NCBI RefSeq assembly: GCF_003721515.1
Contig: NZ_RJJD01000003.1
Span: 62,001 to 126,000 of the forward strand
From: Rufibacter latericius
GTDB lineage: Bacteria > Bacteroidota > Bacteroidia > Cytophagales > Hymenobacteraceae
DNA: 64,000 bases
Direction of reading: 5' to 3'
A program made the position numbers and the translations under genes. Of the stretch, positions 1 through 64,000 are shown piece after piece. The notes beneath the pieces were generated by a model, which made no database searches, was not told the DNA's origin, and saw only the letters and a list, made by a program, of their open reading frames with translations. Within the stretch, counting starts at the first letter, position 1. Every line of letters begins with the position of its first letter.

Positions 1-2393
1 GCAACGGCGTACCCGTGCTCATCCGGAACGTGGCTACGGTGACAGAATCGCACTTGCCTAACCTAGGTTATGTGGGTCGGGACGAGCAAACCAATCTGGT
101 CGAAGGCATTGTGGTGATGCGCAAAAACGAGAACCCCAGCGAAGTGCTGGCCTCGCTTAAAAACAAGATCACCGAACTGAACGAGCAGGTGCTGCCTGAT
201 GATGTGCAGATCAAACCTTTCTATGACCGCTCAGACCTGATTGGCTTCACCACTAAAACGGTATCGCACAACTTACTGGAAGGGATTGTACTGGTGACGG
301 CCATCGTGTTCCTGTTCATGGCCGATTGGCGCACGACCATCACGGTGGCTATCATTATTCCGTTAGCCTTGCTCTTTGCATTCGTATGTATGCGTCTCAA
401 AGGCATGTCAGCGAACCTGCTGTCCATGGGGGCCATTGACTTCGGGATTATCATTGACGGAGCCGTGGTGATGGTGGAAGGCCTCTTTGTGGTGCTGGAT
501 AAAAAGGCACATGAGGTAGGTATGGCCCGCTATAATCTGCTTTCCAAGCGCGGCATCATTAAAAAAACCGCCATTGATCTGGGGAAATCTATTTTCTTTT
601 CTAAGCTAATCATCATCACCGCCCTGCTGCCCATTTTTGCATTCCAGAAGGTGGAAGGAAAAATGTTCTCGCCGTTGGCCTACACATTGGGCTTTGCCTT
701 GCTGGGTGCATTGTTCTTTACCCTCACGCTGGTGCCCGTGCTTTCCAGCATGCTTTTGAACAAAAACGTGCGGGAGAAAAACAATCCTTTTGTGAACTTC
801 CTGAACAAGTACGTTTATAAAGGCTTCAGCTTCACTTACAAGCACAAGCGAGCAAGCCTGATAGTGGCGTTGGCCATCATGGCGGCGGGGCTTTTCACCT
901 TCAAGTTCCTGGGCTCGGAGTTTCTGCCGCAGCTGAACGAAGGAGCGGTATACGTGCGGGCCAGCATGCCCATGAGTACTTCCCTGAAACAGTCCATAGA
1001 AATGTCAGAGAAGATCAGGAAAACCATCGGTTCTTTTGACGAGGTGAAACAGGTAATGTCACAAACGGGCCGGCCTAATGACGGAACGGACCCCACCGGT
1101 TTCTTCAACATAGAGATGCACGTAGACCTGAAGCCCAAAGAGAACTGGCAGCGGAAAGTAAGCAAAGAAGAACTCATCAGTGAAATGCAGACCAAGTTGG
1201 CGGCATACCAAGGCATCAGCTTTAACTTCTCGCAACCCATCATGGACAACGTGGAAGAAGCAGTGTCCGGGGTGAAAGGCTCCATGGCTGTGAAAGTGTT
1301 CGGCGATAACCTGCAACAATTGGAGGTGGTAGGCGAAAAGGTCTACAACGTCCTTAACAAGATTGAAGGGATTGATGACCTTGGCGTGATCAACTTAATC
1401 GGGCAGCCCGAAATGCAGATTGAACTGGACCAGCAGCGCATGGCTTCTTACGGCGTCTCCACCGCCGATGCGCAGGCCGTGATTGAGATGGCCATTGGCG
1501 GGAAAGGTGCCAGCAGCCTCTACGAAGGCGAGCGCAGGTTTGCTATCAGAATACGCTACCAACAGGAGTTCCGGAATAACGAGGAGCAGTTAGAGAACCT
1601 TCGGGTTCCCACCAGCCATGGCGGCAACATCTCCCTGAAGGAAATCGCCCGGATCAGTAGCGTGACCGGTCCTGCCTTTGTGTACCGCGAAGACAACGCC
1701 CGCTTTATTGCTGTGAAGTTCTCGGTACGAGGCCGTGACCTGGGCAGCACCATTAAGGAGGCGCAGGAAAAAGTAATCCAAAACGTAAAGCTGGACAAAA
1801 GCATGCACCTGGAGTGGAAAGGCGAATTTGAGAACCAGATCCGCGCCACCGACCGCCTGATGCAAGTGGTGCCGGTGAGTCTGGTGCTCATCTTCCTGAT
1901 CTTGTTTGCTTTGTTCGGCAACGGGAAAGACGCGGCGCTGGTGATCCTGAACGTGCCCTTCGCCCTAATTGGCGGTATTCTAGCCCTACTGATTACCCAT
2001 ACCAATTTCAGTATCTCAGCAGGGGTTGGTTTTATCGCTCTTTTCGGAATATGCGTGCAAAACGGGGTCATCCTAATCTCGGTTTTCAAGAAGAACCTTT
2101 TAGAGGATATGCCGCTAGCCAAAGCCATTAAGGAGGGCGTGAAAGAACGCACCCGTCCGGTGGTGATGACGGCCATGATGGCGGCCATCGGACTACTTCC
2201 CGCGGCCCTTTCCACCGGCATTGGTTCCGAGACCCAGAAACCCTTGGCCATTGTGGTGATTGGCGGTCTTATCAGCGCTACCATTCTAACCTTGCTCATT
2301 TTTCCGCTGCTTTTTGACAGCGTTTATAAAAGAACACTCAAGAAACGGAACACATCCCGCGTAGCTCGGAATGCAGGTGCCGTGCCCGCTTAG
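1..2393 (+). CDS. Heavy-metal RND efflux pump, CusA/CzcA type (C-terminal part, 5' end outside window)
   Basis: The reading frame is already open at the left edge (residues N-G-V-P-V-L-I before the first possible start), so this is the C-terminal ~797 residues of a protein of usually ~1,030-1,050. HME-RND proteins form the inner-membrane trimer of a tripartite pump exporting Cu+/Ag+ or Zn2+/Co2+/Cd2+ by proton antiport. The metal-RND signature DFGIIIDGAVVMVEG, in the fourth transmembrane helix, is encoded near 435-480. It is followed by hydrophobic blocks around 590-760, the second periplasmic loop, and a C-terminal membrane bundle around 1870-2330. There is no fused outer-membrane factor domain. 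The adaptor and outer-membrane genes are presumably upstream, outside the window. Metal specificity cannot be read from the sequence. A hairpin terminator follows at 2441. Confidence 0.93.
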   Translation, partial: NGVPVLIRNVATVTESHLPNLGYVGRDEQTNLVEGIVVMRKNENPSEVLASLKNKITELNEQVLPDDVQIKPFYDRSDLIGFTTKTVSHNLLEGIVLVTAIVFLFMADWRTTITVAIIIPLALLFAFVCMRLKGMSANLLSMGAIDFGIIIDGAVVMVEGLFVVLDKKAHEVGMARYNLLSKRGIIKKTAIDLGKSIFFSKLIIITALLPIFAFQKVEGKMFSPLAYTLGFALLGALFFTLTLVPVLSSMLLNKNVREKNNPFVNFLNKYVYKGFSFTYKHKRASLIVALAIMAAGLFTFKFLGSEFLPQLNEGAVYVRASMPMSTSLKQSIEMSEKIRKTIGSFDEVKQVMSQTGRPNDGTDPTGFFNIEMHVDLKPKENWQRKVSKEELISEMQTKLAAYQGISFNFSQPIMDNVEEAVSGVKGSMAVKVFGDNLQQLEVVGEKVYNVLNKIEGIDDLGVINLIGQPEMQIELDQQRMASYGVSTADAQAVIEMAIGGKGASSLYEGERRFAIRIRYQQEFRNNEEQLENLRVPTSHGGNISLKEIARISSVTGPAFVYREDNARFIAVKFSVRGRDLGSTIKEAQEKVIQNVKLDKSMHLEWKGEFENQIRATDRLMQVVPVSLVLIFLILFALFGNGKDAALVILNVPFALIGGILALLITHTNFSISAGVGFIALFGICVQNGVILISVFKKNLLEDMPLAKAIKEGVKERTRPVVMTAMMAAIGLLPAALSTGIGSETQKPLAIVVIGGLISATILTLLIFPLLFDSVYKRTLKKRNTSRVARNAGAVPA

Positions 2394-2440
2394 TTTTAAT
2401 AGGTTAAACTGTTTGGTTATTGTTCCGTGCTTGAGTGAAT

Positions 2441-2463
2441 CGGGGTGGCTTTGTGCCGCCCCG
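2441..2463 (+). terminator. Hairpin terminator after the RND pump gene
   Basis: The arms CGGGGTGGC and GCCGCCCCG pair over 9 bp (one G-T pair) around a 5-nt loop. The sequence GTTATTTTA follows. It lies 48 bp after the RND stop codon. Confidence 0.75.
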
Positions 2464-2478
2464 GTTATTTTAGACTAG

Positions 2479-2518
2479 TTCTTTTTTCGGTGTTTTTATC
2501 AAATAAGGCTTTAAACGC
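2479..2518. repeat. 40-bp intergenic dyad repeat, weak copy
   Basis: Degenerate copy of the dispersed dyad: the right side ends AAGGCTTTAAACGC, and the left side has TTTTTTCGGTGTTTTT at the corresponding distance. Called mainly because length and base order match better copies elsewhere in the window. Confidence 0.35.
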
Positions 2519-2653
2519 ACGGTAGGTTATCAGGAGTGATTTAAGGAATATTTTGTCCAAATAATTCAAGTTTTATATCAGGTTCATATTCTCCTAAAGG
2601 TACCCCTATTAGCAAATATTTCATTTATCCAACTCTACTTTCAAAGAATCTAT

Positions 2654-3346
2654 ATGGAAACTCTAATTGAGAAATACAACAATCTCCAAAAGCAAATTCT
2701 AAGCGAGGTTGGTTTAAAGTGGAAGGTAGATGAGGGAAATCCATTATCAAGAGAAGAATTACAAGACTATTACTACCTTGGTAAATATGTAAATTTAGAT
2801 ATTCTTCACAATTCCATCTACCTGATTGACGTGGGTGAATTAGTTAAAAAGAACTTTCTGAAATTTGGGTTGGAAGCACCCTCAAGGCAAGCAGAAGTAG
2901 GTGGGCGTTATTTAAGGCTGTATGGACTTTTAAGTGCCGTTTATCAGCAAAAGTTGGCCGTTGAAAACCTATTGGAGCTTTACAAGATGGAGGAAAAGGA
3001 AAAAATCTCTTCTGGTTTGAATAGCTCTTCTCTTATAAACCTTTGTAACAAACTTGGAGCTCACGCTACTCATTTCAGAAGCAACCTGGCTGGATTTAAA
3101 AATCAGTTTAGGTTTTATGAGTTTTCCAGGCAAGATCTGGAGAATAACAAAATTAAACTACTGGTAAAAAAATACGAGTTTGAGAATTACGATCTTCTAG
3201 AGGACTTAAAACACTTTAACAAAAAAGTAGAATTAACTTTATCATTCATGATTAGTCAAATTCTAAAAAACTCATTTAACAATCAAGGTGAGTACTATAA
3301 ACAATACCTTGGTATTGAGAAGCAAAAGGATAGTATCTCTACATAA
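2654..3346 (+). CDS. AT-rich orphan gene, possible HEPN-like helical protein
   Basis: A 230-residue protein I cannot assign to a family. It looks entirely cytosolic and helical, with no signal peptide or membrane segment, and is rich in Lys, Glu, Leu and Tyr. Residues 85-145 contain a long helix (LRLYGLLSAVYQQKLAVENL) followed by CNKLGAHATHF (131-141). This resembles the second half of HEPN-type domains, where an R-x4-6-H motif is expected; here the position before N-K-L-G-A-H is Cys, not Arg, so ribonuclease activity is doubtful. Codon use is clearly more AT-rich than in the flanking genes, suggesting horizontal origin, but there are no mobile-element marks. No partner antitoxin gene is adjacent. 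The ATG at 2654 is the only plausible start. Confidence 0.7.
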   Translation: METLIEKYNNLQKQILSEVGLKWKVDEGNPLSREELQDYYYLGKYVNLDILHNSIYLIDVGELVKKNFLKFGLEAPSRQAEVGGRYLRLYGLLSAVYQQKLAVENLLELYKMEEKEKISSGLNSSSLINLCNKLGAHATHFRSNLAGFKNQFRFYEFSRQDLENNKIKLLVKKYEFENYDLLEDLKHFNKKVELTLSFMISQILKNSFNNQGEYYKQYLGIEKQKDSIST

Positions 3347-3504
3347 ATCCACTTACTAGTAGCTTCAAAAAAGTTCTCAATTATTACTATTTATTATGCT
3401 TAGTCTTAACCATGCTCCTCTTCTCTTATGAACACTCTTATGAACATTAACTGAAGCAGGAACAATTTAGGAATAACGGCTCCAAGCCACCTAAATTTAT
3501 TAAT

Positions 3505-3544
3505 CTATTTTGAGCCTTATTTTCAGATTTTAGGCCTAAAACAG
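3505..3544. repeat. 40-bp intergenic dyad repeat
   Basis: Arms CTATTTTGAGCCTTATTTT and ATTTTAGGCCTAAAACAG pair imperfectly. The copy ends 3 bp before the stop codon of the histidine kinase, read on the minus strand. Confidence 0.6.
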
Positions 3545-3547
3545 TAA

Positions 3548-4915
3548 TTAGTAGGCTACAGGAAATATAAGCCTTACGGTGGTTCCTTTCTGTAAAGAAG
3601 AGTCGATTTGAATGGAGCCGCTATGCAGCCGCAAAATCTTTTCGGTCATGGCCAAGCCGATTCCCGTTCCGGTGCGGGTGCGGGCGTTTTGGGCCCGGTA
3701 AAACGGCTCCAAAACTCTGCTCAGTTCTTGTTCTGGAATACCTATTCCCTTGTCCTGGACCTGCACCATTACCTGCTGCTCCTGTAAAATAAGAGTAACA
3801 ATCACCTCTTTGTGGTCTGAGAACTTGGAGGCATTTTCCAGCACGTTCTTCAAGGCAATCTGCAACAGGTTCCGGTTTCCCCAAACCGTTATTAAATCAG
3901 GATTATCGGGCAAAGCCGATAAGTCCAGTTGTATCTGGTTCTGGGGTAGCAACTGATTCAAATTTGCCTTCACCTCCAGCAAAACTTCATCTAGGCGTAC
4001 TAGTTCTTGCCGAACGGCTTGCTCATCAAACCCCGTCTGGGCCAGCAAAATTAAGTCAGAGGTAAGCTTTTCCAGCCGCTCTGTTTCTTTCTGCAGGGTT
4101 TCCAGTGATTGTTTGTATTCCTTAGGTGAACGGTCTTTCAGTAACGTCACTTCCAACTCTCCCCTGATGGCAGTCAAGGGGTTGCGGAGTTCATGGGAGG
4201 CATTCGCGATAAAGCTTTTCTGCATGTAAAAGGAAGTCTCCAGGCGATCCAGCATCTGATTGAAGGTTTGCACCAGATTTCCTATCTCGTCACGGTTCTC
4301 CCGCTCCGGTACCCGCAAATGAAGGTTGGAGGCCCTGATCTTGTTCACTTCCTGTACTATAGACACGATGGGCTGCAAGACCTTTCTAGCAAAGAAATGG
4401 CCCGCAACCACCATGACCAGGATGCCAATCAGAACACTGGTGAGCAGTATTTCCTGCAGGTTTCGGAGCTTGCTTGTTCCGGTTACATCCACCGCGGAGA
4501 CAATGATATAGAAGTTGCCTTGGTTGTCCTCATACCATAGCCCCACCCCCTGTTTGTTTCCCTGCCAAAACTCGGTTTTTTTGTTTTTATCTATTTCGTC
4601 AAATACGCGGCCAGGAACTGAAAGCCTCCGGGCTTCCGGCGTCACTTGCGGGGTTCGGGCGCGGTTATAGATGGTGAGCGTTTCCTCAGACAGGCTCTGA
4701 AGGTATTTTCGCTGCACCTTCTTCATACTAGCGACACTGAGCTCGTCCCGCTCAAGGTACATTTGCGCCGAGATGACGCCTCGGTCCATCAATCGCTGGA
4801 AGAACTGACGCCGGGTATATTGCTCCGCGAAAAAGTAAATGATGATGCCCATGAAGATGAGCACCGCCGTGGTAAGCCCGGAAAAAATGAGGGTGAGTTG
4901 ATTCCGGAAATTCAC
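3548..4915 (-). CDS. Sensor histidine kinase (CusS-like architecture)
   Basis: A 455-residue inner-membrane sensor: TM1 about residues 8-29, a ~125-residue periplasmic domain, TM2 about 154-174, HAMP about 175-228, HisKA with phospho-accepting His241 in NASHELRNPLTAI, then an HATPase_c domain with N box LKNVLENASKFS and G boxes DKGIGIP and GTGIGLAM. It autophosphorylates and passes phosphate to its partner regulator. Its start overlaps the regulator stop by 4 bp (ATGA), so the two are translationally coupled. The HAMP-HisKA layout and OmpR-type partner match CusRS/CzcRS metal-stress pairs, and a metal RND pump lies 1.2 kb away, but the pump is on the other strand. A metal signal is therefore inference only. 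Confidence 0.93.
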   Translation of the reverse strand: MNFRNQLTLIFSGLTTAVLIFMGIIIYFFAEQYTRRQFFQRLMDRGVISAQMYLERDELSVASMKKVQRKYLQSLSEETLTIYNRARTPQVTPEARRLSVPGRVFDEIDKNKKTEFWQGNKQGVGLWYEDNQGNFYIIVSAVDVTGTSKLRNLQEILLTSVLIGILVMVVAGHFFARKVLQPIVSIVQEVNKIRASNLHLRVPERENRDEIGNLVQTFNQMLDRLETSFYMQKSFIANASHELRNPLTAIRGELEVTLLKDRSPKEYKQSLETLQKETERLEKLTSDLILLAQTGFDEQAVRQELVRLDEVLLEVKANLNQLLPQNQIQLDLSALPDNPDLITVWGNRNLLQIALKNVLENASKFSDHKEVIVTLILQEQQVMVQVQDKGIGIPEQELSRVLEPFYRAQNARTRTGTGIGLAMTEKILRLHSGSIQIDSSLQKGTTVRLIFPVAY

Positions 4916-5595
4916 GCGTCCTCCGGTTTCTTAAGGATGTACCCCATGCCCACCACCGTATGAATTAATTTAGTGGGGAATTCTTTGTCAATCTTGTTGC
5001 GGAGGTAATTTACGTATACATCCACCACATTGGAGCCCAAATCAAAATTCAGGTCCCACACGTTTTCCAGCAGATCAATCCTGGACAATACTTTCCCTTG
5101 CCGCTTCATGAAATACTCCAGCAAGGCAAATTCGCGGGCAGTAAGGTTAATCAATTTTCCGTCTCGGGTGACCTCTTTGGTATCCAGGTTCAGTTGCAGA
5201 TCACCGACCTGCAATAGATTGCTGGAGGAAGAGGATTCTCCCCGTCGGGCCAAAGCCCTTACCCGCGCTACCAATTCTTTAAATTTAAAAGGCTTAGTCA
5301 AATAATCATCGGCCCCGGCTTCTAATCCGTCTACAATGTCGTCAGTTGCTCCCAAGGCGGTCAGCAACAGCATGGGGGTTTTGATTTGCTCTTGCCGCAG
5401 TTGTCGGCAAAGGTCCAGCCCGCTCAGGTGAGGCATGATGATGTCCAGCACAATGACCTGGTACTCGTTCTGCAGGGCCAACCGTTTACCGGTAAGTCCA
5501 TCATAGGCCACTTCCACTTCAAACGTCTGTTCCTGAAGACCTCTTTTAATAAATGCCGCCACGTTAGGCTCATCTTCAATGACCAGTATTCTCAT
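4912..5595 (-). CDS. OmpR/PhoB-family response regulator
   Basis: A 227-residue two-domain regulator. The N-terminal receiver has acidic residues E7/D8, phospho-acceptor Asp51 in VIVLDIIMPHLSG and the conserved Lys in DYLTKPF. The C-terminal winged helix (about 125-222) contains LTAREFALLEYFMKRQGKVL and the usual VVDVYVNYLRNKID recognition region. It is the first gene of the pair and overlaps the kinase by 4 bp. Its target promoter cannot be identified from the window. Confidence 0.94.
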   Translation of the reverse strand: MRILVIEDEPNVAAFIKRGLQEQTFEVEVAYDGLTGKRLALQNEYQVIVLDIIMPHLSGLDLCRQLRQEQIKTPMLLLTALGATDDIVDGLEAGADDYLTKPFKFKELVARVRALARRGESSSSSNLLQVGDLQLNLDTKEVTRDGKLINLTAREFALLEYFMKRQGKVLSRIDLLENVWDLNFDLGSNVVDVYVNYLRNKIDKEFPTKLIHTVVGMGYILKKPEDA

Positions 5596-5656
5596 AGATT
5601 AATGCTTGCCTGTTTGAACTGCTAAAACAAAAGTAAACTTAAAATGCCCTCGTCCT

Positions 5657-5696
5657 TTGCTTTATGGCTATTTTCTGAAAAATGGGCTGTAAACAG
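5657..5696. repeat. 40-bp intergenic dyad repeat in divergent promoter region
   Basis: Reads from TTGCTTTATGGC through TATTTTCTGAAAAA to GGGCTGTAAACAG. Moderately degenerate. One of few copies upstream of genes; it lies 61 bp before the response-regulator start. Confidence 0.45.
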
Positions 5697-5838
5697 CATT
5701 CTTATTTTCTTTTTCTGTAGAAGCGAAAAGAATATTCTTCCATTTATGGGAAATTAGAAGGAAGACTGGTAAATTCAATGCCAACGTTGGCTTAACCATA
5801 GGCCAATTTCAAACCAGACTTTCAATCTATCTTCCCTC

Positions 5839-7815
5839 ATGAATCTACACCAGAAAACAAAAATCTCGCTGCTGGGGCTGCTTCTCATGGCCTCCCTCCC
5901 TTCCTTAAGCCAAGTGCGCCTGCCCAAACTGGTCAGCGACGGCATGGTGCTGCAGCGCGACAAAGAAATAAAACTGTGGGGCTGGGCCGGTAAGAACGAA
6001 GCGATTTCAGGCAGTTTTAACCAAAAGGACTTTAAAACGAAAGCAGACGCGGAAGGTAACTGGCAGGTGACTTTGCCCGCCCAGAAAGCCGGTGGCCCTT
6101 ATACCATGACCCTGCGGGCAAGCAACACCATTACCCTGAACGATATTCTGGTGGGCGACTTATGGGTGTGCTCAGGCCAATCCAACATGGAAACACCTAT
6201 GAGCCGGGTTGCCCCTTTGTACAAAGAGGAGATCGCCACAGCGGCTAACTCACAGATCCGGTATTTCGAGGTTCCCAAAAACCCTGACTACACCGGTCCC
6301 CGTCAAGACCTGGAAAAAGGCAGCTGGCAAACCGTGACCCCCAAGACCATCCACGGTTTCTCTGCGTTGGCCTATTTCTTTGCCAAAGAGCTGCAGGAGA
6401 AGTACAAGGTTCCCATTGGGTTGGTCAATGCCAGCCTGGGAGGCTCTCCTGCCGAAGCCTGGATCAGCGAAGAGTCCATTAAAGCGTTCCCTACCCACTA
6501 CCAGGAGGCCCAACGCTTCAAAGACAAGGAGCTTATCGCCCAGATTGAGAAAACAAACAGCGAAATGAACCGGGCCTGGTACACCCAGCTCCGGCAGAAC
6601 GACGAGGGCTTTAAGCAGAAAGATCGTCCCTGGACCAGCCCCGACCTGCCTACCGCTGATTGGAGCACCATGAAAATACCCGGCTATTGGGCAGACCAGC
6701 CGCTGGGTCCGATGAATGGCGTAGTTTGGTTCAGAAAAGACATCCAGGTGCCAGCGGCCATGGTAGGTAAACCCGCGTACCTGCTGCTGGGAACTATTGT
6801 GGATGCAGACTCTACGTTTATTAACGGCGTGTTTGTGGGCACCACCGGGTACCAATATCCGCCCAGAAGGTATGACGTACCGGCCACGGTTCTGAAAGAA
6901 GGAAAGAATACATTAGTCGTGCGTGTCATCAGTAACGGTGGCCGGGGTGGTTTTGTGGAAGACAAGCCGTATTCAATTGCCGCCGGCGGCACCACCATCG
7001 ACCTGAAGGGAGAATGGAAATACAAATTGGGTGCCCGCATGGAGCCCATGGGCAGCCAAGTCAATGTTCGGATGAAGCCTACTGGCCTGTTCAATGCCAT
7101 GATCGCTCCACTGCGGAATTACCAAATTAAAGGCGTGATCTGGTACCAAGGCGAGTCTAACGCGGGCCGGCCCGAAGAATACCGCACCTTGTTCCCCACG
7201 CTTATCAAAGACTGGAGAAACTTCTGGAACCAAGGGAATTTTCCTTTTGTGTTTGTGCAGCTCCCCAACTTCATGAAAGCCCAACCGCAACCCAGTGAAA
7301 GTGGCTGGGCGATGACCCGCGAAGCGCAGGCCGGTGCCCTGGCCCTGCCCAACACCGCGATGGCCGTCGCCATTGACCTGGGTGAATGGAACGACATCCA
7401 CCCATTGAACAAGAAAGATGTGGCCCATCGGGTGGCGCTGGCGGTGCAACCACTGGCATACGGTGCCAAAAACCTGGTCTCCTCGGGCCCCACGTTCAAA
7501 TCCATGCGGAAGGATGGCAACAAGATCATCTTGTCTTTCACCAATACCGGCAGTGGCTTGGTGGCCAAAGGCGGAGGAGAGCTGAAGTATTTTGCGGTGG
7601 CTGGCGCAGACAAGAAATTCAAATGGGCCAAAGCGCAGATCAAAGGAAACCAAGTGATCGTCTGGAGTGACGAGATCGCCTCGCCCGAGGCGGTGCGCTA
7701 CGCCTGGGCAGACAACCCCGAGGGCGCTAACCTCTACAACAAAGAAGATTTGCCCGCCGCCCCTTTCAGAACCGACAGCCCCGCACCTGTAACCAAAGCA
7801 GAAGGAATTAAATAA
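5839..7815 (+). CDS. Secreted sialate O-acetylesterase (SASA family)
   Basis: A 658-residue exported esterase with a signal peptide (residues 1-24, cleavage near SLSQ|VRLPK). The SASA/SGNH-like core has nucleophile Ser115 in CSGQSNM, a second block WYQGESNAG near 437, and the Asp-His pair in NDIHPLNKKDVAHR near 518. A beta-sandwich of glycoside-hydrolase-2-like type (about 265-375) is inserted between these blocks, as in many Bacteroidota members. The family removes acetyl esters from sialic acids or from plant polysaccharides, so the true substrate is open. No sialidase or xylanase gene is adjacent; the gene stands alone and ends at a strong bidirectional hairpin. Confidence 0.9.
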   Translation: MNLHQKTKISLLGLLLMASLPSLSQVRLPKLVSDGMVLQRDKEIKLWGWAGKNEAISGSFNQKDFKTKADAEGNWQVTLPAQKAGGPYTMTLRASNTITLNDILVGDLWVCSGQSNMETPMSRVAPLYKEEIATAANSQIRYFEVPKNPDYTGPRQDLEKGSWQTVTPKTIHGFSALAYFFAKELQEKYKVPIGLVNASLGGSPAEAWISEESIKAFPTHYQEAQRFKDKELIAQIEKTNSEMNRAWYTQLRQNDEGFKQKDRPWTSPDLPTADWSTMKIPGYWADQPLGPMNGVVWFRKDIQVPAAMVGKPAYLLLGTIVDADSTFINGVFVGTTGYQYPPRRYDVPATVLKEGKNTLVVRVISNGGRGGFVEDKPYSIAAGGTTIDLKGEWKYKLGARMEPMGSQVNVRMKPTGLFNAMIAPLRNYQIKGVIWYQGESNAGRPEEYRTLFPTLIKDWRNFWNQGNFPFVFVQLPNFMKAQPQPSESGWAMTREAQAGALALPNTAMAVAIDLGEWNDIHPLNKKDVAHRVALAVQPLAYGAKNLVSSGPTFKSMRKDGNKIILSFTNTGSGLVAKGGGELKYFAVAGADKKFKWAKAQIKGNQVIVWSDEIASPEAVRYAWADNPEGANLYNKEDLPAAPFRTDSPAPVTKAEGIK

Positions 7816-7832
7816 AACTTCCTGGTGGACTT

Positions 7833-7895
7833 AAAAAGCCCGTTGGGCGCTTAGAACGGAACCAAAACCCTGCTAAGCACCCAACGGGCTTTTTA
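7833..7895. terminator. Bidirectional terminator between convergent genes
   Basis: Arms at 7833-7854 and 7873-7895 (AAAAAGCCCGTTGGG and its complement) pair over about 22 bp with one mismatch around an 18-nt loop. A/T tracts on both sides suit termination in both directions. Confidence 0.85.
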
Positions 7896-7951
7896 TTGGA
7901 CACAAGGGGAACAAACCTTTTGTTTAATTTTGTGGCCCTCAAAACATTAAC

Positions 7952-8938
7952 TTAGGCCAGTTCCATGGCCTCTTTGTTGTATTTGTTTCGGTACTCCAGC
8001 GGAGAGATGCCGGTAATTTTCTTGAAGGTGGTTCTAAACGCCTTGGTGTCTGAGTAGCCCACTGAGTACATGACTTCGTTCACGTTTTCGCGGGAGGTCT
8101 CCAGCCCGATTTTGGCAGCTTCAATCTTTACGCGCTGAATGTACTCTATCACCGTGTTGGAGGTGGCTTTCTTGAAACGGCGCTCAAAATTGCGGCGGCC
8201 CAGGAAAGACATGTCGGCGAGTTCTTCTACCGTGATCTTGTTCTGAAAATTCTGCTCAATGAACTCCTGTGCTTTCCGGATGGGTTCGTCTTGGTGCTCC
8301 TTCTGGCCGTGGAAAATAATGAAAGGTGACTGGCTGTTGCGGTCAATGTCAATCTCAAAGATCTTGGAGGACCGCACCGCCATGTTGCGGCCGGCAAACT
8401 TCTCCACCAGGTACAGGATGAGGTTCAGGGATGAATAGGCACCGCCGCTGGTGTAAATGCCGCCTTCATCGGTGATGATCTTGTAGGGCAGTAGGTGCAC
8501 GTCGGGGAACATCTGCCGGAACTCCTCGGCGGCCAGCCAATGCGTGGTACAACTTCGGCCCTTCAGCAAACCCGTAGATGCCAGGATAAAGGCCCCAATG
8601 CAAAGCGACACCACCTCAGCCCCGTTCTTGTATTGCCGAACAATCCAGGGGACAAAGTCTTTGTTTGCCTCAATTACCTTGTGCATCTCACCGTGTACCG
8701 CCGGAATGATGATCAGGTCGGTTTTGACGGTGTCCTGCACCACCAGTTCGGGGGTAATGCTAAACAGCCCATTGGTGATTCTGGTGTCTCTGGAGAGCCC
8801 CAAAAGCTGCACTTTAAACAACGGAGCCTTGCCCGTGCGCTCCAGAGCCTCATTGACCTTGGAGAACATCTTGTAGGTTGCCTCGATATTGCTAAAACTA
8901 ATATCGCCTTCGGGAATGAGGATGGAGATGTGCTTCAT
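7952..8938 (-). CDS. GlxA-family AraC transcriptional regulator
   Basis: A 328-residue regulator. The N-terminal half (about 1-190) is a DJ-1/PfpI (class I amidotransferase-like) domain with the nucleophile-elbow segment VSLCIGAFILA. The C-terminal half carries two AraC helix-turn-helix motifs (about 225-315), including FLGRRNFERRFKKAT and VGYSDTKAFRTTFKK. Such proteins usually act as ligand-responsive activators. It is divergent from the SRPBCC/VOC run starting at 9173 across a 234-bp spacer, making that run a reasonable candidate target. The ligand is unknown. Confidence 0.9.
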   Translation of the reverse strand: MKHISILIPEGDISFSNIEATYKMFSKVNEALERTGKAPLFKVQLLGLSRDTRITNGLFSITPELVVQDTVKTDLIIIPAVHGEMHKVIEANKDFVPWIVRQYKNGAEVVSLCIGAFILASTGLLKGRSCTTHWLAAEEFRQMFPDVHLLPYKIITDEGGIYTSGGAYSSLNLILYLVEKFAGRNMAVRSSKIFEIDIDRNSQSPFIIFHGQKEHQDEPIRKAQEFIEQNFQNKITVEELADMSFLGRRNFERRFKKATSNTVIEYIQRVKIEAAKIGLETSRENVNEVMYSVGYSDTKAFRTTFKKITGISPLEYRNKYNKEAMELA

Positions 8939-9085
8939 GATTACAAGTTAAAAAGGTTTGTTGTCGTAATCAACCCCTTGAAATGTCGCATTCACCCACG
9001 TTTAGATTGGGTAAATCTCTGTAGGTTTGTCATATATAATTCCGCTATATTAAGGGATGTGAAAACCCCTTTACCCAGGCAAGAA

Positions 9086-9124
9086 CCGTTTAGAGGGTGT
9101 TTTCTAAAAACGGGCTCTTAAAGG
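9086..9124. repeat. 39-bp intergenic dyad repeat
   Basis: CCGTTTAGAGGGTGTTTTC on the left and AAAAACGGGCTCTTAAAGG on the right. It sits in the divergent promoter region, 48 bp before the SRPBCC gene. Confidence 0.5.
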
Positions 9125-9172
9125 AAAAATGCCGCCATAGGAAGTAATTATTCAACAAACCAGATAAAAGCC

Positions 9173-9625
9173 ATGGAAAAAACCACCATCAAAAAAGAAA
9201 TTGACATCAATGCTCCTAAAGAAAAAGTGTGGAATATTCTGCTGGAGGATCAGTACGTCCGGCAATGGTACGCGGCCTTCAGTGAAGGGGCCTTTGCCGA
9301 AACCGATTGGCAGTTGGGCAGCAAGGTTCTCTTTAAAGATACCACTAACAACGGCATGATAGCTAAAGTAGTGGAAAATACGCCCAACGAGCTCTTGTCT
9401 GTAAGCTACGAAGGACTGCTGGTCAACGGCGAGGAAGATACCCAGAGCGATGACGCCAAAGCCGTACAAGGCGGCTATGAAACCTACCGGTTGCTTGATT
9501 CTGTCGGAGGAACCCAGTTAGCCATTGAAGGAGACATGACCCCGGAATACTTCGACATGATGTCAGAGGCCTGGGATAAGGCTTTGCTTAAAATAAAGGA
9601 ATTGGCCGAAGTTCACGCCAACTAA
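9173..9625 (+). CDS. SRPBCC (AHSA1/START-like) protein
   Basis: A 150-residue soluble protein of the AHSA1 type. The N-terminal strand KKEIDINAPKEKVWNILL and the tryptophan-containing QLGSKVLFKDTTNNG are characteristic of the START/Bet v1 fold, which encloses a hydrophobic ligand pocket. The ligand and reaction are unknown; most bacterial members have none assigned. It is first of four small genes on this strand, 12 bp before the next. The whole fold length is present. Confidence 0.85.
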   Translation: MEKTTIKKEIDINAPKEKVWNILLEDQYVRQWYAAFSEGAFAETDWQLGSKVLFKDTTNNGMIAKVVENTPNELLSVSYEGLLVNGEEDTQSDDAKAVQGGYETYRLLDSVGGTQLAIEGDMTPEYFDMMSEAWDKALLKIKELAEVHAN

Positions 9626-9637
9626 GTTCTGCTGCCT

Positions 9638-10186
9638 ATGATCCTCTTAAAGAAAGTTTTGCTTGGAGCAGCCCTCCTGGTGGCCGCTTTGTTGGTGGGA
9701 GCCTTGTTCGTTTCCCGTGAGTACCACATTGAACGCGAGATTGTCATCAACCAGCCTAAAGATCAGGTTTTCAATTATATAAAGCACCTCAAAAACCAGG
9801 ATTACTACAGCAAATGGGTGATGAAGGACCCCGAGATGAAAAAAAGCTTCCGAGGTACCGACGGATCGGTGGGCTTTGTTTACGCCTGGGACGGCAACGA
9901 TGACGCCGGCAAAGGCGAGCAGGAAATCAAGAACATTGTTCCCGGCGAAAAGCTGGATATTGAGATCAGGTTCCAGAAACCGATGGAAGTAAATGCCCGC
10001 ACGCCTTTTACCACCACCGCGGTTTCAGAGAACCAAACCAAAGTAACCTGGGGAATGTCGGGCGGCAACCCCTACCCTTTTAACCTGATGCACCTCATCA
10101 TGGACCCGCTGTTGGGCAAGGACATTGAAACCAGCCTTATCACCCTGAAAGGAATACTTGAAAAGGAACAACTAACCTCAAACTAA
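9638..10186 (+). CDS. Membrane-anchored SRPBCC / polyketide-cyclase-like protein
   Basis: A 182-residue protein with an N-terminal membrane helix (residues 5-27, LLGAALLVAALLVGALFV), then a START-type domain opening HIEREIVINQPKDQVFNYI. The helix suggests attachment to the inner membrane with the ligand-binding domain outside the cytoplasm. It follows the previous gene by 12 bp and precedes the VOC gene by 7 bp, so co-transcription is likely. Function is unassigned. Confidence 0.83.
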   Translation: MILLKKVLLGAALLVAALLVGALFVSREYHIEREIVINQPKDQVFNYIKHLKNQDYYSKWVMKDPEMKKSFRGTDGSVGFVYAWDGNDDAGKGEQEIKNIVPGEKLDIEIRFQKPMEVNARTPFTTTAVSENQTKVTWGMSGGNPYPFNLMHLIMDPLLGKDIETSLITLKGILEKEQLTSN

Positions 10187-10193
10187 CTTTACC

Positions 10194-10664
10194 ATGGTTA
10201 CCGTACACCCTTACCTCAATTTCGATGGCAACACCGAAGAAGCTTTCCTGTTCTACAAATCTGTTTTCGGGGGCGAGTTCATCACCTTGCAGCGGTTCAA
10301 AGACGTGGGTGATTCAAGCCGAATCCCGGCGGATGTACAGGAGAAGATCATGCACATTGCCTTACCTATTGGCCAGGGAACCATTCTCATGGGCACAGAC
10401 TCCCTTGAATCGATGGGCCATAAACTAACTCCCGGCAACAATTTCCACCTTTCGCTCAACACCGAAAGCCGGGAAGAAGCAGACCAGATTTATGCTAGTC
10501 TATCGGCGGGTGGTCAGGCCAACATGCCCATGGCGAAAACCTTCTGGGGTTCCTACTTTGGCATGCTCACCGACCCCTTCGGCGTACAATGGATGGTAAG
10601 CTATGAAGAAGAAACCCAAGCCAAGACCGGCCAAACGGCCGAAACCCAATTCGCCCAACATTAA
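10194..10664 (+). CDS. VOC-superfamily protein, PhnB/glyoxalase-like
   Basis: A 156-residue protein opening VHPYLNFDGNTEEAFLFYKSVFGGEF and ending FGMLTDPFGVQWMVSYEE, the pattern of PhnB-like (DUF1338/3-demethylubiquinone-like) VOC proteins. Two beta-alpha-beta-beta-beta modules are recognisable. The metal-ligand pattern is incomplete, so enzymatic activity is uncertain. In Bacteroidota such genes often accompany AHSA1-type genes, as here. Confidence 0.85.
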   Translation: MVTVHPYLNFDGNTEEAFLFYKSVFGGEFITLQRFKDVGDSSRIPADVQEKIMHIALPIGQGTILMGTDSLESMGHKLTPGNNFHLSLNTESREEADQIYASLSAGGQANMPMAKTFWGSYFGMLTDPFGVQWMVSYEEETQAKTGQTAETQFAQH

Positions 10665-10702
10665 TCCTGGAATTTAGAGGAGGTTCTGTTGAAAAAGGAA
10701 GG

Positions 10703-10742
10703 CTGCTTTAAGTTTCTTTTCCAGAAAACCACCTGAAAACGC
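10703..10742. repeat. 40-bp intergenic dyad repeat
   Basis: CTGCTTTAAGTTTCTTTTC on the left, GAAAACCACCTGAAAACGC on the right. Imperfect arms. Lies 39 bp after the VOC stop codon and 25 bp before the next gene. Confidence 0.45.
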
Positions 10743-10767
10743 AAAAACAAGCCAAAGTCTAAAGTAC

Positions 10768-11301
10768 ATGAAAGATAACGCAGATACCGTTTCAAAACCC
10801 GAGGTAGATGCCCTGGTGATCACCCATAAAATAGCGGCCTCCCGCGAATTGGTTTGGCAAGCCTGGACCCAGGAAGAACACCTTCTTCATTGGTGGGGGC
10901 CTAAAGGTTTTACGTTAGGCGTAAAGCAGTTTGAATTAAAACCGGGCGGCACTTTTCATTACAGCATGCAGGTAGGCGAAAAACCAAAAATGTGGGGCAA
11001 ATTCGTGTACCAGGAAATTCAGGCTCCCGAGCGATTGGTCTTCCTCAACTCCTTCGCTGACGAGGAAGGCTCCATTCTGCGGGCACCGTTCAGTTCTACT
11101 TGGCCCCTTGAAATGCTCAATGTACTTACCCTAACCGAGGCGAACGGGATTACCACCCTTACGTTGAAGGGTACTCCTTACAATGCCTCTGAAGAAGAAA
11201 ACGCAACCTATATTGCCGGTATTGAATCTATGCAACAAGGTTTTAAAGGTACCTTCGAAAACCTGATCTCTTACCTAAACCAGATCAACTCAGCGAAGTA
11301 G
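10768..11301 (+). CDS. SRPBCC/AHSA1-domain protein
   Basis: A 177-residue START-fold protein with the AHSA1 signature ASRELVWQAWTQEEHLLHWW followed by GPKGFTLGVKQFELKPGG. It is the fourth gene of the small-protein run, separated from the VOC gene by 103 bp containing a dyad repeat, so it may have its own promoter. The C-terminal helix (ESMQQGFKGTFENLISYL) closing the pocket is complete. Physiological role unknown. Confidence 0.87.
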   Translation: MKDNADTVSKPEVDALVITHKIAASRELVWQAWTQEEHLLHWWGPKGFTLGVKQFELKPGGTFHYSMQVGEKPKMWGKFVYQEIQAPERLVFLNSFADEEGSILRAPFSSTWPLEMLNVLTLTEANGITTLTLKGTPYNASEEENATYIAGIESMQQGFKGTFENLISYLNQINSAK

Positions 11302-11327
11302 CCTTCCTATCAGACTCCTTTAAGTAA

Positions 11328-11384
11328 TAGAGCCGTTTAGCACCTGATTTTTGTAAAACAGGCGTTAAACGGCTCTACTTTTTT
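11328..11384 (+). terminator. Terminator hairpin with a 40-bp dyad core
   Basis: The 40-bp core 11333-11372 (CCGTTT...AAACGG, inner CCTG and CAGG) is extended by the flanking pair TAGAG/CTCTA and followed by CTTTTTT at 11378-11384. A clear intrinsic terminator for the SRPBCC gene. Confidence 0.8.
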
Positions 11385-11414
11385 ACCTCAGGCTCCAAAA
11401 GAAGGCAGGAAAAA

Positions 11415-11464
11415 GCCCTGTGTTTAGGGTCTGTTTTCAGGAAAACAGACCCTAAACACAGGGC
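11415..11464. repeat. Perfect 24-bp inverted repeat with 40-bp dyad core
   Basis: Arms 11415-11438 and 11441-11464 are perfect complements around the 2-nt centre AG. The core 11420-11459 carries GTGTTTAGGG and CTGTTTTC/GAAAACAG. It is the best-preserved copy of the repeat family and sits 22 bp beyond the stop of the convergent barrel-protein gene. Confidence 0.85.
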
Positions 11465-11486
11465 CCAAAAGTAAGAAAAGCGGCGG

Positions 11487-12101
11487 TTAGTTCCCGATGA
11501 TCTTATATCCAAGGCTCAGGATAACTTGCTTGTTTCTGAAGTCTACGCTACCGGTGTTAGGGTCTGTGTAGGAGCGGTTCAGGCTTTCGTAACGAACATC
11601 GGCGGTAAGCCGGGAAATGTCTACGCCGGCGCCAATCTGGTACCCCCAATCGGCGGAGTTGAAGGAATCTTTATAATCCTCTGCATCGAAATCGCTTTTG
11701 ATGAGCACAGAGGCCACGGGGCCAGCATATGCCCGAAGGAAAAGGAGTTTGTAGCCCACCAGTATCGGAAGATCAAGATTGGTGAAGCCCATTTCTTTTA
11801 CCGTAGTGGCATTGGCACCGCTATTGTCATCGGGTACCTGAAACTTGCCTCCAGAGGAAGAAAGCACCAGTTCCGGCTGAAGAATGAATCCGGAGAGGTT
11901 GAACCGGGTAAACACGCCAGCATGGAAACCGGTGATGTTATCTTCTTCCTTGAATTGGGTATAGATAGAATTGGCACTCGGATTCTTCGTGTCTATGCTG
12001 GAAGAACTAACCCCTGCTTTTAAGCCCAAGGTAAAGACTTGAGCGTGGGCCATGAGGCCCGAGGAAAGCAGTACTACAAGTAAAAGCAAATGTTTTTTCA
12101 T
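11487..12101 (-). CDS. Outer-membrane beta-barrel protein (PorT-like/OMP_b-brl_2)
   Basis: A 204-residue exported protein with signal peptide MKKHLLLLVVLLSSGLMAHA|Q. Alternating hydrophobic strands run to the C-terminal strand KQVILSLGYKIIGN, typical of the eight-stranded Bacteroidota barrel family. The opening LGLKAGVSSSS is characteristic. No enzymatic role is implied; such barrels are abundant and mostly uncharacterised. The gene is monocistronic, with 680 bp of non-coding DNA upstream. Confidence 0.86.
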   Translation of the reverse strand: MKKHLLLLVVLLSSGLMAHAQVFTLGLKAGVSSSSIDTKNPSANSIYTQFKEEDNITGFHAGVFTRFNLSGFILQPELVLSSSGGKFQVPDDNSGANATTVKEMGFTNLDLPILVGYKLLFLRAYAGPVASVLIKSDFDAEDYKDSFNSADWGYQIGAGVDISRLTADVRYESLNRSYTDPNTGSVDFRNKQVILSLGYKIIGN

Positions 12102-12180
12102 AATCAGTAAAATTAGAACGGTTTAACTGAGGCTAAATAACGGCTTGCCTGACTTAAATCCAAATACGGGAAACCGCACC

Positions 12181-12220
12181 CCGTTTTACGGGCGTTTTTC
12201 AAGAAAGGACCTTGAAACAG
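12181..12220. repeat. 40-bp intergenic dyad repeat
   Basis: Reads from CCGTTTTACGGGCGTTTTTC to AAGAAAGGACCTTGAAACAG; arms are imperfect but length and order match the family. Confidence 0.45.
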
Positions 12221-12607
12221 ATGAATTCCTTTAAAATCAATATTACTATCTAGGCACAACTTCCCTCAATTTACCTCCTTTGGCACCTTTGCCGGGATGT
12301 TTTGAATTCCCTTGTATAAGAAGAGAAATCTTCCTTCAAAAAGAACTTACTGTCTACCCACTTAAAATATGTAGGTATTCCATTCTCAAGAGTTGGTATC
12401 CAGCAGCCACCTAAATCCCTTCCTTTCATCTGATCTGTTGCACGAATCCTATAAATTGTTCTTTCATAAATTTAACATAGTCAATAAACTTTTACACATT
12501 TAACAGCTTCCTTGAACGAGGAGAGGAACTTTCTCAAGGAATTTTCAATTATTGTTATAAAATTTCAATTAATCTTTCTATCTTAGGAGTAGGGATATTT
12601 CTTCTTT

Positions 12608-12640
12608 CTAAAAGAAACCTAGGTAAAAGGCTTCTTTTAG
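12608..12640 (+). ncRNA. Orphan stem-loop, possible small-RNA 3' end
   Basis: CTAAAAGAAACCT and AGGCTTCTTTTAG pair over 12 of 13 positions around a 7-nt loop, followed by CTTTTCC. No gene ends nearby on either strand. Whether a transcript exists is unknown. Confidence 0.25.
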
Positions 12641-12784
12641 CTTTTCCTTGGAATAGCGCAATCCCTTGTTTTCTCCTTTCTTAAGCTTCTGGCTGGATGG
12701 CTCTGATTATCTGGGTAGAAGTAGATTAATTTCCCCGCTAACCTATTCTAAAAAGCAATACACGACCCTTTATTCCTGAAACAC

Positions 12785-13657
12785 ATGAAATCAACTACTC
12801 CAATCGCACCTGAAAAGACATTCTTCAAGATCAAAAAGGACGGCATTGATCTGGAGCGTTATTTTAAACGAATCAACTATACCGGGGCGCTTTCCCCAAC
12901 TGTAGAAACGCTGCAGCAGTTGCATTACCAGCACGCCGTTTCCATTCCATTTGAAAATCTGAATCCCTTTCTGAAACAGCCGGTACCCCTAGACATGGAG
13001 TCTTTGCAGCGGAAACTAGTGGAGGAAAACCGGGGTGGTTATTGCTTTGAGCAGAACCTACTGTTTGCCGAAGTCCTCAGGAGCCTGGGCTTTCAGGTAA
13101 GAGGTTTGGCCGCCCGGGTGCTTTGGAATGTTCCCGCGGGCGTCACCACGGCGCGTGGCCACATGCTGCTGCTGGTTCAGGCCGAAGGAGAAGCCTTTTT
13201 AGCCGATGTTGGTTTTGGAGGTCTGACTTTAACCGCGCCAGTCAAACTATATGAACAGAAAGAACAACAAACACCGCATGAAACCTTTAGGGTAGTACCG
13301 GTAGAAGACGAGTTTGTTTTACAGGCAAAGATCCAGGGAAACTGGAAGCCATTGTACCGAATCGGGTTACAGGAACAGTTTACCCCCGACTATGAGATGG
13401 CCAACTGGTTTACCTCTACCCACCCCCGCTCACCTTTTGTGAACGGCCTGATGTTCGCCAAAACCACTCCAGAAGCCCGCTACGGCCTCCGGAACTATGA
13501 ATTGAGCATCCACTACACCAACGGCATCACCGAAAAGCAGGTACTATCTAATCCAGGTCAGGTGAAAACCGTCATTGAGGAGGTGTTTAAGATTCCCCTT
13601 CCCACTACCCAGGAACTGGACCAAGCCCTTCACCTGATCATGCAACCGCTGGATTAG
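12785..13657 (+). CDS. Arylamine N-acetyltransferase
   Basis: A 290-residue cytosolic enzyme that transfers acetyl from acetyl-CoA to arylamines or hydrazines. The catalytic triad is complete: Cys87 in RGGYCFEQN, His126 in ARGHMLLLV and Asp141 in LADVGFGG. The N-terminal helical domain includes the family motif VSIPFENLNPFL. There is a ~20-residue N-terminal extension before LERYFKRINYTG compared with the usual start, and no alternative ATG in between. The gene stands alone and ends at a GC-rich terminator. Confidence 0.93.
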   Translation: MKSTTPIAPEKTFFKIKKDGIDLERYFKRINYTGALSPTVETLQQLHYQHAVSIPFENLNPFLKQPVPLDMESLQRKLVEENRGGYCFEQNLLFAEVLRSLGFQVRGLAARVLWNVPAGVTTARGHMLLLVQAEGEAFLADVGFGGLTLTAPVKLYEQKEQQTPHETFRVVPVEDEFVLQAKIQGNWKPLYRIGLQEQFTPDYEMANWFTSTHPRSPFVNGLMFAKTTPEARYGLRNYELSIHYTNGITEKQVLSNPGQVKTVIEEVFKIPLPTTQELDQALHLIMQPLD

Positions 13658-13762
13658 GTTGGGCTCTATTTGAAATTCTTTTATTTAGGACCCTTTCTTT
13701 TCTGCTAACCAAAGCGAAAGCCCTATTATGGGGTTCCTTTCAGATTTTATCTACTAAACCCT

Positions 13763-13815
13763 CAGGCCCCGCCGGAACCATTAAAGAAGTTCTGCCGGGG
13801 CCTGAAACTTTTTTT
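13763..13815 (+). terminator. Terminator after N-acetyltransferase gene
   Basis: Arms CAGGCCCCGCCGGAAC (13763-13778) and GTTCTGCCGGGGCCTG (13789-13804) pair with two mismatches, followed by AAACTTTTTTT. Confidence 0.85.
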
Positions 13816-13839
13816 ATTCCTTGGTCTGGGTCTGTTCAT

Positions 13840-13879
13840 TTGTTTTAAGGGTTACTTTTTGCAAATCAGGCTAAAAATG
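13840..13879. repeat. 40-bp intergenic dyad repeat, weak copy
   Basis: TTGTTTTAAGGGTTACTTTTT on one side and AAATCAGGCTAAAAATG on the other; arms heavily decayed. Confidence 0.35.
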
Positions 13880-13949
13880 GGTAGACTTATCACAGACTAT
13901 CCACAGGCTTTTTCCGGTTGGGAAAAGCGAAATGAACCTTACCCTCTTT

Positions 13950-14687
13950 ATGAAACAACTGTACCTTCTTCTGGTTCTCAGCCTCTGCTTCTTCACCAAT
14001 TGCTCCTCTGAAAACGGCCTGGGTGCCAGTTCCAAGGGACCTTCCGTTCTGGTATTCTATAAAACAGCGGGGTTTTACCACACCTCCATTCCTGCAGGTT
14101 TGGCAGCGATTCAGAAACTAGGGAGGGAAAACGGATTCAAGGTAGATACGACCAAGAACGCAGCGGTATTCGTACCCGATACCCTTAAGAAATACAAAGC
14201 CGTTCTTTTCCTGAGTACTACGCAGGATGTCTTGAACGATGCCCAACAAGGTGCTTTTGAGCAATTCATCAAAGCTGGCGGAGGCTTTGTAGGGGTCCAC
14301 GCCGCCACTGACACCGAGTACAACTGGCCTTGGTACAACCAATTGGTGGGCGCCTATTTTGAAAGCCATCCTGAGATCCAGAACGCCACCATCCAGATAC
14401 TGGACAAAAACCACGCCTCCACTTCGTTTCTCCCAGCTCGGTGGGACCGTCGGGATGAGTGGTACAATTTCAAAAGCATCAATCCGCAGATAAAGGTTCT
14501 GGCTACCCTGGATGAGACCACTTACAAAGGAGGAAAAAACGGTGCTAATCACCCAATTGCCTGGTACCACACCTTTGACGGCGGAAAGGTTTTCTACACC
14601 GCATGTGGCCACACAGATGAAAGCTACCAGGAGCCTCTATTCCTTCGGCACCTTCTAGGCGGCATTCAATACGTCTTAAAAGATTGA
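13950..14687 (+). CDS. ThuA-domain lipoprotein
   Basis: About 245 residues. The ATG at 13950 gives a compact lipoprotein signal MKQLYLLLVLSLCFFTNC with Cys18; an ATG at 13932 would add six residues. The mature part is a ThuA-like domain, a class I amidotransferase-like fold without a known reaction: VLVFYKTAGFYHTSIPAGL, then GGFVGVHAATDTEYNW, then WYHTFDGGKVFYTACGHTDESY. ThuA proteins are linked to trehalose/sugar catabolism or occur beside sugar dehydrogenases; neither neighbour supports a specific pathway here. It is probably attached to the inner face of the outer membrane. Confidence 0.88.
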   Translation: MKQLYLLLVLSLCFFTNCSSENGLGASSKGPSVLVFYKTAGFYHTSIPAGLAAIQKLGRENGFKVDTTKNAAVFVPDTLKKYKAVLFLSTTQDVLNDAQQGAFEQFIKAGGGFVGVHAATDTEYNWPWYNQLVGAYFESHPEIQNATIQILDKNHASTSFLPARWDRRDEWYNFKSINPQIKVLATLDETTYKGGKNGANHPIAWYHTFDGGKVFYTACGHTDESYQEPLFLRHLLGGIQYVLKD

Positions 14688-14717
14688 ATTTTGAGGTTAA
14701 TAAAATAGGCAAGTTTT

Positions 14718-14766
14718 TAAATGAAAGAGGGCCTTTGCTACCATAGCAAAGGCCCTCTTTCATTTA
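14718..14766. terminator. Perfect 23-bp hairpin between convergent genes
   Basis: Arms 14718-14740 and 14744-14766 are exact complements (AAAGAGGGCCTTTGCTA and mate) around CCA. An A/T tract flanks each side. It should terminate both the ThuA gene and the amylase gene. Confidence 0.85.
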
Positions 14767-14804
14767 AAGCCCCAAAAGCTTCTCAAATCCTAAACTTCGA
14801 CCGA

Positions 14805-14844
14805 ATGTTTAAGGGCTGTTTTACTGAAAGAAGGCCTTAAACAT
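14805..14844. repeat. 40-bp intergenic dyad repeat
   Basis: ATGTTTAAGG and CCTTAAACAT form a perfect outer arm pair with GCTGTTTT inside. It lies 49 bp beyond the amylase stop codon. Confidence 0.7.
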
Positions 14845-14893
14845 AAAGCTGAATCAAGAAACTGAAATCCTTTGCATGCCCAAAACAGCCTGG

Positions 14894-17716
14894 TTACTGC
14901 ACTACCACTTGAATGGTGTTGGCGGAAGTACCCGTGATAAGTTTGCAGAAGTACATTCCGGGAGCCAGGCGCTTTCCGGTGCCGGTAGTGAGAGTCTGGG
15001 TAATTGAGTGCGCTCCGGCGGCTTGTTTCCCCACTGACCGATTGATCACCAAACGACCCAATTGGTCAAAAACCTGCAAAGACACCTCGGCAGCGGAAAC
15101 CAGTTGGTAGCGCACCGTCACTTCTCCTGTTCTGGAAGGATTCGGGAACGCCACTACTCCTTTGGCCAGGGCATCTTTCTCTCCCTTGGAGCTCAACAAA
15201 ATGCTGGCGTTAGATAGGCGCTTGGTGGTGTACACGCGGTATTCACCGGGCTGTAGCGTAATGGCTTGGTTTACATTGGTCACGTTCAGGGCCTCGCCAG
15301 TTACGAAATCATACCAGGTGCCCGTGTACTGAAACTTGGGGTCTATGTTGCCAGGGGTCACTCCGAAGTTCCCCAAAATAGCCACGTTCATGTCCGGATC
15401 CTGGATGTGGATGGTTTTGAGGGTTCCGGCTAAGTTCAAGGTATAGTTCCCGGATTCAAAGGCGGGTTGGTTTATCTTCAGCTTGATGAGCGCGGCGTAC
15501 ACGTTGTAGAGTTTCTTGCGCTCGGCGTCTTGGTAATAATTCCACAGGATGGGTTTGTTACCGGTTCGGCCGTTCTCATTGATAGAGACATCGTAACCTA
15601 ACTCCCCAAACTGCCACACCATTTTAGGTCCGGGAATGGTGAAGAAGAAAGCCGCCGCCAATTGCATGCGCTGCAAAGCGGTAGCAAGCGTCTTGACACT
15701 ATAGGTTCCGGAGGTGACGCCGTTACGCAGGGCTTCCACCATCTGGCGCTCCTCATCGTGGCTTTCCATGTACCCTACCACGTGCGGGCTGGTCCAGCCG
15801 CGTTGTTTGTAGGAGATCCAGTTGAAGTTGGAGTTGGAGGTATTCCCCAGAATGGCCTCTTTGTAGTTTCCGTGCAGGTTGCCCCACAGCATCATGCCGT
15901 GGTTAGCCAAAACCGTTTCCTCGCTGTTTTCGGCAAAATGCTCCAGAATCACATAGGCGTTGTTGTCTACCGACCAGATGTGGTCCGCCATGCGCTTGAG
16001 CAAGTCAATCCGGGTTTGATCAAACCTTCCCCAGGCATCCACGCTCCCTAACGTTTGCTTTTGGGTAAAGCCTTTCGATAAATCGAAGCGATAGCCGTCT
16101 ACCTTGTATTCCTTCAGCCAAAATTCGGTGACCCGATCTACAAAGTATTTGGTAGCGGCACTCTCATGGTTGAAGTCATGGCCCACGTTGTATTCATGCG
16201 TAGGGTCTGGGTTAAACCAGGGATTCTCCGGGGTAGTTTTACCAGTGGCGCTGTTATAGTACAGCTGCACCATGGGTGATTGGCCGAATGAATGGTTCAA
16301 GGCTATGTCCAGGATTACCGCCATTCCGCGGGCGTGAGCCTCGTCAATGAACCGCTTCAGCATTTCTTTAGGACCGTAATACTTGTCGGGCGCAAAGTAA
16401 TAGACCGAGTTGTAGCCCCAGCTCAGGTTCCCTTCAAATTCATGAATTGGCATCAGTTCGATGGCATTCACGCCCAAGCGCTGCAGGTAATTAAGGGTAT
16501 CGGTGAGGGTTTTGTAATCGTGCTTGGCGATGAAATCACGCACCAGCAGTTCATAGATCACCAAATCTGTTTTCTTTGGCCTGGAATAGGAGGAGGCGGT
16601 CCAGTTAAAAGCCGATTGATTTGTCTGAAACACGGAAACCATGCCCGTTGCTTTTCCTACTGGGTACGCCTTCAGGTTGGGGTACGTCTCTGCAGTAAGG
16701 TACTGGTCTTCGTTAGGATCCAGGGTTTTCTGGGTATAAGGATCGCCTACCCGCAGGGTCTCATCTACCAAGTATTGATAAGCGTATTCCTGTCCTGCGG
16801 TAAGGTTGTCAATCTGTACCCAATACCGCGTTCCATCGGGCGTTTGGTTCATGGGCGTGGCACCCACGGTCCAATTATTGAAGTCTCCTACCACGTACAC
16901 ATTCTGCTTGAGGGGGGCATAAAAGTTCAACAACACACTGGTGGCATTGAGGTACGTCACCCCATCTTTGGCGTTTGCCGGAAGCGCCTGTACCATAGCC
17001 CCCTGCCGAACCACGAACGTGAATGAGTCTACCGCCGTCACGTTGCCGCTCTCGGCCACAATCTTCACCTTGTTGGAACCTGGGGTGGTCGCGATAACCT
17101 GGGCCTCCAGGGTTGTGGCCGAGGCTTCCTCTTTCACTTTCGCCCCGTTCACAAAGAGGCTGAGCTTGGAACTCACCGAGGAATTCCCCTTTACCTGAAT
17201 GCTTTGGTCCTTGTTCACGAAAAGACCATTTTGGCCTACAACCGGTTGGGCGAAGGAAACACTGACCGCGCCCGATGCATAGATAGGTACTTTGATGTCC
17301 TTGCCCCCGGTGTCTTTTCCTTCTTTGCTTCCGTTGCCATTTCTGAAAACGAACATCAAAGCTTTGATCTCCTCATTTGCCGGAACGTTATAAAACGTCC
17401 TTGGGGTGAGGGTGATCTGGTAGCGGTTATTCCCCAAAGATGTCATCAAGGCCGCCGGTAAGTTGGTGGTCCAAGGGGCTTTCACATATTTCCAGTCCGC
17501 CTCCGAGGTACTGAGGTTGGTTAAGACACCTGTATGAGCGTAAATTGGTTCAGACACGTTCGCCAGTCCACCGGTACCTTTGGAAGCATCGAAAGTAATG
17601 GTTACAGGTTCATTATGGACCGGGAAAGCGGGAGACCAGGTTACCACCTGCGCTTGTACTCCTTGCACCAGCAGCAACACCAGTAACAAGCCAAGCAAAC
17701 GGAACGTAGTTTTCAT
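14894..17716 (-). CDS. T9SS-secreted alpha-amylase family protein (GH13)
   Basis: A 940-residue extracellular enzyme. Signal peptide 1-22 (LLVQGVQA|Q). Residues ~25-150 form an N-terminal beta domain seen on Bacteroidota amylases, ~150-240 an Ig-like domain, and ~255-350 a CBM48-like domain with YVVGDFNNW. The GH13 barrel (~383-760) has nucleophile Asp545 in DGYRFDLSKGF, acid/base Glu592 in ILEHFAE and the His653-Asp654 pair in MESHDEE. The last ~80 residues (VVAFPNPSRTGEVTVRYQL ... GMYFCKLITG) are a type A T9SS sorting domain, so it is exported by the type IX system and released or anchored at the surface. It probably degrades external starch or glycogen; it is divergent from glgB. Confidence 0.94.
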   Translation of the reverse strand: MKTTFRLLGLLLVLLLVQGVQAQVVTWSPAFPVHNEPVTITFDASKGTGGLANVSEPIYAHTGVLTNLSTSEADWKYVKAPWTTNLPAALMTSLGNNRYQITLTPRTFYNVPANEEIKALMFVFRNGNGSKEGKDTGGKDIKVPIYASGAVSVSFAQPVVGQNGLFVNKDQSIQVKGNSSVSSKLSLFVNGAKVKEEASATTLEAQVIATTPGSNKVKIVAESGNVTAVDSFTFVVRQGAMVQALPANAKDGVTYLNATSVLLNFYAPLKQNVYVVGDFNNWTVGATPMNQTPDGTRYWVQIDNLTAGQEYAYQYLVDETLRVGDPYTQKTLDPNEDQYLTAETYPNLKAYPVGKATGMVSVFQTNQSAFNWTASSYSRPKKTDLVIYELLVRDFIAKHDYKTLTDTLNYLQRLGVNAIELMPIHEFEGNLSWGYNSVYYFAPDKYYGPKEMLKRFIDEAHARGMAVILDIALNHSFGQSPMVQLYYNSATGKTTPENPWFNPDPTHEYNVGHDFNHESAATKYFVDRVTEFWLKEYKVDGYRFDLSKGFTQKQTLGSVDAWGRFDQTRIDLLKRMADHIWSVDNNAYVILEHFAENSEETVLANHGMMLWGNLHGNYKEAILGNTSNSNFNWISYKQRGWTSPHVVGYMESHDEERQMVEALRNGVTSGTYSVKTLATALQRMQLAAAFFFTIPGPKMVWQFGELGYDVSINENGRTGNKPILWNYYQDAERKKLYNVYAALIKLKINQPAFESGNYTLNLAGTLKTIHIQDPDMNVAILGNFGVTPGNIDPKFQYTGTWYDFVTGEALNVTNVNQAITLQPGEYRVYTTKRLSNASILLSSKGEKDALAKGVVAFPNPSRTGEVTVRYQLVSAAEVSLQVFDQLGRLVINRSVGKQAAGAHSITQTLTTGTGKRLAPGMYFCKLITGTSANTIQVVVQ

Positions 17717-17909
17717 GCAATAGGCAGATTTAGTTTAATGAATGGGAAAGCGACTTCTTTACGAAATCGATTTCCTTGCGAATTTATTAAATTCTACCCA
17801 TAACAGCATTAATTTATTACCAACTTTCCAGAACCCTAACCTAACCATGGACCTAAGTTGCACCTTACCGTATGGAAGTGTAACTTAACCCATTCCCAAA
17901 CCCGCACCT

Positions 17910-19931
17910 ATGCCTAAGGTAACTCCAACTCTACCCTTGCTACAATCCGACAGCTGGTTAACCCCGTACGCGCCACAGATCCTGCAACGACTGGCCCGGT
18001 TTGAACAGAACCAACAATCCATTGCAGAAGATTTTGGCTCTTTGCCAGAGTATGCCTCCTGGCACCACCAGATGGGCCTTCACTATGAACCGGAAAACAA
18101 GGGTTGGCGCTACCGCGAATGGGCTCCTGCCGCTCAGGCACTTTTCCTTATAGGAGATTTCAATTTCTGGGACCGCGGAGCGCATCCGCTGCAAAAGATT
18201 GGAAACGGAATCTGGGAGGTGTTTCTTCCAGAGAGCCAGGTGCAGGTGCAGCACGGCCATCGGTACAAAGTGCACGTTATCGGGGCCACCGGCGAGGGTC
18301 GGGACCGGGTTTCTCCTTTTACCTTCAGAGCCATCCAGGACCCAGAGACCTATGACTTCTCAGGGCAGTACTGGGCTCCGGAGGAATCCTTCTCCTGGAC
18401 CGATGCCTCCTTTGAAAGCAATCAGCTCACGCAACCGCTCATATATGAGTGCCACGTGGGCATGGCGCAGGAGAAACACGGCGTAGGCACCTACCGCGAA
18501 TTCGCCGACCATATTCTGCCCCGCGTGGCGGAGACGGGCTACAATTGCCTCCAGCTGATGGCCCTGATGGAACACCCGTATTACGGCTCCTTTGGTTACC
18601 ACGTGTCTAACTTCTTCGCCCCTACCTCTAGGTTCGGTACTCCCGAGGATTTGAAGTATCTGGTCAACGAAGCGCATCGGCTGGGCATTTCCGTGGTGAT
18701 GGATTTGATCCATGCCCATGCCGTGAAAAACGTAGCCGAAGGCCTTGCTGATTTTGACGGCTCGGGTGGTCAGTATTTTCACCAGGGACCACGCGGGCAC
18801 CATCCGGGTTGGGATTCCAAGCTTTTCAATTACGGAATACCCGAGGTGCGTCGCTTCCTTCTCTCTAATGTGCGGTATTGGTTGGAAGAATTCCATATTG
18901 ACGGATTCCGGTACGATGGGGTAACTTCCATGCTGTACCACCACCACGGCGAGGGCGTAGCGTTTGGCCATTATGACAACTATTTTGATACAAGTGTAGA
19001 CGAAGACGCTATTCTTTACCTACAACTCGCCTCAGAGTTAACTCATGCCTTTACCCCCGGCGCCCTGCTCATTGCCGAGGACATGAGCGGCATGCCCGGC
19101 CTTTGCAGACCCATCCGTGAGGGAGGCATTGGGTTTGATTACCGCCTGGGCATGGGTATCCCAGATTACTGGATCAAAACCCTGAAACACAAACGCGACG
19201 AAGACTGGAACCTGGACGAAATCTGGCATGAACTCACGAATCGGCGCCTCGGCGAAAAAACTGTGGCGTACGCTGAATCACATGACCAATCGTTGGTAGG
19301 TGACAAAACTCTCGCTTTCTGGTTGATGGACAAAGACATGTACTTTCACATGCGAACCATTGACCAAAGTCCTGTGGTAGACCGCGGCGTGGCTCTGCAT
19401 AAAATGATTCGGTTACTTACCATGTCCTTGGGCGGTGAGGCTTTCCTGACCTTCATGGGTAACGAGTTCGGGCACCCTGAGTGGGTGGATTTCCCAAGGT
19501 TGGGCAACAACTGGAGTTACCAGTACGCGCGCCGACAGTGGTCTTTGGTTGACAACCCAGATTTACGGTATCGCCACCTATGGCAGTTTGAAAAAGAAAT
19601 GCTTTCCCTAGCCGAGGGATACGGATTACTGGAACACGGCCCTGCCCAGAAACTGCACCAGGACAACCACAACAACGTGCTTATTTACCAACGGGCCGGG
19701 TTAATCTTTCTGTTCAACTTTCACCCGCAGAATTCCGTCCCCGACTACCGGTTCCCGGTTCTGGCTCCCGGAAGCTACAGCCTGATCCTAACTTCTGACT
19801 CTCCTGAAACCGGAGGACATGACCGGGTAGATACTTCCATCCGGTACTTCACGGTTCCCACAAAGTATGGCCCAAGACTGAGCATTTACCTCCCCAACCG
19901 TACCGCCTTGGTTCTGAAAAGAGAGGACTAA
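17910..19931 (+). CDS. glgB: 1,4-alpha-glucan branching enzyme, GH13_8 (eukaryote-like) type
   Basis: A 673-residue cytosolic enzyme that cuts alpha-1,4 chains and rejoins them through alpha-1,6 bonds. The CBM48 domain is at about 60-145 (GWRYREWAPAAQALFLIGDFNFWDR has the standard pattern). The barrel has nucleophile Asp336 in DGFRYDGVTSMLYHHHG, Glu390 in LLIAEDMSG and the His-Asp pair in AESHDQS. DGVTSMLYHHHG and GSFGYHVSNFFAPTSRFG are marks of the GH13_8 subfamily shared with plant and animal enzymes, rather than the classic GH13_9 GlgB. The length (~670) also fits GH13_8. It lies among glucan genes, divergent from the secreted amylase. Confidence 0.94.
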   Translation: MPKVTPTLPLLQSDSWLTPYAPQILQRLARFEQNQQSIAEDFGSLPEYASWHHQMGLHYEPENKGWRYREWAPAAQALFLIGDFNFWDRGAHPLQKIGNGIWEVFLPESQVQVQHGHRYKVHVIGATGEGRDRVSPFTFRAIQDPETYDFSGQYWAPEESFSWTDASFESNQLTQPLIYECHVGMAQEKHGVGTYREFADHILPRVAETGYNCLQLMALMEHPYYGSFGYHVSNFFAPTSRFGTPEDLKYLVNEAHRLGISVVMDLIHAHAVKNVAEGLADFDGSGGQYFHQGPRGHHPGWDSKLFNYGIPEVRRFLLSNVRYWLEEFHIDGFRYDGVTSMLYHHHGEGVAFGHYDNYFDTSVDEDAILYLQLASELTHAFTPGALLIAEDMSGMPGLCRPIREGGIGFDYRLGMGIPDYWIKTLKHKRDEDWNLDEIWHELTNRRLGEKTVAYAESHDQSLVGDKTLAFWLMDKDMYFHMRTIDQSPVVDRGVALHKMIRLLTMSLGGEAFLTFMGNEFGHPEWVDFPRLGNNWSYQYARRQWSLVDNPDLRYRHLWQFEKEMLSLAEGYGLLEHGPAQKLHQDNHNNVLIYQRAGLIFLFNFHPQNSVPDYRFPVLAPGSYSLILTSDSPETGGHDRVDTSIRYFTVPTKYGPRLSIYLPNRTALVLKRED

Positions 19932-19959
19932 CCGTAAAATGCGCGGGATAAACAGGAGG

Positions 19960-19998
19960 TCGTTTAGAGGCTGTTTTCAGAAAACGGCTCCTAAACGA
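19960..19998. repeat. 39-bp intergenic dyad repeat
   Basis: TCGTTTAGAGGCTGTTTTC and GAAAACGGCTCCTAAACGA, with a further G/C pair outside. It starts 28 bp after the glgB stop. Confidence 0.75.
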
Positions 19999-20116
19999 CT
20001 TTCTGTATTATATGGCTTTACAAATGGAGGTAGAGGCCCTCAGCTTCCTTCCTGAATCTTTATAAAATGAAATGGATACTTGAAGCCCAACATGTAAGAG
20101 CTTGAATCGTCTTCCT

Positions 20117-20182
20117 GAACATACTCTCAAAAGAAAAGCCGCTGCAGGTTTCTGCAGCGGCTTTTCTTTTGAGAGTATGTTC
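20117..20182. terminator. 31-bp perfect hairpin, bidirectional terminator
   Basis: Arms 20117-20147 and 20152-20182 are exact complements (inner GCCGCTGCAG / CTGCAGCGGC, outer GAACATACTCTC) around the tetraloop GTTT. Located between the convergent glgB and GT4 genes. Unusually long for a simple terminator. Confidence 0.85.
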
Positions 20183-20192
20183 TTTATCTAAT

Positions 20193-20235
20193 CTGCCGTT
20201 TTGAAGCTATTTTTTTTAAAACGGCTCTAAAACAG
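20193..20235. repeat. Dyad repeat abutting the GT4 stop codon
   Basis: CTGCCGTTTTGAAGC on the left and GGCTCTAAAACAG on the right, with an 8-T run inside. Ends 4 bp before the GT4 stop, read on the minus strand. Slightly longer than other copies (43 bp). Confidence 0.55.
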
Positions 20236-20239
20236 AAGA

Positions 20240-21601
20240 TTAGTTAACGAGTTTGCCTTGCATTTGCAACACGCTGTGGAGACTTTCCATCACTTGATCG
20301 GCGGTACCAGACCAGGTCAGTTGCTTCACAGCTTTTTGGTTTGCCTCAACTTGCTCCTTGCGCAAATCGGTGTCTTGCAGAAGTTGGAGCACCAGTTCGG
20401 CTAAGCCTGCGGTATCGTTACAATCAGCTACGCTGGCTTGGGGCAATACCTCAGCGGCACCGGTCTGGTGCGTAATCACGACGGGCAATCCGGCCTGTGT
20501 TGCCTCAATGGCAGCCAGTCCGAAAGGTTCAGAAAGTGCCGGTAAGCAGAACACGGTGGAGTTTTTCAACAGGGCCTCGGCTTTAGCCGGTGGCAAGAAT
20601 CCGGTGAAAGTTACCGCATCTTCTATTCCCAAACGTTTCACCATCTGCTTCGCTTCTTCCAGTTGCGGACCGTGGCCGGCAACTACAAAGTTTACCTCTG
20701 GGTCTTGCTTCAGCACTTGCTTGGCTACCTTCAGGAACTGCAACGGACCTTTTTGAGCCACTAAACGCCCTAGGAATGTCACCTGCTTGCGATTAATGGG
20801 GGCCACTGGTGAAGGAGTACCTTTATCAGAACCGTTGTATACCACCTGAACTTTTTTGGCCGGAATGCCATAGCGTTTGGTGATCATGCGGGCCGTTCTG
20901 TCACTTACCGTCAAAATCAGGTCTGCCTCGTTCATGGCCTTGGTTTCCAACTCGTAAATCCAGCCTAGCGGCTCTCCCACCTGACGGTCAAACGAGAGGC
21001 TGTGCACGTGTACAATCAGAGGCACTTTGCGCTGAATCTTTATCTCCATACCGGCCAGGAACGTCATCCAGTCGTGGGCATACACCGCATCGAACTCTTT
21101 GTGTGAAGCCAACCGCGCCGCAAAGCGCGCAAATTGAATCACTTCAAAATTAAGGGTTCCTTTAGTACTCTGCATTACATTGATCTGAGGCTGTCCGTTG
21201 GTGAATTTCTGCGCCACAGAGGTATCAGAAACAGAAGGGCTGGGAGTTTCTGCAACCGGAGTCTCTACCGTAGTTGTTTCTTCTTCCTCTTCCGGGGAGT
21301 TGCTGGAAAGCAGACCCGGTTCTTCATACGGAAACAGAGCAGCAGGAACCCGGTGGGTTGTGGCAAACCGTTCAAAGGTTTTAGCAACGGGTGCTTGTTT
21401 TACCTCGGCTAAGTCAAGGGCATCCAAACCCACGATCTCGGCATGGTGATCTATTGCCATATGATCGGCCTGCGGCACAATCATGGTAAGTTCTACTTGC
21501 TTTGCTAGGGCCTCGGCCAGATGAAAACAGGCCTTGCCCACTCCTCCATTCAAAATAGGTTGGTCTTCCCAACCTAACATTAATACACGCAGTTTTTTCA
21601 T
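20240..21601 (-). CDS. GT4-family glycosyltransferase of the glucan cluster
   Basis: About 453 residues from the ATG at 21601, chosen because MKKLRVLMLGWEDQPILNGG is the usual family start; upstream in-frame ATGs (21616, 21670) would add unrelated residues. GT-B fold: the N-terminal half begins with the G-G-V-G-K acceptor loop, and the C-terminal half holds FLGRLVAQKGPLQFL, the sugar-nucleotide site SEPFGLAAIEATQAGLPVV and GAAEVL. A low-complexity acidic/Thr/Pro insertion (about residues 93-135, containing PEEEEETTTVETPVAETP) interrupts the N-terminal domain. Such GT4 enzymes accompany glycogen synthase in Bacteroidota and may act as an alpha-glucan synthase or primer enzyme. The exact reaction is not established here. 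Confidence 0.86.
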   Translation of the reverse strand: MKKLRVLMLGWEDQPILNGGVGKACFHLAEALAKQVELTMIVPQADHMAIDHHAEIVGLDALDLAEVKQAPVAKTFERFATTHRVPAALFPYEEPGLLSSNSPEEEEETTTVETPVAETPSPSVSDTSVAQKFTNGQPQINVMQSTKGTLNFEVIQFARFAARLASHKEFDAVYAHDWMTFLAGMEIKIQRKVPLIVHVHSLSFDRQVGEPLGWIYELETKAMNEADLILTVSDRTARMITKRYGIPAKKVQVVYNGSDKGTPSPVAPINRKQVTFLGRLVAQKGPLQFLKVAKQVLKQDPEVNFVVAGHGPQLEEAKQMVKRLGIEDAVTFTGFLPPAKAEALLKNSTVFCLPALSEPFGLAAIEATQAGLPVVITHQTGAAEVLPQASVADCNDTAGLAELVLQLLQDTDLRKEQVEANQKAVKQLTWSGTADQVMESLHSVLQMQGKLVN

Positions 21602-22166
21602 TGTAACTAAATTCATCGGACTTCGTAGAGGCACTCCTTGTAAAGATAAGTAATTCACCCCCCAGTACAAGGTTTTCAGAACAGATTTTTCACATTGTTC
21701 ATCCCCTCAAAGCGAAAATTTGCAAACATTCAGTAATAATGCGGTTTTTTATGTGAATTTATACGGTAAAGCCACTTATCTTCACACTCTCTTATGGTTA
21801 TCATTTTTTATTTGGATAATCCTATTTAAATCTACTCTAATGATCACTAGTTTGGGAGTAAACTAGAAGAATACTTCAGAAGTACCATTATGTAGTACGA
21901 AGAAAATGACCAATATTCCATTTATCTCCGTGGCAGTAGGGAAGATCTCAAAGTAGATACTAACTCTAACAATATTCCAGAATTTAAATTTAAAACCAAA
22001 GGCAAATTCATAGGAGCTTTTCCTAACCTGTTTAAAAACGGAACACAAAACGCTCGTCTCGACCGAATAAAAGAGAGTGCCTGTTTAAGCGGTGTTTTTG
22101 GGAAAACACTACTTAAACAGGCACTCTCTTTTATTCGCCGCTTGGTTAAAGCAGTAGTTAACGTTC
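21602..22166. other. 565-bp AT-rich spacer
   Basis: Lies upstream of the GT4 gene and downstream of the GT3 gene, both on the minus strand. Apart from the 22064-22137 hairpin I see only AT-rich sequence that should contain the GT4 promoter. Confidence 0.55.
22064..22137. terminator. 35-bp hairpin with 40-bp dyad core in its loop position
   Basis: The outer arms CGAATAAAAGAGAGTGC (22064-22080) and their exact complement (22121-22137) enclose the dyad core 22081-22120 (CTGTTTAAG...CTTAAACAG). In all, 33 of 35 arm positions pair. It lies 30 bp after the GT3 stop codon and should terminate that gene. Confidence 0.85.
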
Positions 22167-23963
22167 TTAATCCTGGTTTGAACTCAAAGCTAATTGATAG
22201 GCGCGCTCATAATGCACCAAGAGCTTTTTCCAATCAAACATCTCAGACAACCCTTCCACTTTGTTACGCTGGGTAATGCGCTCGCGGCGGTTCATCTCCA
22301 CATAGTCAAAAAGGTGCTGGGTGAGTTGTTCGGCAGAATCATGGAAGCTGCGCTCATGGCGGTCAATCACGTAAATACCTTTGTCGGTGTGCTTTTTCAC
22401 GTTCTTCTTCACGTAATCGCCGAAGCCTGATAAGTCACTGGTCACGGCCGGAATTCCGCTGGCTACGCATTCGAGCGGCGTGTAGCCCCACGGCTCATAG
22501 TAACTCGGGAAAATGCCCAGGTGGCATCCGCGCACAAATTGGCCGTACTCCATCCCGAACAGCGGGTTGGTGGGCGAGATGAAATCGGGGTGGTACACGA
22601 TTTTCACGCGGTCATCGGCGTTGTTCACCAGGTTAGAACTGCGCAGGAAATGCAGGATTTCGTCTGACTGGTCGTTGATCAGGTTATGCGTCACTACGGG
22701 CGGAAGCAGGTGCGTTTTCCAGGATTGGATGGTGCGCCGGTACCGAAGTTTCCAGTAATCGTCTACGTAATCATTCAGGGAAGGCAACTTGTGGTCAGAA
22801 CTGGCGGCGGCATCATAAAACAAGCGCTCCCCTATCTGGTCTTTGATGGCTTCGCAGGTTTCCTGTATTTCCTCCATCAGAGCCTTTGAATGCAGCACAT
22901 GGGGGTTAATGGTAGTGAACGGCTGCTTGGTCACAAAGAACATCACCACGGTCATGTCGCTTTTGGCCTGTTTCATGCGGTGGTTCAGACGGGCTAAGGC
23001 TTCCAGAGTCAGGTCAAACCCTTTGTTCCGGTACTCAAAACGGCCCGAAGTGAACAGGTAGATGGTCTTATCCAGGTCAAAGGGGAAACTCTGGAAAAAG
23101 TGCCCCATCACAAACCGGTGAATCCGCTTTTTATAGGTCAAGTGCAGGTTCTGGAACTCGTGCATGGCCGTGAACCGCCGGATGTTGAGACCGTTTGGCA
23201 AGACCGTGTCAGGAATCCGGTCCAGAAGATAGATACACTCCCGGACGGTTACCTCGCTCACCGTGGTGAATACGTGCGACCCGTGCGCGGCGGCTCGTTC
23301 AATGGATACGGCGGGTTCAATGTTGAAATGCTGCGCTTCCTTCTGCCAATCCACCGAGGTGAGCTGGTCATAGAAGTTGGGGTCGTTCATGGCCAGGTAC
23401 CGGCCCAGCAAGGTAGCGTGGGTTGTGAACACAATTTTCACGGGCACCTGGTTGCGCCGCAGGTCCGGAATGGCTGAACCCACCATCCACTCATGGAAGT
23501 GCGCCACCACCTGGGTTCTGTCTGCCAGCAGCGTGATGAACTGTTTCACCAATTGCCCGAAAGCCAGCACCTGGTGCAGCAGGTCTTCATTGGAGGTGGG
23601 TATTTTATGGTTTTCCCACAAGAAGTACTTGATCTCGCCCAACTGGCCGAAGGCGCTGTACGGGTTGATAAGCACAATACGCGGACGGCCCGTCACCAGC
23701 CAGGTGCCATAGTAACACTCCACGCCCTGCGCCCTGAGATCCTGCACCGCCTGCCCATACACATCTGAATAGTCATCAGAAGGTTCAAACTCGTGGGCGG
23801 CCTGTTGCGGAAAATAAGGTCCTATAAGGCAATACTGGTCTCCCCAGTATTCAATCATGGCGGGTACTTTAGAACGGATTACCGTATAGATGCCACCTAC
23901 TTGGTTACATGCTTCCCAGGCTATTTCCAGAAGGTGCGGGGAGGCAGAAGACAGTTGTTGCAT
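22167..23963 (-). CDS. Glycogen synthase, GT3 (animal/fungal type)
   Basis: A 598-residue enzyme that extends alpha-1,4-glucan using a nucleotide glucose, UDP-glucose in characterised GT3 members. The N-terminus LLEIAWEACNQVGGIYTVIRSK is the hallmark of eukaryotic GYS/GSY synthases, not of bacterial GlgA (GT5). Other blocks are HFHEWMVG, FTTHATLLGRYLA, VFTTVSEVT and FTSGRFEYRNKGFDLTLEA. The E-x7-E region is EPWGYTPLECVASGIPAVTSD. It lacks the Arg-rich allosteric C-terminal tail of yeast and mammalian enzymes, as far as I can see. With the GH13_8 branching enzyme it makes a eukaryote-like glycogen pathway. No glgC is in the window, consistent with UDP-glucose use. Confidence 0.92.
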   Translation of the reverse strand: MQQLSSASPHLLEIAWEACNQVGGIYTVIRSKVPAMIEYWGDQYCLIGPYFPQQAAHEFEPSDDYSDVYGQAVQDLRAQGVECYYGTWLVTGRPRIVLINPYSAFGQLGEIKYFLWENHKIPTSNEDLLHQVLAFGQLVKQFITLLADRTQVVAHFHEWMVGSAIPDLRRNQVPVKIVFTTHATLLGRYLAMNDPNFYDQLTSVDWQKEAQHFNIEPAVSIERAAAHGSHVFTTVSEVTVRECIYLLDRIPDTVLPNGLNIRRFTAMHEFQNLHLTYKKRIHRFVMGHFFQSFPFDLDKTIYLFTSGRFEYRNKGFDLTLEALARLNHRMKQAKSDMTVVMFFVTKQPFTTINPHVLHSKALMEEIQETCEAIKDQIGERLFYDAAASSDHKLPSLNDYVDDYWKLRYRRTIQSWKTHLLPPVVTHNLINDQSDEILHFLRSSNLVNNADDRVKIVYHPDFISPTNPLFGMEYGQFVRGCHLGIFPSYYEPWGYTPLECVASGIPAVTSDLSGFGDYVKKNVKKHTDKGIYVIDRHERSFHDSAEQLTQHLFDYVEMNRRERITQRNKVEGLSEMFDWKKLLVHYERAYQLALSSNQD

Positions 23964-24398
23964 GGGAGGGTCATTTTAGGCCTATTTTACTCAAATTAGG
24001 GTAAAAGGGATATAGAAAAAATAAACTATTTACATTTTTTCAATGGTTTCAGAACATGAATAACAGCTAAAACACCTAACCCTTTCACCCTCAGACCAGA
24101 AGCCTTCTCCATGTATCCCAAAGCTAAACCTTTTTTACAGATTTCATACCTCTCCCCTGCTTCGTACAGATATTTACCCTTCTTTTTCCTTCGGGCGTTA
24201 ATAGAAATGCATTTTCAGAGCAGAATCCAAAGGATTGTAATTCAACACGAAGCCCCTGCAGCTTCCTTCTGCCAAGGCGTTCCTTCCAACTTATTTTTCA
24301 ACCGAAACAAAACAAAAAGGTAGATTTGGTCTATAAGTCAATTCCCGCCGGATGCCCGGTTATTTGTTTTTGACTGAACCACTGTACAAAAGAAAACT
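23964..24398. other. 435-bp divergent promoter region
   Basis: Separates the minus-strand GT3 gene and the plus-strand thioesterase. It carries one weak dyad copy (23971-24010). A 70-codon open frame inside (24111-24323) has no protein-like features. Promoters for both genes should be here, but no confident -7/-33 pair was found. Confidence 0.5.
23971..24010. repeat. 40-bp intergenic dyad repeat, weak copy
   Basis: TCATTTTAGGCCTATTTTAC and AAATTAGGGTAAAAGGGA. It begins 7 bp upstream of the GT3 start codon, an unusual position for the family. Confidence 0.35.
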
Positions 24399-24830
24399 AT
24401 GAGCATTGTTTATGAAGGGCACGTGATCTGGGCCCAGGTGGACGCCAACATGCACCTTCGTCACTCGGCTTACGCCGATTTTGCCGCCCAGGCCCGTATC
24501 TCTATGCTGGACTCTTTGGGGCTGAACTTCAAAGTATTCCAACACCTGAAACTGGGACCAATCCTGTTCCGGGAAGAACTGCAGTACCTGCGCGAAGTGG
24601 GCATCAACGATACCATCAAAATTGAATCGGTGTTGACGAAGTCGCGGCCAGATGGCTCCCGCTGGTCTATAAGGCATGAATTGTACCGCGGAGATGGCGT
24701 AAAAGCCGCCATCATCAACGTTGAAGGTGCCTGGATTGACCTTGCAAAACGCAAGCTTGCCGCCTTGCCCGAGGACTTAGCCCAGAAGTTTATGAGCTTG
24801 CCCCAGGCCGAGGATTTCCAGATGGATTAA
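24399..24830 (+). CDS. Acyl-CoA thioesterase, hot-dog fold (4HBT)
   Basis: A 143-residue hot-dog protein of the YbgC/FadM-like group: MHLRHSAYADFAAQARISMLD matches the conserved helix with the catalytic acidic residue (Asp in YADFAA), followed by the strands GPILFREELQYLREVG and RWSIRHELYR. The family hydrolyses acyl-CoA or hydroxybenzoyl-CoA thioesters. Substrate cannot be read from the sequence. It is a single gene ending 6 bp before a consensus dyad repeat. Confidence 0.87.
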   Translation: MSIVYEGHVIWAQVDANMHLRHSAYADFAAQARISMLDSLGLNFKVFQHLKLGPILFREELQYLREVGINDTIKIESVLTKSRPDGSRWSIRHELYRGDGVKAAIINVEGAWIDLAKRKLAALPEDLAQKFMSLPQAEDFQMD

Positions 24831-24836
24831 AGGATT

Positions 24837-24876
24837 CTGTTTAAGGGCTGTTTTCTTTAAAGCAGCCCTTAAACAG
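24837..24876. repeat. 40-bp intergenic dyad repeat, near-consensus copy
   Basis: Arms CTGTTTAAGGGCTGTTTT and AAAGCAGCCCTTAAACAG pair at 17 of 18 positions around CTTT. It starts 6 bp after the thioesterase stop and probably terminates it. Confidence 0.85.
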
Positions 24877-24938
24877 TTTCAGCACTCAATTTTTTTATTC
24901 CTGCTTTCTCTTCTCGGCGGCCTGCCTAAATTAGGGGC

Positions 24939-26531
24939 ATGATACGTCTCTTTACTCCTCCCCGCCTGGGGTCTGCACCAAGTGCTCCCAGGCTCCTGCT
25001 TCTTTCACTGCTCTTTTCTGCCCAGGTGGGTTTGGCTCAAACCAAAAACCCGGTGGTAGAAAGCATTCTTCAGGAAGCCACCCAAAACTCACAACTGGAA
25101 ACCCTGGCCCATGAACTGATGGACCAGATCGGTCCCCGATTGGTGGGTTCGCCCCAGATGCAGCAAGCCAATGACTGGGCGGTAGCCAAATACAAAGGCT
25201 GGGGCATCTCGGCCAGAAACGAAAAATGGGGCGAGTGGCGCGGCTGGCAACGCGGCCTTTCGCACATTGACATGGTTGCCCCTTGGGTAAAGTCTCTGGA
25301 AGGAATGCAACTGGCCTGGAGCCCCAGCACCAAAGGCAAAGGCGTGACCGCCGAAACCATCACCCTCCCCGAGACAGTGACAGATTCCCTTGCTTTCCAG
25401 AAGTGGCTGCCCACCGTGAAAGGCAAGTTTGTCCTGATCTCCATGCCCCAACCCACTGGCCGCCCAGACTACAACTGGCAGGAATTCGCCACCAAAGAAT
25501 CTTTTGAGAAGATGAAAACCCAGCGCACTGCCCAAACCGAGGCCTGGCGCAACAAAATGACCAAAATGGGTTACACCACCCGTACCTTGCCCGTAGCGCT
25601 GGAAAAAGCAGGAGCCGCCGGGGTGGTGATGTCTAACTGGTCCAATGGATTTGGGGTAAACAAAATCTTCAGCGCCTACACCAAGAAAATCCCGACGGTG
25701 GATATCGCCCTGGAAGATTATGGTTTATTGTACCGCTTAACGGCCTCGGGTCAGAAACCTAAGATCTCGGTACAGGCCGAGTCAAAAGAAAAAGGCACGG
25801 TTCCTACCTTCAACACCATCGCGGAGATGAAAGGGTCAGAGAAACCAGACGAGTACGTGGTGCTCTCGGCCCACTTTGACTCCTGGGACGGCGGTACCGG
25901 CGCCACCGATAACGGCACCGGCACGCTGGTGATGATGGAGGCCATGCGCATCCTTAAGAAAGTCTACCCTAACCCTAAAAGAACTATTCTGGTGGGCCAT
26001 TGGGGCAGCGAGGAACAAGGCCTGAACGGCTCCCGCTCGTTTGTGGAAGATCATCCCGAAATTGTCAGCAAAATACAGGCGGTGTTCAACCAGGACAACG
26101 GCACCGGCCGCGTGGCTAATTTGGGTGGTTCAGGGTTCCTGCACTCGTATGAATACCTGAACCGGTGGTTGGCCCCGGTACCTGAGGCAATCAGGTCTCA
26201 TATTCAAACCAACTTTCCGGGCTCCCCTGCGGGCGGCGGCTCTGATCACTCCTCCTTTGTAGCGGCTGGTGCGCCGGCTTTTTCGCTGAGTTCATTGAGT
26301 TGGTCTTACGGCACCTACACCTGGCACACCAACCGCGACACGTACGACAAGATCGTGTTTGACGATGTGCGCAGCAACGCCATCCTTACGGCTATCTTAG
26401 CGTACATGGCCAGCGAGGACCCCACCACCACTCCCCGCGACCGCAGTGTGTTACCGGCAAACCAACGGACTGGCCAGCCTGGCATTTGGCCTCCCCAAAC
26501 CAAACCCACCCGCAAAGGCGGTTTAGACTAA
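24939..26531 (+). CDS. Secreted M28-family zinc peptidase
   Basis: A 530-residue exopeptidase with a signal peptide ending about residue 34 (AQVGLAQ|TKN). The M28 zinc site is complete: His312 and Asp324 in AHFDSWDGGTGATDNGTG, Glu358/Glu359 in GSEEQGLNGS, the Asp in NQDNGTG near 387, and the His in GGSDHSSF near 434. A PA domain (about 125-280, with KAGAAGVVMSNW) is inserted before the catalytic part, as in aminopeptidase Y-like members. It likely removes N-terminal residues from peptides in the periplasm or outside. The convergent neighbour is another metallopeptidase. Confidence 0.92.
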   Translation: MIRLFTPPRLGSAPSAPRLLLLSLLFSAQVGLAQTKNPVVESILQEATQNSQLETLAHELMDQIGPRLVGSPQMQQANDWAVAKYKGWGISARNEKWGEWRGWQRGLSHIDMVAPWVKSLEGMQLAWSPSTKGKGVTAETITLPETVTDSLAFQKWLPTVKGKFVLISMPQPTGRPDYNWQEFATKESFEKMKTQRTAQTEAWRNKMTKMGYTTRTLPVALEKAGAAGVVMSNWSNGFGVNKIFSAYTKKIPTVDIALEDYGLLYRLTASGQKPKISVQAESKEKGTVPTFNTIAEMKGSEKPDEYVVLSAHFDSWDGGTGATDNGTGTLVMMEAMRILKKVYPNPKRTILVGHWGSEEQGLNGSRSFVEDHPEIVSKIQAVFNQDNGTGRVANLGGSGFLHSYEYLNRWLAPVPEAIRSHIQTNFPGSPAGGGSDHSSFVAAGAPAFSLSSLSWSYGTYTWHTNRDTYDKIVFDDVRSNAILTAILAYMASEDPTTTPRDRSVLPANQRTGQPGIWPPQTKPTRKGGLD

Positions 26532-26534
26532 GCC

Positions 26535-26574
26535 TTGTTTTGGCATTGTTTTCCTGAAAACAGCCCTAAAATAA
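26535..26574. repeat. 40-bp intergenic dyad repeat
   Basis: TTGTTTTGGCATTGTTTTC and GAAAACAGCCCTAAAA around CT. It begins 3 bp after the M28 stop codon and overlaps the next hairpin by 8 bp. Confidence 0.65.
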
Positions 26575-26610
26575 AAGCGGTTGGCTTAAGAGCCAACCGC
26601 TTTTATTTTA
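26567..26610. terminator. 20-bp perfect hairpin, bidirectional terminator
   Basis: TAAAATAAAAGCGGTTGGCT and its exact complement flank TAAG. Placed between convergent M28 and M1 peptidase genes, with A/T-rich arm ends serving both directions. Confidence 0.85.
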
Positions 26611-26629
26611 TCTGTAAACCAGTGCTTCT

Positions 26630-28285
26630 TTACTGCACTTTCTTCTGGGTTACATAGAAATTAGGGTCTACCTCAATGTCCTGGGCACTTGCTGTTAAAG
26701 GGGCTTTTTTCCAAGTCTCCCCGATAGGGTTTAACCACATTTCCTTTCCTGCCACCGAAACCCTTACCGGCAGGTCGAAGCCGGTAACTGCGTTGTTCCA
26801 GCGGTACGACAATGTGTTCCCTTCTACTTTATACTCCAGCACCGGAATCCGGATGTCGCGGAGGTACTGGTTGAAGAATGGCGTGAGATCACGTCCAACT
26901 TGCTTGCTCAGGTACTTCTCAATCTGCTGGGTGGTCACGGTCTGGTGGTAGAAATCTTTGTTGAGGCCCCGCAGGATTTTCCGCCATTTCTCGTCATCGT
27001 TCACCACTTGCCGAAGCGTGTGCAGCATGTTTCCGCCCTTGGGGTACATGTCACCTGAGCCGCTGTTGTTGACGCCGTATTTCCCGATGATGGGTTTATC
27101 GTTTCTGATTCCGCGGCGGGTTCCTATCACGTACTCACTCCCCGCTTTCTTGCCATGGAAAAACTCCACAAACAAGTTCTCAGAGTAGTTGGTGAAGCTC
27201 TCGTGAATCCACATGTCGGCGACGTCTTTGTAGGTGATGTTGTTGGCGAACCACTCGTGGCCGCTTTCGTGAATGATGATGAAATCGAACTTCAGGCCCC
27301 ACCCCGTACCGCTTAAATCCCGGCCCAGGTAGCCGTTCTGGTACTTATTTCCGTAGGTAACCGAGCTCTGGTGCTCCATCCCTAAATACGGTACCTCCAC
27401 CAGTTTGTAGCTGTCTTCATAGAACGGGTACGGCCCGAACCAATGCTCAAAGGCTTTCAGCATCTGGGGCACTTGCTTGAACTGCTCTTTGGCTTTCTCC
27501 AGGTTTTCGCGCAGCACATAATAGTTGCAGTCCAGTTTGCCTTTCTCACCGGCGTAGGTCTCTGAGAAGTTCACATAGTCGCCAATGTTCACATTCACGC
27601 CGTAGTTGTTGATGGGGTTGGTCACTGCCCAATGGAAGGTTTTAGTGCCGTCTGAGTTCTGGTCCACCTTCCGCAGTCTTCCGTTGGAGACATCTGTGAG
27701 GTTCTGCGGCACCGTCACCCTGATCATCATGCTGTCGGGCTCGTCGTACATGTGATCTTTGCAGGGCCACCATAGGCTAGCCCCGTCTCCCTGGCAGGAA
27801 GTGGCAATAAACGGGTTTCCGTTGGAATCCTTTTTCCAGGTCACGCCCCCGCTCCACGGCGGATTGGTACTTACCTGGGGCTTTCCACCGTACGTCACCT
27901 CTACGGTATTCAATTTGCCGGGCACCTGTTTGGCCGCCAACTGGATAAACCAGGCATTTCCGTCCTGCTTCACCGTAAGCTTCTTCCCGTTCTGCACCAC
28001 CTGTTCAATGCGCATGGGCGGCTGCAAATCAATCTGCATGACTTGGTTGGCCTTCAGCACTTTGTAGCGCACCCGGTTCACCCCTTGCATGGAACTGTCC
28101 TGCGGATTCACCTTCATGCTTAGGTCATAATGCACCAGATCCCACCAGGCGCGTTCCGGCGTGATGGAGCCCCTGAGTGTGTCTTGCCTGGTGAACGTTG
28201 GCGTGGTCTGGGCCTGTGAAACGGATGGACTCATCAGCCCAAGGAAGCAGGCCAGTGCCATAAGAATTTGAAACCGATTGTGCAT
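26630..28285 (-). CDS. Secreted M1-family metallopeptidase
   Basis: A 551-residue gluzincin with signal peptide (SPSVSQAQ). The zinc motif is HESGH (His339, Glu340, His343) with the third ligand Glu362 in WIHESFTNY. The usual GAMEN substrate motif appears as LGMEHQSS (301-308), as in many Bacteroidota M1 enzymes. Residues 40-240 form the N-terminal beta domain. It is shorter than full aminopeptidase N (~850) and lacks the large C-terminal helical domain. The gene stands alone, with a plain start at 28285. Confidence 0.92.
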   Translation of the reverse strand: MHNRFQILMALACFLGLMSPSVSQAQTTPTFTRQDTLRGSITPERAWWDLVHYDLSMKVNPQDSSMQGVNRVRYKVLKANQVMQIDLQPPMRIEQVVQNGKKLTVKQDGNAWFIQLAAKQVPGKLNTVEVTYGGKPQVSTNPPWSGGVTWKKDSNGNPFIATSCQGDGASLWWPCKDHMYDEPDSMMIRVTVPQNLTDVSNGRLRKVDQNSDGTKTFHWAVTNPINNYGVNVNIGDYVNFSETYAGEKGKLDCNYYVLRENLEKAKEQFKQVPQMLKAFEHWFGPYPFYEDSYKLVEVPYLGMEHQSSVTYGNKYQNGYLGRDLSGTGWGLKFDFIIIHESGHEWFANNITYKDVADMWIHESFTNYSENLFVEFFHGKKAGSEYVIGTRRGIRNDKPIIGKYGVNNSGSGDMYPKGGNMLHTLRQVVNDDEKWRKILRGLNKDFYHQTVTTQQIEKYLSKQVGRDLTPFFNQYLRDIRIPVLEYKVEGNTLSYRWNNAVTGFDLPVRVSVAGKEMWLNPIGETWKKAPLTASAQDIEVDPNFYVTQKKVQ

Positions 28286-28334
28286 GTTAGGATATGCTTT
28301 GGAGGTGGAGGGTAAGCCTATTCAGGACAAAAAA

Positions 28335-28388
28335 AGCGCCTCTGATTTCAGGCCCTTTTGGTAAAAATAACCCGAAATCAGAAGCGCT
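28335..28388. terminator. Hairpin with 40-bp dyad core
   Basis: Core 28342-28381 (CTGATTTC...GAAATCAG) lies inside an outer AGCGCCT/AGAAGCGCT-type pair. It is 33 bp after the GH5-like stop codon on the minus strand. Confidence 0.7.
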
Positions 28389-28420
28389 CAAATTTAACGG
28401 AGATTATTTCTCCTCCGGAT

Positions 28421-31012
28421 CTATTTCTTCTCCAGCCAAACCGCCTCCACCTCAAAACCCTGGGCCTGCCCGGCCGATGCGGCATTGGCTTCTGGCTTTA
28501 CCGAAATCTCCAGTTTTTCAACCTCCTTCAAATTGAAAGCCTCAGGCTTGGCGGCGTTGAACCAAAACGGCTGGAACCCCGGGTAAGGCCGAGGCAACAG
28601 CATCATGGAATCTGGTTTCAAGGTGTTCAGCGGTATTTCGATATCCTTGAAACTGTTGCTCACCGGAACGGTTGCCGAATGGGCCGAGGCAGTAGCTGTG
28701 ATCAGGCTTACTTTCACCGGCGCCGGGCGGGCATTGGTACTCCTGATCCTGATCACCAGTTTATCAAAACCGGCCAGTTCAGTTTCCCTCCCTTTCAGTT
28801 TATTTCCGATGAATTGCTGGAAGCCCATGGTTTTTTCCTCCGGAAGTTCTTTGGCCGTCAGTTTCAACACCAATTGGCCCGGCTCTGAAGCGGCAATGAG
28901 TTGGCGTTCATCGGCTTTCCAGAGGTTGGGGAAAATGTAAAGAGAACGGTCAGTAGTGGCGTTAAACAGAGACAGTGCGCCGTTTTCAGCGGCCACAAAC
29001 GTCTGGTAAGCTTCATTCTGGTAATAGTCCCAAGCCCAGGGATTACCTTCGAAACCACCCGGGTACGTCATGTGCTTGTCTCCGTCCTGCAACATGATTC
29101 GGTAATTAACCAGACCCGGAGACAACAACTCCACCGGCACCTGGGCCCTATACTCATTAGCGCCTACTTTCTCCATAGAAACGGTTTTGTAAACTGCCGC
29201 CTGGTTGTTGAGCTGCACCGATACTTTTGCGGTGCCGGAAATACCTACCACCTGCGCGGTGATCGGGAATGGTCTGCCTGAAGAAACTTCTTTTAAAGGC
29301 TGATGCGCCACAAACGGTTTTAAATCAAATGGCTGCGGGGCCACGAATTCCTTCACCAGCAAGTTCCCGAAAGAGGCATCCTGTTTTACCCCCGTTTTTG
29401 GTTTTTTGGTCAGTAAATACGTGCCGGGCTGCACCTGGAAACCTCCTGCTTTAGCAGTGGCGCTATGATTATTTCCTTCGTTTACCGCCGTTATGGTAAA
29501 GGTCTCGCCTAGGTCCGCCAGCCTTATCTGCATGGATTGGTTTTGCCACTGGATACGGGTCACTTCTTTGCTGGGCGATGCTTTCGCGAACGGGTCCCGG
29601 ATATGGATGGCATCGGGCATTACTTCCAGTCGCCACACACCTTTTTCTAATTTGTCCAGAAAATACGCTCCTGAGCCGCTGTACTGCACCACCGGAGAGC
29701 TTCCTACCCCCGCCACTTGCGTCAGTTTGGCGGCGTTCACCGGTTTAGATTTGGTGGTGTTAGAGTAGAGGAACACTTGGGGAGTGTTTATCTCGCTCAA
29801 CGATTCCTTGTAACTCACCCGGAAGGCATCAAACACGCTGTCAGCGGGATAAACGCCGTAGCTTTTGCGCAGCGGCAATTGATGGAACACCTTAGATGCG
29901 ATCATCAGGCTGATGGCTTTGGAAGGCGTGTAGGCCAGGTTCAGGTAATGGGTCTGGTACTCGGTATTGCCGTAGGCCGTGGCCAGGGGATCGTAGGCAA
30001 ACTGCGTTGCCCACTGGAACCCGGCGCCCCGGAAACTCTTAGCCATGGCCGGATACATGTAAGAACCCAGCACATCACCGGCATCGAACTCATACACCAT
30101 CAAGGATTTGTTTTTGAACTCAGGTATGGAATCGAAGGGGATGTGGTAGCGGTCTACGTGGGGAAGGTAATTGCCCTGCAACGTGTGATTGGCTACCAGA
30201 CCCGTGGGATACCACTGAAAACTGAACCCGTCTGCCTTTGACTTCGCAACAGCATCTGCGTATTTAGGCGACTCACTGATGTTGTAATAAATAGGCTTAG
30301 TCCAGTTCGTGGCCCTCATCGCCGCGATCATGCGGTTGACATACTCGGTGGTTCTGGACTTGGGACCGGAGTGGTGGGGCTCGTTGTTTACCTCGGCTGC
30401 GATGATGTTCGCATCAGCCCCGTAGGTGAGTTGGGTATAGGGATTTACGTGGTTGAGTAGTTGTTTGATGTAGTTTTCCTGCGCCTTGAAGGCATATTCA
30501 TTTACCAACGCTTTCTGCTTGCCGTACAAGCGGGAGAAGCCGGGGGTATTCTCGTCTTTCTCAGGGTAGCCGTTGCCCCAGAAGGCAATAGGTGTTAGCA
30601 TGATCCTGATGTTGCGTTCCTTCAGCTTGAACACCAGGTAATCAAAGAGGCGCAGGTGTTCGTTGTTCTGCAGGTTGCCCAACGTGTCTGTGATCTCGGT
30701 GTCCCATACGTGCACCCGGAACGCGTCCAGCCCCAACCGGGCCAGGTGGTAGACATCCTGGTCAATGGCTTTCTCTGGATTCACATTTCTGGCCTTCACG
30801 GATCGGTATCCGTACGCGAACGGCACGGTATAATTCACCCCGAAGAAAGCAGCCTCCTGGTTGTTCTTTTTCCAGCGTAAAATTCCTTTCTGATCTATGT
30901 AGACCAGATCCGCTTCTTTGGCTTCCTTTTTCTGGGCCCAAAGGGTTCCAGGCGTTGCCAGCCAAAAAAGTAACAGGAAAGGAAGGGACAGGGTTTTGTG
31001 TTTGATTTTCAT
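28421..31012 (-). CDS. GH5-like secreted glycoside hydrolase
   Basis: An 863-residue exported protein (signal peptide to about residue 26, TLWA|QKK). Residues ~55-420 resemble a clan GH-A barrel: FGVNYTVPFAYGYR, the loop FRVHVWDTEITD, acid/base Glu211 in AAEVNNEPHH and nucleophile Glu308 in LMVYEFDAGD. Residues ~430-860 are beta-rich accessory domains, the last resembling a carbohydrate-binding module. The linkage and substrate cannot be deduced; beta-glucan or beta-mannan are typical of the clan. It follows the fructan locus on the same strand, but a terminator at 31181 and a 241-bp gap suggest its own transcription. Confidence 0.82.
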   Translation of the reverse strand: MKIKHKTLSLPFLLLFWLATPGTLWAQKKEAKEADLVYIDQKGILRWKKNNQEAAFFGVNYTVPFAYGYRSVKARNVNPEKAIDQDVYHLARLGLDAFRVHVWDTEITDTLGNLQNNEHLRLFDYLVFKLKERNIRIMLTPIAFWGNGYPEKDENTPGFSRLYGKQKALVNEYAFKAQENYIKQLLNHVNPYTQLTYGADANIIAAEVNNEPHHSGPKSRTTEYVNRMIAAMRATNWTKPIYYNISESPKYADAVAKSKADGFSFQWYPTGLVANHTLQGNYLPHVDRYHIPFDSIPEFKNKSLMVYEFDAGDVLGSYMYPAMAKSFRGAGFQWATQFAYDPLATAYGNTEYQTHYLNLAYTPSKAISLMIASKVFHQLPLRKSYGVYPADSVFDAFRVSYKESLSEINTPQVFLYSNTTKSKPVNAAKLTQVAGVGSSPVVQYSGSGAYFLDKLEKGVWRLEVMPDAIHIRDPFAKASPSKEVTRIQWQNQSMQIRLADLGETFTITAVNEGNNHSATAKAGGFQVQPGTYLLTKKPKTGVKQDASFGNLLVKEFVAPQPFDLKPFVAHQPLKEVSSGRPFPITAQVVGISGTAKVSVQLNNQAAVYKTVSMEKVGANEYRAQVPVELLSPGLVNYRIMLQDGDKHMTYPGGFEGNPWAWDYYQNEAYQTFVAAENGALSLFNATTDRSLYIFPNLWKADERQLIAASEPGQLVLKLTAKELPEEKTMGFQQFIGNKLKGRETELAGFDKLVIRIRSTNARPAPVKVSLITATASAHSATVPVSNSFKDIEIPLNTLKPDSMMLLPRPYPGFQPFWFNAAKPEAFNLKEVEKLEISVKPEANAASAGQAQGFEVEAVWLEKK

Positions 31013-31180
31013 ATATTGCTATTAAAACAGGATTGTGCTTGAGTTCTGCCAAGGACAAACTTACGGCGGAGCGCGCCTTTAGCCCTAACAATATCCTCCA
31101 ATTAAATCAAAACTAGCCAGGAAAGAATTGAACAGGGAGGAAACTTGTCTTTCTGAAAGCCTAAAACCAGAACAAGCAAA

Positions 31181-31219
31181 TAAGCCTTTGCCACAGCGTT
31201 GATACCGGGCAAAGGCTTA
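31181..31219 (-). terminator. Terminator at the end of the fructan locus
   Basis: TAAGCCTTTGCC and GGCAAAGGCTTA are exact complements around a 15-nt loop. On the minus strand it follows the last GH32 gene by 35 bp and is followed by TTATTTG. Confidence 0.75.
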
Positions 31220-31253
31220 CGATTGTTTTTACTTTTTATGGATGAACTGGCTT

Positions 31254-32870
31254 CTACTTCGCTCCCATTGTCAATCCGGAAGCACTTTTCATGGAAGGCT
31301 TCATTTTATATGCCTTGCTTTCCAGTAACTGTACCGGGCCTGATGAAATCAATTCCACTTTGGTGAAATCTTCATTGGGGAAGAAAATATCGGTCATCAC
31401 GGCTCTACCTCCGTTGGCGAAGACCTCCACCGAGGCCACATCCAGGAAGAGGTGCAGGTTCAATTTACCATTCTCTAAGGTTAAAGGAGCGGTGTGCCTG
31501 CCCGGAAAAGTATCTTTGAAATCTATTTTCCCTGCCTTGGTGCGGTCAATGAACATTTCTTTTCTAGAAACAGAATATCCCACGTCCAGGTGTTCGCCTT
31601 TGGTGTTGGAAAACCGCACGGTTATTTCCTGGGCTTGGGAAACGTCCAGATTCAGGTCTAGTTCCTGTAAGGGAGAATTCAGTTTGTATTGGCTGCTCAG
31701 GTCCAGGGGTCCGCTTACCGGTTGGGCCTTAAGGGTAGTTGTATTCACCCGCAGCTTCTGCAGTTCTTTCACCGGTTCGCTGACCAGCCGGATACCTTCT
31801 GGGGTTTGTACCAGTTTCAATTCGCGGGGCAAGGTGTTGGCGCTACGCCAGGTTCCGGTGGGTACTTCGTTGGCATATAACCAGTTGCTCATCCAACCCA
31901 GGAACAGGCGTCTGCCGTCTGATTTAGGGATGTTGTCCCAGGTCACGCCCGCGTAGTTATCGGTGCCGTAGTCTACCCAAAAAGTGGTTTGTTCGGGGTT
32001 GTCGTTTTTGAAGGTCTTTCCGTCAAAGTCGCCTAAAAAGTACTGGGTAGCAGAACCTTTGTTGGGGCCACCCGGATTGATGCTCACCAACAGTACCCAT
32101 TTCTCCTGCCCGTTCACTTTAAGCGGAAACAAATCTGGGCATTCCCACACGCCTCCGTGGGCACCGCTGTTCTTCCCGAACTCGCTTAGCTTCGTCCACT
32201 CAGTCAGGTTTTTGGAGCCGTAAAATTCAATATGGTCCAGTACCGCTAAGGTCATCACCCATTGGCCGGCTTTCTCGTTCCAGGAAACTTTGGGATCTCT
32301 GAAGTCTCTGATACCCGGATTCTTCAGGACAGGATTCTTGTCATACTTTTTCCAGGTACGCCCATTGTCTAAACTGAAGGCTAATCCCTGGGTCTGATAA
32401 TCAGTCCGGCCGGCTTTCTCCAGTTTCTCATTGTGGTAGGTGTAGATGGCCACCATGGGCGGGTTCGCCTTGGTGCCCAAGCCCGAGGTGTTGTTCTCGT
32501 CTATCACAGCGCTACCCGAGAAAATGGTCCCGTTTTCATCTGGAAACAGGGCAATGGGCAGATGCTCCCAACTAACCATGTCTTTACTGATCGCATGGCC
32601 CCAGTGCATAGGTCCCCAGGTTGTTCCACCTGGATTATGCTGGTAAAAAAGGTGGTACTCTCCCTTGTGGTACACCATTCCGTTGGGGTCATTCATCCAC
32701 TTGGACGGAGGCGTGAAGTGGTATTGGAGCCGGTGTGGTTCACCTTGTTTTTTTGTTTCCGCCATAGTGACAGATGGTGTCGCATCATTGGGAGCTTTGC
32801 CAGTGGTACAACCAATTGCAACCGCCCCTAAAAAAACAGTAAGGCTGCTTACTACTTGTTTTATATTCAT
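31254..32870 (-). CDS. GH32 fructan hydrolase (exo-type), lipoprotein
   Basis: About 538 residues from the ATG at 32870; a longer in-frame ATG at 32975 would overlap the upstream gene and destroy the lipoprotein signal. The signal is MNIKQVVSSLTVFLGAVAIGC with lipid-modified Cys21. Catalytic triad: nucleophile Asp61 in WMNDPNG, transition-state Asp192 in FRDPKV, acid/base Glu243 in WECPDLF. The C-terminal beta-sandwich (about 375-520) ends VEVFANGG, a common GH32 block. It is the most canonical of the three GH32 enzymes and resembles levanase/exo-inulinase. It is the last gene of the fructan locus, 91 bp after the preceding one. Confidence 0.93.
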   Translation of the reverse strand: MNIKQVVSSLTVFLGAVAIGCTTGKAPNDATPSVTMAETKKQGEPHRLQYHFTPPSKWMNDPNGMVYHKGEYHLFYQHNPGGTTWGPMHWGHAISKDMVSWEHLPIALFPDENGTIFSGSAVIDENNTSGLGTKANPPMVAIYTYHNEKLEKAGRTDYQTQGLAFSLDNGRTWKKYDKNPVLKNPGIRDFRDPKVSWNEKAGQWVMTLAVLDHIEFYGSKNLTEWTKLSEFGKNSGAHGGVWECPDLFPLKVNGQEKWVLLVSINPGGPNKGSATQYFLGDFDGKTFKNDNPEQTTFWVDYGTDNYAGVTWDNIPKSDGRRLFLGWMSNWLYANEVPTGTWRSANTLPRELKLVQTPEGIRLVSEPVKELQKLRVNTTTLKAQPVSGPLDLSSQYKLNSPLQELDLNLDVSQAQEITVRFSNTKGEHLDVGYSVSRKEMFIDRTKAGKIDFKDTFPGRHTAPLTLENGKLNLHLFLDVASVEVFANGGRAVMTDIFFPNEDFTKVELISSGPVQLLESKAYKMKPSMKSASGLTMGAK

Positions 32871-32961
32871 TTGATTCCAATTATGGTTTAAAAGAATGTT
32901 TTTGAAGGTCACAGAGGGGTGACTTCTATTTGTTAAATCGGGAAGAAGTCTTTTTTGAAGA

Positions 32962-34518
32962 CTACTCCAAGCCATATAGTTTTACATCTGAGAAAGTGGC
33001 TTGTGTACCATTTGAAGTAATTCCCCAGGACTTGCCGGGCAGGCTGTAGATCCGGTTGCTAAGAGCGGCCTTACCATCTACATAAAGGACACAAATGGAA
33101 CCATCTATCACCACATCAACCGCATAGGTAGTACCTGCTTGAAGTGTTACCGGAACTCTGGTAATTAATTGCTCATTGGTGCCGGAGACCTGATAGGCTG
33201 CAATCCTGTTATTGGCAGGCTCCAATACTATTTTGTAGGATTGTTGTAAGGCATTATCAGCATTGAAGATAAAGCCCGCAGTCCCGGTATTTGTGTCCAC
33301 TTTTATCTTGGCACTTATCTTCCTCGTGCCTGTGATTGCTCCAAAGGTTTGGTATGCCGCCGAAGGTGAGCCATTTACCACGAAGGAATTACCCGAACCC
33401 GACACGGTGCCGGATGATTTGCTTGGCTGAAGGGATATTTCTTTTTTAAAGATACCAGTCACCATGTCCGGGACTTTCACTCCTAAAGTACCATCCGGTG
33501 CTTGGGTAAGTTCATGGGAAACAATGTTACCCGCCCACTCTTTGTTGCCGCTGTCATTCTCTGGGTTTTTTCGGGCAGTCCACCCGAAAAGGTATCGCTT
33601 GTTCCCGTCAGAGGCTGTCTTTGCAGCATAGAAATACTGCCCGTCCAGCATATCATTTGCTGGCTTGGTCCAGGGACCTTCAGACGAAGTAGCAATACGA
33701 TAATGGGTACCCTTCATACCACTCCAATCTTCTGAGAAAAACAGGTACCAGAAGTTTCCCATCTTGAAAACGTCAGCACACTCCATCATAAGGTAGTTGT
33801 CTTCTGGTGTGGTGGTGTAAAGCGGGCCTTTGGGAGTCCAGTTGTTCAATGCCGGATCCGTAGTCGTAAACAAGAGGACAACCGCTTTTCTGGCGCTGGT
33901 CTGCGTACTCATCAGCATCCAGTACTCGTTCTTTTCTGAATTGAAGAACACCTGCGGGTCCCGAAAATCAAAGTTGTAATAACCAGCTGGAGCCGTAAGG
34001 ATGTTAGAGGACTTTGTCCAAGTCTTCAGGTCTTTACTGGTAGCGTACATCACACTTTCACGTGGGTGGCTCTGCACGTAACTCGCATTGCCATTGTGGC
34101 CAGTATAGTACATGTAATAGGTATCCCCTACTTTCACAGTAGACCCGGTACCAATGGCAAAGTCAGGCTCGTTAGTGGTGCCATAGGGAATCATGCGGCC
34201 GGAGTAGGAGAAGTCAGTTAAATTGGACGTCTCAAACTTATGGATGTCATGGAAGCCCTGCCCCGCTGGTTTTGATTGAGCATCATGCAAAAAGAAAAGA
34301 TGGAACTTGCCGTTATCATAGAAGGGCATTAGATCCCCTACCCACCCGGTTGTGTTGTACGGGGACGTTGTTCCCATCCAACCCGAAGGAGGCTGCGGGT
34401 AGATACTTTTAGAGTTTTTAACCTCCTCTGTTCCAGGACCCGGAGCTGGGTCATCATTATTTCCACAGGCCGATAAACCTGCTATCACCAGAGCCACTAC
34501 CCACTTATTCAACTTCAT
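32962..34518 (-). CDS. Divergent GH32 lipoprotein, candidate surface endo-fructanase
   Basis: A 518-residue lipoprotein (signal ending GLSAC, Cys18, then NNDD). The five-blade GH32 domain is recognisable, but the first motif is WVGDLMPFYDNGKFHLF instead of WMNDPNG; nucleophile Asp62 is kept. The other catalytic residues are Asp187 in DFRDPQVF and Glu246 in MMECADVF. Residues ~370-515 are a separate beta-sandwich (VSGSGNSFVVNG ... TQATFSDVKLYGLE), like the DUF4975-type C-terminal domain. In the Bacteroides thetaiotaomicron levan locus a protein of this general design (BT1760) is the surface endo-levanase; equivalence here is inference. The acidic residues after Cys18 fit surface export. Confidence 0.85.
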   Translation of the reverse strand: MKLNKWVVALVIAGLSACGNNDDPAPGPGTEEVKNSKSIYPQPPSGWMGTTSPYNTTGWVGDLMPFYDNGKFHLFFLHDAQSKPAGQGFHDIHKFETSNLTDFSYSGRMIPYGTTNEPDFAIGTGSTVKVGDTYYMYYTGHNGNASYVQSHPRESVMYATSKDLKTWTKSSNILTAPAGYYNFDFRDPQVFFNSEKNEYWMLMSTQTSARKAVVLLFTTTDPALNNWTPKGPLYTTTPEDNYLMMECADVFKMGNFWYLFFSEDWSGMKGTHYRIATSSEGPWTKPANDMLDGQYFYAAKTASDGNKRYLFGWTARKNPENDSGNKEWAGNIVSHELTQAPDGTLGVKVPDMVTGIFKKEISLQPSKSSGTVSGSGNSFVVNGSPSAAYQTFGAITGTRKISAKIKVDTNTGTAGFIFNADNALQQSYKIVLEPANNRIAAYQVSGTNEQLITRVPVTLQAGTTYAVDVVIDGSICVLYVDGKAALSNRIYSLPGKSWGITSNGTQATFSDVKLYGLE

Positions 34519-34725
34519 AGTTACGAATGTTGTACAGGGACCTGATCCCTGAAGTTATATTATTGATGTTTGGTTTCGTCAGTTCTTGTTTGGAATAGGC
34601 GAAACTCTGCTTTCTTATTTGATGACCTCTAAAGAGAGAAGGCATAGTACCCAACATCTGGCCTAACCTCCTGCCTGTTACCATTGCCACTTTATCAATG
34701 CCAGTCTCAGAAGAAATCTCTCCCA

Positions 34726-34765
34726 GCGTTTATAGCCTGTTTTTTGTAAAAGTGGCTAAAAGCGC
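34726..34765. repeat. 40-bp intergenic dyad repeat
   Basis: GCGTTTATAGCC and GGCTAAAAGCGC enclose TGTTTTTTGTAAAAGT. It lies 35 bp after the DUF4960-like stop codon (minus strand), inside the 282-bp gap of the fructan locus. Confidence 0.7.
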
Positions 34766-34800
34766 CAGGAGGGAAAGATATAAAGTTGGATGTCAGATTA

Positions 34801-36213
34801 TTATTCAGCCAGGTATTTAATGGCATTTTCCGTGAGGCGCTCAATGTTGGAGCGGAAACCATTTGGCTGGCTAGGCGTGCCACTGGCATCTGCCTCATTG
34901 TACCAATCATATGCCCCGAAGGTAATCACCACCACGTTGCCGTCAGAGGTTCCATTGCCGGGGAACTCTGCAATGCCAACGCGCCCATTCAGGTCATTGT
35001 CCCAAGCTTCGCTAGCCAGGTTTACACCTCCGGTCTGTTGGCGCCAGCCAGCACCATTTCCGTAGCCTCCCCACTCTGGTAAGAACCACCAGGCCGTATG
35101 GTTCAACCGGAAAGTACCTTTCTCAAGCAAATTGGCCTTTCCGGGTTCAAAGGTCTGGAGTCCAGCGAAGATAGGATGATCTTCATGGCCCTTGAATGAA
35201 ATACCCCAAGAGCTATTTTGGTCCACAAATCCGGCTGGAAGGAAATCCCCGAACACATTGTTAGGGCCTTTTCCTTGCGGGATCACACCCAGGGTTTCTA
35301 AATACTTAGCGGCAAAAGTAGTCAGCATCAGGTTACCCCCGGCGGCGCGGTAGGTCTTAAGGGCATTCACGGCTTTGGCCTCAAACGCAACGGCAGGTAT
35401 GTCCATAGAAGCGTCAAAGTGCCACCAGATTACGTCAAACTCACTCAGATCCTTCCCTCCTATGATATCATCAAACGAGATATAACTAACGTCTGAGAAC
35501 TTTGTAAAGAGCCAGTCAGCAGCGGCTTTCTCATCTAAGTTTGAGATTCCTCCCCGGGCAGAGGAAACACCCAAGAAGGCTACTTTCAACCCCATGGTTT
35601 GTTGGCTCACGGTAACGGTATAATTCTCAGTGCGCCCACCGGCGGTAATGGCATACACCTTAGGAGCGGAGAAATCAACGGCCACCCCGGAAGCCGGACT
35701 GATGGTAACCCCGGTAGACAATTCAATGGAAGGCGTCAACGCTGACACATCGGTACCCGATGGAAGGACTACGGAAATGGTCTTTGCTGAATTATCTATT
35801 ACTCCGTCAACCCCATTTATTGAGAATTTAAGGATTGGTTGAAGCACTTGTACCCGCACCTTATATTTCTTGTAAAGGTTTCCATTTGTTACAATGTATT
35901 CCACTTCCTGGCTATAATTAGCAGGTGTGCTGATAGAAGGGCTAATAGAGGAGCCTTCCGGCAAACTTACCTCAGGGGTAACCGAGGTGATATTGCTGTT
36001 GTAAGGAAGTGACAAAGAAATAACCCCGGTCTTTTGGTCAATAGCTCCATCTGTCCCGTTAATTTTAAAAGAACCGATCTGGACAGGTACATCCAGGACA
36101 AAGTCCCCGTTTTCATTATCGTCCTCACAGGAAAACAATAGAAACAGCATGGAGAAAAATAGGCTGGCCATTAGTTTGCCAGCATTATACATAGAAGTAT
36201 TAAACATAGTCAT
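34801..36213 (-). CDS. DUF5018/DUF4960-like surface lipoprotein of the fructan locus
   Basis: A 470-residue lipoprotein; the signal ends FLLFSC followed by acidic EDDNENGD, a typical surface-export tail. ATGs at 36213, 36207 and 36192 are possible starts. Two ~85-residue Ig-like repeats follow (IGSFKINGTDGAIDQKTGVI and LKFSINGVDGVIDNSAKTI begin them). Residues ~210-470 form an alpha/beta domain (LKVAFLGVSSARGG ... DVIWWHFDAS ... YRAAGGNLMLTTF ... VVVITFGAYDWYNE) reminiscent of ThuA/amidotransferase-like folds. It sits where levan loci carry a SusE/F-like glycan-binding protein (BT1761 position). No catalytic set is evident, so binding fructan chains is the likely role. Confidence 0.78.
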   Translation of the reverse strand: MTMFNTSMYNAGKLMASLFFSMLFLLFSCEDDNENGDFVLDVPVQIGSFKINGTDGAIDQKTGVISLSLPYNSNITSVTPEVSLPEGSSISPSISTPANYSQEVEYIVTNGNLYKKYKVRVQVLQPILKFSINGVDGVIDNSAKTISVVLPSGTDVSALTPSIELSTGVTISPASGVAVDFSAPKVYAITAGGRTENYTVTVSQQTMGLKVAFLGVSSARGGISNLDEKAAADWLFTKFSDVSYISFDDIIGGKDLSEFDVIWWHFDASMDIPAVAFEAKAVNALKTYRAAGGNLMLTTFAAKYLETLGVIPQGKGPNNVFGDFLPAGFVDQNSSWGISFKGHEDHPIFAGLQTFEPGKANLLEKGTFRLNHTAWWFLPEWGGYGNGAGWRQQTGGVNLASEAWDNDLNGRVGIAEFPGNGTSDGNVVVITFGAYDWYNEADASGTPSQPNGFRSNIERLTENAIKYLAE

Positions 36214-36241
36214 GTCTCCTTAAAAATCGTTTAGGTTCATT

Positions 36242-38209
36242 TTATTGCTTAGGTATATCTTTCCATATGGAGGATAACTCCCATGCTTTGAAATCCAGCA
36301 CTTTCACAGTGCCGTTGGTAGCATATAACTCTATTCCGGTTTGGCTTTCTGCGGGAAATGTCAAAGCGCTGAGAACTACCTCTCCTTGGTTTGTGAAAAT
36401 TTCTACCGACGACTGATCTACCAGTATAAGGAGTCTAACCTTTCCTTTTTCCGGCCTAACTGAAGCGTTAAACTTGGTCAGAAACTTCTGGTTGAAGTTT
36501 TGATTGGTAGTGAAGTCAGTACATTGGGTTCTGTCCACGCTAAGGTTAGAGGTAAGGGGATCATATTGAATCATCAATTTCCTTCCCTCTCCCACCAATA
36601 AGTTCAACCCGAATGTAGCGGAGGTATTCGTGTCAAATGTCACCTCCAGTTCATAGGTATTCTTAGTTGGTTTGAATTCCTTTACCTCACTTGAGTTGCT
36701 GATCAACCGGTTTGTGAACTGATGTACATTCTTGCGAAGCTTTTGCAACTCTGGGATTGGCTTTTGCACAAGACGGTTCCCGAAAGGTTGTTTTATAATG
36801 GAGATTTCTCTTGGAACTGATTCAAATCCTTTACCCCAGGAAGTAGGCACATCCCTGGAATAATCCCAGTTGCCTAACCAACCCAGCATAGCAGTGCGTT
36901 TGCTCACCTTATCTAAATCCCGCCAGGTTCTAGCCGCATAAAAATCTGGTCCGTAATCCAACCAAAGGGCATGCTCTAGTTTTTGGTTCATCAGAACATC
37001 GGAAAAGAGGATGTGGTCAATGGCTAGATAGCCCCACTTACTATCCGTGACATTATCTACCAGTTGGATGGTCGCTTTCTTTCCCTTGAGGTCATGAACA
37101 TCCCATCCATTCCATTTGAAAACATGGCTATTATCTCCAGTAGAAGTCCTCACCACTTTGCCATCCACCACTAAATTGATGGATGCTTTTTCTGGAAAAT
37201 TTCCCCCGGCTACTAAAAAACTGATGGCATTTTTCTGAATGGTGAAGGAGGATGAAGTAAGGGTTCCGGTTTCATTCGCTGCTTTACTGTAAGAAGAGGC
37301 AAAGCTTTTTCCTAAATGGACAACTGAGTCCTTGTTTACTGGGGTAGTGCTAAAGGCAGTACCGGTGGCCTTCCAATTCCCATTCTTCGGCTCATCAAAT
37401 CCAGCAAAAAGCTGTCCGGGCAACCCTTTACCCTGGAGCAGGTAATTTGATGTCTCTTCATCTGCCCTGAAGGTTTTTCCGTCAAAGGATCCTAAGAAGT
37501 ATTGCACCCGATTAGGTCCCCGGCCAATGAGCATCACCCATTTCTTTTCTTTGGTTCCTTCTATAGGGAGCTCGAACAAATCAGGACATTCCCAAAAGGC
37601 ACTTTGGGCGCCCAAGCCACCAAATTCACTCAGGAAATTCCAATCTTTTAAGTTCTTTGAGTCATATAGATGGATCTTCTGTACATCTGGCAGAACTACG
37701 GCCATGACCCACTTCTTTTCTGGCTCGTACCAAAACACCTGTGGGTCTCTGAAGAACACCTTCTTGATGTCCAAGACCGGATTGTGTTGGTAATATTGGA
37801 AGTAAATACCATCATTGCTAACCGAAAGAGCCTGAGTTTCCGGCAAGGAATCACCAGGTAAATGTTTGGTATAGACGGCAATCATACTTTTGGCTCCAAA
37901 TCCTGAGGTATTGTTTTTATCCACTACCACAGAGCCTGAGAAGTAAGAAAAGGAACCGTCACCACCTTTCATGGGATGTGGCAACTCTTTCCAATAAACC
38001 AAATCTTCAGAGACGGCATGTCCCCACCAAAACAAGTGGTATTTGCCTTCAGTAAAGACCAAACCGTCCGGATCTCCGATCCAACCCTTCTGAGGGCTGA
38101 AATGGAACTGGGGGCGGTACTTTTCATTGTACTGGGCCTGTGACTCCAAACCAGCAAGCAGCAATGACAGCATCATGCCTATCCCTAATAGGTGTTTCTG
38201 GTATTTCAT
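36242..38209 (-). CDS. GH32 fructanase with inserted domain (DUF4980-like)
   Basis: A 655-residue exported enzyme with a signal peptidase I-type leader (AGLESQAQ|Y), so probably periplasmic. Catalytic residues: Asp46 in GWIGDPDGLV, Asp155 in FFRDPQVF, Glu207 in FWECPDLF. The stretch that usually follows the first motif (FYQHNP...WGPMHWGHA) is shortened to YHLFWWGHAVSEDL. A ~120-residue beta domain (about 250-370, with GGNFPEKASINLVVDGK) is inserted into the propeller. The C-terminal sandwich ends SVEIFTNQGEVV. Likely an exo-acting enzyme on imported fructo-oligosaccharides. It follows SusD by 133 bp and precedes the DUF4960-like gene by 28 bp. Confidence 0.9.
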   Translation of the reverse strand: MKYQKHLLGIGMMLSLLLAGLESQAQYNEKYRPQFHFSPQKGWIGDPDGLVFTEGKYHLFWWGHAVSEDLVYWKELPHPMKGGDGSFSYFSGSVVVDKNNTSGFGAKSMIAVYTKHLPGDSLPETQALSVSNDGIYFQYYQHNPVLDIKKVFFRDPQVFWYEPEKKWVMAVVLPDVQKIHLYDSKNLKDWNFLSEFGGLGAQSAFWECPDLFELPIEGTKEKKWVMLIGRGPNRVQYFLGSFDGKTFRADEETSNYLLQGKGLPGQLFAGFDEPKNGNWKATGTAFSTTPVNKDSVVHLGKSFASSYSKAANETGTLTSSSFTIQKNAISFLVAGGNFPEKASINLVVDGKVVRTSTGDNSHVFKWNGWDVHDLKGKKATIQLVDNVTDSKWGYLAIDHILFSDVLMNQKLEHALWLDYGPDFYAARTWRDLDKVSKRTAMLGWLGNWDYSRDVPTSWGKGFESVPREISIIKQPFGNRLVQKPIPELQKLRKNVHQFTNRLISNSSEVKEFKPTKNTYELEVTFDTNTSATFGLNLLVGEGRKLMIQYDPLTSNLSVDRTQCTDFTTNQNFNQKFLTKFNASVRPEKGKVRLLILVDQSSVEIFTNQGEVVLSALTFPAESQTGIELYATNGTVKVLDFKAWELSSIWKDIPKQ

Positions 38210-38276
38210 GGTAGTTGGGCTTTCTTATCCTTTGGTTAAGGAAGATTTAGGGCAAGCTTACTTGAGAGAGGATATC

Positions 38277-38316
38277 CTGTTTCTGACCTACTTTTTAGAA
38301 AACAAGCCAGAAACAG
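38277..38316. repeat. 40-bp intergenic dyad repeat
   Basis: CTGTTTCTG and CAGAAACAG are perfect arms with CTTTTTAGAAAACAAG inside. It lies 26 bp after the SusD stop codon, between susD and the GH32 gene. Confidence 0.75.
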
Positions 38317-38342
38317 AATAGTGTTTGCCTTTAGCATAGGTG

Positions 38343-40040
38343 TTAATAACCTGGATTTTGCACGTAGCGGTTCTCACTCCAGAAAATCTGGTTCTGTGGG
38401 ATGGGTAGATACTCATGTTTGCCCTTGGTGAAGAACCCATCCTTGTAGAACTCCCTTCGGGTCTTTTCAACGGTCAGATAGCTATTCATCACCTGGTCAG
38501 CTACACCCCAACGGACTAAGTCAAAGAATCTACTGCCCTCCATTGCCATTTCTAATCTTCTCTCAAAACGAAGGGCTTGGCGGGCATTCTCCTGGGTCCA
38601 ATCTATATTTACACCTGACTCATAGGGTTTCACCAGGTAATTGGCAGTGAAGGCACCCTGCTCATTTTTCAAACGGGCGGTACTGGCAGCTGCCCGAGAG
38701 CGGATTTGGTTGATGAGCGGCAAAGCTTCATTATGGCGACCTAACTCAATTAAAGCCTCGGCTTTAAAGAGAAGCACGTCTGCATAGCGCAATACAATTC
38801 TGGGTTTGGTGTTGCCGTAAAACGGATCCACATTGGTAAAGCCGGGATCATCTGGAGACACATTCTCTTTCATGGAATTGTAATAGCCGTAGATCTGAGG
38901 AGTACGGCTCCAACTCTCGGTAAACACCCGGCTTGGCTCATATTTCCATGGATTACCTGGACGGGCAACTGTATGATCCAGTCTTGGGTCTACCGTGTTC
39001 TGGGAGAAATCTACATTCGTAGTATTGTAGGAATCTAAAAGTGGAACCCCAGTAGCATTGGTACGGTAGGCGTTTACAAGATTTTGGGAAGGTTTTTGGA
39101 AGTCACAGCATCCAAGCCCCTGAGGAACGGTAAGCATGTCTCCCCAATTCAAACGCCCATTAGCTGTTCCGTCTCCTTTTGAAAACTGAACCGCAAAGAT
39201 GGACTCAATTCCATTCTCATAGGTTCCTGTCAGGAAGTTATTGGCGAAATCAGGTTGCAGGCTGTACTTGGACGAGATCACCTTATCTGCCGCTTCAATC
39301 ACTTGCTGCAGACGTTGCTGATTGATGCTGGTGACAGCATGTTGTTCATTTTGCTGATAAGCTTGATACAATCTTGTTTTGGCAAGATAAGCATAGGCCG
39401 CAGTCTGATTAGCCCTCCCGATTTGGGGTTGGGTAATAGGAAGAGTAGCAGCAGCAAACTCAAAATCCTGGGCGATCTTCTCCCAAAGCTCATCACTGGT
39501 AAACTCTACGTTAGTTACAAACTTGTATTGGTCAGCGGGAACGTTTTCATCCATATAGGGAATGCGGTTGAACAGAATCTTCAACTGGAAATAGTAATGC
39601 GCTCGTAGGAAACGTAACTCAGCTTTCCTCACATTCAGCAATGGAAACTCTTCTACTGTGAGATTATTCAAAATGCGTAGCCCCTCATTAGCCCTGCGAA
39701 TTCCTACATACTGTTGGAACCACATTCCGTCTAGTTCCCACATATCAGGACGGGTGTTCACGAAGGTCTCCATGAAATGAAACCCTTGACCATCTCCCGG
39801 ATCACGCCCGCCTTTGTAAGCATCATCAGCCCGCACGTTCCCATATTGCCAGAGGCTGTTCCCTCTATTGATTTCATCATTCCCCAGATGAGAATAGGCG
39901 GCAATCACAAATCCTTCTGCCTGCTCAGCATTACTGACCTGGCCTTCATTTAAAACCCCGCGCGGATTTACATCCAGCTTATCTTCACAGGAGGAACCCA
40001 GCATGGCTACTCCCGCTAATAGCATCAAAAACTTTTTCAT
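38343..40040 (-). CDS. SusD/RagB-family glycan-binding lipoprotein
   Basis: A 565-residue outer-membrane surface lipoprotein (signal MKKFLMLLAGVAMLGSSC, Cys18). It has a SusD-like N-terminal region with TPR helices (EQAEGFVIAAYSHLGN; LRFLRAHYYFQLKILFNRIPY) and a RagB/SusD C-terminal half with KPRIVLRYADVLLFKAEALIEL and LRFERRLEMAMEGSRFFDLVRWG. It forms the lid of the SusC transporter and captures oligosaccharides. It follows SusC by 21 bp. Specificity for fructan is inferred from the GH32 genes around it. Confidence 0.95.
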   Translation of the reverse strand: MKKFLMLLAGVAMLGSSCEDKLDVNPRGVLNEGQVSNAEQAEGFVIAAYSHLGNDEINRGNSLWQYGNVRADDAYKGGRDPGDGQGFHFMETFVNTRPDMWELDGMWFQQYVGIRRANEGLRILNNLTVEEFPLLNVRKAELRFLRAHYYFQLKILFNRIPYMDENVPADQYKFVTNVEFTSDELWEKIAQDFEFAAATLPITQPQIGRANQTAAYAYLAKTRLYQAYQQNEQHAVTSINQQRLQQVIEAADKVISSKYSLQPDFANNFLTGTYENGIESIFAVQFSKGDGTANGRLNWGDMLTVPQGLGCCDFQKPSQNLVNAYRTNATGVPLLDSYNTTNVDFSQNTVDPRLDHTVARPGNPWKYEPSRVFTESWSRTPQIYGYYNSMKENVSPDDPGFTNVDPFYGNTKPRIVLRYADVLLFKAEALIELGRHNEALPLINQIRSRAAASTARLKNEQGAFTANYLVKPYESGVNIDWTQENARQALRFERRLEMAMEGSRFFDLVRWGVADQVMNSYLTVEKTRREFYKDGFFTKGKHEYLPIPQNQIFWSENRYVQNPGY

Positions 40041-40061
40041 GAACTTCTATTTTAGAAATTA

Positions 40062-43000
40062 TTAGAATCTAACATTTAGGCCAGTGGTCAACACCATGGG
40101 GTTAGGATAGCCAAAGCCAGGGTTTTCAGGATCTATCCCGGTAAAGGACTTGCTTTTCAACAAAATACCCAGGTTGTCTCCACCCACATAAATCCGAAGT
40201 GATTGCACCCTAGCTTTTTTAAGCAATGCCCCACTGAACGTGTATCCTGCCTGCGCATTTCTTAACTTCAGATAAGAACCGTTTTCAATAAAATAGGTGG
40301 AAAACCGGGACTCAAAGTTGGCATCTGTCAAGGCAACCGCTGGGATGTCTGAATTTGGATTTGAGGGAGACCATGCATCCAATAGTCTTGTTCCTTTATT
40401 GGACCCGGTCTCAGACACACTCCAGAAATCAGTGGAGAACTTGAAATCATTGACCACATCTATCCCCGCTACCCCTTGCAGCAGGAAAGAGAGGTCAAAA
40501 CCCTTATAACCAAAGTTGGCATTGATACCATAGGTGTAATCTGGGTGAGGTGTGCCGATCCAGGTACGGTCAAAGTCATTGATGACTCCGTCCTCGTTCA
40601 CGTCTTTGTAGCGGATTCGTCCAAGCCCTTTGCCATTCTGATCTGCGTGGGCATCAAGCTCCTGCTGTGTGCGGAAAAGACCGTCTGCCACATAGCCAAA
40701 GAAGGAATTGATGGGGCGACCCAAAATGTTCTGCCCTCTTCCGTCTCCACCGTAAGCATTCACTACCTCAGCAGGCAGTTCTGTCACCTTATTGCGGTAA
40801 GTGCTGATGTTTCCATTTAGGTTGATGGATAAATCACCAATAGTCGTTCGGTTGCCTAAGCTTAATTCAAAGCCTTTGTTTTCCATGGAGGCTCCGTTTA
40901 CCCATTGGTTACCGCCTTCTCCTAAAGTGCCTATATAAGGAGGCAGCAGAAGGATGTCAGAAGTTTTCCTGATATAGTACTCAGCACTGCCATAGAATCT
41001 CTGATCAAGGAATTCAAAGTCAATGCCGTAGTTTGTCATGGTGCTTGCTTCCCACTTCAGATTTGGGTTAGCATTCTGCGTTAGTTTAAAACCGGAGGGC
41101 AATACTCCGCTTTTGCTGCCCGTTATATCATAGGCAGTATTAGCATAATCAGTATAGTAGAGGTTGTAGATGGCGTTGTTGGCGATCTCTTGATTTCCCG
41201 TCATCCCCCAGCCAAACCGTAATTTCAGGTCATCAAAGAAGGTAGTATTGTCCTTGATGAACCCTTCCTCGCTCAAGCGCCAGCCTAAGGAAAAAGCCGG
41301 GAAGGTACCGAAACGGTTATTTTGGCCAAACCTAGATGAACCATCTCTTCTGATAGTAACAGAAGCCAGGTATTTGTCCTTAAAGGAGTAGTTTGCTCTT
41401 CCAAAGTAGGAAAACAACACATACTTGGCGCCGCTGCCTCCGTTGTCTTTGTCACCTACCCCAGCATCCAAATACATGAAGTCATCGTCTTCCACTACAA
41501 ATCCTTCCCTAGAAGCCCAAAACGAGTTGAAGTTGTCTACATAGTACTCTGTACCCACCAATGCGTCTACCCTATGGTCACCTTTTGCATAGTTGTAGTT
41601 CAGGGTATTGCTCCAGGTGGTTTTCACACTATGGCTCTGGTTGGTTTCCAGCCTGTTTTCCGGATTATTCAGGAATCCTGAAACATATCTCTTGCGATAT
41701 CTCCGGTGCGAATAGTTGCCGTAGTCAATCCCCACATTCGTCCGGAAGACTAAGCCTTCCAGCAACTTAACGTCAGCGAAGAAATTCCCGAACAGTCGCA
41801 TGAAGTCATATCCGTTCTGCTTGTTGTCTTCAATCAGGCGTACTGGATTCTGACGGTCATTCATTCCGCCAACCGGGCCGCCCCAACCTAACCCATTTAC
41901 TGTTCTGACCGGCACCAGAGGCAACGCTTGCATCGCTTCGTTCATAGGGCTGGCACCAACCTCATTCGTTTTAGTCAAGCTAAGGTTCTGACCTACCGTG
42001 ATCCTCCCTTTGAAGAATTTGTAGTCAGAATTCAGGCGGGCAGACAGGCGGTTGAATTCCGAAGTTTTAATAACCCCTTGGTTGTCAAAGTATCCTAAAG
42101 ACAAAAGGTAGCTTCCGTTCTCTGTTCCATTGGAGAGGGATACATCATAGTTCTGGATTACCCCGGTACGGGAAATCTCATCGAACCAATCGGTGTTAGA
42201 GGCCCGCATGGTCTGGGCGGCATCTAGATATTCTGGCACTAAAACCTTGTTCAAAACAGGGGTTCCTGTTGCAGGATCAACACTCCAGTCAAATCTGTAC
42301 TGGACACTATTCGCGTTAGGATCGCTTCCGTTGTTAATATGCGCTTGCCACAGGGCTCTACCATATCCCTCGGTATCTAGCATTTCAGTCCTGTCTGTAT
42401 ACCGGGAGATGGAAGAATAGACATTAGCGCTGATCTGGGCTACTCCGGCCTTTCCACGTTTGGTAGTGATAATAATTACTCCGTTTGCCGCCCGTGACCC
42501 ATAAATACTGGCTGCCGAGGCATCTTTCAATACCTGTAGTGATTCAATGTCTGCAGGATTCAGTTCATGCATACCCGCTTTGGTAGGCACACCATCCACT
42601 ATATACAAGGGATCATTATTATTGAGGGTACCTATCCCCCGGATACGCACAGTAGCAGGAGAGCTAGGTGAGCCATTTCCAGTCACAAACATCCCGGCAA
42701 CCTGACCTTGTAAGGCTTTGATAGGATTCGCAACGGATTGCTTCTTCATCTCCTCCGTATCCACCACTGATACAGCTCCAGTTAAATCCCTCTTGCGTTC
42801 TGTTTGGTAACCGGTTACCACCACCTCTTCCAAAGCTTTGGCATCTGTTTGAAGCGTAATCTGCACGTTACTTCTGCCATTCACGGCTACTTCCTGAGAT
42901 ACGAAGCCAATGTAGGTGACTACCAGAACCGAGTTGCCTGGGGCTCTAAAGGAGAATTTTCCATCTAAATCGGTGGTTGCTCCCGTGGTAGTGCCTTTCA

Positions 43001-43136
43001 CCACCACCGATACTCCAATGAGAGGTTCGTTTTTGTCTGCGGAAACCACTTGTCCGGTAATTTCCACCGCCTCCTGCCCCTTGGCAACTTGCGCCAAGCA
43101 AAGCAATAGAAGGAATAGGTGTAAGAATTTTTTCAT
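40062..43136 (-). CDS. SusC/RagA-family TonB-dependent outer-membrane transporter
   Basis: A 1,024-residue barrel. Signal peptide 1-20, then a carboxypeptidase-regulatory-like domain (about 22-108, ITGQVVSADKNEPLIGVSVV). A plug begins at EEVVVTGYQTERKRDLTGAVS and includes the LYIVDGVPTKAGMHELNPAD block. A 22-strand barrel ends at the C-terminal PNPMVLTTGLNVRF. It imports oligosaccharides using TonB energy. No N-terminal signalling (STN) domain is present, consistent with control by the hybrid two-component protein rather than an anti-sigma system. The 11-bp gap to fructokinase upstream and 21 bp to SusD put it mid-operon. Confidence 0.96.
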   Translation of the reverse strand: MKKFLHLFLLLLCLAQVAKGQEAVEITGQVVSADKNEPLIGVSVVVKGTTTGATTDLDGKFSFRAPGNSVLVVTYIGFVSQEVAVNGRSNVQITLQTDAKALEEVVVTGYQTERKRDLTGAVSVVDTEEMKKQSVANPIKALQGQVAGMFVTGNGSPSSPATVRIRGIGTLNNNDPLYIVDGVPTKAGMHELNPADIESLQVLKDASAASIYGSRAANGVIIITTKRGKAGVAQISANVYSSISRYTDRTEMLDTEGYGRALWQAHINNGSDPNANSVQYRFDWSVDPATGTPVLNKVLVPEYLDAAQTMRASNTDWFDEISRTGVIQNYDVSLSNGTENGSYLLSLGYFDNQGVIKTSEFNRLSARLNSDYKFFKGRITVGQNLSLTKTNEVGASPMNEAMQALPLVPVRTVNGLGWGGPVGGMNDRQNPVRLIEDNKQNGYDFMRLFGNFFADVKLLEGLVFRTNVGIDYGNYSHRRYRKRYVSGFLNNPENRLETNQSHSVKTTWSNTLNYNYAKGDHRVDALVGTEYYVDNFNSFWASREGFVVEDDDFMYLDAGVGDKDNGGSGAKYVLFSYFGRANYSFKDKYLASVTIRRDGSSRFGQNNRFGTFPAFSLGWRLSEEGFIKDNTTFFDDLKLRFGWGMTGNQEIANNAIYNLYYTDYANTAYDITGSKSGVLPSGFKLTQNANPNLKWEASTMTNYGIDFEFLDQRFYGSAEYYIRKTSDILLLPPYIGTLGEGGNQWVNGASMENKGFELSLGNRTTIGDLSINLNGNISTYRNKVTELPAEVVNAYGGDGRGQNILGRPINSFFGYVADGLFRTQQELDAHADQNGKGLGRIRYKDVNEDGVINDFDRTWIGTPHPDYTYGINANFGYKGFDLSFLLQGVAGIDVVNDFKFSTDFWSVSETGSNKGTRLLDAWSPSNPNSDIPAVALTDANFESRFSTYFIENGSYLKLRNAQAGYTFSGALLKKARVQSLRIYVGGDNLGILLKSKSFTGIDPENPGFGYPNPMVLTTGLNVRF

Positions 43137-43147
43137 ATGGATTGAGG

Positions 43148-44065
43148 TTAGCTTTTTGGATGGAGTGATGAATGCTGCTTAGAAGGAGTCAAAGACGCTG
43201 GGGTAATCTCCTGAGGATCATATAAAGGAGTAGCTCCTCTTTGGGTAGCGACATAAGCCCCAATCAGGCAGGCCCTTTCCAAGGTTTCCGATAAGGGCTT
43301 TTGCTGGAAGTAATTGGTCAGGAAAGTAGCCAGGAAAGCGTCTCCGCTCCCTATGGTATCCTCAACTTCCACCTGAAATCCCTCATGCTCAAAGTAGCCC
43401 TCCCTGGTTAAAGCGGCCGCCCCTTCGTCGCCCCGGGTCACAATGACCAACTCTAATTCATATTGGTCTTTGATGGCCTGCATCTTCTGCGCGAAGTCTC
43501 CAGCGCTCCCAAGCCAACCACAGATCTCCTCCAGTTCCTGGTGGTTCATCTTCACAATGGTGGCAAGTCCCAGAAGAGCGAGCACCCGCTCAGGAGTGTA
43601 ATGCGGTGGCCGGAGGTTCACGTCAAAGACCTTGGTTTTGGCGAGGGGCAAGTACTGCAGAAGGGTCTCCTGAGAAAGGGGGCTTCTTGCCACCAAACTA
43701 CCATAGATGAAAACATCACTCTCCGAGATAAGGCGGGCAATGCGCTCTTCGTACTGGATGTAGTCCCAGGCAACCGGCTCCACAATCTTGTAAGTGACTT
43801 CATTGCGGTCCGAGATGTTGGCTTTCACAACCCCGGTTAAGTGGGTCTGCCCCGTCTGGATCCATTCTGTATTGATCTTCTGCTCTTCCAGAAACGAAAT
43901 CAGTTCTTTGCCCAGGTCATCGTTGCCTACCCGGCTCAACACCACCGGGTCAAAGCCATTGTGGCGCAAGTTAATGGCCACGTTCATAGGGGCCCCACCG
44001 GGCAGTTTACCGCTGGGCAAAATGTCCCACAGGGTTTCTCCGAAACAAACTATTTTTTGCAGCAT
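43148..44065 (-). CDS. PfkB-family fructokinase
   Basis: A 305-residue cytosolic kinase. Sugar-binding motif LPGGAPMNVAINLRHNG (21-37) and ATP/catalytic motif DTIGSGDAFLATF with Asp236 and base Asp242. VKMNHQELEEICGW is also typical of fructokinases. It phosphorylates fructose at the end of the fructan pathway; fructose rather than ribose or ketodeoxygluconate is inferred from the locus. It sits 12 bp after the MFS gene and 11 bp before SusC, so transport and kinase genes share a transcript with SusCD. Confidence 0.93.
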   Translation of the reverse strand: MLQKIVCFGETLWDILPSGKLPGGAPMNVAINLRHNGFDPVVLSRVGNDDLGKELISFLEEQKINTEWIQTGQTHLTGVVKANISDRNEVTYKIVEPVAWDYIQYEERIARLISESDVFIYGSLVARSPLSQETLLQYLPLAKTKVFDVNLRPPHYTPERVLALLGLATIVKMNHQELEEICGWLGSAGDFAQKMQAIKDQYELELVIVTRGDEGAAALTREGYFEHEGFQVEVEDTIGSGDAFLATFLTNYFQQKPLSETLERACLIGAYVATQRGATPLYDPQEITPASLTPSKQHSSLHPKS

Positions 44066-44077
44066 ATAAGGTATGGC

Positions 44078-45415
44078 TTAATGGAAGACGACACTTTTTT
44101 CTATTTTCTCCAGGGAGGTTCCTTTGGTTTCGGGCATCATGCGCCACACAAACAGTAGCTGCAAAACCATCATGCCGGTAAAGATCATAAAGGTGTTTCC
44201 GCCCCCAAGGGTCTCCGCAATGTAAGGGAAACTGAAGGCAATGATGGCAGCCATGATCCAGTGGGTGAAGCTGCCCAACGCCTGACCCGAAGCACGCACT
44301 TGGTTAGGAAAGATCTCTGAAATAAATACCCAAATCACGGCTCCCTGAGAGAAGGCGAAGAAGGCGATGTACACAAACAAATAAATAGGAACGGCTATTC
44401 CGCTGAACTCCTCCAGGTAGAAGGCTTTGGCTACCAACCCCAGCGTGGCAATCAAACCCAGGGACCCGATGAACATAAGCGTGCGGCGGCCGAAGCGGTC
44501 AATCACGTTCATAGCCAGCAGGGTGAAAAGGAAGTTCACGAACCCGATCCCGGCGGAGGAAAGCAAAGCCGATTCCTGGCCTAGTCCTACCATTTCAAAA
44601 ATGCGGGGTGCATAGTAGATAATGGCATTGATGCCTGAAACCTGGTTGAAGAAGGCAAACAGTACGGCCAGGGTGATCGGAAGAGAATACTTCTTCGAAA
44701 ACAGAACCGGTTTGTTTCCATGGTCGTCCCGCTCCTGGGCAGACATCAGGATATCGGTCACCATCTGGTTGATGTTCGCGTCTGGGTTGGCGATCTGCAG
44801 GGTTCTTTTGGCGTCTTCCACCTTATTGGCCCGGTTGAGCAACAGCCATCTTGGGCTTTCCGGTACCATAAGAATAGTGACCAGGAAGATGATAGAAGGC
44901 ACAGCTTGTATACCCAGCATCCACCGCCAGTCATGTTCCCCGATGCCGGCAAATGCATAGTTGGAGACATACGCCATCAGGATGCCGAACACAATGTTGA
45001 ATTGGAAGAGGGCTACCAGTTTCCCCCTAGATTTGGCCGGAGCGATTTCTGAGATATACATGGGAGCCGTGACGGAGGAAACCCCTACCCCAATTCCTCC
45101 TAAGAACCGGAAGATAAGAAAGGTGTACCAGTCCGGGGCCAGGGCCGTGCCCACCGAAGCCAACAGGTAAAGCACCGCAATACCAAATAAGGTGTTCTTA
45201 CGCCCGAACTTGTCTGAAGGAATGCCCCCGGTGAGTGATCCCAAGACTGTTCCTATTAAGGCAATGGCTACGGTGAGGCCATGCTCAAATACGCTCAGGT
45301 TCCACAGTTTCTGGATGGCCTTTTCAGCCCCTGAGATTACTGCGGTATCAAACCCGAACAAGAATCCGCCCAACGCTACCACAATGGACCAGAAGAATAC
45401 TTTTTTGCTTACCAT
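44078..45415 (-). CDS. MFS sugar porter, probable fructose importer
   Basis: About 445 residues from the ATG at 45415, where MVSKKVFFWSIVVALGGFLFGFDTAVISGA is the usual sugar-porter N-terminus; the longer frame from 45463 adds a charged unrelated leader. Twelve membrane helices, with the porter signatures DKFGRKNTL, PESPRWLL, DRFGRRTL and PETKG. It is a proton-linked or facilitative inner-membrane carrier. With fructokinase directly downstream, fructose is the likely substrate. It is the first gene of the fructan operon. Confidence 0.93.
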   Translation of the reverse strand: MVSKKVFFWSIVVALGGFLFGFDTAVISGAEKAIQKLWNLSVFEHGLTVAIALIGTVLGSLTGGIPSDKFGRKNTLFGIAVLYLLASVGTALAPDWYTFLIFRFLGGIGVGVSSVTAPMYISEIAPAKSRGKLVALFQFNIVFGILMAYVSNYAFAGIGEHDWRWMLGIQAVPSIIFLVTILMVPESPRWLLLNRANKVEDAKRTLQIANPDANINQMVTDILMSAQERDDHGNKPVLFSKKYSLPITLAVLFAFFNQVSGINAIIYYAPRIFEMVGLGQESALLSSAGIGFVNFLFTLLAMNVIDRFGRRTLMFIGSLGLIATLGLVAKAFYLEEFSGIAVPIYLFVYIAFFAFSQGAVIWVFISEIFPNQVRASGQALGSFTHWIMAAIIAFSFPYIAETLGGGNTFMIFTGMMVLQLLFVWRMMPETKGTSLEKIEKSVVFH

Positions 45416-45571
45416 GGATGTGAATGTTTTTCTCAAAGGTATCTGCCCTCTCCTCCATTCCATTTCACTGGTTTCTCAAAAAGCATTCATTTTGTTACTT
45501 CAGGTTAAAACATTTCAACTTATTGATTTTCAATGTTTTAAAATATATAAACTTTAAATCTACTTTCATAT

Positions 45572-45589
45572 TTGTAACACAGGTTACAA
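45572..45589. promoter_or_regulatory. Inverted repeat, candidate operator of the fructan operon
   Basis: TTGTAAC-ACAG-GTTACAA is a perfect 7-4-7 palindrome 157 bp upstream of the MFS start. Its right half shares CAGGTTANAA with 45501-45510. The regulator that would bind it is unproven; the AraC-type domain of the hybrid sensor is the obvious candidate. Confidence 0.4.
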
Positions 45590-45637
45590 TATTGATACAT
45601 CACTTAACGATTTGAAGAACACCTGAAATCATGTTTT

Positions 45638-45677
45638 CCGGTTTAGGCCCTGTTTTTTGAAAAATGTGTAAAAACGA
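45638..45677. repeat. 40-bp intergenic dyad repeat, weak copy
   Basis: CCGGTTTAGGCCCTGTTTT and GAAAAATGTGTAAAAACG; the right arm is decayed. Confidence 0.4.
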
Positions 45678-45826
45678 ATGTGAACCAGGCACCCTTTTAG
45701 AAGTTCTTCAAAAGGCGGGCAATTCTCCTGACTGCCCAGTTGCTTAAAGGATTGTTTTTCAGAAAGCCATCGGCTTATTTTTGCTATCCTCAAAGTTCCC
45801 TATCTATAAAGCTCAGAAATGGAAGA

Positions 45827-45886
45827 GCAAGCCCTTGTGGTTGCCCTAACCTGATTTAGAAGCAAAGGGTAACCACAAGGGATTGC
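45827..45886. other. 21-bp near-perfect hairpin without the dyad core
   Basis: Arms 45827-45847 and 45866-45886 (CCCTTGTGGTTGCCC and mate) pair at 19 of 21 positions around an 18-nt loop. It lies about 110 bp beyond the hybrid-regulator stop and has no adjacent gene of its own. Confidence 0.5.
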
Positions 45887-45915
45887 CCCTACTCTGTTCA
45901 ACTTAAATAAAAAAG

Positions 45916-45974
45916 AAAGCCATTCTGTTTAAAGGCCGTTTTTATGAAAACAGTCCTTAAACAGAATGGCTTTT
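45916..45974 (-). terminator. Terminator of the hybrid regulator with 40-bp dyad core
   Basis: Core 45925-45964 (CTGTTTAAAGG...CCTTAAACAG) is extended by AAGCCATT/AATGGCTTTT. It is 21 bp after the stop codon on the minus strand and A-rich beyond, giving a U tract in the transcript. Confidence 0.8.
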
Positions 45975-45994
45975 GAAGAGGAAATTACTTAGTT

Positions 45995-48793
45995 CTACAC
46001 CAGATTCTTTTCTTTACCAGGCCGGGAAGATTTAAAATCGGAAGGACTCATATTGAAGTGGTTCTTGAAGGCCGTGGAGAAATAGGCCGGAGACGAAAAG
46101 CCCACTTCATAAGCAATCTCCGAGATATTCAGTTGGCTGTTGAGCAGCAGGTGCCGGGCTTTCTTGAGCCGCGTGTTTACGATGTAGTCATTGAGAGAAT
46201 ATCCCAGCAAAGCCTTCATCTTACGGTACACATGCACCCGGGACATGCCTAAGCCTTCGGCAATGTCATTGGCACTCAGGTCTGGGTTCTGGAGGTTTTT
46301 CTCTACCAAAGCGGCCACGTCATTGATGAACTTCTTATCCAGTTGTTTCGGTTGAGCCGTCTGGATTTTGGTATCAACGGCAATGGCGCTGTTGTAGTAG
46401 ACTTTGAGCAGATCACGGTTTCTCAGTAGCCCTTTCACCCGCTCCAGTAAATACAGGTAACTGAAGGGCTTGGTCACATACAGGTCGGCCCCGGCTTGGA
46501 TGCCGTCTATTTTCTGCTCCAAGCTGTCTTTGGCGGTAAGCAGGATGACCGGAATATGAGAGGTTCTCATGTCTTTCTTAAGCAGTGCGGTAATCTCCAG
46601 GCCGTCTTTCTGGGGCAAAGTAACATCGCAGATAATAAGGTCTGGAATGATTTCAAAGGCCTGCTGCAGACCGAAGGCTCCTTGCGGGGCATCTACCACA
46701 TTGAAATCGGTGGCCAGGCGTGAAACCAGGAATTCGCGCAGTTCCTTGTTGTCTTCAATGACCAGAATAGTGTGCTCTTTTACCACTTGGGAAGACTCCT
46801 GAACTTGTGCGTCTGTGAATAGCTCCAGATCTGCATCCAGAACGCCTGCCATCAGAGGGGCACTTTGCTCAGCTTTTGAAGTTTCCAGAACAATCTCTTC
46901 TTCTTTTAGGTGCTCTTTTCCCAAAGGAAGGCTAAAAGTAAAACGGGTGCCTTCCCGTTCTTTGCTTACCACCGAGATTTCACCGTGGTGCAGTTTGATG
47001 AACTCTTTTGAAAGGGCTAACCCTAGTCCGGTACCTAGACTGGCATTATCTTCGGCGGTATAAAACCGGTCAAATGCATTGGCTACTTGGCTAGGCGTCA
47101 TTCCCTTGCCGGTGTCTTCAACGGTAACCAGAACGTGGTTCCGGTCCTCAGACAACTCCATCAGAATGGTGATGCGTCCGTTTTCCTTCGTGAACTTGAA
47201 AGAGTTGGATAACAGGTTGAACAGGATTTTGTCTACCTTATCCTTGTCAAAGTAGACGTTTATTTCTTTCACCCGGGAGATGACCTTTAGTTGAATGTGT
47301 CGTTTGCGGGCTAACCGCTCAAAAGACTGCACCACCTCTTCCACAAATTTGACCAGATCACTCTCAGAGGCCTGAAGACGCATTTTCTTGCGCTCCACTT
47401 TCCTGAAATCCATTAACTGGTTCACCAGTTTCAATAAGCGCAGGGCATTCTGGCGCACCAAAAGCATGTCTTTCTTCAGCCCCATGGAGATATTGCTTTG
47501 CAAAGCATCCTCTACCGGACCCAAAATCAGGGTAAGGGGCGTACGGAATTCATGCGAAACATTGGTGAAGAACTTGAGCTTGGCCTCGTTCGCCTTCTCC
47601 GCCTTTTTGGCCATTTCGGCAATCTCGTTGCGCTGTTGTAGGATTTCGCGGTTCTTGGCCATCAAGGCCCGGTTGGTTTCATGCCTTAACCAAAGTGAAT
47701 AGACCGCATAGGCTCCCAAAACAATAATAATCACCAGGCTTATAATGAGGATATACAGCAGGGTGCGTTGGTTTTTGTAAATCTTTATCTGTTCGGTGAT
47801 TTTGTTCTGCTGCCGGTTTATATTCTCTTCCTGGCTCAGGATTTTATTTGACTGCTGTTTCATGATGTGCACGTTGCGCCCATCTATGACAGTAGAGTTC
47901 AATAAATTTTCCTTTTTGTAAGGCTGGTTGTGCAGGATATTGTACGCCAGTTGAATGATTTCCTCACCGCCCGTAGGGTAAAGAAAGGTGGCATCCAGAA
48001 TACCGTCCTCCACCAATTGCAGGCCTCCATTTGGACCGGCAAGCCCATCAAACCCGATAAACTTAAGGCTATTCTGTTGTTTAAGGCCGTTAAGGCTCTC
48101 ATAGGAACCTAACGCCATTACATCGTTATGGGCAAATACCAAATCAGCATCTGGGTGTTGCCGGTAAACGGCCGGGAAACGCTTTTTGGCTACTTCCTTT
48201 TCCCATTCACCTTTTACTTCTGCCACCACCTGAACATCCTGAAATTGGCTGATGGCTTCCAAAAAACCCCTGTGGCGCTCAATGGCCGGGGAAGAACCTT
48301 GCAGGCCCCAAACCTCAATGACCTTGCCTTTGCCCTTCAATAGGTTAGCGACATAGTCTCCCGCCAATTTCCCGATCTGGAAATTATCGGCTCCCACGTA
48401 AGCGCTGTAGGCGGAGGAACTGATTTTCCGGTCTACCAGAATCACCGGAATTCCTTTTTCAAAGGCTTCCTCCACAATGGGCGTAATCGGTTCAGATTCG
48501 TTGGGTGAGACAATGAGAAGATCAACTTTTTGCTCTATGAACTCTTTAATTTGCTTTACCTGAGTGGCACTGCTGTTTTTGGCGTCTTTGATCTGAAGTT
48601 TTAACTCTGGATGAAAAGATGTCTCCCGTAGCATTTCTCTGTGCATGGCTTTGCGCCAGGCATCTCCCTCGGTGCACTGGGAAAAACCAATGGTAAACTC
48701 CTTCGTTTCCTGGTCTTCGCTACAAGAAGAAAAACAAGAAACCAAGACCAACAAGAGTACCGTCACCCACTTATCAAAAACCAACTTTTTCAT
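45995..48793 (-). CDS. Hybrid two-component regulator with periplasmic sugar-binding sensor
   Basis: A 932-residue single-chain sensor-regulator. The N-terminal segment (1-24) can act as a membrane anchor or leader. Residues ~32-310 are a type I periplasmic-binding domain (FTIGFSQCTEGDAWRKAM, LIVSPNESEPITPIV, GVPVILVDRK-like IPVILVDRKISS). TM ~344-367, HisKA with His414 in NVSHEFRTPL, HATPase (~510-625), receiver with Asp723 in LIICDVTLPQKDG, and an AraC DNA-binding domain (~830-925). Most such regulators carry long beta-propeller sensors; this layout matches the fructose-sensing BT1754 of the B. thetaiotaomicron levan locus. It likely binds fructose and activates the adjacent operon. Its start lies 429 bp from the tRNA cluster. 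Confidence 0.94.
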   Translation of the reverse strand: MKKLVFDKWVTVLLLVLVSCFSSCSEDQETKEFTIGFSQCTEGDAWRKAMHREMLRETSFHPELKLQIKDAKNSSATQVKQIKEFIEQKVDLLIVSPNESEPITPIVEEAFEKGIPVILVDRKISSSAYSAYVGADNFQIGKLAGDYVANLLKGKGKVIEVWGLQGSSPAIERHRGFLEAISQFQDVQVVAEVKGEWEKEVAKKRFPAVYRQHPDADLVFAHNDVMALGSYESLNGLKQQNSLKFIGFDGLAGPNGGLQLVEDGILDATFLYPTGGEEIIQLAYNILHNQPYKKENLLNSTVIDGRNVHIMKQQSNKILSQEENINRQQNKITEQIKIYKNQRTLLYILIISLVIIIVLGAYAVYSLWLRHETNRALMAKNREILQQRNEIAEMAKKAEKANEAKLKFFTNVSHEFRTPLTLILGPVEDALQSNISMGLKKDMLLVRQNALRLLKLVNQLMDFRKVERKKMRLQASESDLVKFVEEVVQSFERLARKRHIQLKVISRVKEINVYFDKDKVDKILFNLLSNSFKFTKENGRITILMELSEDRNHVLVTVEDTGKGMTPSQVANAFDRFYTAEDNASLGTGLGLALSKEFIKLHHGEISVVSKEREGTRFTFSLPLGKEHLKEEEIVLETSKAEQSAPLMAGVLDADLELFTDAQVQESSQVVKEHTILVIEDNKELREFLVSRLATDFNVVDAPQGAFGLQQAFEIIPDLIICDVTLPQKDGLEITALLKKDMRTSHIPVILLTAKDSLEQKIDGIQAGADLYVTKPFSYLYLLERVKGLLRNRDLLKVYYNSAIAVDTKIQTAQPKQLDKKFINDVAALVEKNLQNPDLSANDIAEGLGMSRVHVYRKMKALLGYSLNDYIVNTRLKKARHLLLNSQLNISEIAYEVGFSSPAYFSTAFKNHFNMSPSDFKSSRPGKEKNLV

Positions 48794-49032
48794 TTATTGG
48801 GTGTTTGCCTGCCTTATTTAGCGGATAATTTTTCAAAAAATCACCAAAAACTGTTTTCCTCCACAGAAAACCCAATGATTCCACTCCTAAAGTACGCCAT
48901 TTTAAAGAATCTTCAAATTCCATCATCGGAGGGGTAGGCTGCCTTTTCCGGAACCGCGGATATATGGAAGAGATGTAAGATTCCAGGAAATTTACCCAAA
49001 GAAAGAGGCAGTGATCAAAGAAAAAGCAATGC

Positions 49033-49071
49033 CTGTTTTGGAGCTAGTTTCTGAAAATGGGTCAGAAACAG
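49033..49071. repeat. 39-bp intergenic dyad repeat
   Basis: CTGTTTTGGAGC and GGTCAGAAACAG enclose TAGTTTCTGAAAATG. One of the few copies far from any protein-gene stop. Confidence 0.6.
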
Positions 49072-49180
49072 TTTAATTGAAATCAGCCGGAGGAAAAAAA
49101 TAAGAGAAATGCGGGATGATTGGAAAATTAAAAACCAGAAACAGGCTTACCGAGTGTGCAAATTGCTTGCAAATAAAAAA

Positions 49181-49210
49181 GCCACTTACAAGTTTTAGCT
49201 TATAAGTGGC
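49181..49210 (-). terminator. Terminator of the tRNA transcript
   Basis: On the minus strand GCCACTTATAAGC...TAAGTGGC forms an 8-bp stem followed by TTTTTTATTTG. It lies 12 bp after tRNA-Arg. Confidence 0.8.
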
Positions 49211-49221
49211 TGATTTTTAAG

Positions 49222-49295
49222 TGATCCCGTTTGGATTCGAACCAAAGACCTACTGCTTAGAAGGCAGTTGCTCTATCCAGCTGAGCTACGAGACC
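49222..49295 (-). tRNA. tRNA-Arg (TCT)
   Basis: Acceptor GGTCTCG pairs with CGGGATC (two G-T pairs). D-loop AGCTCAGCTGGATAGAGC, anticodon arm ACTGC-CTTCTAA-GCAGT giving TCT, T-arm GGTTCGAATCC. 74 nt including the discriminator A; CCA is not encoded. Last of three tRNAs read on this strand. Confidence 0.95.
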
Positions 49296-49360
49296 ATCGA
49301 AACAAAAATGAGTAATGGAGAATGTCTTTGAAGTCATCCAACATTACTCATCTTTTTTCG

Positions 49361-49434
49361 TCGGGGTGGCAGGATTCGAACCTACGACCTCCACATCCCA
49401 AATGTGGCGCGATACCGGGCTACGCTACACCCCG
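49361..49434 (-). tRNA. tRNA-Pro (TGG)
   Basis: Acceptor CGGGGTG/CACCCCG with discriminator A. Anticodon arm CCACA-TTTGGGA-TGTGG gives TGG; T-arm GGTTCGAATCC. The C1-G72 pair is a bacterial tRNA-Pro mark. CCA is not encoded. Confidence 0.96.
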
Positions 49435-49544
49435 AGTCTTGCAATTACAAAGGTACCAACTTCTCAAACTTCCGTTCTCCGTAATCGCGGTGCAAAGATA
49501 TTAATTGAAGCTTTCTTTCCAAAATTAATTTTCAAAAAAACTTC

Positions 49545-49633
<89 letters not shown>

Positions 49634-49915
49634 GGGCATCCCTTTCTGTTAAAGAGTGTGCAAATATAGCCGAACTAAAATGAGATTACCAAAGCAACCC
49701 CTGAAAAAATTTAACCTGTACCCCCCTTGAAACCACCATCAGCTTCTTGCACAACGGCTTAGCAGAGGAGATAAATTTAAAATTTATTTTAGGCCAAAGC
49801 GTTTTAGAAAAGAAAAAGCTCTTTTTGCCCTTGCTAAGGCTTTTTTATGCCCAAAACGCATTTGATTCTTTCTTTTTAACTTGCCGCTGCGTCTGAAAGC
49901 ACCACTCCTACTTCA

Positions 49916-50884
49916 ATGACCTGGTACCTGCCTTTTACTTCCATAGAGTTTTTCTTCTTCCTGCTATTTGGGGTGCTCTATGGGGGCTACCTTTACCGGA
50001 TCAAGCGCCTGGCCCAACAATTCGCCCAAAAGGGCAACTCTATCTGGATAAAGGCGCTGGTGCGGAGCAGTTACATGGTTTTGCTGGTAGTAGCTTTATT
50101 AGGTCCCTCCTTCGGGGCGATGACCAAGGAAATCAGAACCAATGGTAAGGATGTATTCCTGGCCGTGGATCTGTCGCAATCCATGAAGGCCCAGGACGTG
50201 CCGCCTTCCCGGTTGGAAAAGGTGAAACTGGAGCTTCTGGAATTCATCCGGAACTCAAATGCCGACCGAGTAGGGCTCCTGGGGTTTTCCTCAGAGGCCT
50301 TTGTGTTAAGCCCGCTCACCTATGACCAAAGCGCCCTAGAACTGTTTATAGAATCCTTGAGCACCACCCTTGCTCCTCCAGAAGCTGCCCAGTTAGGACC
50401 ATTACTGGAACTAGCCCAACTGAAATTCAGAGAATCGGAAACCAGCCGCGAGATGGAACGGTCCAAGATACTGGTGATCTTTTCCGACGGCGAGACTTTC
50501 GGGGAGAACGTGCAGGCAGGAGTGAACGCGCTCCTGAACCAAGGAGTCCGAGTGTACAGCGTGGGTATAGGAACGTACTCGGGCGGCAAGATTCCGGAGG
50601 GAAAAACCTTCAAGAAAGACCCCAGTGGAGAAATTGTGCTGACCAAACTGGAACCCGATGCCCTGAAAGAGGTGGCTCAACGTACCAAGGGAAATTACTT
50701 TGAGATAAACCAGAACCTGAGTGAGACCCCTCGCCTATTAAGTGCGGTGAACTCCGTAAAAAGTGAGCTGCGCCAGACCAAAGTAGTGGAAGTAGCCGCA
50801 AACAAATACCTGTATCCCTTACTGATGGCCCTTTTACTTATTGCCTTGGACGTTTTATGGACAATTCAGGTACTTAGGATATGA
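49916..50884 (+). CDS. VWA-domain membrane protein, BatB-like
   Basis: A 322-residue protein with two N-terminal membrane segments (about 8-26 and 49-68), a von Willebrand A domain (about 78-265) and a C-terminal membrane helix (about 297-319). The MIDAS motif is DLSQSM (DxSxS) with the later Thr in SPLTYD and Asp in IFSDGETFGE, so metal-dependent binding looks intact. This design matches BatB of the Bacteroidota aerotolerance (Bat) operon. The usual MoxR, DUF58 and BatA genes are not upstream, where tRNA genes lie. It overlaps the TPR gene by 4 bp. Confidence 0.9.
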   Translation: MTWYLPFTSIEFFFFLLFGVLYGGYLYRIKRLAQQFAQKGNSIWIKALVRSSYMVLLVVALLGPSFGAMTKEIRTNGKDVFLAVDLSQSMKAQDVPPSRLEKVKLELLEFIRNSNADRVGLLGFSSEAFVLSPLTYDQSALELFIESLSTTLAPPEAAQLGPLLELAQLKFRESETSREMERSKILVIFSDGETFGENVQAGVNALLNQGVRVYSVGIGTYSGGKIPEGKTFKKDPSGEIVLTKLEPDALKEVAQRTKGNYFEINQNLSETPRLLSAVNSVKSELRQTKVVEVAANKYLYPLLMALLLIALDVLWTIQVLRI

Positions 50885-51795
50885 GATACTGGTGGTTGTT
50901 ACTTTTGCTCGCCTCCTCTCCGCTGGAGAGCCTTCAGCGCATTGCGTTACGGAACCAGTATACCCAGGAAGCAGAAACCTCTTACAAGAAACAGGAATAC
51001 CTGCGGGCGGCGGCCCTGTACGAAAAGGTGCGTCAGTATGAAGACGGAAAACCCCACGCTTCGGTGTTACTGAACCTGGCGCACTCCTATTTCCACCTGC
51101 ACGAGTATACCCGGGCCTCTCCGCTGTACCGCTTGCTCCTGAAGACCAATGACCGAGACCTGCTTTCCACGGTGGCTACTCAGTTAGCCGTCATTGAGGC
51201 CGAGGAAGGAAATTACACCCATGCCGTTAATTTCAGCAAACAGGCCTTAAAAGCAGATGAAAACAACCTGGCGGCCCGCTACAATTTCGAGTTGCTCCAG
51301 AAGTACCTTATGTTGCATCCCGAGAAACGGCAGAACCAACGGATGCCTCCCAAGCAAAATCAAACCTCCCAGAAAGGACCCGGTGGTTCTCAGCAGCCCA
51401 ACGCCTCTGGTGGTTCAACGGTAGGTGCTTCTAGCAGCCTTCCCGCCCCAGGCACAAACAACACACCGGCCGGAGGACCCGAAAAGGACCAGGGCAGCCC
51501 CGCCCAAAGAAACCAGATGGAGAACTTCGGTAAGGACCCAGGCTTAAACCAGGGACTCAGCGACGATGGAACAAAGGAAAGCAACTCCTCCGGCGGCAAC
51601 AAGGGAAGCAATCAACAAGGTAAGGAGGAAGATGCCCTGCTTCAAACCCGTTATGAACGGCTACAGAAAATGCAACTAAGCCCCGAAAAGGCCCGCCAAC
51701 TACTGGATGCTATGAGACAGGAAGAAGCCCAGTACCTGCAACAGGTTCCTCGCACGAAAACTAAGCAGACCAACAAAAACACTCCTGATTGGTAG
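50881..51795 (+). CDS. TPR protein, BatC-like
   Basis: A 304-residue protein with a short hydrophobic N-terminus (RYWWLLLLLASSP) and about four tetratricopeptide repeats from residue 25 to 150 (YKKQEYLRAAALYEKVRQYE; ASVLLNLAHSYFHLHEYTRA). A long low-complexity tail rich in Gly, Ser, Asn, Gln and Pro follows (about 155-255), then a short helical end with LQKMQLSPEKARQLLDAMRQ. It is translationally coupled to the VWA gene by a 4-bp overlap. TPR proteins of this type act as periplasmic scaffolds for the VWA partner. Confidence 0.88.
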   Translation: MRYWWLLLLLASSPLESLQRIALRNQYTQEAETSYKKQEYLRAAALYEKVRQYEDGKPHASVLLNLAHSYFHLHEYTRASPLYRLLLKTNDRDLLSTVATQLAVIEAEEGNYTHAVNFSKQALKADENNLAARYNFELLQKYLMLHPEKRQNQRMPPKQNQTSQKGPGGSQQPNASGGSTVGASSSLPAPGTNNTPAGGPEKDQGSPAQRNQMENFGKDPGLNQGLSDDGTKESNSSGGNKGSNQQGKEEDALLQTRYERLQKMQLSPEKARQLLDAMRQEEAQYLQQVPRTKTKQTNKNTPDW

Positions 51796-51807
51796 GAATA
51801 AGGCTAT

Positions 51808-51847
51808 CTGTTTTGCGCCTGTTTTTTCGAAAGTTAGCCAAAAACAG
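51808..51847. repeat. 40-bp intergenic dyad repeat
   Basis: CTGTTTTGCGCC and GTTAGCCAAAAACAG around TGTTTTTTCGAAA. It lies 12 bp after the TPR stop codon. Confidence 0.7.
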
Positions 51848-52017
51848 AAGCGGGTTCCATTAAAATAACTTAGGAGTTAGATGAGGAATTACCTACAAGA
51901 TTATTCATCTTTTCGCCAAAGGCTTTGCTCATCATCAAAGTGAAAGTCCAAAGCAACAGCTTTAAAATACACCAACCTTCCCTTTTGCTAATTCTAAAAG
52001 AATACCAGCAGATAAAT

Positions 52018-52057
52018 CTGTTTTAAGCCGCTTTTCTGGAATTTACCGTTTAAATAG
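52018..52057. repeat. 40-bp intergenic dyad repeat
   Basis: CTGTTTTAAGCCGCTTTTC and GGAATTTACCGTTTAAATAG. Partly decayed; 162 bp upstream of the thiolase. Confidence 0.5.
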
Positions 52058-52219
52058 GTTTACTTATAAGCTCTCTTTCATCCTCAATTCTTAAGCAATT
52101 TTACTTAAGCTGAACTTCATTCAAATAAAAACCACCGAACTCATTTACCCTAACAAGCGTTTGGTTTTTATCTGGAGAAACTCTAATTTCAAACCGATAA
52201 TCTAGCAAACACTACTGAT

Positions 52220-53404
52220 ATGCAAGTGAAAGAAGTATACGTTATCTCGGCTGTTCGTACCCCCATCGGGAGTTTTGGAGGGGCTTTGGCCAGCCTGACA
52301 GCTCCTCAGTTGGGAGCCATCGCCATCAAAGGCGCTTTGGAGAAAGCCGGGGTAGACAAAAGCCTGGTACAGGAAGTGATCATGGGCAACGTGTTGTCAG
52401 CGAACGTGGGACAGGCGCCCGCGCGGCAAGCAGCCATCGGTGCCGGCCTGGGATACGAAGTGGAATGTACCACCATCAATAAAGTTTGTGCCTCGGGTTC
52501 AAAGGCCATCATGTTCGCTTCGCAGGCCATCATGTTAGGTCATAAAGACATCATTGTGGCCGGCGGAATGGAAAGCATGTCCAACGTGCCTTATTACCTG
52601 GACAAAGCCCGTTTCGGGGCGAAGATGGGCCACGGCCAAATGATTGACGGTCTGGTGAAAGACGGCCTTTGGGATGTCTACAATGACTATCACATGGGCA
52701 GCGCCGCCGAGAACACCGCCCGCGAACTGGGCATCACCCGCGAGATGCAGGACGAGTACGCCATCAACTCTTACCGTAAATCGGCGGCTGCCGCCAAAGC
52801 CGGTTTCCTGAAAGACGAAATCGTGCCTGTTGAAATCCCGCAACGCGGCAAAGATTCCATCTTCATCACCGAAGACGAGGAATACAGCAAAGTGAACTTC
52901 GAGAAAATCCCGGGTCTGCGTCCGGTGTTTGACAAAGAAGGCACGGTAACGGCGGCAAACGCCTCAACCCTCAATGACGGAGCCGCGGCGTTGCTGCTCA
53001 TGAGCAAAGAGAAAGCCGAGGAACTGGGCGTAACCCCTATTGCCAAAATCCGTGGCTTTGCCGATGCCGAGCAGGAGCCTAAGTGGTTCACCACTACCCC
53101 GGCCCTTGCCATCCCTAAAGCCCTGAAAGTATCAGGCGTGACTCCGGATGAGGTAGATTTCTACGAGATCAACGAGGCTTTCTCCGTAGTTTCGCTGGCC
53201 AACAACCAAAAGTTGGGTTTGGAAGGCGGCAACGTGAACGTGTACGGCGGAGCGGTTTCCTTGGGCCACCCACTGGGAGCATCTGGTGCCAGGATCGTGA
53301 CTACGCTTATCAATGTTCTGCACAAAAACAACGGTAAAATTGGGGTGACCGGCATCTGCAATGGCGGCGGCGGAGCCTCGGCCATTGTGCTGGAGCGGGT
53401 GTAA
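52220..53404 (+). CDS. Acetyl-CoA C-acetyltransferase (thiolase)
   Basis: A 394-residue cytosolic thiolase. Nucleophile Cys90 in NKVCASGSKA, His350 in SLGHPLGASGARI and base Cys380 in GICNGGGGAS are all in place, with the start pattern VYVISAVRTPIGSFGG. Biosynthetic-type thiolases condense two acetyl-CoA; degradative ones act in fatty-acid oxidation. Length and the GAVSLGHPLG block favour the acetyl-CoA acetyltransferase group. No oxidation partners are adjacent, so pathway is open. Confidence 0.95.
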   Translation: MQVKEVYVISAVRTPIGSFGGALASLTAPQLGAIAIKGALEKAGVDKSLVQEVIMGNVLSANVGQAPARQAAIGAGLGYEVECTTINKVCASGSKAIMFASQAIMLGHKDIIVAGGMESMSNVPYYLDKARFGAKMGHGQMIDGLVKDGLWDVYNDYHMGSAAENTARELGITREMQDEYAINSYRKSAAAAKAGFLKDEIVPVEIPQRGKDSIFITEDEEYSKVNFEKIPGLRPVFDKEGTVTAANASTLNDGAAALLLMSKEKAEELGVTPIAKIRGFADAEQEPKWFTTTPALAIPKALKVSGVTPDEVDFYEINEAFSVVSLANNQKLGLEGGNVNVYGGAVSLGHPLGASGARIVTTLINVLHKNNGKIGVTGICNGGGGASAIVLERV

Positions 53405-53428
53405 ACCTTTTTGAACTATACTAATTCC

Positions 53429-53460
53429 AAAAAGCCTTACGTTATAAGTAAGGCTTTTTT
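53429..53460 (+). terminator. Terminator after the thiolase
   Basis: AAAAAGCCTTAC and GTAAGGCTTTTTT pair perfectly around GTTATAA, directly followed by more T. It lies 25 bp after the stop. Confidence 0.88.
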
Positions 53461-53475
53461 TATTGTTTTGTATCC

Positions 53476-54801
53476 ATGAAAAGGATTCTGTTTCTATTTG
53501 CGTTTTTGCTGCTCACCCTTGGTTTTAGACTAGAGTCCCAGGCCCAAATCCGTGTGGTCACCTACCATGATTCCCTGCAATCGGCGATCAAAGAGGTGTA
53601 CTTCATAAAAGGCGCTGAAGACTCCGTGATGCATGGCTATTACCGCAAATACTATCCCACCGGAGAGCTGGAGGCCATGGTGAAAGTGGTGGAAGGCAAG
53701 CGCGACAGTCTCTACACCGAGTTTTTCCCCACTGGCAAACCCAAGCTGACGGTTCCCTACAAGGACGGCAAGAAGAACGGACCTTTCTCGGCGGTTTACG
53801 CCAACGGCAATAAACTTCAGGAAGGCCAATACGTGAACGATCTGCAGAGCGGACCTTTCAAAAGCTACTATGAAAACGGACAATTGAAACAGGAAGCCAA
53901 CTTTGTGGCGGGTTTCCCCGAAGGCACCGTGAAAGAGTATTTCCCCAACGGCAAGCTGCGCTCCGAGATCACGTACGCTAAAAAGTCGCAAAGCGGGGTG
54001 GCGCGCACCTTCCACCCTAACGGCGAAAAGGAATCTGAGGCCAATTACCGCAACGGCATGATAGAGGGCGGCTACCGCACCTATTATGACAACGGCCAAC
54101 TGGAAACCGAAACCATCAGCGAGGGCCCTACCAAACCTGCCAAATTCAAAACCTATTACCGCTCCGGCAAACTCATGACCGAGGGCAGCGTGGTGGCGGG
54201 CAAGCCCGAGGGCCCATCAGTAGCCTACTATGAAAACGGCCAGCGCAAAGCCACCCTCACCTACAGCAAAGGCTTACGCGTAGGCTTAGCTCAATCTTTT
54301 GACGAGAACGGGAAATTGCAACAGGAAATCCGGTACGGCAACGCCGAGAGAGACCGCAAAATCACCCGCTTCTACCCTTCCGGCACCATCGCCGCACAGG
54401 AAGAGTTCAAGGATAACAAACGGGTGGGTACCTGGCAGGAATTCCACGAGAACAAGAAGCCCAAAACTGTTGAACCCTACAAGAACGGCCGTGTCAACGG
54501 CGAACGCCTCACTTACCACGACAACGGCCAAATTGAATCCAAGGCGACGTATCTAAACGGCAAGATCGTTAGCACGCTCATCACCTACTTTCCATCCGGC
54601 AAGGTGAAATCAGAGACGCTGTACAAAGACGGCCTGAAATTCGGCACGTTCAAACAACTTTACGAGAACGGCAAAACCGAAATGGCCGGCACCTTCCGCA
54701 ACAACCGGGAAACCGGCACCTGGACCTACTTCGATGAGAACGGCAAAGCCACCAAGAAAGTAGAATACCGAAACGGCCAGGTCATCGCAGACAAAAAGTA
54801 A
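53476..54801 (+). CDS. Secreted protein of about 16 YwqK/MORN-2-like repeats
   Basis: A 441-residue exported protein (signal peptide ending ESQAQ|I). It is built almost wholly of ~23-residue repeats with the pattern Y-x-N-G-x-L-x-x-E-x-x-Y-x-x-G-x-x-x-G; about 16 units can be counted from YPTGELE near residue 58 to DENGKAT near 425. Annotation pipelines often name these toxin-antitoxin YwqK antitoxins; no toxin is adjacent and the signal peptide argues against that. A beta-solenoid-like surface or periplasmic role is plausible. It starts 15 bp after the thiolase terminator. Confidence 0.85.
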   Translation: MKRILFLFAFLLLTLGFRLESQAQIRVVTYHDSLQSAIKEVYFIKGAEDSVMHGYYRKYYPTGELEAMVKVVEGKRDSLYTEFFPTGKPKLTVPYKDGKKNGPFSAVYANGNKLQEGQYVNDLQSGPFKSYYENGQLKQEANFVAGFPEGTVKEYFPNGKLRSEITYAKKSQSGVARTFHPNGEKESEANYRNGMIEGGYRTYYDNGQLETETISEGPTKPAKFKTYYRSGKLMTEGSVVAGKPEGPSVAYYENGQRKATLTYSKGLRVGLAQSFDENGKLQQEIRYGNAERDRKITRFYPSGTIAAQEEFKDNKRVGTWQEFHENKKPKTVEPYKNGRVNGERLTYHDNGQIESKATYLNGKIVSTLITYFPSGKVKSETLYKDGLKFGTFKQLYENGKTEMAGTFRNNRETGTWTYFDENGKATKKVEYRNGQVIADKK

Positions 54802-54830
54802 TTTGCTTGTTGATTGTTAGTTGCTGCTTT

Positions 54831-54870
54831 TTGTTTTGGGCCAGAATTCTGGAAAATAGGCCCAAAGCAG
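54831..54870. repeat. 40-bp intergenic dyad repeat
   Basis: TTGTTTTGGGCC and GGCCCAAAGCAG with AGAATTCTGGAAAATA inside. It lies 29 bp after the YwqK-like stop and shares its last 3 bp with the inverted repeat that follows. Confidence 0.65.
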
Positions 54871-55046
54871 ATGTAGCGGCGTTACCCTGTAAAGCCATGG
54901 TACCACGCAGCCGCAAAGGAAGCCATAGATAGAACCGCCTTTGCAACAGGAACCTTCAAAACCTTCTTTAAAAGAACCGCTTTACCCAAGAGGCAGGGCT
55001 GCGTTCCAAAGTACCACGCCATTACAGGGTAACGCCGCTGCATCTG
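54868..55046. mobile_element. Long inverted-repeat element, MITE-like
   Basis: The left arm begins CAGATGTAGCGGCGTTACC and the right arm ends with its complement GGTAACGCCGCTGCATCTG. 23 of the first 24 bp pair, then a further block (GGTACCACGCAGCC versus GTGGTAC...ACGCAGCC) pairs with gaps, so arms extend ~45-55 bp around a ~80-bp unique centre. No transposase is encoded. It is bracketed by two 40-bp dyads, each sharing 3 bp with an arm. A structured RNA is the alternative reading. Confidence 0.55.
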
Positions 55047-55083
55047 TTTCAGGCCTGATTTTCAGAAAACAACCATAAAACCA
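55044..55083. repeat. 40-bp intergenic dyad repeat, right side decayed
   Basis: CTGTTTCAGGCCTGATTTTC then GAAAACAACCATAAAACC. The left half is close to consensus; the right arm is not fully complementary. Confidence 0.5.
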
Positions 55084-55171
55084 CTCCTTTTCCCCACATC
55101 AACCCAAGCGAAAATTTCTCCTATTCCATTTTCCGCCGTACTTTAGTCCCCTAAACAAGACTTTACAGACT

Positions 55172-56209
55172 ATGACGGACGCCCTGAACACCGCCCCACT
55201 CCGCACGGATTGGACCATGGATGAAATTCGCGCCATCTATTATAAGCCCGTGTTGGAACTCATCGTGGAGGCCTCACAGGTACACAAAAAATTTCAGGCA
55301 ACAGGTGAAGTGCAAGTCTGCACGCTCCTTTCGGTGAAAACCGGCGGCTGTCCCGAGGATTGCGCTTATTGCCCGCAGGCGGCCCGTTACCACACCGGCG
55401 TACAGGCGCATAAACTTCTCAGCAACGAAGTGGTGCTGGATGCGGCCCGCAAAGCCAAAGAAGGCGGTTCTACCCGTTTCTGCATGGGTGCTGCCTGGCG
55501 CGAAGTACGTGACAACCGCGATTTCGACCGCGTGTTGGAGATGGTGGAAGGCGTGAATGAGATGGGTCTGGAGGTTTGCTGTACCCTGGGTATGGTGAAC
55601 GAGTACCAAGCCGAGCGCCTGAAAGAAGCCGGCCTTTACGCCTACAACCACAACCTGGACACTTCAGAGGAGAACTACAGCAACATCATCACCACCCGTA
55701 CTTACGGAGACCGTTTAGGCACCATTGAGAACGTGCGCAAAGCCGGAATCTCTGTGTGTAGCGGTGGCATCATTGGCTTAGGCGAGACTGATGATGACCG
55801 TATTGCCATGCTCCACGTGCTGGCCAACCTGCCACAGCACCCAGAAAGTGTGCCGGTAAACGCGTTGGTGCCTGTTGAAGGTACGCCTTTGGCCGAGCAA
55901 CCGCGCGTGAGCGTGTGGGAAATGGTGCGCATGATTGCCACCGCCCGTATTCTTATGCCGAAGACGATGGTGCGTTTATCAGCAGGACGGCAGGAAATGC
56001 CCGTGAGTGAGCAGGCTCTTTGCTTTTTGGCAGGCGCCAACTCCATCTTCTCTGGTGACAAACTCCTGACCACGCCTAACCCGGGCTTCGCCGATGACAA
56101 AGCCATGTTTGAGTTGCTGGGTTTAACGCCCCGAAAATCTTTCAAGGCCGAAACAGCCTGCGGCGGAACCGTTGATGCTCCAGCCGAAGCCGTAGTAGCT
56201 GCTGAATAA
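55172..56209 (+). CDS. bioB: Biotin synthase
   Basis: A 345-residue radical SAM enzyme that inserts sulfur into dethiobiotin. The cluster motif CPEDCAYC places Cys60, Cys64 and Cys67 on the SAM [4Fe-4S] cluster. The second-cluster ligands are also present (the Cys in [12 protein letters not shown] and VCCTLGM). [17 protein letters not shown] and [14 protein letters not shown] are family blocks. It is the first gene of the biotin operon, 9 bp before bioF. Confidence 0.97.
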
Positions 56210-56218
56210 CCTCTTGCC

Positions 56219-57382
56219 ATGAAGGTTCCGGACCGTTTATTGCGTCAACTGGAGAGCAGAGCCCATCAAGGCACCCTGCGCCGATTGACTTCGCCGGCAC
56301 CCAACCTGGTCGATTTCAGTTCCAACGATTACCTAGGCTTAGCAGCATCCACCGTTTTGGCCCGTCGCATTGCAGAAGAGATTGGGGAATTTCCGGCCCA
56401 TGGGTCAACGGGCTCGCGGCTTTTAAGCGGGAATACTCAAAATGCCCAAAAACTGGAGGAAGAGCTCGCTCTTTTTCACGGGGCGGAGGCGGCGCTGCTG
56501 TTCAACTCGGGCTATGCAGCCAATTGCGGCTTCTTTTCGGCGGTTCCGCAGCGCGGCGATACCATCTTCTATGATGAGGCCAGCCACGCTTCCATGAAAG
56601 AGGGAATCAGGCTCAGTTTTGCCCAGGGTTTTCCGTTCCGGCACAATGATCTGGAGGACCTTCGAAGCAAACTGAAACGAGCGCAGGGGAACGTGTACGT
56701 GGCGGTAGAGTCGCTGTATTCTATGGATGGGGATTTCGCCCCGCTACAGGATCTGGTGGCTTTTTGCCAGGAACAGGGCTTGTACCTGGTGGTGGATGAG
56801 GCGCATTCCAACGGCCTGTACGGCGAAAAAGGCGAAGGCTTGGTTTCAGCGTTGAAGTTGGAGAAGCAGGTGTTCGCCCGCGTCATGACCTTCGGGAAAG
56901 CCATTGGGTGTCACGGGGCAGCAGTTGTGGGTCCGAAGGTTTTGCAACAGTTCCTGTTGAATTTCAGCCGGCCTTTCATCTACACGACCGCTTTGCCTTT
57001 GTCTTCCTTGGCCGCAATTCGGCAAGCATACGCCCTCCTTCCTGGTCTTACGTCCGAAAGACAACACGTACAGGAACTGTCTTCGCTTTACCAAACCCTT
57101 ACCGGCGGTTTACCCTTTTCGGGGCCGATTTCTCCAAAACGGCCGCTAAACGGAAGCCCCATCCAGGCTTGGGAATTGGCAAATCCGGTAGCGCTTCGGC
57201 AATTGGCCCAACATCTTCAAACGGCGGGCTTTGATGTGCGGCCGGTCTTCAGCCCTACCGTTCCGACGGGCAAAGAGCGCCTCAGATTGGTGCTACATGC
57301 CTACAACACACCTGCGCAAGTACAAGAATTATGCAATCTGCTTTACCAGCACACCCCAAAAGATATTTCGTTACCGGCATAG
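56219..57382 (+). CDS. bioF: 8-amino-7-oxononanoate synthase
   Basis: A 387-residue PLP enzyme joining pimeloyl thioester with alanine. PLP Lys227 lies in MTFGKAIGCHG; Asp193 and His196 are in VVDEAHSNGLYG; glycine-rich GSTGSRLLSGN follows the N-terminal SSNDYLGLA. Length is normal. Its last 52 bp overlap bioD in another frame, an unusually long overlap. Confidence 0.94.
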   Translation: MKVPDRLLRQLESRAHQGTLRRLTSPAPNLVDFSSNDYLGLAASTVLARRIAEEIGEFPAHGSTGSRLLSGNTQNAQKLEEELALFHGAEAALLFNSGYAANCGFFSAVPQRGDTIFYDEASHASMKEGIRLSFAQGFPFRHNDLEDLRSKLKRAQGNVYVAVESLYSMDGDFAPLQDLVAFCQEQGLYLVVDEAHSNGLYGEKGEGLVSALKLEKQVFARVMTFGKAIGCHGAAVVGPKVLQQFLLNFSRPFIYTTALPLSSLAAIRQAYALLPGLTSERQHVQELSSLYQTLTGGLPFSGPISPKRPLNGSPIQAWELANPVALRQLAQHLQTAGFDVRPVFSPTVPTGKERLRLVLHAYNTPAQVQELCNLLYQHTPKDISLPA

Positions 57383-57984
57383 GCACCGACGTGGGCAAGA
57401 CTATTGCCTCGGCGGTCCTGACCGAAGCCCTGCAGGCGGATTACTGGAAACCCGTGCAGGCCGGCAACCTGGAAGACTCAGACACGCACACCGTAAAAAG
57501 TCTTATCACTAACACCCGAACGGTTTTCCACCCGGAGGCTTACCGGCTGAAGATGCCTGCTTCCCCGCACACTGCCGCTGCCGCAGAAGGTATCCGTTTA
57601 TCCCTGGAGAACATGCACTTGCCTTCCACTACAAACCACCTGATTGTGGAAGGGGCCGGCGGCGTAATGGTTCCGCTCAATGACAAGGAACTGGTGCTGG
57701 ATCTCATTCAGAAACTCCAACTAGAGGTAATTCTGGTATCCAGAAACTACCTGGGGAGCATCAACCATACCCTGATGGCCGTGGAAGTACTCCGGAGCAG
57801 AAACCTTTCCATTGCCGGCATCATCTTCAACGGAGAGCCAAATGCTTCCTCGGAGGAGTTTATCTTGAACTATACCCAGTTGCCCGCTTTCCCGCGGCTG
57901 CGGCAGGAAAAAAGCGTTGATAAGAATACGGTTTTACGCTACGCCTCCACCTTTCAGGAAAATTTGATTAGCCATGAACAATAG
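57331..57984 (+). CDS. bioD: Dethiobiotin synthase
   Basis: A 217-residue ATP-dependent carboxylase-ligase forming the ureido ring. P-loop TGIGTDVGKT (15-24), KPVQAG (about 38-43) and the Mg-binding EGAGGVMVPL. The ATG at 57331 is the only start that keeps the P-loop strand YFVTGIG, which forces the 52-bp overlap with bioF. It overlaps bioA by 11 bp. Confidence 0.94.
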   Translation: MQSALPAHPKRYFVTGIGTDVGKTIASAVLTEALQADYWKPVQAGNLEDSDTHTVKSLITNTRTVFHPEAYRLKMPASPHTAAAAEGIRLSLENMHLPSTTNHLIVEGAGGVMVPLNDKELVLDLIQKLQLEVILVSRNYLGSINHTLMAVEVLRSRNLSIAGIIFNGEPNASSEEFILNYTQLPAFPRLRQEKSVDKNTVLRYASTFQENLISHEQ

Positions 57985-59260
57985 CCTATCCGCCCGCGAC
58001 CAACAGGTCAACTGGCACCCGTATACCCAAATGCAAACCGCTCCTCCTCCCATTGGAATAGTGCGGGCAGAGGGCGCAGTTCTTTACGCCGAGGACGGAA
58101 CAGAATACATTGATGCGGTTTCTTCGTGGTGGGTGAACATCCATGGGCATGCCCATCCGCACATCGCGGAGCGGGTTAGTCAGCAGTTGCGTACGCTGGA
58201 GCACGTCATTTTCGCAGGGTTTACCCACGCTCCCGCCGTGGAACTCTCCGAGCGGCTCCTGAAGCTTCTTCCGCAGAACCAAGCCAAGGTTTTTTACTCA
58301 GACAACGGTTCAACCGCCGTGGAAGTGGCCCTTAAAATGGCCCTTCAGTTCTGGCACAACCAGGGCATAAACAAAACCAAGATCATCGCGCTGGAAGGTA
58401 GCTACCACGGCGACACCTTCGGGGCGATGTCAGTGAGTGAGCGTTCTGTTTTTACCCGGCCCTTCCAGCAGTACCTGTTTGATGTGGAGTTTTTGCCCGT
58501 TCCAGTACCCGGAAAAGAAGAACAAACCTTGGCTCAATTAGAAACGCTGCTCCAACAAGAAGACATTGCCGCTTTCATCTTTGAGCCTTTGGTACTGGGA
58601 ACCACCGGCATGGTCATGTATACCCCCGAAGTTTTAAGCAAGATGATGGCCCTGTGCCGCTCCCGGGGAGTTCTGGTGATTGCCGATGAGGTGATGACAG
58701 GCTTTGGCAGAACAGGCAAACGCTTCGCCTGTGACTATGTCAACGAAGTGCCGGATCTGATGTGCTTTTCCAAAGGAATCACCGGTGGTACCATGGCCTT
58801 AGGAGTAACAACTTGCTCTAAAACCATCTTTGACTCTTTCCTAAGCGATGACAAAACCAAAGCGCTCTTCCACGGACATTCCTATACAGCCAATCCGGTA
58901 GCCTGCGCCGCTTCATTGGCCAGTCTTGATTTGGTGGAAGATGAATCGTTTTTGGAAAACCTGGACAGAATCAGCGCCTCGCATTCAGCTTTTGCTCAGA
59001 GCTTGGTAGGTTTGCCCGGCATAAAGTCCTGCCGCCAAACAGGAACCATTCTGGCCATAGAATTTGAGGTAGGCGAAACAACTTATTTCCATTCGCTTCG
59101 GGACCAACTTTATAATCTGGCACTGGAGAACGGCGTGCTGTTGCGTCCTTTGGGTAACATTGTTTATGTGTTGCCGCCTTACTGCATCACCCAAGCCCAA
59201 CTTGAAAAAGTGTACGACGTCCTTGAACAGATGCGTCAATTTGTAGTACAGGCATTTTAG
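57974..59260 (+). CDS. bioA: Adenosylmethionine-8-amino-7-oxononanoate aminotransferase
   Basis: A 428-residue class III PLP aminotransferase making 7,8-diaminopelargonate. PLP Lys267 in CFSKGITGG, Asp238 in VIADEVMTGFGRTG, and the BioA-specific start WHPYTQM and SSWWVNIHGHAHP. The last codons and the stop lie inside a copy of the 40-bp dyad repeat (59252-59291), so its final residues A-F are encoded by that repeat. Confidence 0.96.
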   Translation: MNNSLSARDQQVNWHPYTQMQTAPPPIGIVRAEGAVLYAEDGTEYIDAVSSWWVNIHGHAHPHIAERVSQQLRTLEHVIFAGFTHAPAVELSERLLKLLPQNQAKVFYSDNGSTAVEVALKMALQFWHNQGINKTKIIALEGSYHGDTFGAMSVSERSVFTRPFQQYLFDVEFLPVPVPGKEEQTLAQLETLLQQEDIAAFIFEPLVLGTTGMVMYTPEVLSKMMALCRSRGVLVIADEVMTGFGRTGKRFACDYVNEVPDLMCFSKGITGGTMALGVTTCSKTIFDSFLSDDKTKALFHGHSYTANPVACAASLASLDLVEDESFLENLDRISASHSAFAQSLVGLPGIKSCRQTGTILAIEFEVGETTYFHSLRDQLYNLALENGVLLRPLGNIVYVLPPYCITQAQLEKVYDVLEQMRQFVVQAF

Positions 59261-59291
59261 CCTTGTTTTGAGAAAATCACCCAGAAAACAG
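59252..59291. repeat. 40-bp dyad copy spanning the bioA stop codon
   Basis: GCATTTTAGCCTTGTTTT and AAAATCACCCAGAAAACAG flank GAG. The outer arms are weak, but the inner TTGTTTT/AGAAAACAG and the 40-bp spacing match the family. It ends directly before the ketoacyl-synthase ATG. Confidence 0.4.
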
Positions 59292-60509
59292 ATGAAGAGA
59301 AGCGGAGAACAGGAGTGGATTGTGGTACGGGGAATAGGATCAGTCTCAGGATTGGGCTGCACGCCGGATGAAGTACAAGCTTCTTACGCCAGCGGGAAAA
59401 CCGCCTTTAAAACCCTACCCCATCTGGGAAACGATACACCCGTTGCTCCCCTCTCCCCTTCGGCGGAAAACCTCCTGCAGAACCTGTTAGAGGAAAACCC
59501 CACGTATGCTTCTCTGGACAGATCCGTCCAATTAGCCATCCTTGCCTCTAGGCAAGCCGTGGCTCAAGCGGGCTGGAAAATGGAGACCCAAAATCCCGTG
59601 GGCATCAACATTGGATCTTCGCGGGGGGCTACAGGCCTGTTTGAACAGTTTCACTCCGATTTTCTGAAAACACCCGAAAAACGGCTCTCCCCTATTGTCT
59701 CCCCCAGCACTACTTTGGGGAACGTGGCGAGTTGGGTAGCAAATGACTTGCAAGCGCAGGGGCCGCTCATTAGCCATTCCGTAACCTGCAGCACCGCCTT
59801 GCAAGCGTTCGCCAATGGCGTTGCCTGGCTCAAATCAGGGATGGCCAAACGTTTTCTGGTAGGCGGGACCGAGGCTCCGCTTACTCCCTTCACCATAGCC
59901 CAGATGAAATCCATTGGCATCTATTCCAAGTTTGCTGCCCATGATCATCCTTGTCGCCCCTTGAATGAGGAACATAATACGTTCGTCTTAGGCGAAGGAG
60001 CTGCCATTTTTGCCTTGGAAAGAATGAACCAAGCGGAAATAGAGAAATCAGGCTTGAAAGAAATGGTTGTAGTGAAAGCTGTTGGAATGGGGTACGAGCG
60101 AAGCCCCTCTAAAACTGGAATTTCTAAGGAAGGGCTTCACTTTCAACTGGCCATGCGAGATGCCTTGAAACAAGCGGGCTTAACACCTCTAGATATTGAT
60201 GTCCTTGTGCTTCATGCTCCCGGCACTAAAGTCGGTGATGCGTCAGAAATTCAGGCGATCCAAAAAATTTTTAAAGAACATTCTCCTTTTTTTTATACAA
60301 ACAAGAATTTGATTGGTCATACCTTGGGTGCTTCAGGTGCTTTATCTGCTGAAATGGCCTTGCACATCAACTCCATAAATAAACCAATTGACAACTTAAC
60401 TCCTACTAAAATTTGTCCTAAGTTAAGTTCCAGTTATAATGTTTTGGTAAATGCTGCTGGTTTCGGCGGAAATGCTGTAAGTTTGCTGTTATACATTGAA
60501 AGCAGGTAA
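59292..60509 (+). CDS. Beta-ketoacyl synthase of the biotin operon
   Basis: A 405-residue thiolase-fold condensing enzyme from the ATG at 59292; the frame also opens at a TTG at 59268, which lies within a repeat and is less likely. KAS I/II triad: Cys166 in SVTCSTALQAF, His308 in LVLHAPGTKVGDASE (HAPGT instead of HGTGT) and His343 with Lys338 in NKNLIGHTLGASGAL. It lies 31 bp after bioA on the same strand. No bioC, bioH, bioW or bioZ is in the window, so it may help form the pimeloyl chain or its thioester; this is inference. The last ~250 bp are markedly more AT-rich than the rest of the gene. Confidence 0.88.
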   Translation: MKRSGEQEWIVVRGIGSVSGLGCTPDEVQASYASGKTAFKTLPHLGNDTPVAPLSPSAENLLQNLLEENPTYASLDRSVQLAILASRQAVAQAGWKMETQNPVGINIGSSRGATGLFEQFHSDFLKTPEKRLSPIVSPSTTLGNVASWVANDLQAQGPLISHSVTCSTALQAFANGVAWLKSGMAKRFLVGGTEAPLTPFTIAQMKSIGIYSKFAAHDHPCRPLNEEHNTFVLGEGAAIFALERMNQAEIEKSGLKEMVVVKAVGMGYERSPSKTGISKEGLHFQLAMRDALKQAGLTPLDIDVLVLHAPGTKVGDASEIQAIQKIFKEHSPFFYTNKNLIGHTLGASGALSAEMALHINSINKPIDNLTPTKICPKLSSSYNVLVNAAGFGGNAVSLLLYIESR

Positions 60510-60533
60510 TTTAGCCCATTTTTCCCAATGTAA

Positions 60534-61448
60534 GCCATTCAACTAATTTTCCTTGTAATCTACTTTACAGCATTAAAATTACCTTGTCTCTTTACACGCC
60601 TTTTTAAAATCACATTTTTTAATCTTCATTTTCTCAGAATTATCTTAGTTTTATTTTCAAACTTAGTTACTATTGAGTTGCCTACCTCTCAGAATGGTGT
60701 AGAATACCAGATTTACAATGGAAGCACTCCAACCGGAAACCGCGTACGAAGTACGGGTGGAGCAATTTCGTTAACTTCAGGGCCCATCACAGAAACAACA
60801 ACAACCCTTACCGTTCAAGCTATTGGTATCGGTGGGTGCAGCAATGTAACCATGAAAGGGTTCTCCTCCGTTACCATTGATTCTGCTCCGCTTCCGGTAA
60901 CTTTACAACAGTTCACTGCAACTCAGACTTCTAATGGCATTGAACTGACCTGGTCCACTGCCTCAGAAAAAGACAATGACTACTTCCAGATAGAACGAGG
61001 GGTAGACGGCAGAAACTTCACCAGCCTTGGCCAGGTAAAAGGGAAGGGAACAAGCAACGTAGCGCAGAACTACCGCTTCACTGACACCTCTGCTCCTTCG
61101 GGTTCCGTGTACTACCGCTTGAAGCAGGTTGACCTAGATGGCAAATTTGAATACAGCAAAGTTGTCTCAGTGCAGGGCACAGGAAATCAAGCAACTGCTC
61201 AAGTCGAGGTTTCTCCCAACCCATTCACAAGGGTAATATCTTTCTCCGTAACCAGTTCAGAAGATAGAACCCTGTTAGTGGAACTGTTTGATTTAAACCA
61301 GAAACTGATCTACAAAGAAATGGTGAACGTATCCTCTGGTAAAGTCACGCTCACCAAAGACCTCTCCAGAATCGCCGACGGAGTGTATATCTTGAGGGTA
61401 ACAGGTTATTCCTTATCTGAAGTAATCAGGGTAGTGAAGAAAGACTGA
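60534..61448 (+). pseudogene. Remnant of a T9SS-secreted repeat protein (5' part lost)
   Basis: The frame is open from an in-frame stop at 60531 but has no ATG before the conserved part; a TTG at 60678 is the first formal start and there is no signal peptide. From about 60666 it begins mid-domain in an Ig/PKD-like repeat (SQNGVEYQIYNGSTPTGNR), then a fibronectin-like block (VTLQQFTATQTSNGIELTW ... YYRLKQVDLDG) and a full T9SS type A C-terminal domain (VEVSPNPFTRVISFSV ... DGVYILRVTG). Such tails belong to adhesins of over 1,000 residues. I read it as the 3' stump of a deleted gene, although expression of a fragment cannot be excluded. Confidence 0.72.
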
Positions 61449-61464
61449 TAATCCCTCCTGCTTT

Positions 61465-61520
61465 GAAAACCCCACGTGGTGCTATTTAAAAATTAGCGCT
61501 GCGTGGGGTTTTCTTTTATA
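61465..61520 (+). terminator. Terminator after the T9SS remnant
   Basis: GAAAACCCCACGTGGTGCTA and TAGCGCTGCGTGGGGTTTTC pair over most of 20 bp, followed by TTTTATA. Still intact although the gene is truncated. Confidence 0.85.
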
Positions 61521-61566
61521 TAATCCCCGTTCCATTTAGTAAATTCGCAGGTTTTATTTTATTTCT

Positions 61567-62901
61567 ATGAAAATCATGAAATTTGGGGGCACCTCCGTAG
61601 GCTCAGCCGAGCGGATGGGTGCCGTCTCACAACTGCTTCCCACGCAGGAGCCCGTGATTGTAGTGCTTTCTGCTATGTCAGGAACCACCAATCACCTGGT
61701 GCAGATTGGGCAGCAACTGGCCCAGGGCAATGTAGCCCAGGCAGAATCTCTCACAGTGCAATTAGAGCAACACTATAAACAGGTGATTGCCGACTTATAT
61801 AAACAGGACACTTCAAAGGAAAAGGGAAAACAGGTTGCACAGACGGTTTTCACTGACATTCGGGCTTGCTTTAACCGGGCGTTCTCCCCTGCTTCAGAGA
61901 AAATCATTTTAGCCCAGGGGGAACTACTGTCAACCCAGCTCTTCCAGATTTTCCAGGAAGAGAACGGGATTGCTTCTGTTTTGCTTCCGGCTTTGGAGTT
62001 CATGAAAATCACGCCCGATGAGGAGCCTGATCATGCCTTTATCCGGGAGAACCTGAGAAAACAGTTGGCCCAGTATCCAGACGCGCAGCTGTTCATCACC
62101 CAGGGATATATCTGCCGTAACGCCAATAACGAGATTGATAACCTGAAACGCGGGGGCAGCGACTACACGGCTTCCATTGTCGGGGCGGCGGTGAAAGCCT
62201 CCGAGATCCAGATCTGGACCGATATTGACGGGATGCACAACAACGACCCACGCATCGTGAAGAACACCTACCCTATCGCGGAGTTGTCGTTTGACGAGGC
62301 GGCGGAGTTGGCGTACTTCGGGGCGAAGATTCTGCACCCCTCCAGTATTCTTCCGGCGCAGCAGCACAACATTCCCGTGCGGTTGTTGAACACCATGCAG
62401 CCTCAGGCGCAGGGAACCACCATTTCTTCTAAGAAAACCGGGAACAAAATCAAAGCAGTTGCCGCAAAAGATGGCATCATTGCCATTAAGATAAAGTCTA
62501 GCCGCATGTTGCTGGCATATGGTTTTCTGCGTAGCGTGTTTGAGGTTTTCGAGCGGTTCAAAACGCCAATTGACATGATTACCACGTCTGAGGTGGCTGT
62601 ATCGCTGACCATTGACAACCAGACCTACCTGCCCGAGATCACCGAGGCACTACAGCGTTTCGGCACCGTAGAGATCGACACAGAATTAACCATTGTCTGC
62701 GTGGTAGGCGACTTCATGGAAGACAAACCTGGCGCGGCGCTGCGGGTAGTGCAGTCTTTGGGCCATATTCCATTACGCATGATCTCTTACGGCGGAAGCA
62801 AAAACAACATCAGCTTCCTGGTGAATACCGTGCATAAAGAAGACGCGCTTGTGTCCATTAACGAGGGTGTTTTTCAGGAAAGAGAGGAAAACCATGCTTA
62901 A
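61567..62901 (+). CDS. lysC: Aspartate kinase
   Basis: A 444-residue enzyme that phosphorylates aspartate, the first step to lysine, threonine and methionine. It opens MKIMKFGGTSVGSAERM, the kinase signature, with the aspartate/ATP segment RGGSDYTASIVGAAVKA near 197-213. Two C-terminal ACT domains (about 300-440; TSEVAVSLTIDN and ISYGGSKNNISFLV) bind feedback effectors. It is monofunctional, without fused homoserine dehydrogenase. Its end overlaps lysA by 8 bp, suggesting a role in lysine and diaminopimelate synthesis. Confidence 0.95.
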   Translation: MKIMKFGGTSVGSAERMGAVSQLLPTQEPVIVVLSAMSGTTNHLVQIGQQLAQGNVAQAESLTVQLEQHYKQVIADLYKQDTSKEKGKQVAQTVFTDIRACFNRAFSPASEKIILAQGELLSTQLFQIFQEENGIASVLLPALEFMKITPDEEPDHAFIRENLRKQLAQYPDAQLFITQGYICRNANNEIDNLKRGGSDYTASIVGAAVKASEIQIWTDIDGMHNNDPRIVKNTYPIAELSFDEAAELAYFGAKILHPSSILPAQQHNIPVRLLNTMQPQAQGTTISSKKTGNKIKAVAAKDGIIAIKIKSSRMLLAYGFLRSVFEVFERFKTPIDMITTSEVAVSLTIDNQTYLPEITEALQRFGTVEIDTELTIVCVVGDFMEDKPGAALRVVQSLGHIPLRMISYGGSKNNISFLVNTVHKEDALVSINEGVFQEREENHA

Positions 62902-64000
62902 AGAACAACTTCGGGCGTTCTCCCAGCAACAAACCCCTTTTTATGCCTATGACCTTTCCCTTCTTGGACAGACCCTAGACGCGGCTAAGGCCGAAGCTGG
63001 GAAATACGGTTACCATGTGCATTACGCCCTAAAAGCGAATGCCAATGCCCCTATTTTGGCCGAGATCCTGAAAAGAGGTTTCGGGGCCGATTGCGTGAGC
63101 GGAAACGAAGTACGCCGTGCTTTGGAAGCCGGCTTTGCGCCGGAGCAGGTGGTTTTTGCCGGGGTTGGGAAATCTGATGCCGAAATCAACTTCGCCTTAG
63201 ATTCTGATATCTTCTGCTTTAACTCAGAATCGGTGCAGGAACTGGAGGTAATCCAGGAGTTGGCGGCTGCTAAAGGGAAAGTGGCGCAGGTTGCCTTGCG
63301 CATCAACCCGAACGTAGATGCCTACACCCACAAGCACATTACCACCGGGCTGGAGGAAAACAAGTTCGGGATTAATGCCTGGGAACTGGAGGAACTGGTA
63401 CCGCGCTTTGCCGAGTGGCCTAATCTGAAACTCATTGGCCTGCACTTCCACATCGGGTCCCAAATCACCGATCTACGGGCTTTTGAGAACCTGTGCCTGC
63501 GTGTGAACGAACTGCAACAGTGGTTCGAGGAACGCGGACTCACCTTCCCCCACCTGAATGTAGGCGGCGGCTTAGGCGTGGATTACCGTACCCCCGAGGA
63601 AAACCCCATCGCAGACTTCGAGGCCTACTTTGCCATTTTCAACAAACTACTTATAAAACGCCCCGGCCAAGTGGTGCATTTTGAGTTGGGCCGAGCCTTG
63701 GTGGCCGCCAGCGGAAACCTGATCTCCAAAGTTCTGTACTTGAAACACGGCCAGAAAACGAACTTCGTGATTCTGGACGCCGGTATGACCGAACTCATGC
63801 GCCCCGCTTTGTACCAGGCGTACCACAAGATTGAGAACCTGTCCAGTGAATTGCCGACTAAGACTTACGATGTAGTAGGCCCTATCTGCGAGTCTACCGA
63901 CTGCTTCTCCAAAGACGTGGAGCTGCCAGAAACCAAACGCGGTGACTTGGTAGCCATCAGAACGGCAGGTGCGTACGGCGAAGTGATGGTCTCTGAATAT
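62894..64000 (+). CDS. lysA: Diaminopimelate decarboxylase (3' end outside window)
   Basis: The first 369 residues, open to the right edge. A fold III PLP decarboxylase making lysine from meso-diaminopimelate. PLP Lys47 lies in HYALKANANA; GLHFHIGSQI, the glycine loop NVGGGLGVDY and GPICESTDCF are family blocks. About 20-40 residues are missing at the C-terminus. The ATG at 62894 overlaps the lysC end by 8 bp, so the two are translationally coupled. Confidence 0.95.
   Translation, partial: MLKEQLRAFSQQQTPFYAYDLSLLGQTLDAAKAEAGKYGYHVHYALKANANAPILAEILKRGFGADCVSGNEVRRALEAGFAPEQVVFAGVGKSDAEINFALDSDIFCFNSESVQELEVIQELAAAKGKVAQVALRINPNVDAYTHKHITTGLEENKFGINAWELEELVPRFAEWPNLKLIGLHFHIGSQITDLRAFENLCLRVNELQQWFEERGLTFPHLNVGGGLGVDYRTPEENPIADFEAYFAIFNKLLIKRPGQVVHFELGRALVAASGNLISKVLYLKHGQKTNFVILDAGMTELMRPALYQAYHKIENLSSELPTKTYDVVGPICESTDCFSKDVELPETKRGDLVAIRTAGAYGEVMVSEY

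Follow-up and report, generated by a model that had tools for sequence, protein, structure and literature searches.

The window analysed here, a 64-kb stretch of the Rufibacter latericius chromosome, raises the question of why one palindrome of almost fixed length recurs along it. An earlier note had listed 27 copies of a 39-40 bp dyad, had placed them mostly at gene 3' ends, and had proposed either a mobile or amplified palindrome or a protein-binding or uptake-like motif used as 3' mRNA structure, comparable to inverted DNA uptake sequences or REP elements. Here we ask which of these explanations fits best.

Copies in the window

The dyad family is confirmed as real. We recovered all 27 copies, each within 5 bp of the start first given, and ten new matches of at least 14 bits raised the total to 37. 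At 12 bits or more, a matrix trained in part on its own matches gave 40 matches in the window vs. a mean of 2.2 in its dinucleotide shuffles. An Rfam scan of the window at gathering cut-offs returned three tRNAs only, with no curated family at the elements.

Convergent gaps contained copies at 3505-3544 (28.1 bits), 11333-11372 (36.9 bits), 11420-11459 (38.5 bits), 14805-14844 (38.0 bits), 19960-19998 (39 bp, 40.3 bits), 20196-20235 (43.3 bits), and 26535-26574 (38.0 bits). The copy at 20196 had been described as a 43-bp exception starting at 20193, but it is an ordinary 40-bp element. Divergent gaps contained those at 5657-5696 (35.9 bits), 9086-9124 (39 bp, 30.6 bits), 12181-12220 (32.7 bits), and 23971-24010 (29.6 bits). 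Flanking sequence extended the stem at 11333 and 11420, and also at 28342-28381 (32.0 bits) and 45925-45964 (42.4 bits). The copy at 24837-24876 (44.8 bits) was near-consensus, and the one at 22081-22120 (31.0 bits) lay within the loop formed by a longer, perfect inverted repeat that has a T-run. Further 40-bp copies were located at 2479-2518 (27.7 bits), 10703-10742 (31.9 bits), 13841-13880 (29.1 bits), 34726-34765 (35.3 bits), and 38277-38316 (35.5 bits), and 39-bp ones at 49033-49071 (35.5 bits) and 45639-45677 (29.0 bits); the latter element stands, with its start shifted from 45638.

Around the biotin genes, 40-bp dyads lay 3' of a TPR-protein gene (51808-51847, 37.0 bits), 5' of a thiolase gene (52018-52057, 25.6 bits), 3' of a MORN-protein gene (54831-54870, 34.4 bits), 88 bp upstream of bioB (55044-55083, 39.1 bits), and across the bioA stop codon (59252-59291, 32.7 bits). 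A 39-bp element was found within a beta-ketoacyl-synthase (kas) gene (59646-59684, 26.6 bits).

Nine of the ten new matches fell in predicted coding sequence. Two of these were strong, one within bioF (57114-57153, 34.7 bits) and one at 6001-6040 (31.9 bits). The coding match at 15913-15952 (23.9 bits) was weak, as was a previously unlisted 39-bp element inside an AcrB-type gene (2027-2065, 25.0 bits). New matches scoring 15-20 bits could have arisen by chance.

Abundance and fixed length across the genome

For an unbiased comparison, a matrix built from the 27 listed copies only was run on 20 other stretches of the same genome (400 kb). At 14 bits or more it gave 222 matches vs. 2.0 in shuffles within 50-bp blocks, which extrapolates to roughly 3,000 copies per genome; 182 of the matches were 40 bp long and 25 were 39 bp. 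Thus, an excess over shuffled sequence and a constrained length both hold outside the window, two points on which the earlier note had made its reading depend.

A second Rufibacter species (G005), scanned with a matrix re-estimated on its own matches, presented 144 matches in 380 kb vs. 2 in one shuffle. All but four (140/144) were exactly 40 bp, and they were spread round the chromosome, each 20-kb stretch (19 in all) containing between 5 and 11. Regular spacing as a function was not borne out in the sampled sequence: copies in coding sequence did not fill the distances between intergenic copies, with a median of 740 nt to the nearest one (null 859).

Two stretches of low GC content that had few copies (2 in L029, 6 in L036) looked foreign. 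We do not claim depletion there as foreign DNA, since L029 aligns to G005 over 5.8 kb.

Dyad architecture and predicted curvature

The consensus is about CTGTTTTARGSCTGTTTT-N4-AAAACAGSCYTAAAACAG, with 18-bp arms and ends CTG...CAG. Lone half-sites in R. latericius numbered 37 vs. 8.3 in shuffles at 14 bits and 22 vs. 3.3 at 16 bits, and in G005 3 vs. 0.3. Against the 217 full dyads of that R. latericius sequence they are few, which indicates that the unit is the whole dyad; since they are nevertheless enriched, a part of them may work alone or be left over from decayed dyads.

At the structural level, the T/A tracts are predicted to be spaced near the optimum for curvature. A wedge model gave a predicted bend of 43-54 degrees in three genomes vs. 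16.6-17.8 for shuffles and random 40-mers. Coding copies (43.0 degrees) were predicted to equal intergenic ones (41.0-42.9). Among modelled arm spacers of 0-8, the native 4 gave the maximal predicted bend, and among centres of 0-10 the native 4 gave 59 degrees, with the maximum of 63 at 5. In the same model, versions of 41-42 bp would be equally curved but are rare, so curvature alone would not fix the length.

Placement relative to genes

A retrained matrix at 16 bits or more defined a set of 217 copies in the R. latericius sample: 105 in tandem gaps, 40 in convergent gaps, 19 in divergent gaps, 46 in predicted coding sequence, and 7 at stretch edges. In the window, the earlier count of about 16 copies close to a stop codon came out as 17 of 27 within 50 nt downstream. 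The location mostly at gene 3' ends therefore stands as a preference but not as a rule.

This preference could mean that the element is an RNA hairpin, which would terminate transcription or stabilise the mRNA, and that copies share a sequence because the RNA is read by a protein or RNase. Where the gap downstream of a gene was 45 bp or longer, it contained an element in 142 of 193 cases in R. latericius and 114 of 182 in G005, and the median distance from stop to element was 38 nt in tandem and convergent gaps. Arm pairing also exceeded independence at transcript ends (convergent z 7.0 and tandem 3.6 in R. latericius; 4.1 and 4.8 in G005), flank positions 1-4 likewise paired more than the rest, and some copies, such as 22081, crown perfect terminator stems. 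The clear excess was confined to transcript-end copies, and coding copies were without hairpin covariation. Thus, some copies double as hairpins, and part of the signal is hairpin-related or comes from palindrome-correcting mutation.

However, elements are also found inside genes and in divergent gaps (22 matches for 34 gaps), which speaks against an RNA role. Coding sequence of R. latericius contained 34 matches of at least 16 bits vs. 1.6 after permuting synonymous codons within genes, and that of G005 12 vs. 1.2; presence in genes is codon-independent. The invariant pairs are T:A, not G:C, and five T in the six downstream bases followed only 15-23% of tandem and convergent copies vs. 8-26% on the opposite side. 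As candidate RNA evidence we looked for a GU wobble preference and found none: on the transcribed strand, tandem copies showed no excess of G:T mismatches (157 vs. 164 expected; A:C 119 vs. 132). A GC-rich stem with a U-tract, as in intrinsic terminators, is found in single copies such as 22081 and not in the family as a whole. The element is not mainly a terminator, and we regard a 3'-end RNA hairpin as an unlikely explanation of the family.

Taxonomic range and comparison with uptake sequences

All 16 Rufibacter genomes contained the family. Isolated matches appeared in only 6 of 188 other genomes of the same bacterial family, all six from one genus. In 76 named outgroup loci, matches of at least 14 bits numbered 2 in Pontibacter, 1 in Hymenobacter, and 27 in the rest, vs. 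1, 1, and 11 in one shuffle of the same loci; the low excess in the rest concerns 666 kb.

A per-k-mer dyad scan, which detects the Rufibacter family, found no comparable 40-bp dyad in non-homologous stretches (140 kb) of a sister-genus genome (G017), and these had no match of at least 10 bits with a 40-bp length; another locus of that genome (L135) presented a 40-bp match of 27.7 bits. The samples from G018 (23 kb) and G019 (40 kb) were of insufficient size for a verdict. Strong Pontibacter and Hymenobacter dyad signals were set aside, as they arose from groups of homologous bioB loci, and a pooled 5-mer dyad count over all k-mers was insensitive, missing even the Rufibacter family. No place in the plasmid and phage collections covered 80% of the 40-mer. 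A limited literature search (palindromic repeats in Pontibacter and Rufibacter, uptake sequences in Bacteroidetes), judged partly by title, returned no description of the family.

Such a distribution might reflect an uptake or self-recognition signal for natural transformation by a non-pilus outer-membrane route, which would be a special case of a binding site on DNA. ComEC was present in all 16 genomes, but it is not specific to competent bacteria. Taking GC3 as a proxy for recent acquisition, genes without a downstream element had lower GC3 in G005 (p 0.0002), but the trend was not significant in R. latericius (p 0.18), and a provirus contig carried one copy, of 47 bits. For the type IV pilus ATPase PF00437 (T2SSE, PilB/PilT), the one pilus family searched, no genome of 16 had a match above the cut-off, and eight had only weaker ones, of 19-22 bits, below it. 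The known type IV pilus route of uptake is thus unsupported.

The Pasteurellaceae uptake sequence (USS) is not known to be a dyad. In the available portions of PMC7811141, the Haemophilus USS favours AT-tracts predicted to be rigid and slightly bent, as in the Rufibacter motif, but its crucial part is a GCGG core, whereas the T/A tracts are invariant in the Rufibacter dyad. Neisseriaceae DUS are described, in the parts available of PMC3630211 and PMC2397512, as thousands of copies in lineage-limited dialects, genic and intergenic, with inverted pairs at terminators. The Rufibacter family resembles them in copy number, limitation to a lineage, permissive placement inside and between genes, and use at terminators. 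However, DUS are 10-12 nt units acting singly in these accounts, whereas Rufibacter has one full 40-bp dyad and lacks PF00437 above the cut-off; a short single unit abundant alone was not seen in R. latericius, though half-sites were somewhat enriched. Cyanobacterial HIP1, as far as the accessible text of PMC4390886 goes, is likewise a palindrome over-represented across a lineage with its function open, but it is an 8-mer linked to orphan methyltransferases rather than a degenerate 40-bp dyad with predicted curvature. We see only a small chance that the element is an uptake signal.

Conservation at orthologous sites

The bioF copy occupied the corresponding place in all 16 Rufibacter genomes while the encoded peptide varied, and the best element score in 28 outgroup bioF genes was 2.8 bits. 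Upstream of bioB, the element ended 86-90 bp before the start codon in 16/16 genomes, with one weak copy (L125, 19 bits). The element at the bioA stop was present in 15 genomes and weak in the remaining one (13 bits), and one to four elements preceded the thiolase gene in 15/16 (the L128 contig ends short of the TPR gene). In one genome (G002) both elements of the TPR-thiolase gap were missing, but there the entire gap differs; few sites were compared for empty sites. At the kas-gene site, 7 of 16 genomes had a match of at least 13 bits, with no insertion there.

Across three sets of orthologous sites, conservation was 98-99% at the ten positions richest in information (5, 6, 16-18, and their mirror, all inside T/A tracts), 69-79% at the other element positions, and 47-58% in ungapped flanks (14, 14, and 13 of 16 genomes, with the window row and 39-/44-bp rows excluded). 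Element sites were conserved although the surrounding spacers no longer align. This conservation, even inside genes, suggests that a protein reads the motif.

The same data bear on a selfish or mobile palindrome (REP/MITE-like) that was amplified in the Rufibacter ancestor and is decaying without a host role. Copying does happen, as indicated by 22 identical 40-mers with unrelated flanks in R. ruber (0.07 expected under independent positions). Y1_Tnp matches were found in 15/16 genomes at 1e-3, and G005 had 63 near-identical pairs (up to 4 differences) vs. 7 under a null that ignores neighbour-position dependence. In R. latericius, however, no pair differed at 4 positions or fewer, with a slight excess of pairs with up to 6 differences (3 vs. 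0.7, null maximum 2). Both comparable R. ruber copies sit where another species has an older element, and one genome that has no Y1_Tnp match (G006) still carries the family.

Among 217 R. latericius copies, direct repeats at both feet measured 3 nt in 4 cases (chance 3.4), 4 nt in 2 (0.85), and 5 nt or more in none, so the target-site duplication of a MITE was not found; nor were REP tags in the 6 nt next to a foot more frequent than in nearby sequence (GTAG 12 vs. 10.2, CGTC 3 vs. 4.6). The RAYT-associated REP/BIME elements, in the available part of PMC3733652, are also 20-40 bp palindromes, mostly 3' of genes and sometimes genic, with thousands of copies in some families, but they have 5-13 bp stems, whereas the Rufibacter dyad has 18-bp arms, a fixed 40 bp, and no GTAG/CGTC tag. 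Amplification thus retains the R. ruber and G005 copies in its favour, but it is opposed by the lack of near-identical pairs in R. latericius, the positions conserved genus-wide, and the missing target duplication, and membership in the REP class is not upheld. With length decay also slight and the kas site without insertion, the element is not mainly a decaying mobile palindrome, an origin without host role being improbable.

A probably curved dyad as a putative binding site

We consider it fairly probable that the element serves for recognition at the DNA level, as a curved dyad bound by a putative Rufibacter protein. Beyond the number, length, position, codon-independent presence in genes, and conservation pattern of the element, we infer this protein and its function. 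The four T/A tracts are helically phased, so the site is predicted to be intrinsically curved. The protein, probably a symmetric dimer or tetramer, would touch the four CTGTTT half-sites along a single face of the curve and occupy some 1,800-3,000 sites per genome. Most likely it would serve to organise DNA along the whole chromosome or to recognise self-DNA. Purifying selection, or biased conversion, may keep copies where they are least harmful, namely downstream of stop codons, in intergenic gaps, and where variable loops of proteins are encoded. Many of those at transcript ends may have been secondarily retained as hairpins, some within true intrinsic terminators. Our search found no binding protein; the HU/IHF family presented one or two matches per genome, in Rufibacter as in other genera, without genus-specific expansion.

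From the options first proposed, a protein-binding or uptake-like motif used as 3' mRNA structure fits best, apart from uptake by the pilus route. Motif-level conservation, genic copies, arm pairing at transcript ends, and DUS-like placement all argue for it. More tentatively, and with rather less than even confidence, we suggest a genus-specific chromosome code, in which the putative symmetric protein reads some 2,000-3,000 curved dyads and selection on these sites shapes protein loops, for example in BioF.

If true, such a code would define a novel class of highly iterated sites on the chromosome, originating in a single genus and serving a nucleoid organiser or a pilus-independent self-DNA recognition. 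The 40-mer is a defined bait for protein discovery, and the family is a natural test of genome saturation by a long motif. The family also allows a distinction between two roles that are commonly mixed up for dispersed palindromes: a DNA-level motif everywhere and a hairpin only at transcript ends. A site this long, frequent, and length-constrained, present also in genes across 16 species and missing in bulk from the genera searched besides Rufibacter, would imply a dominant DNA-binding activity born within the Rufibacter lineage.

Copy number, placement and range

All 27 copies listed in the window by the earlier note were recovered, and the 39-40 bp family that it proposed extends into other parts of the genome. 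Run on 400 kb from elsewhere in R. latericius, a two-arm matrix built from those copies alone gave 222 matches scoring 14 bits or more, against 2.0 in shuffles; 182 of them were exactly 40 bp long and 25 were 39 bp. Scaled to 5.67 Mb, this corresponds to about 3,100 elements, or about 2,500 from the 179 matches at 20 bits. A second species (G005; one contig, 4.82 Mb) had 144 matches over 380 kb, 140 of them with a length of exactly 40 bp; spread at 5 to 11 per stretch across 19 stretches, they give a scaled total of about 1,800.

Genes in the R. latericius sample were called with our own simple codon-usage caller (278 genes, 79% coding). In gaps of at least 45 bp, we counted 40 elements per 36 convergent, 105 per 125 tandem, and 22 per 34 divergent gaps; 47 of the 222 elements lay in predicted genes and eight at stretch edges. 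Where such a gap followed, an element stood downstream of 142 of 193 genes, and of 114 of 182 in G005.

The suggested covariance-model scan of relatives found the family in all 16 Rufibacter genomes and in one of 23 relatives outside the genus. With stricter filters, only the window's own genome matched at 1e-5 among 395 genomes drawn evenly from the phylum, and 22 of 204 genomes of the family matched at 1e-4: the 16 Rufibacter plus six genomes from a single other genus that had two or three matches apiece, the palindrome's two strands counted separately. Because each of these searches scored a capped number of candidates per genome, they indicate presence of the element, not copy number. One or two good copies each were seen in a sister genus (G022:C14:96308, locus L134, and five other genomes); these isolated copies are possibly transferred Rufibacter DNA, as an active system would have thousands.

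Conservation across the genus

In all 16 genomes the bio operon has an element at the matching point of bioF, shortly before a conserved SPIQAW-like stretch, and its site is kept while the encoded peptide varies. In 28 other Bacteroidota the aligned BioF loop is 4-5 residues shorter, and the top motif score anywhere in the gene was only 2.8 bits. Upstream of the bioB start, an element ends at 86-90 bp in 16 of 16 genomes; another palindromic word, GGGCAACCACAAGGGATTGCCCC or a near variant, lies near the elements there in at least two species (L124, L131). The copy in the beta-ketoacyl-synthase gene, present in seven of 16 genomes, arose by substitutions, without insertion. Both elements of the TPR-thiolase gap lie at matching places in G003 and G014 (88-89% identical), where the spacer is no longer alignable; both are missing from G002. 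Across species (14, 14 and 13 of 16 genomes, window row left out), the ten most informative positions, all within T/A tracts, were 98-99% conserved, other element positions 69-79%, and flanks 47-58%.

DNA signal, hairpin or mobile repeat

A hairpin at transcript ends may account for part of the pattern. Arm pairing exceeded the column-frequency expectation in convergent and tandem copies (z 7.0 and 3.6 in R. latericius; 4.1 and 4.8 in G005), with no clear excess in divergent copies (z 0.4 and 1.6; small sets of 17 and 14) or coding copies (z -1.7 and 1.1). Thus, hairpins, or mutation that corrects the palindrome, are limited to transcript ends, but the motif itself is not. Among tandem and convergent copies, only 15-23% were followed by a T-run. 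Within coding sequence, R. latericius had 34 matches of at least 16 bits vs. 1.6 with synonymous codons permuted within each gene, and G005 12 vs. 1.2, using a matrix mildly biased by retraining on sample matches that included coding ones. In-gene elements are not a by-product of protein sequence.

Under the Bolshoy wedge model, the predicted mean bend of elements was 43-54 degrees vs. 16.6-17.8 for same-letter shuffles and random 40-mers. When the consensus was re-spaced in silico, predicted bend was maximal at the native arm spacer (4), and the native centre length (4) gave 59 degrees of a maximum of 63. Since predicted bend is near its optimum at native spacings, curvature would give a reason for the fixed 40-bp length, though 41-42 bp would be equally suitable.

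A mobile palindrome fares less well. R. ruber (G001) holds 22 identical 40-mers, against 0.07 predicted under independent evolution of positions, and the same 40-mer is in none of the 15 other Rufibacter genomes. For both of the copies in a region comparable with another species, that species has an older element at the same place (L185:9936 vs. L019:11830, with an adjacent 44-nt length difference; L180:5683 vs. L154), so in these two cases of 22 copying looks like replacement or conversion, not new insertion. Element pairs with at most four differences were absent from the R. latericius sample, where those with at most six were in slight excess (3 vs. 0.7 expected); G005 had a clear excess at four (63 vs. 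7). No flanking direct repeats of at least five bases surrounded 217 R. latericius copies.

Y1_Tnp matches of nearly full length (91-97 bits), in frames of some 150 residues that resemble IS200 TnpA in size, occur at G001:C35:72562, G007:C39:219735 and G012:C1:4307271, R. ruber with its 22 identical 40-mers being one of the three genomes; matches in other Rufibacter genomes were weaker. A second repeat, GTAGCGGCGTTAC, is GTAG-tagged like REP and, at 7 of 200 loci, forms inverted pairs whose starts are 132-157 bp apart (window 54873-55041, one exact and one variant copy; L119, L122, L123, L127, L128/L042 as one locus, and L165), often between 40-bp elements. It may be a target of the genus's Y1/RAYT-like transposases.

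Comparison with known iterated sites

One near-perfect element (47 bits) lies between two genes on the IMG/VR contig IMGVR_UViG_2839759663_000002 (L200 1273-1312), in a region that matches an endonuclease and, weakly, a terminase large subunit, so the motif also occurs beyond old chromosomal DNA. DUS, as described in two reports (PMC3630211, PMC2397512), match the Rufibacter element in placement, lineage limits and terminator use, but their unit and uptake machinery differ: ComEC was found in 16 of 16 Rufibacter genomes and a pilus ATPase above cut-off in none of the 16. A GTAG or CGTC tag marks REP elements (PMC3733652), whereas neither is enriched at the R. latericius elements. Given these two mismatches, we file the element under no named family. 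In its working it would come closest to iterated DNA sites of the DUS or HIP type, with a putative protein reader.
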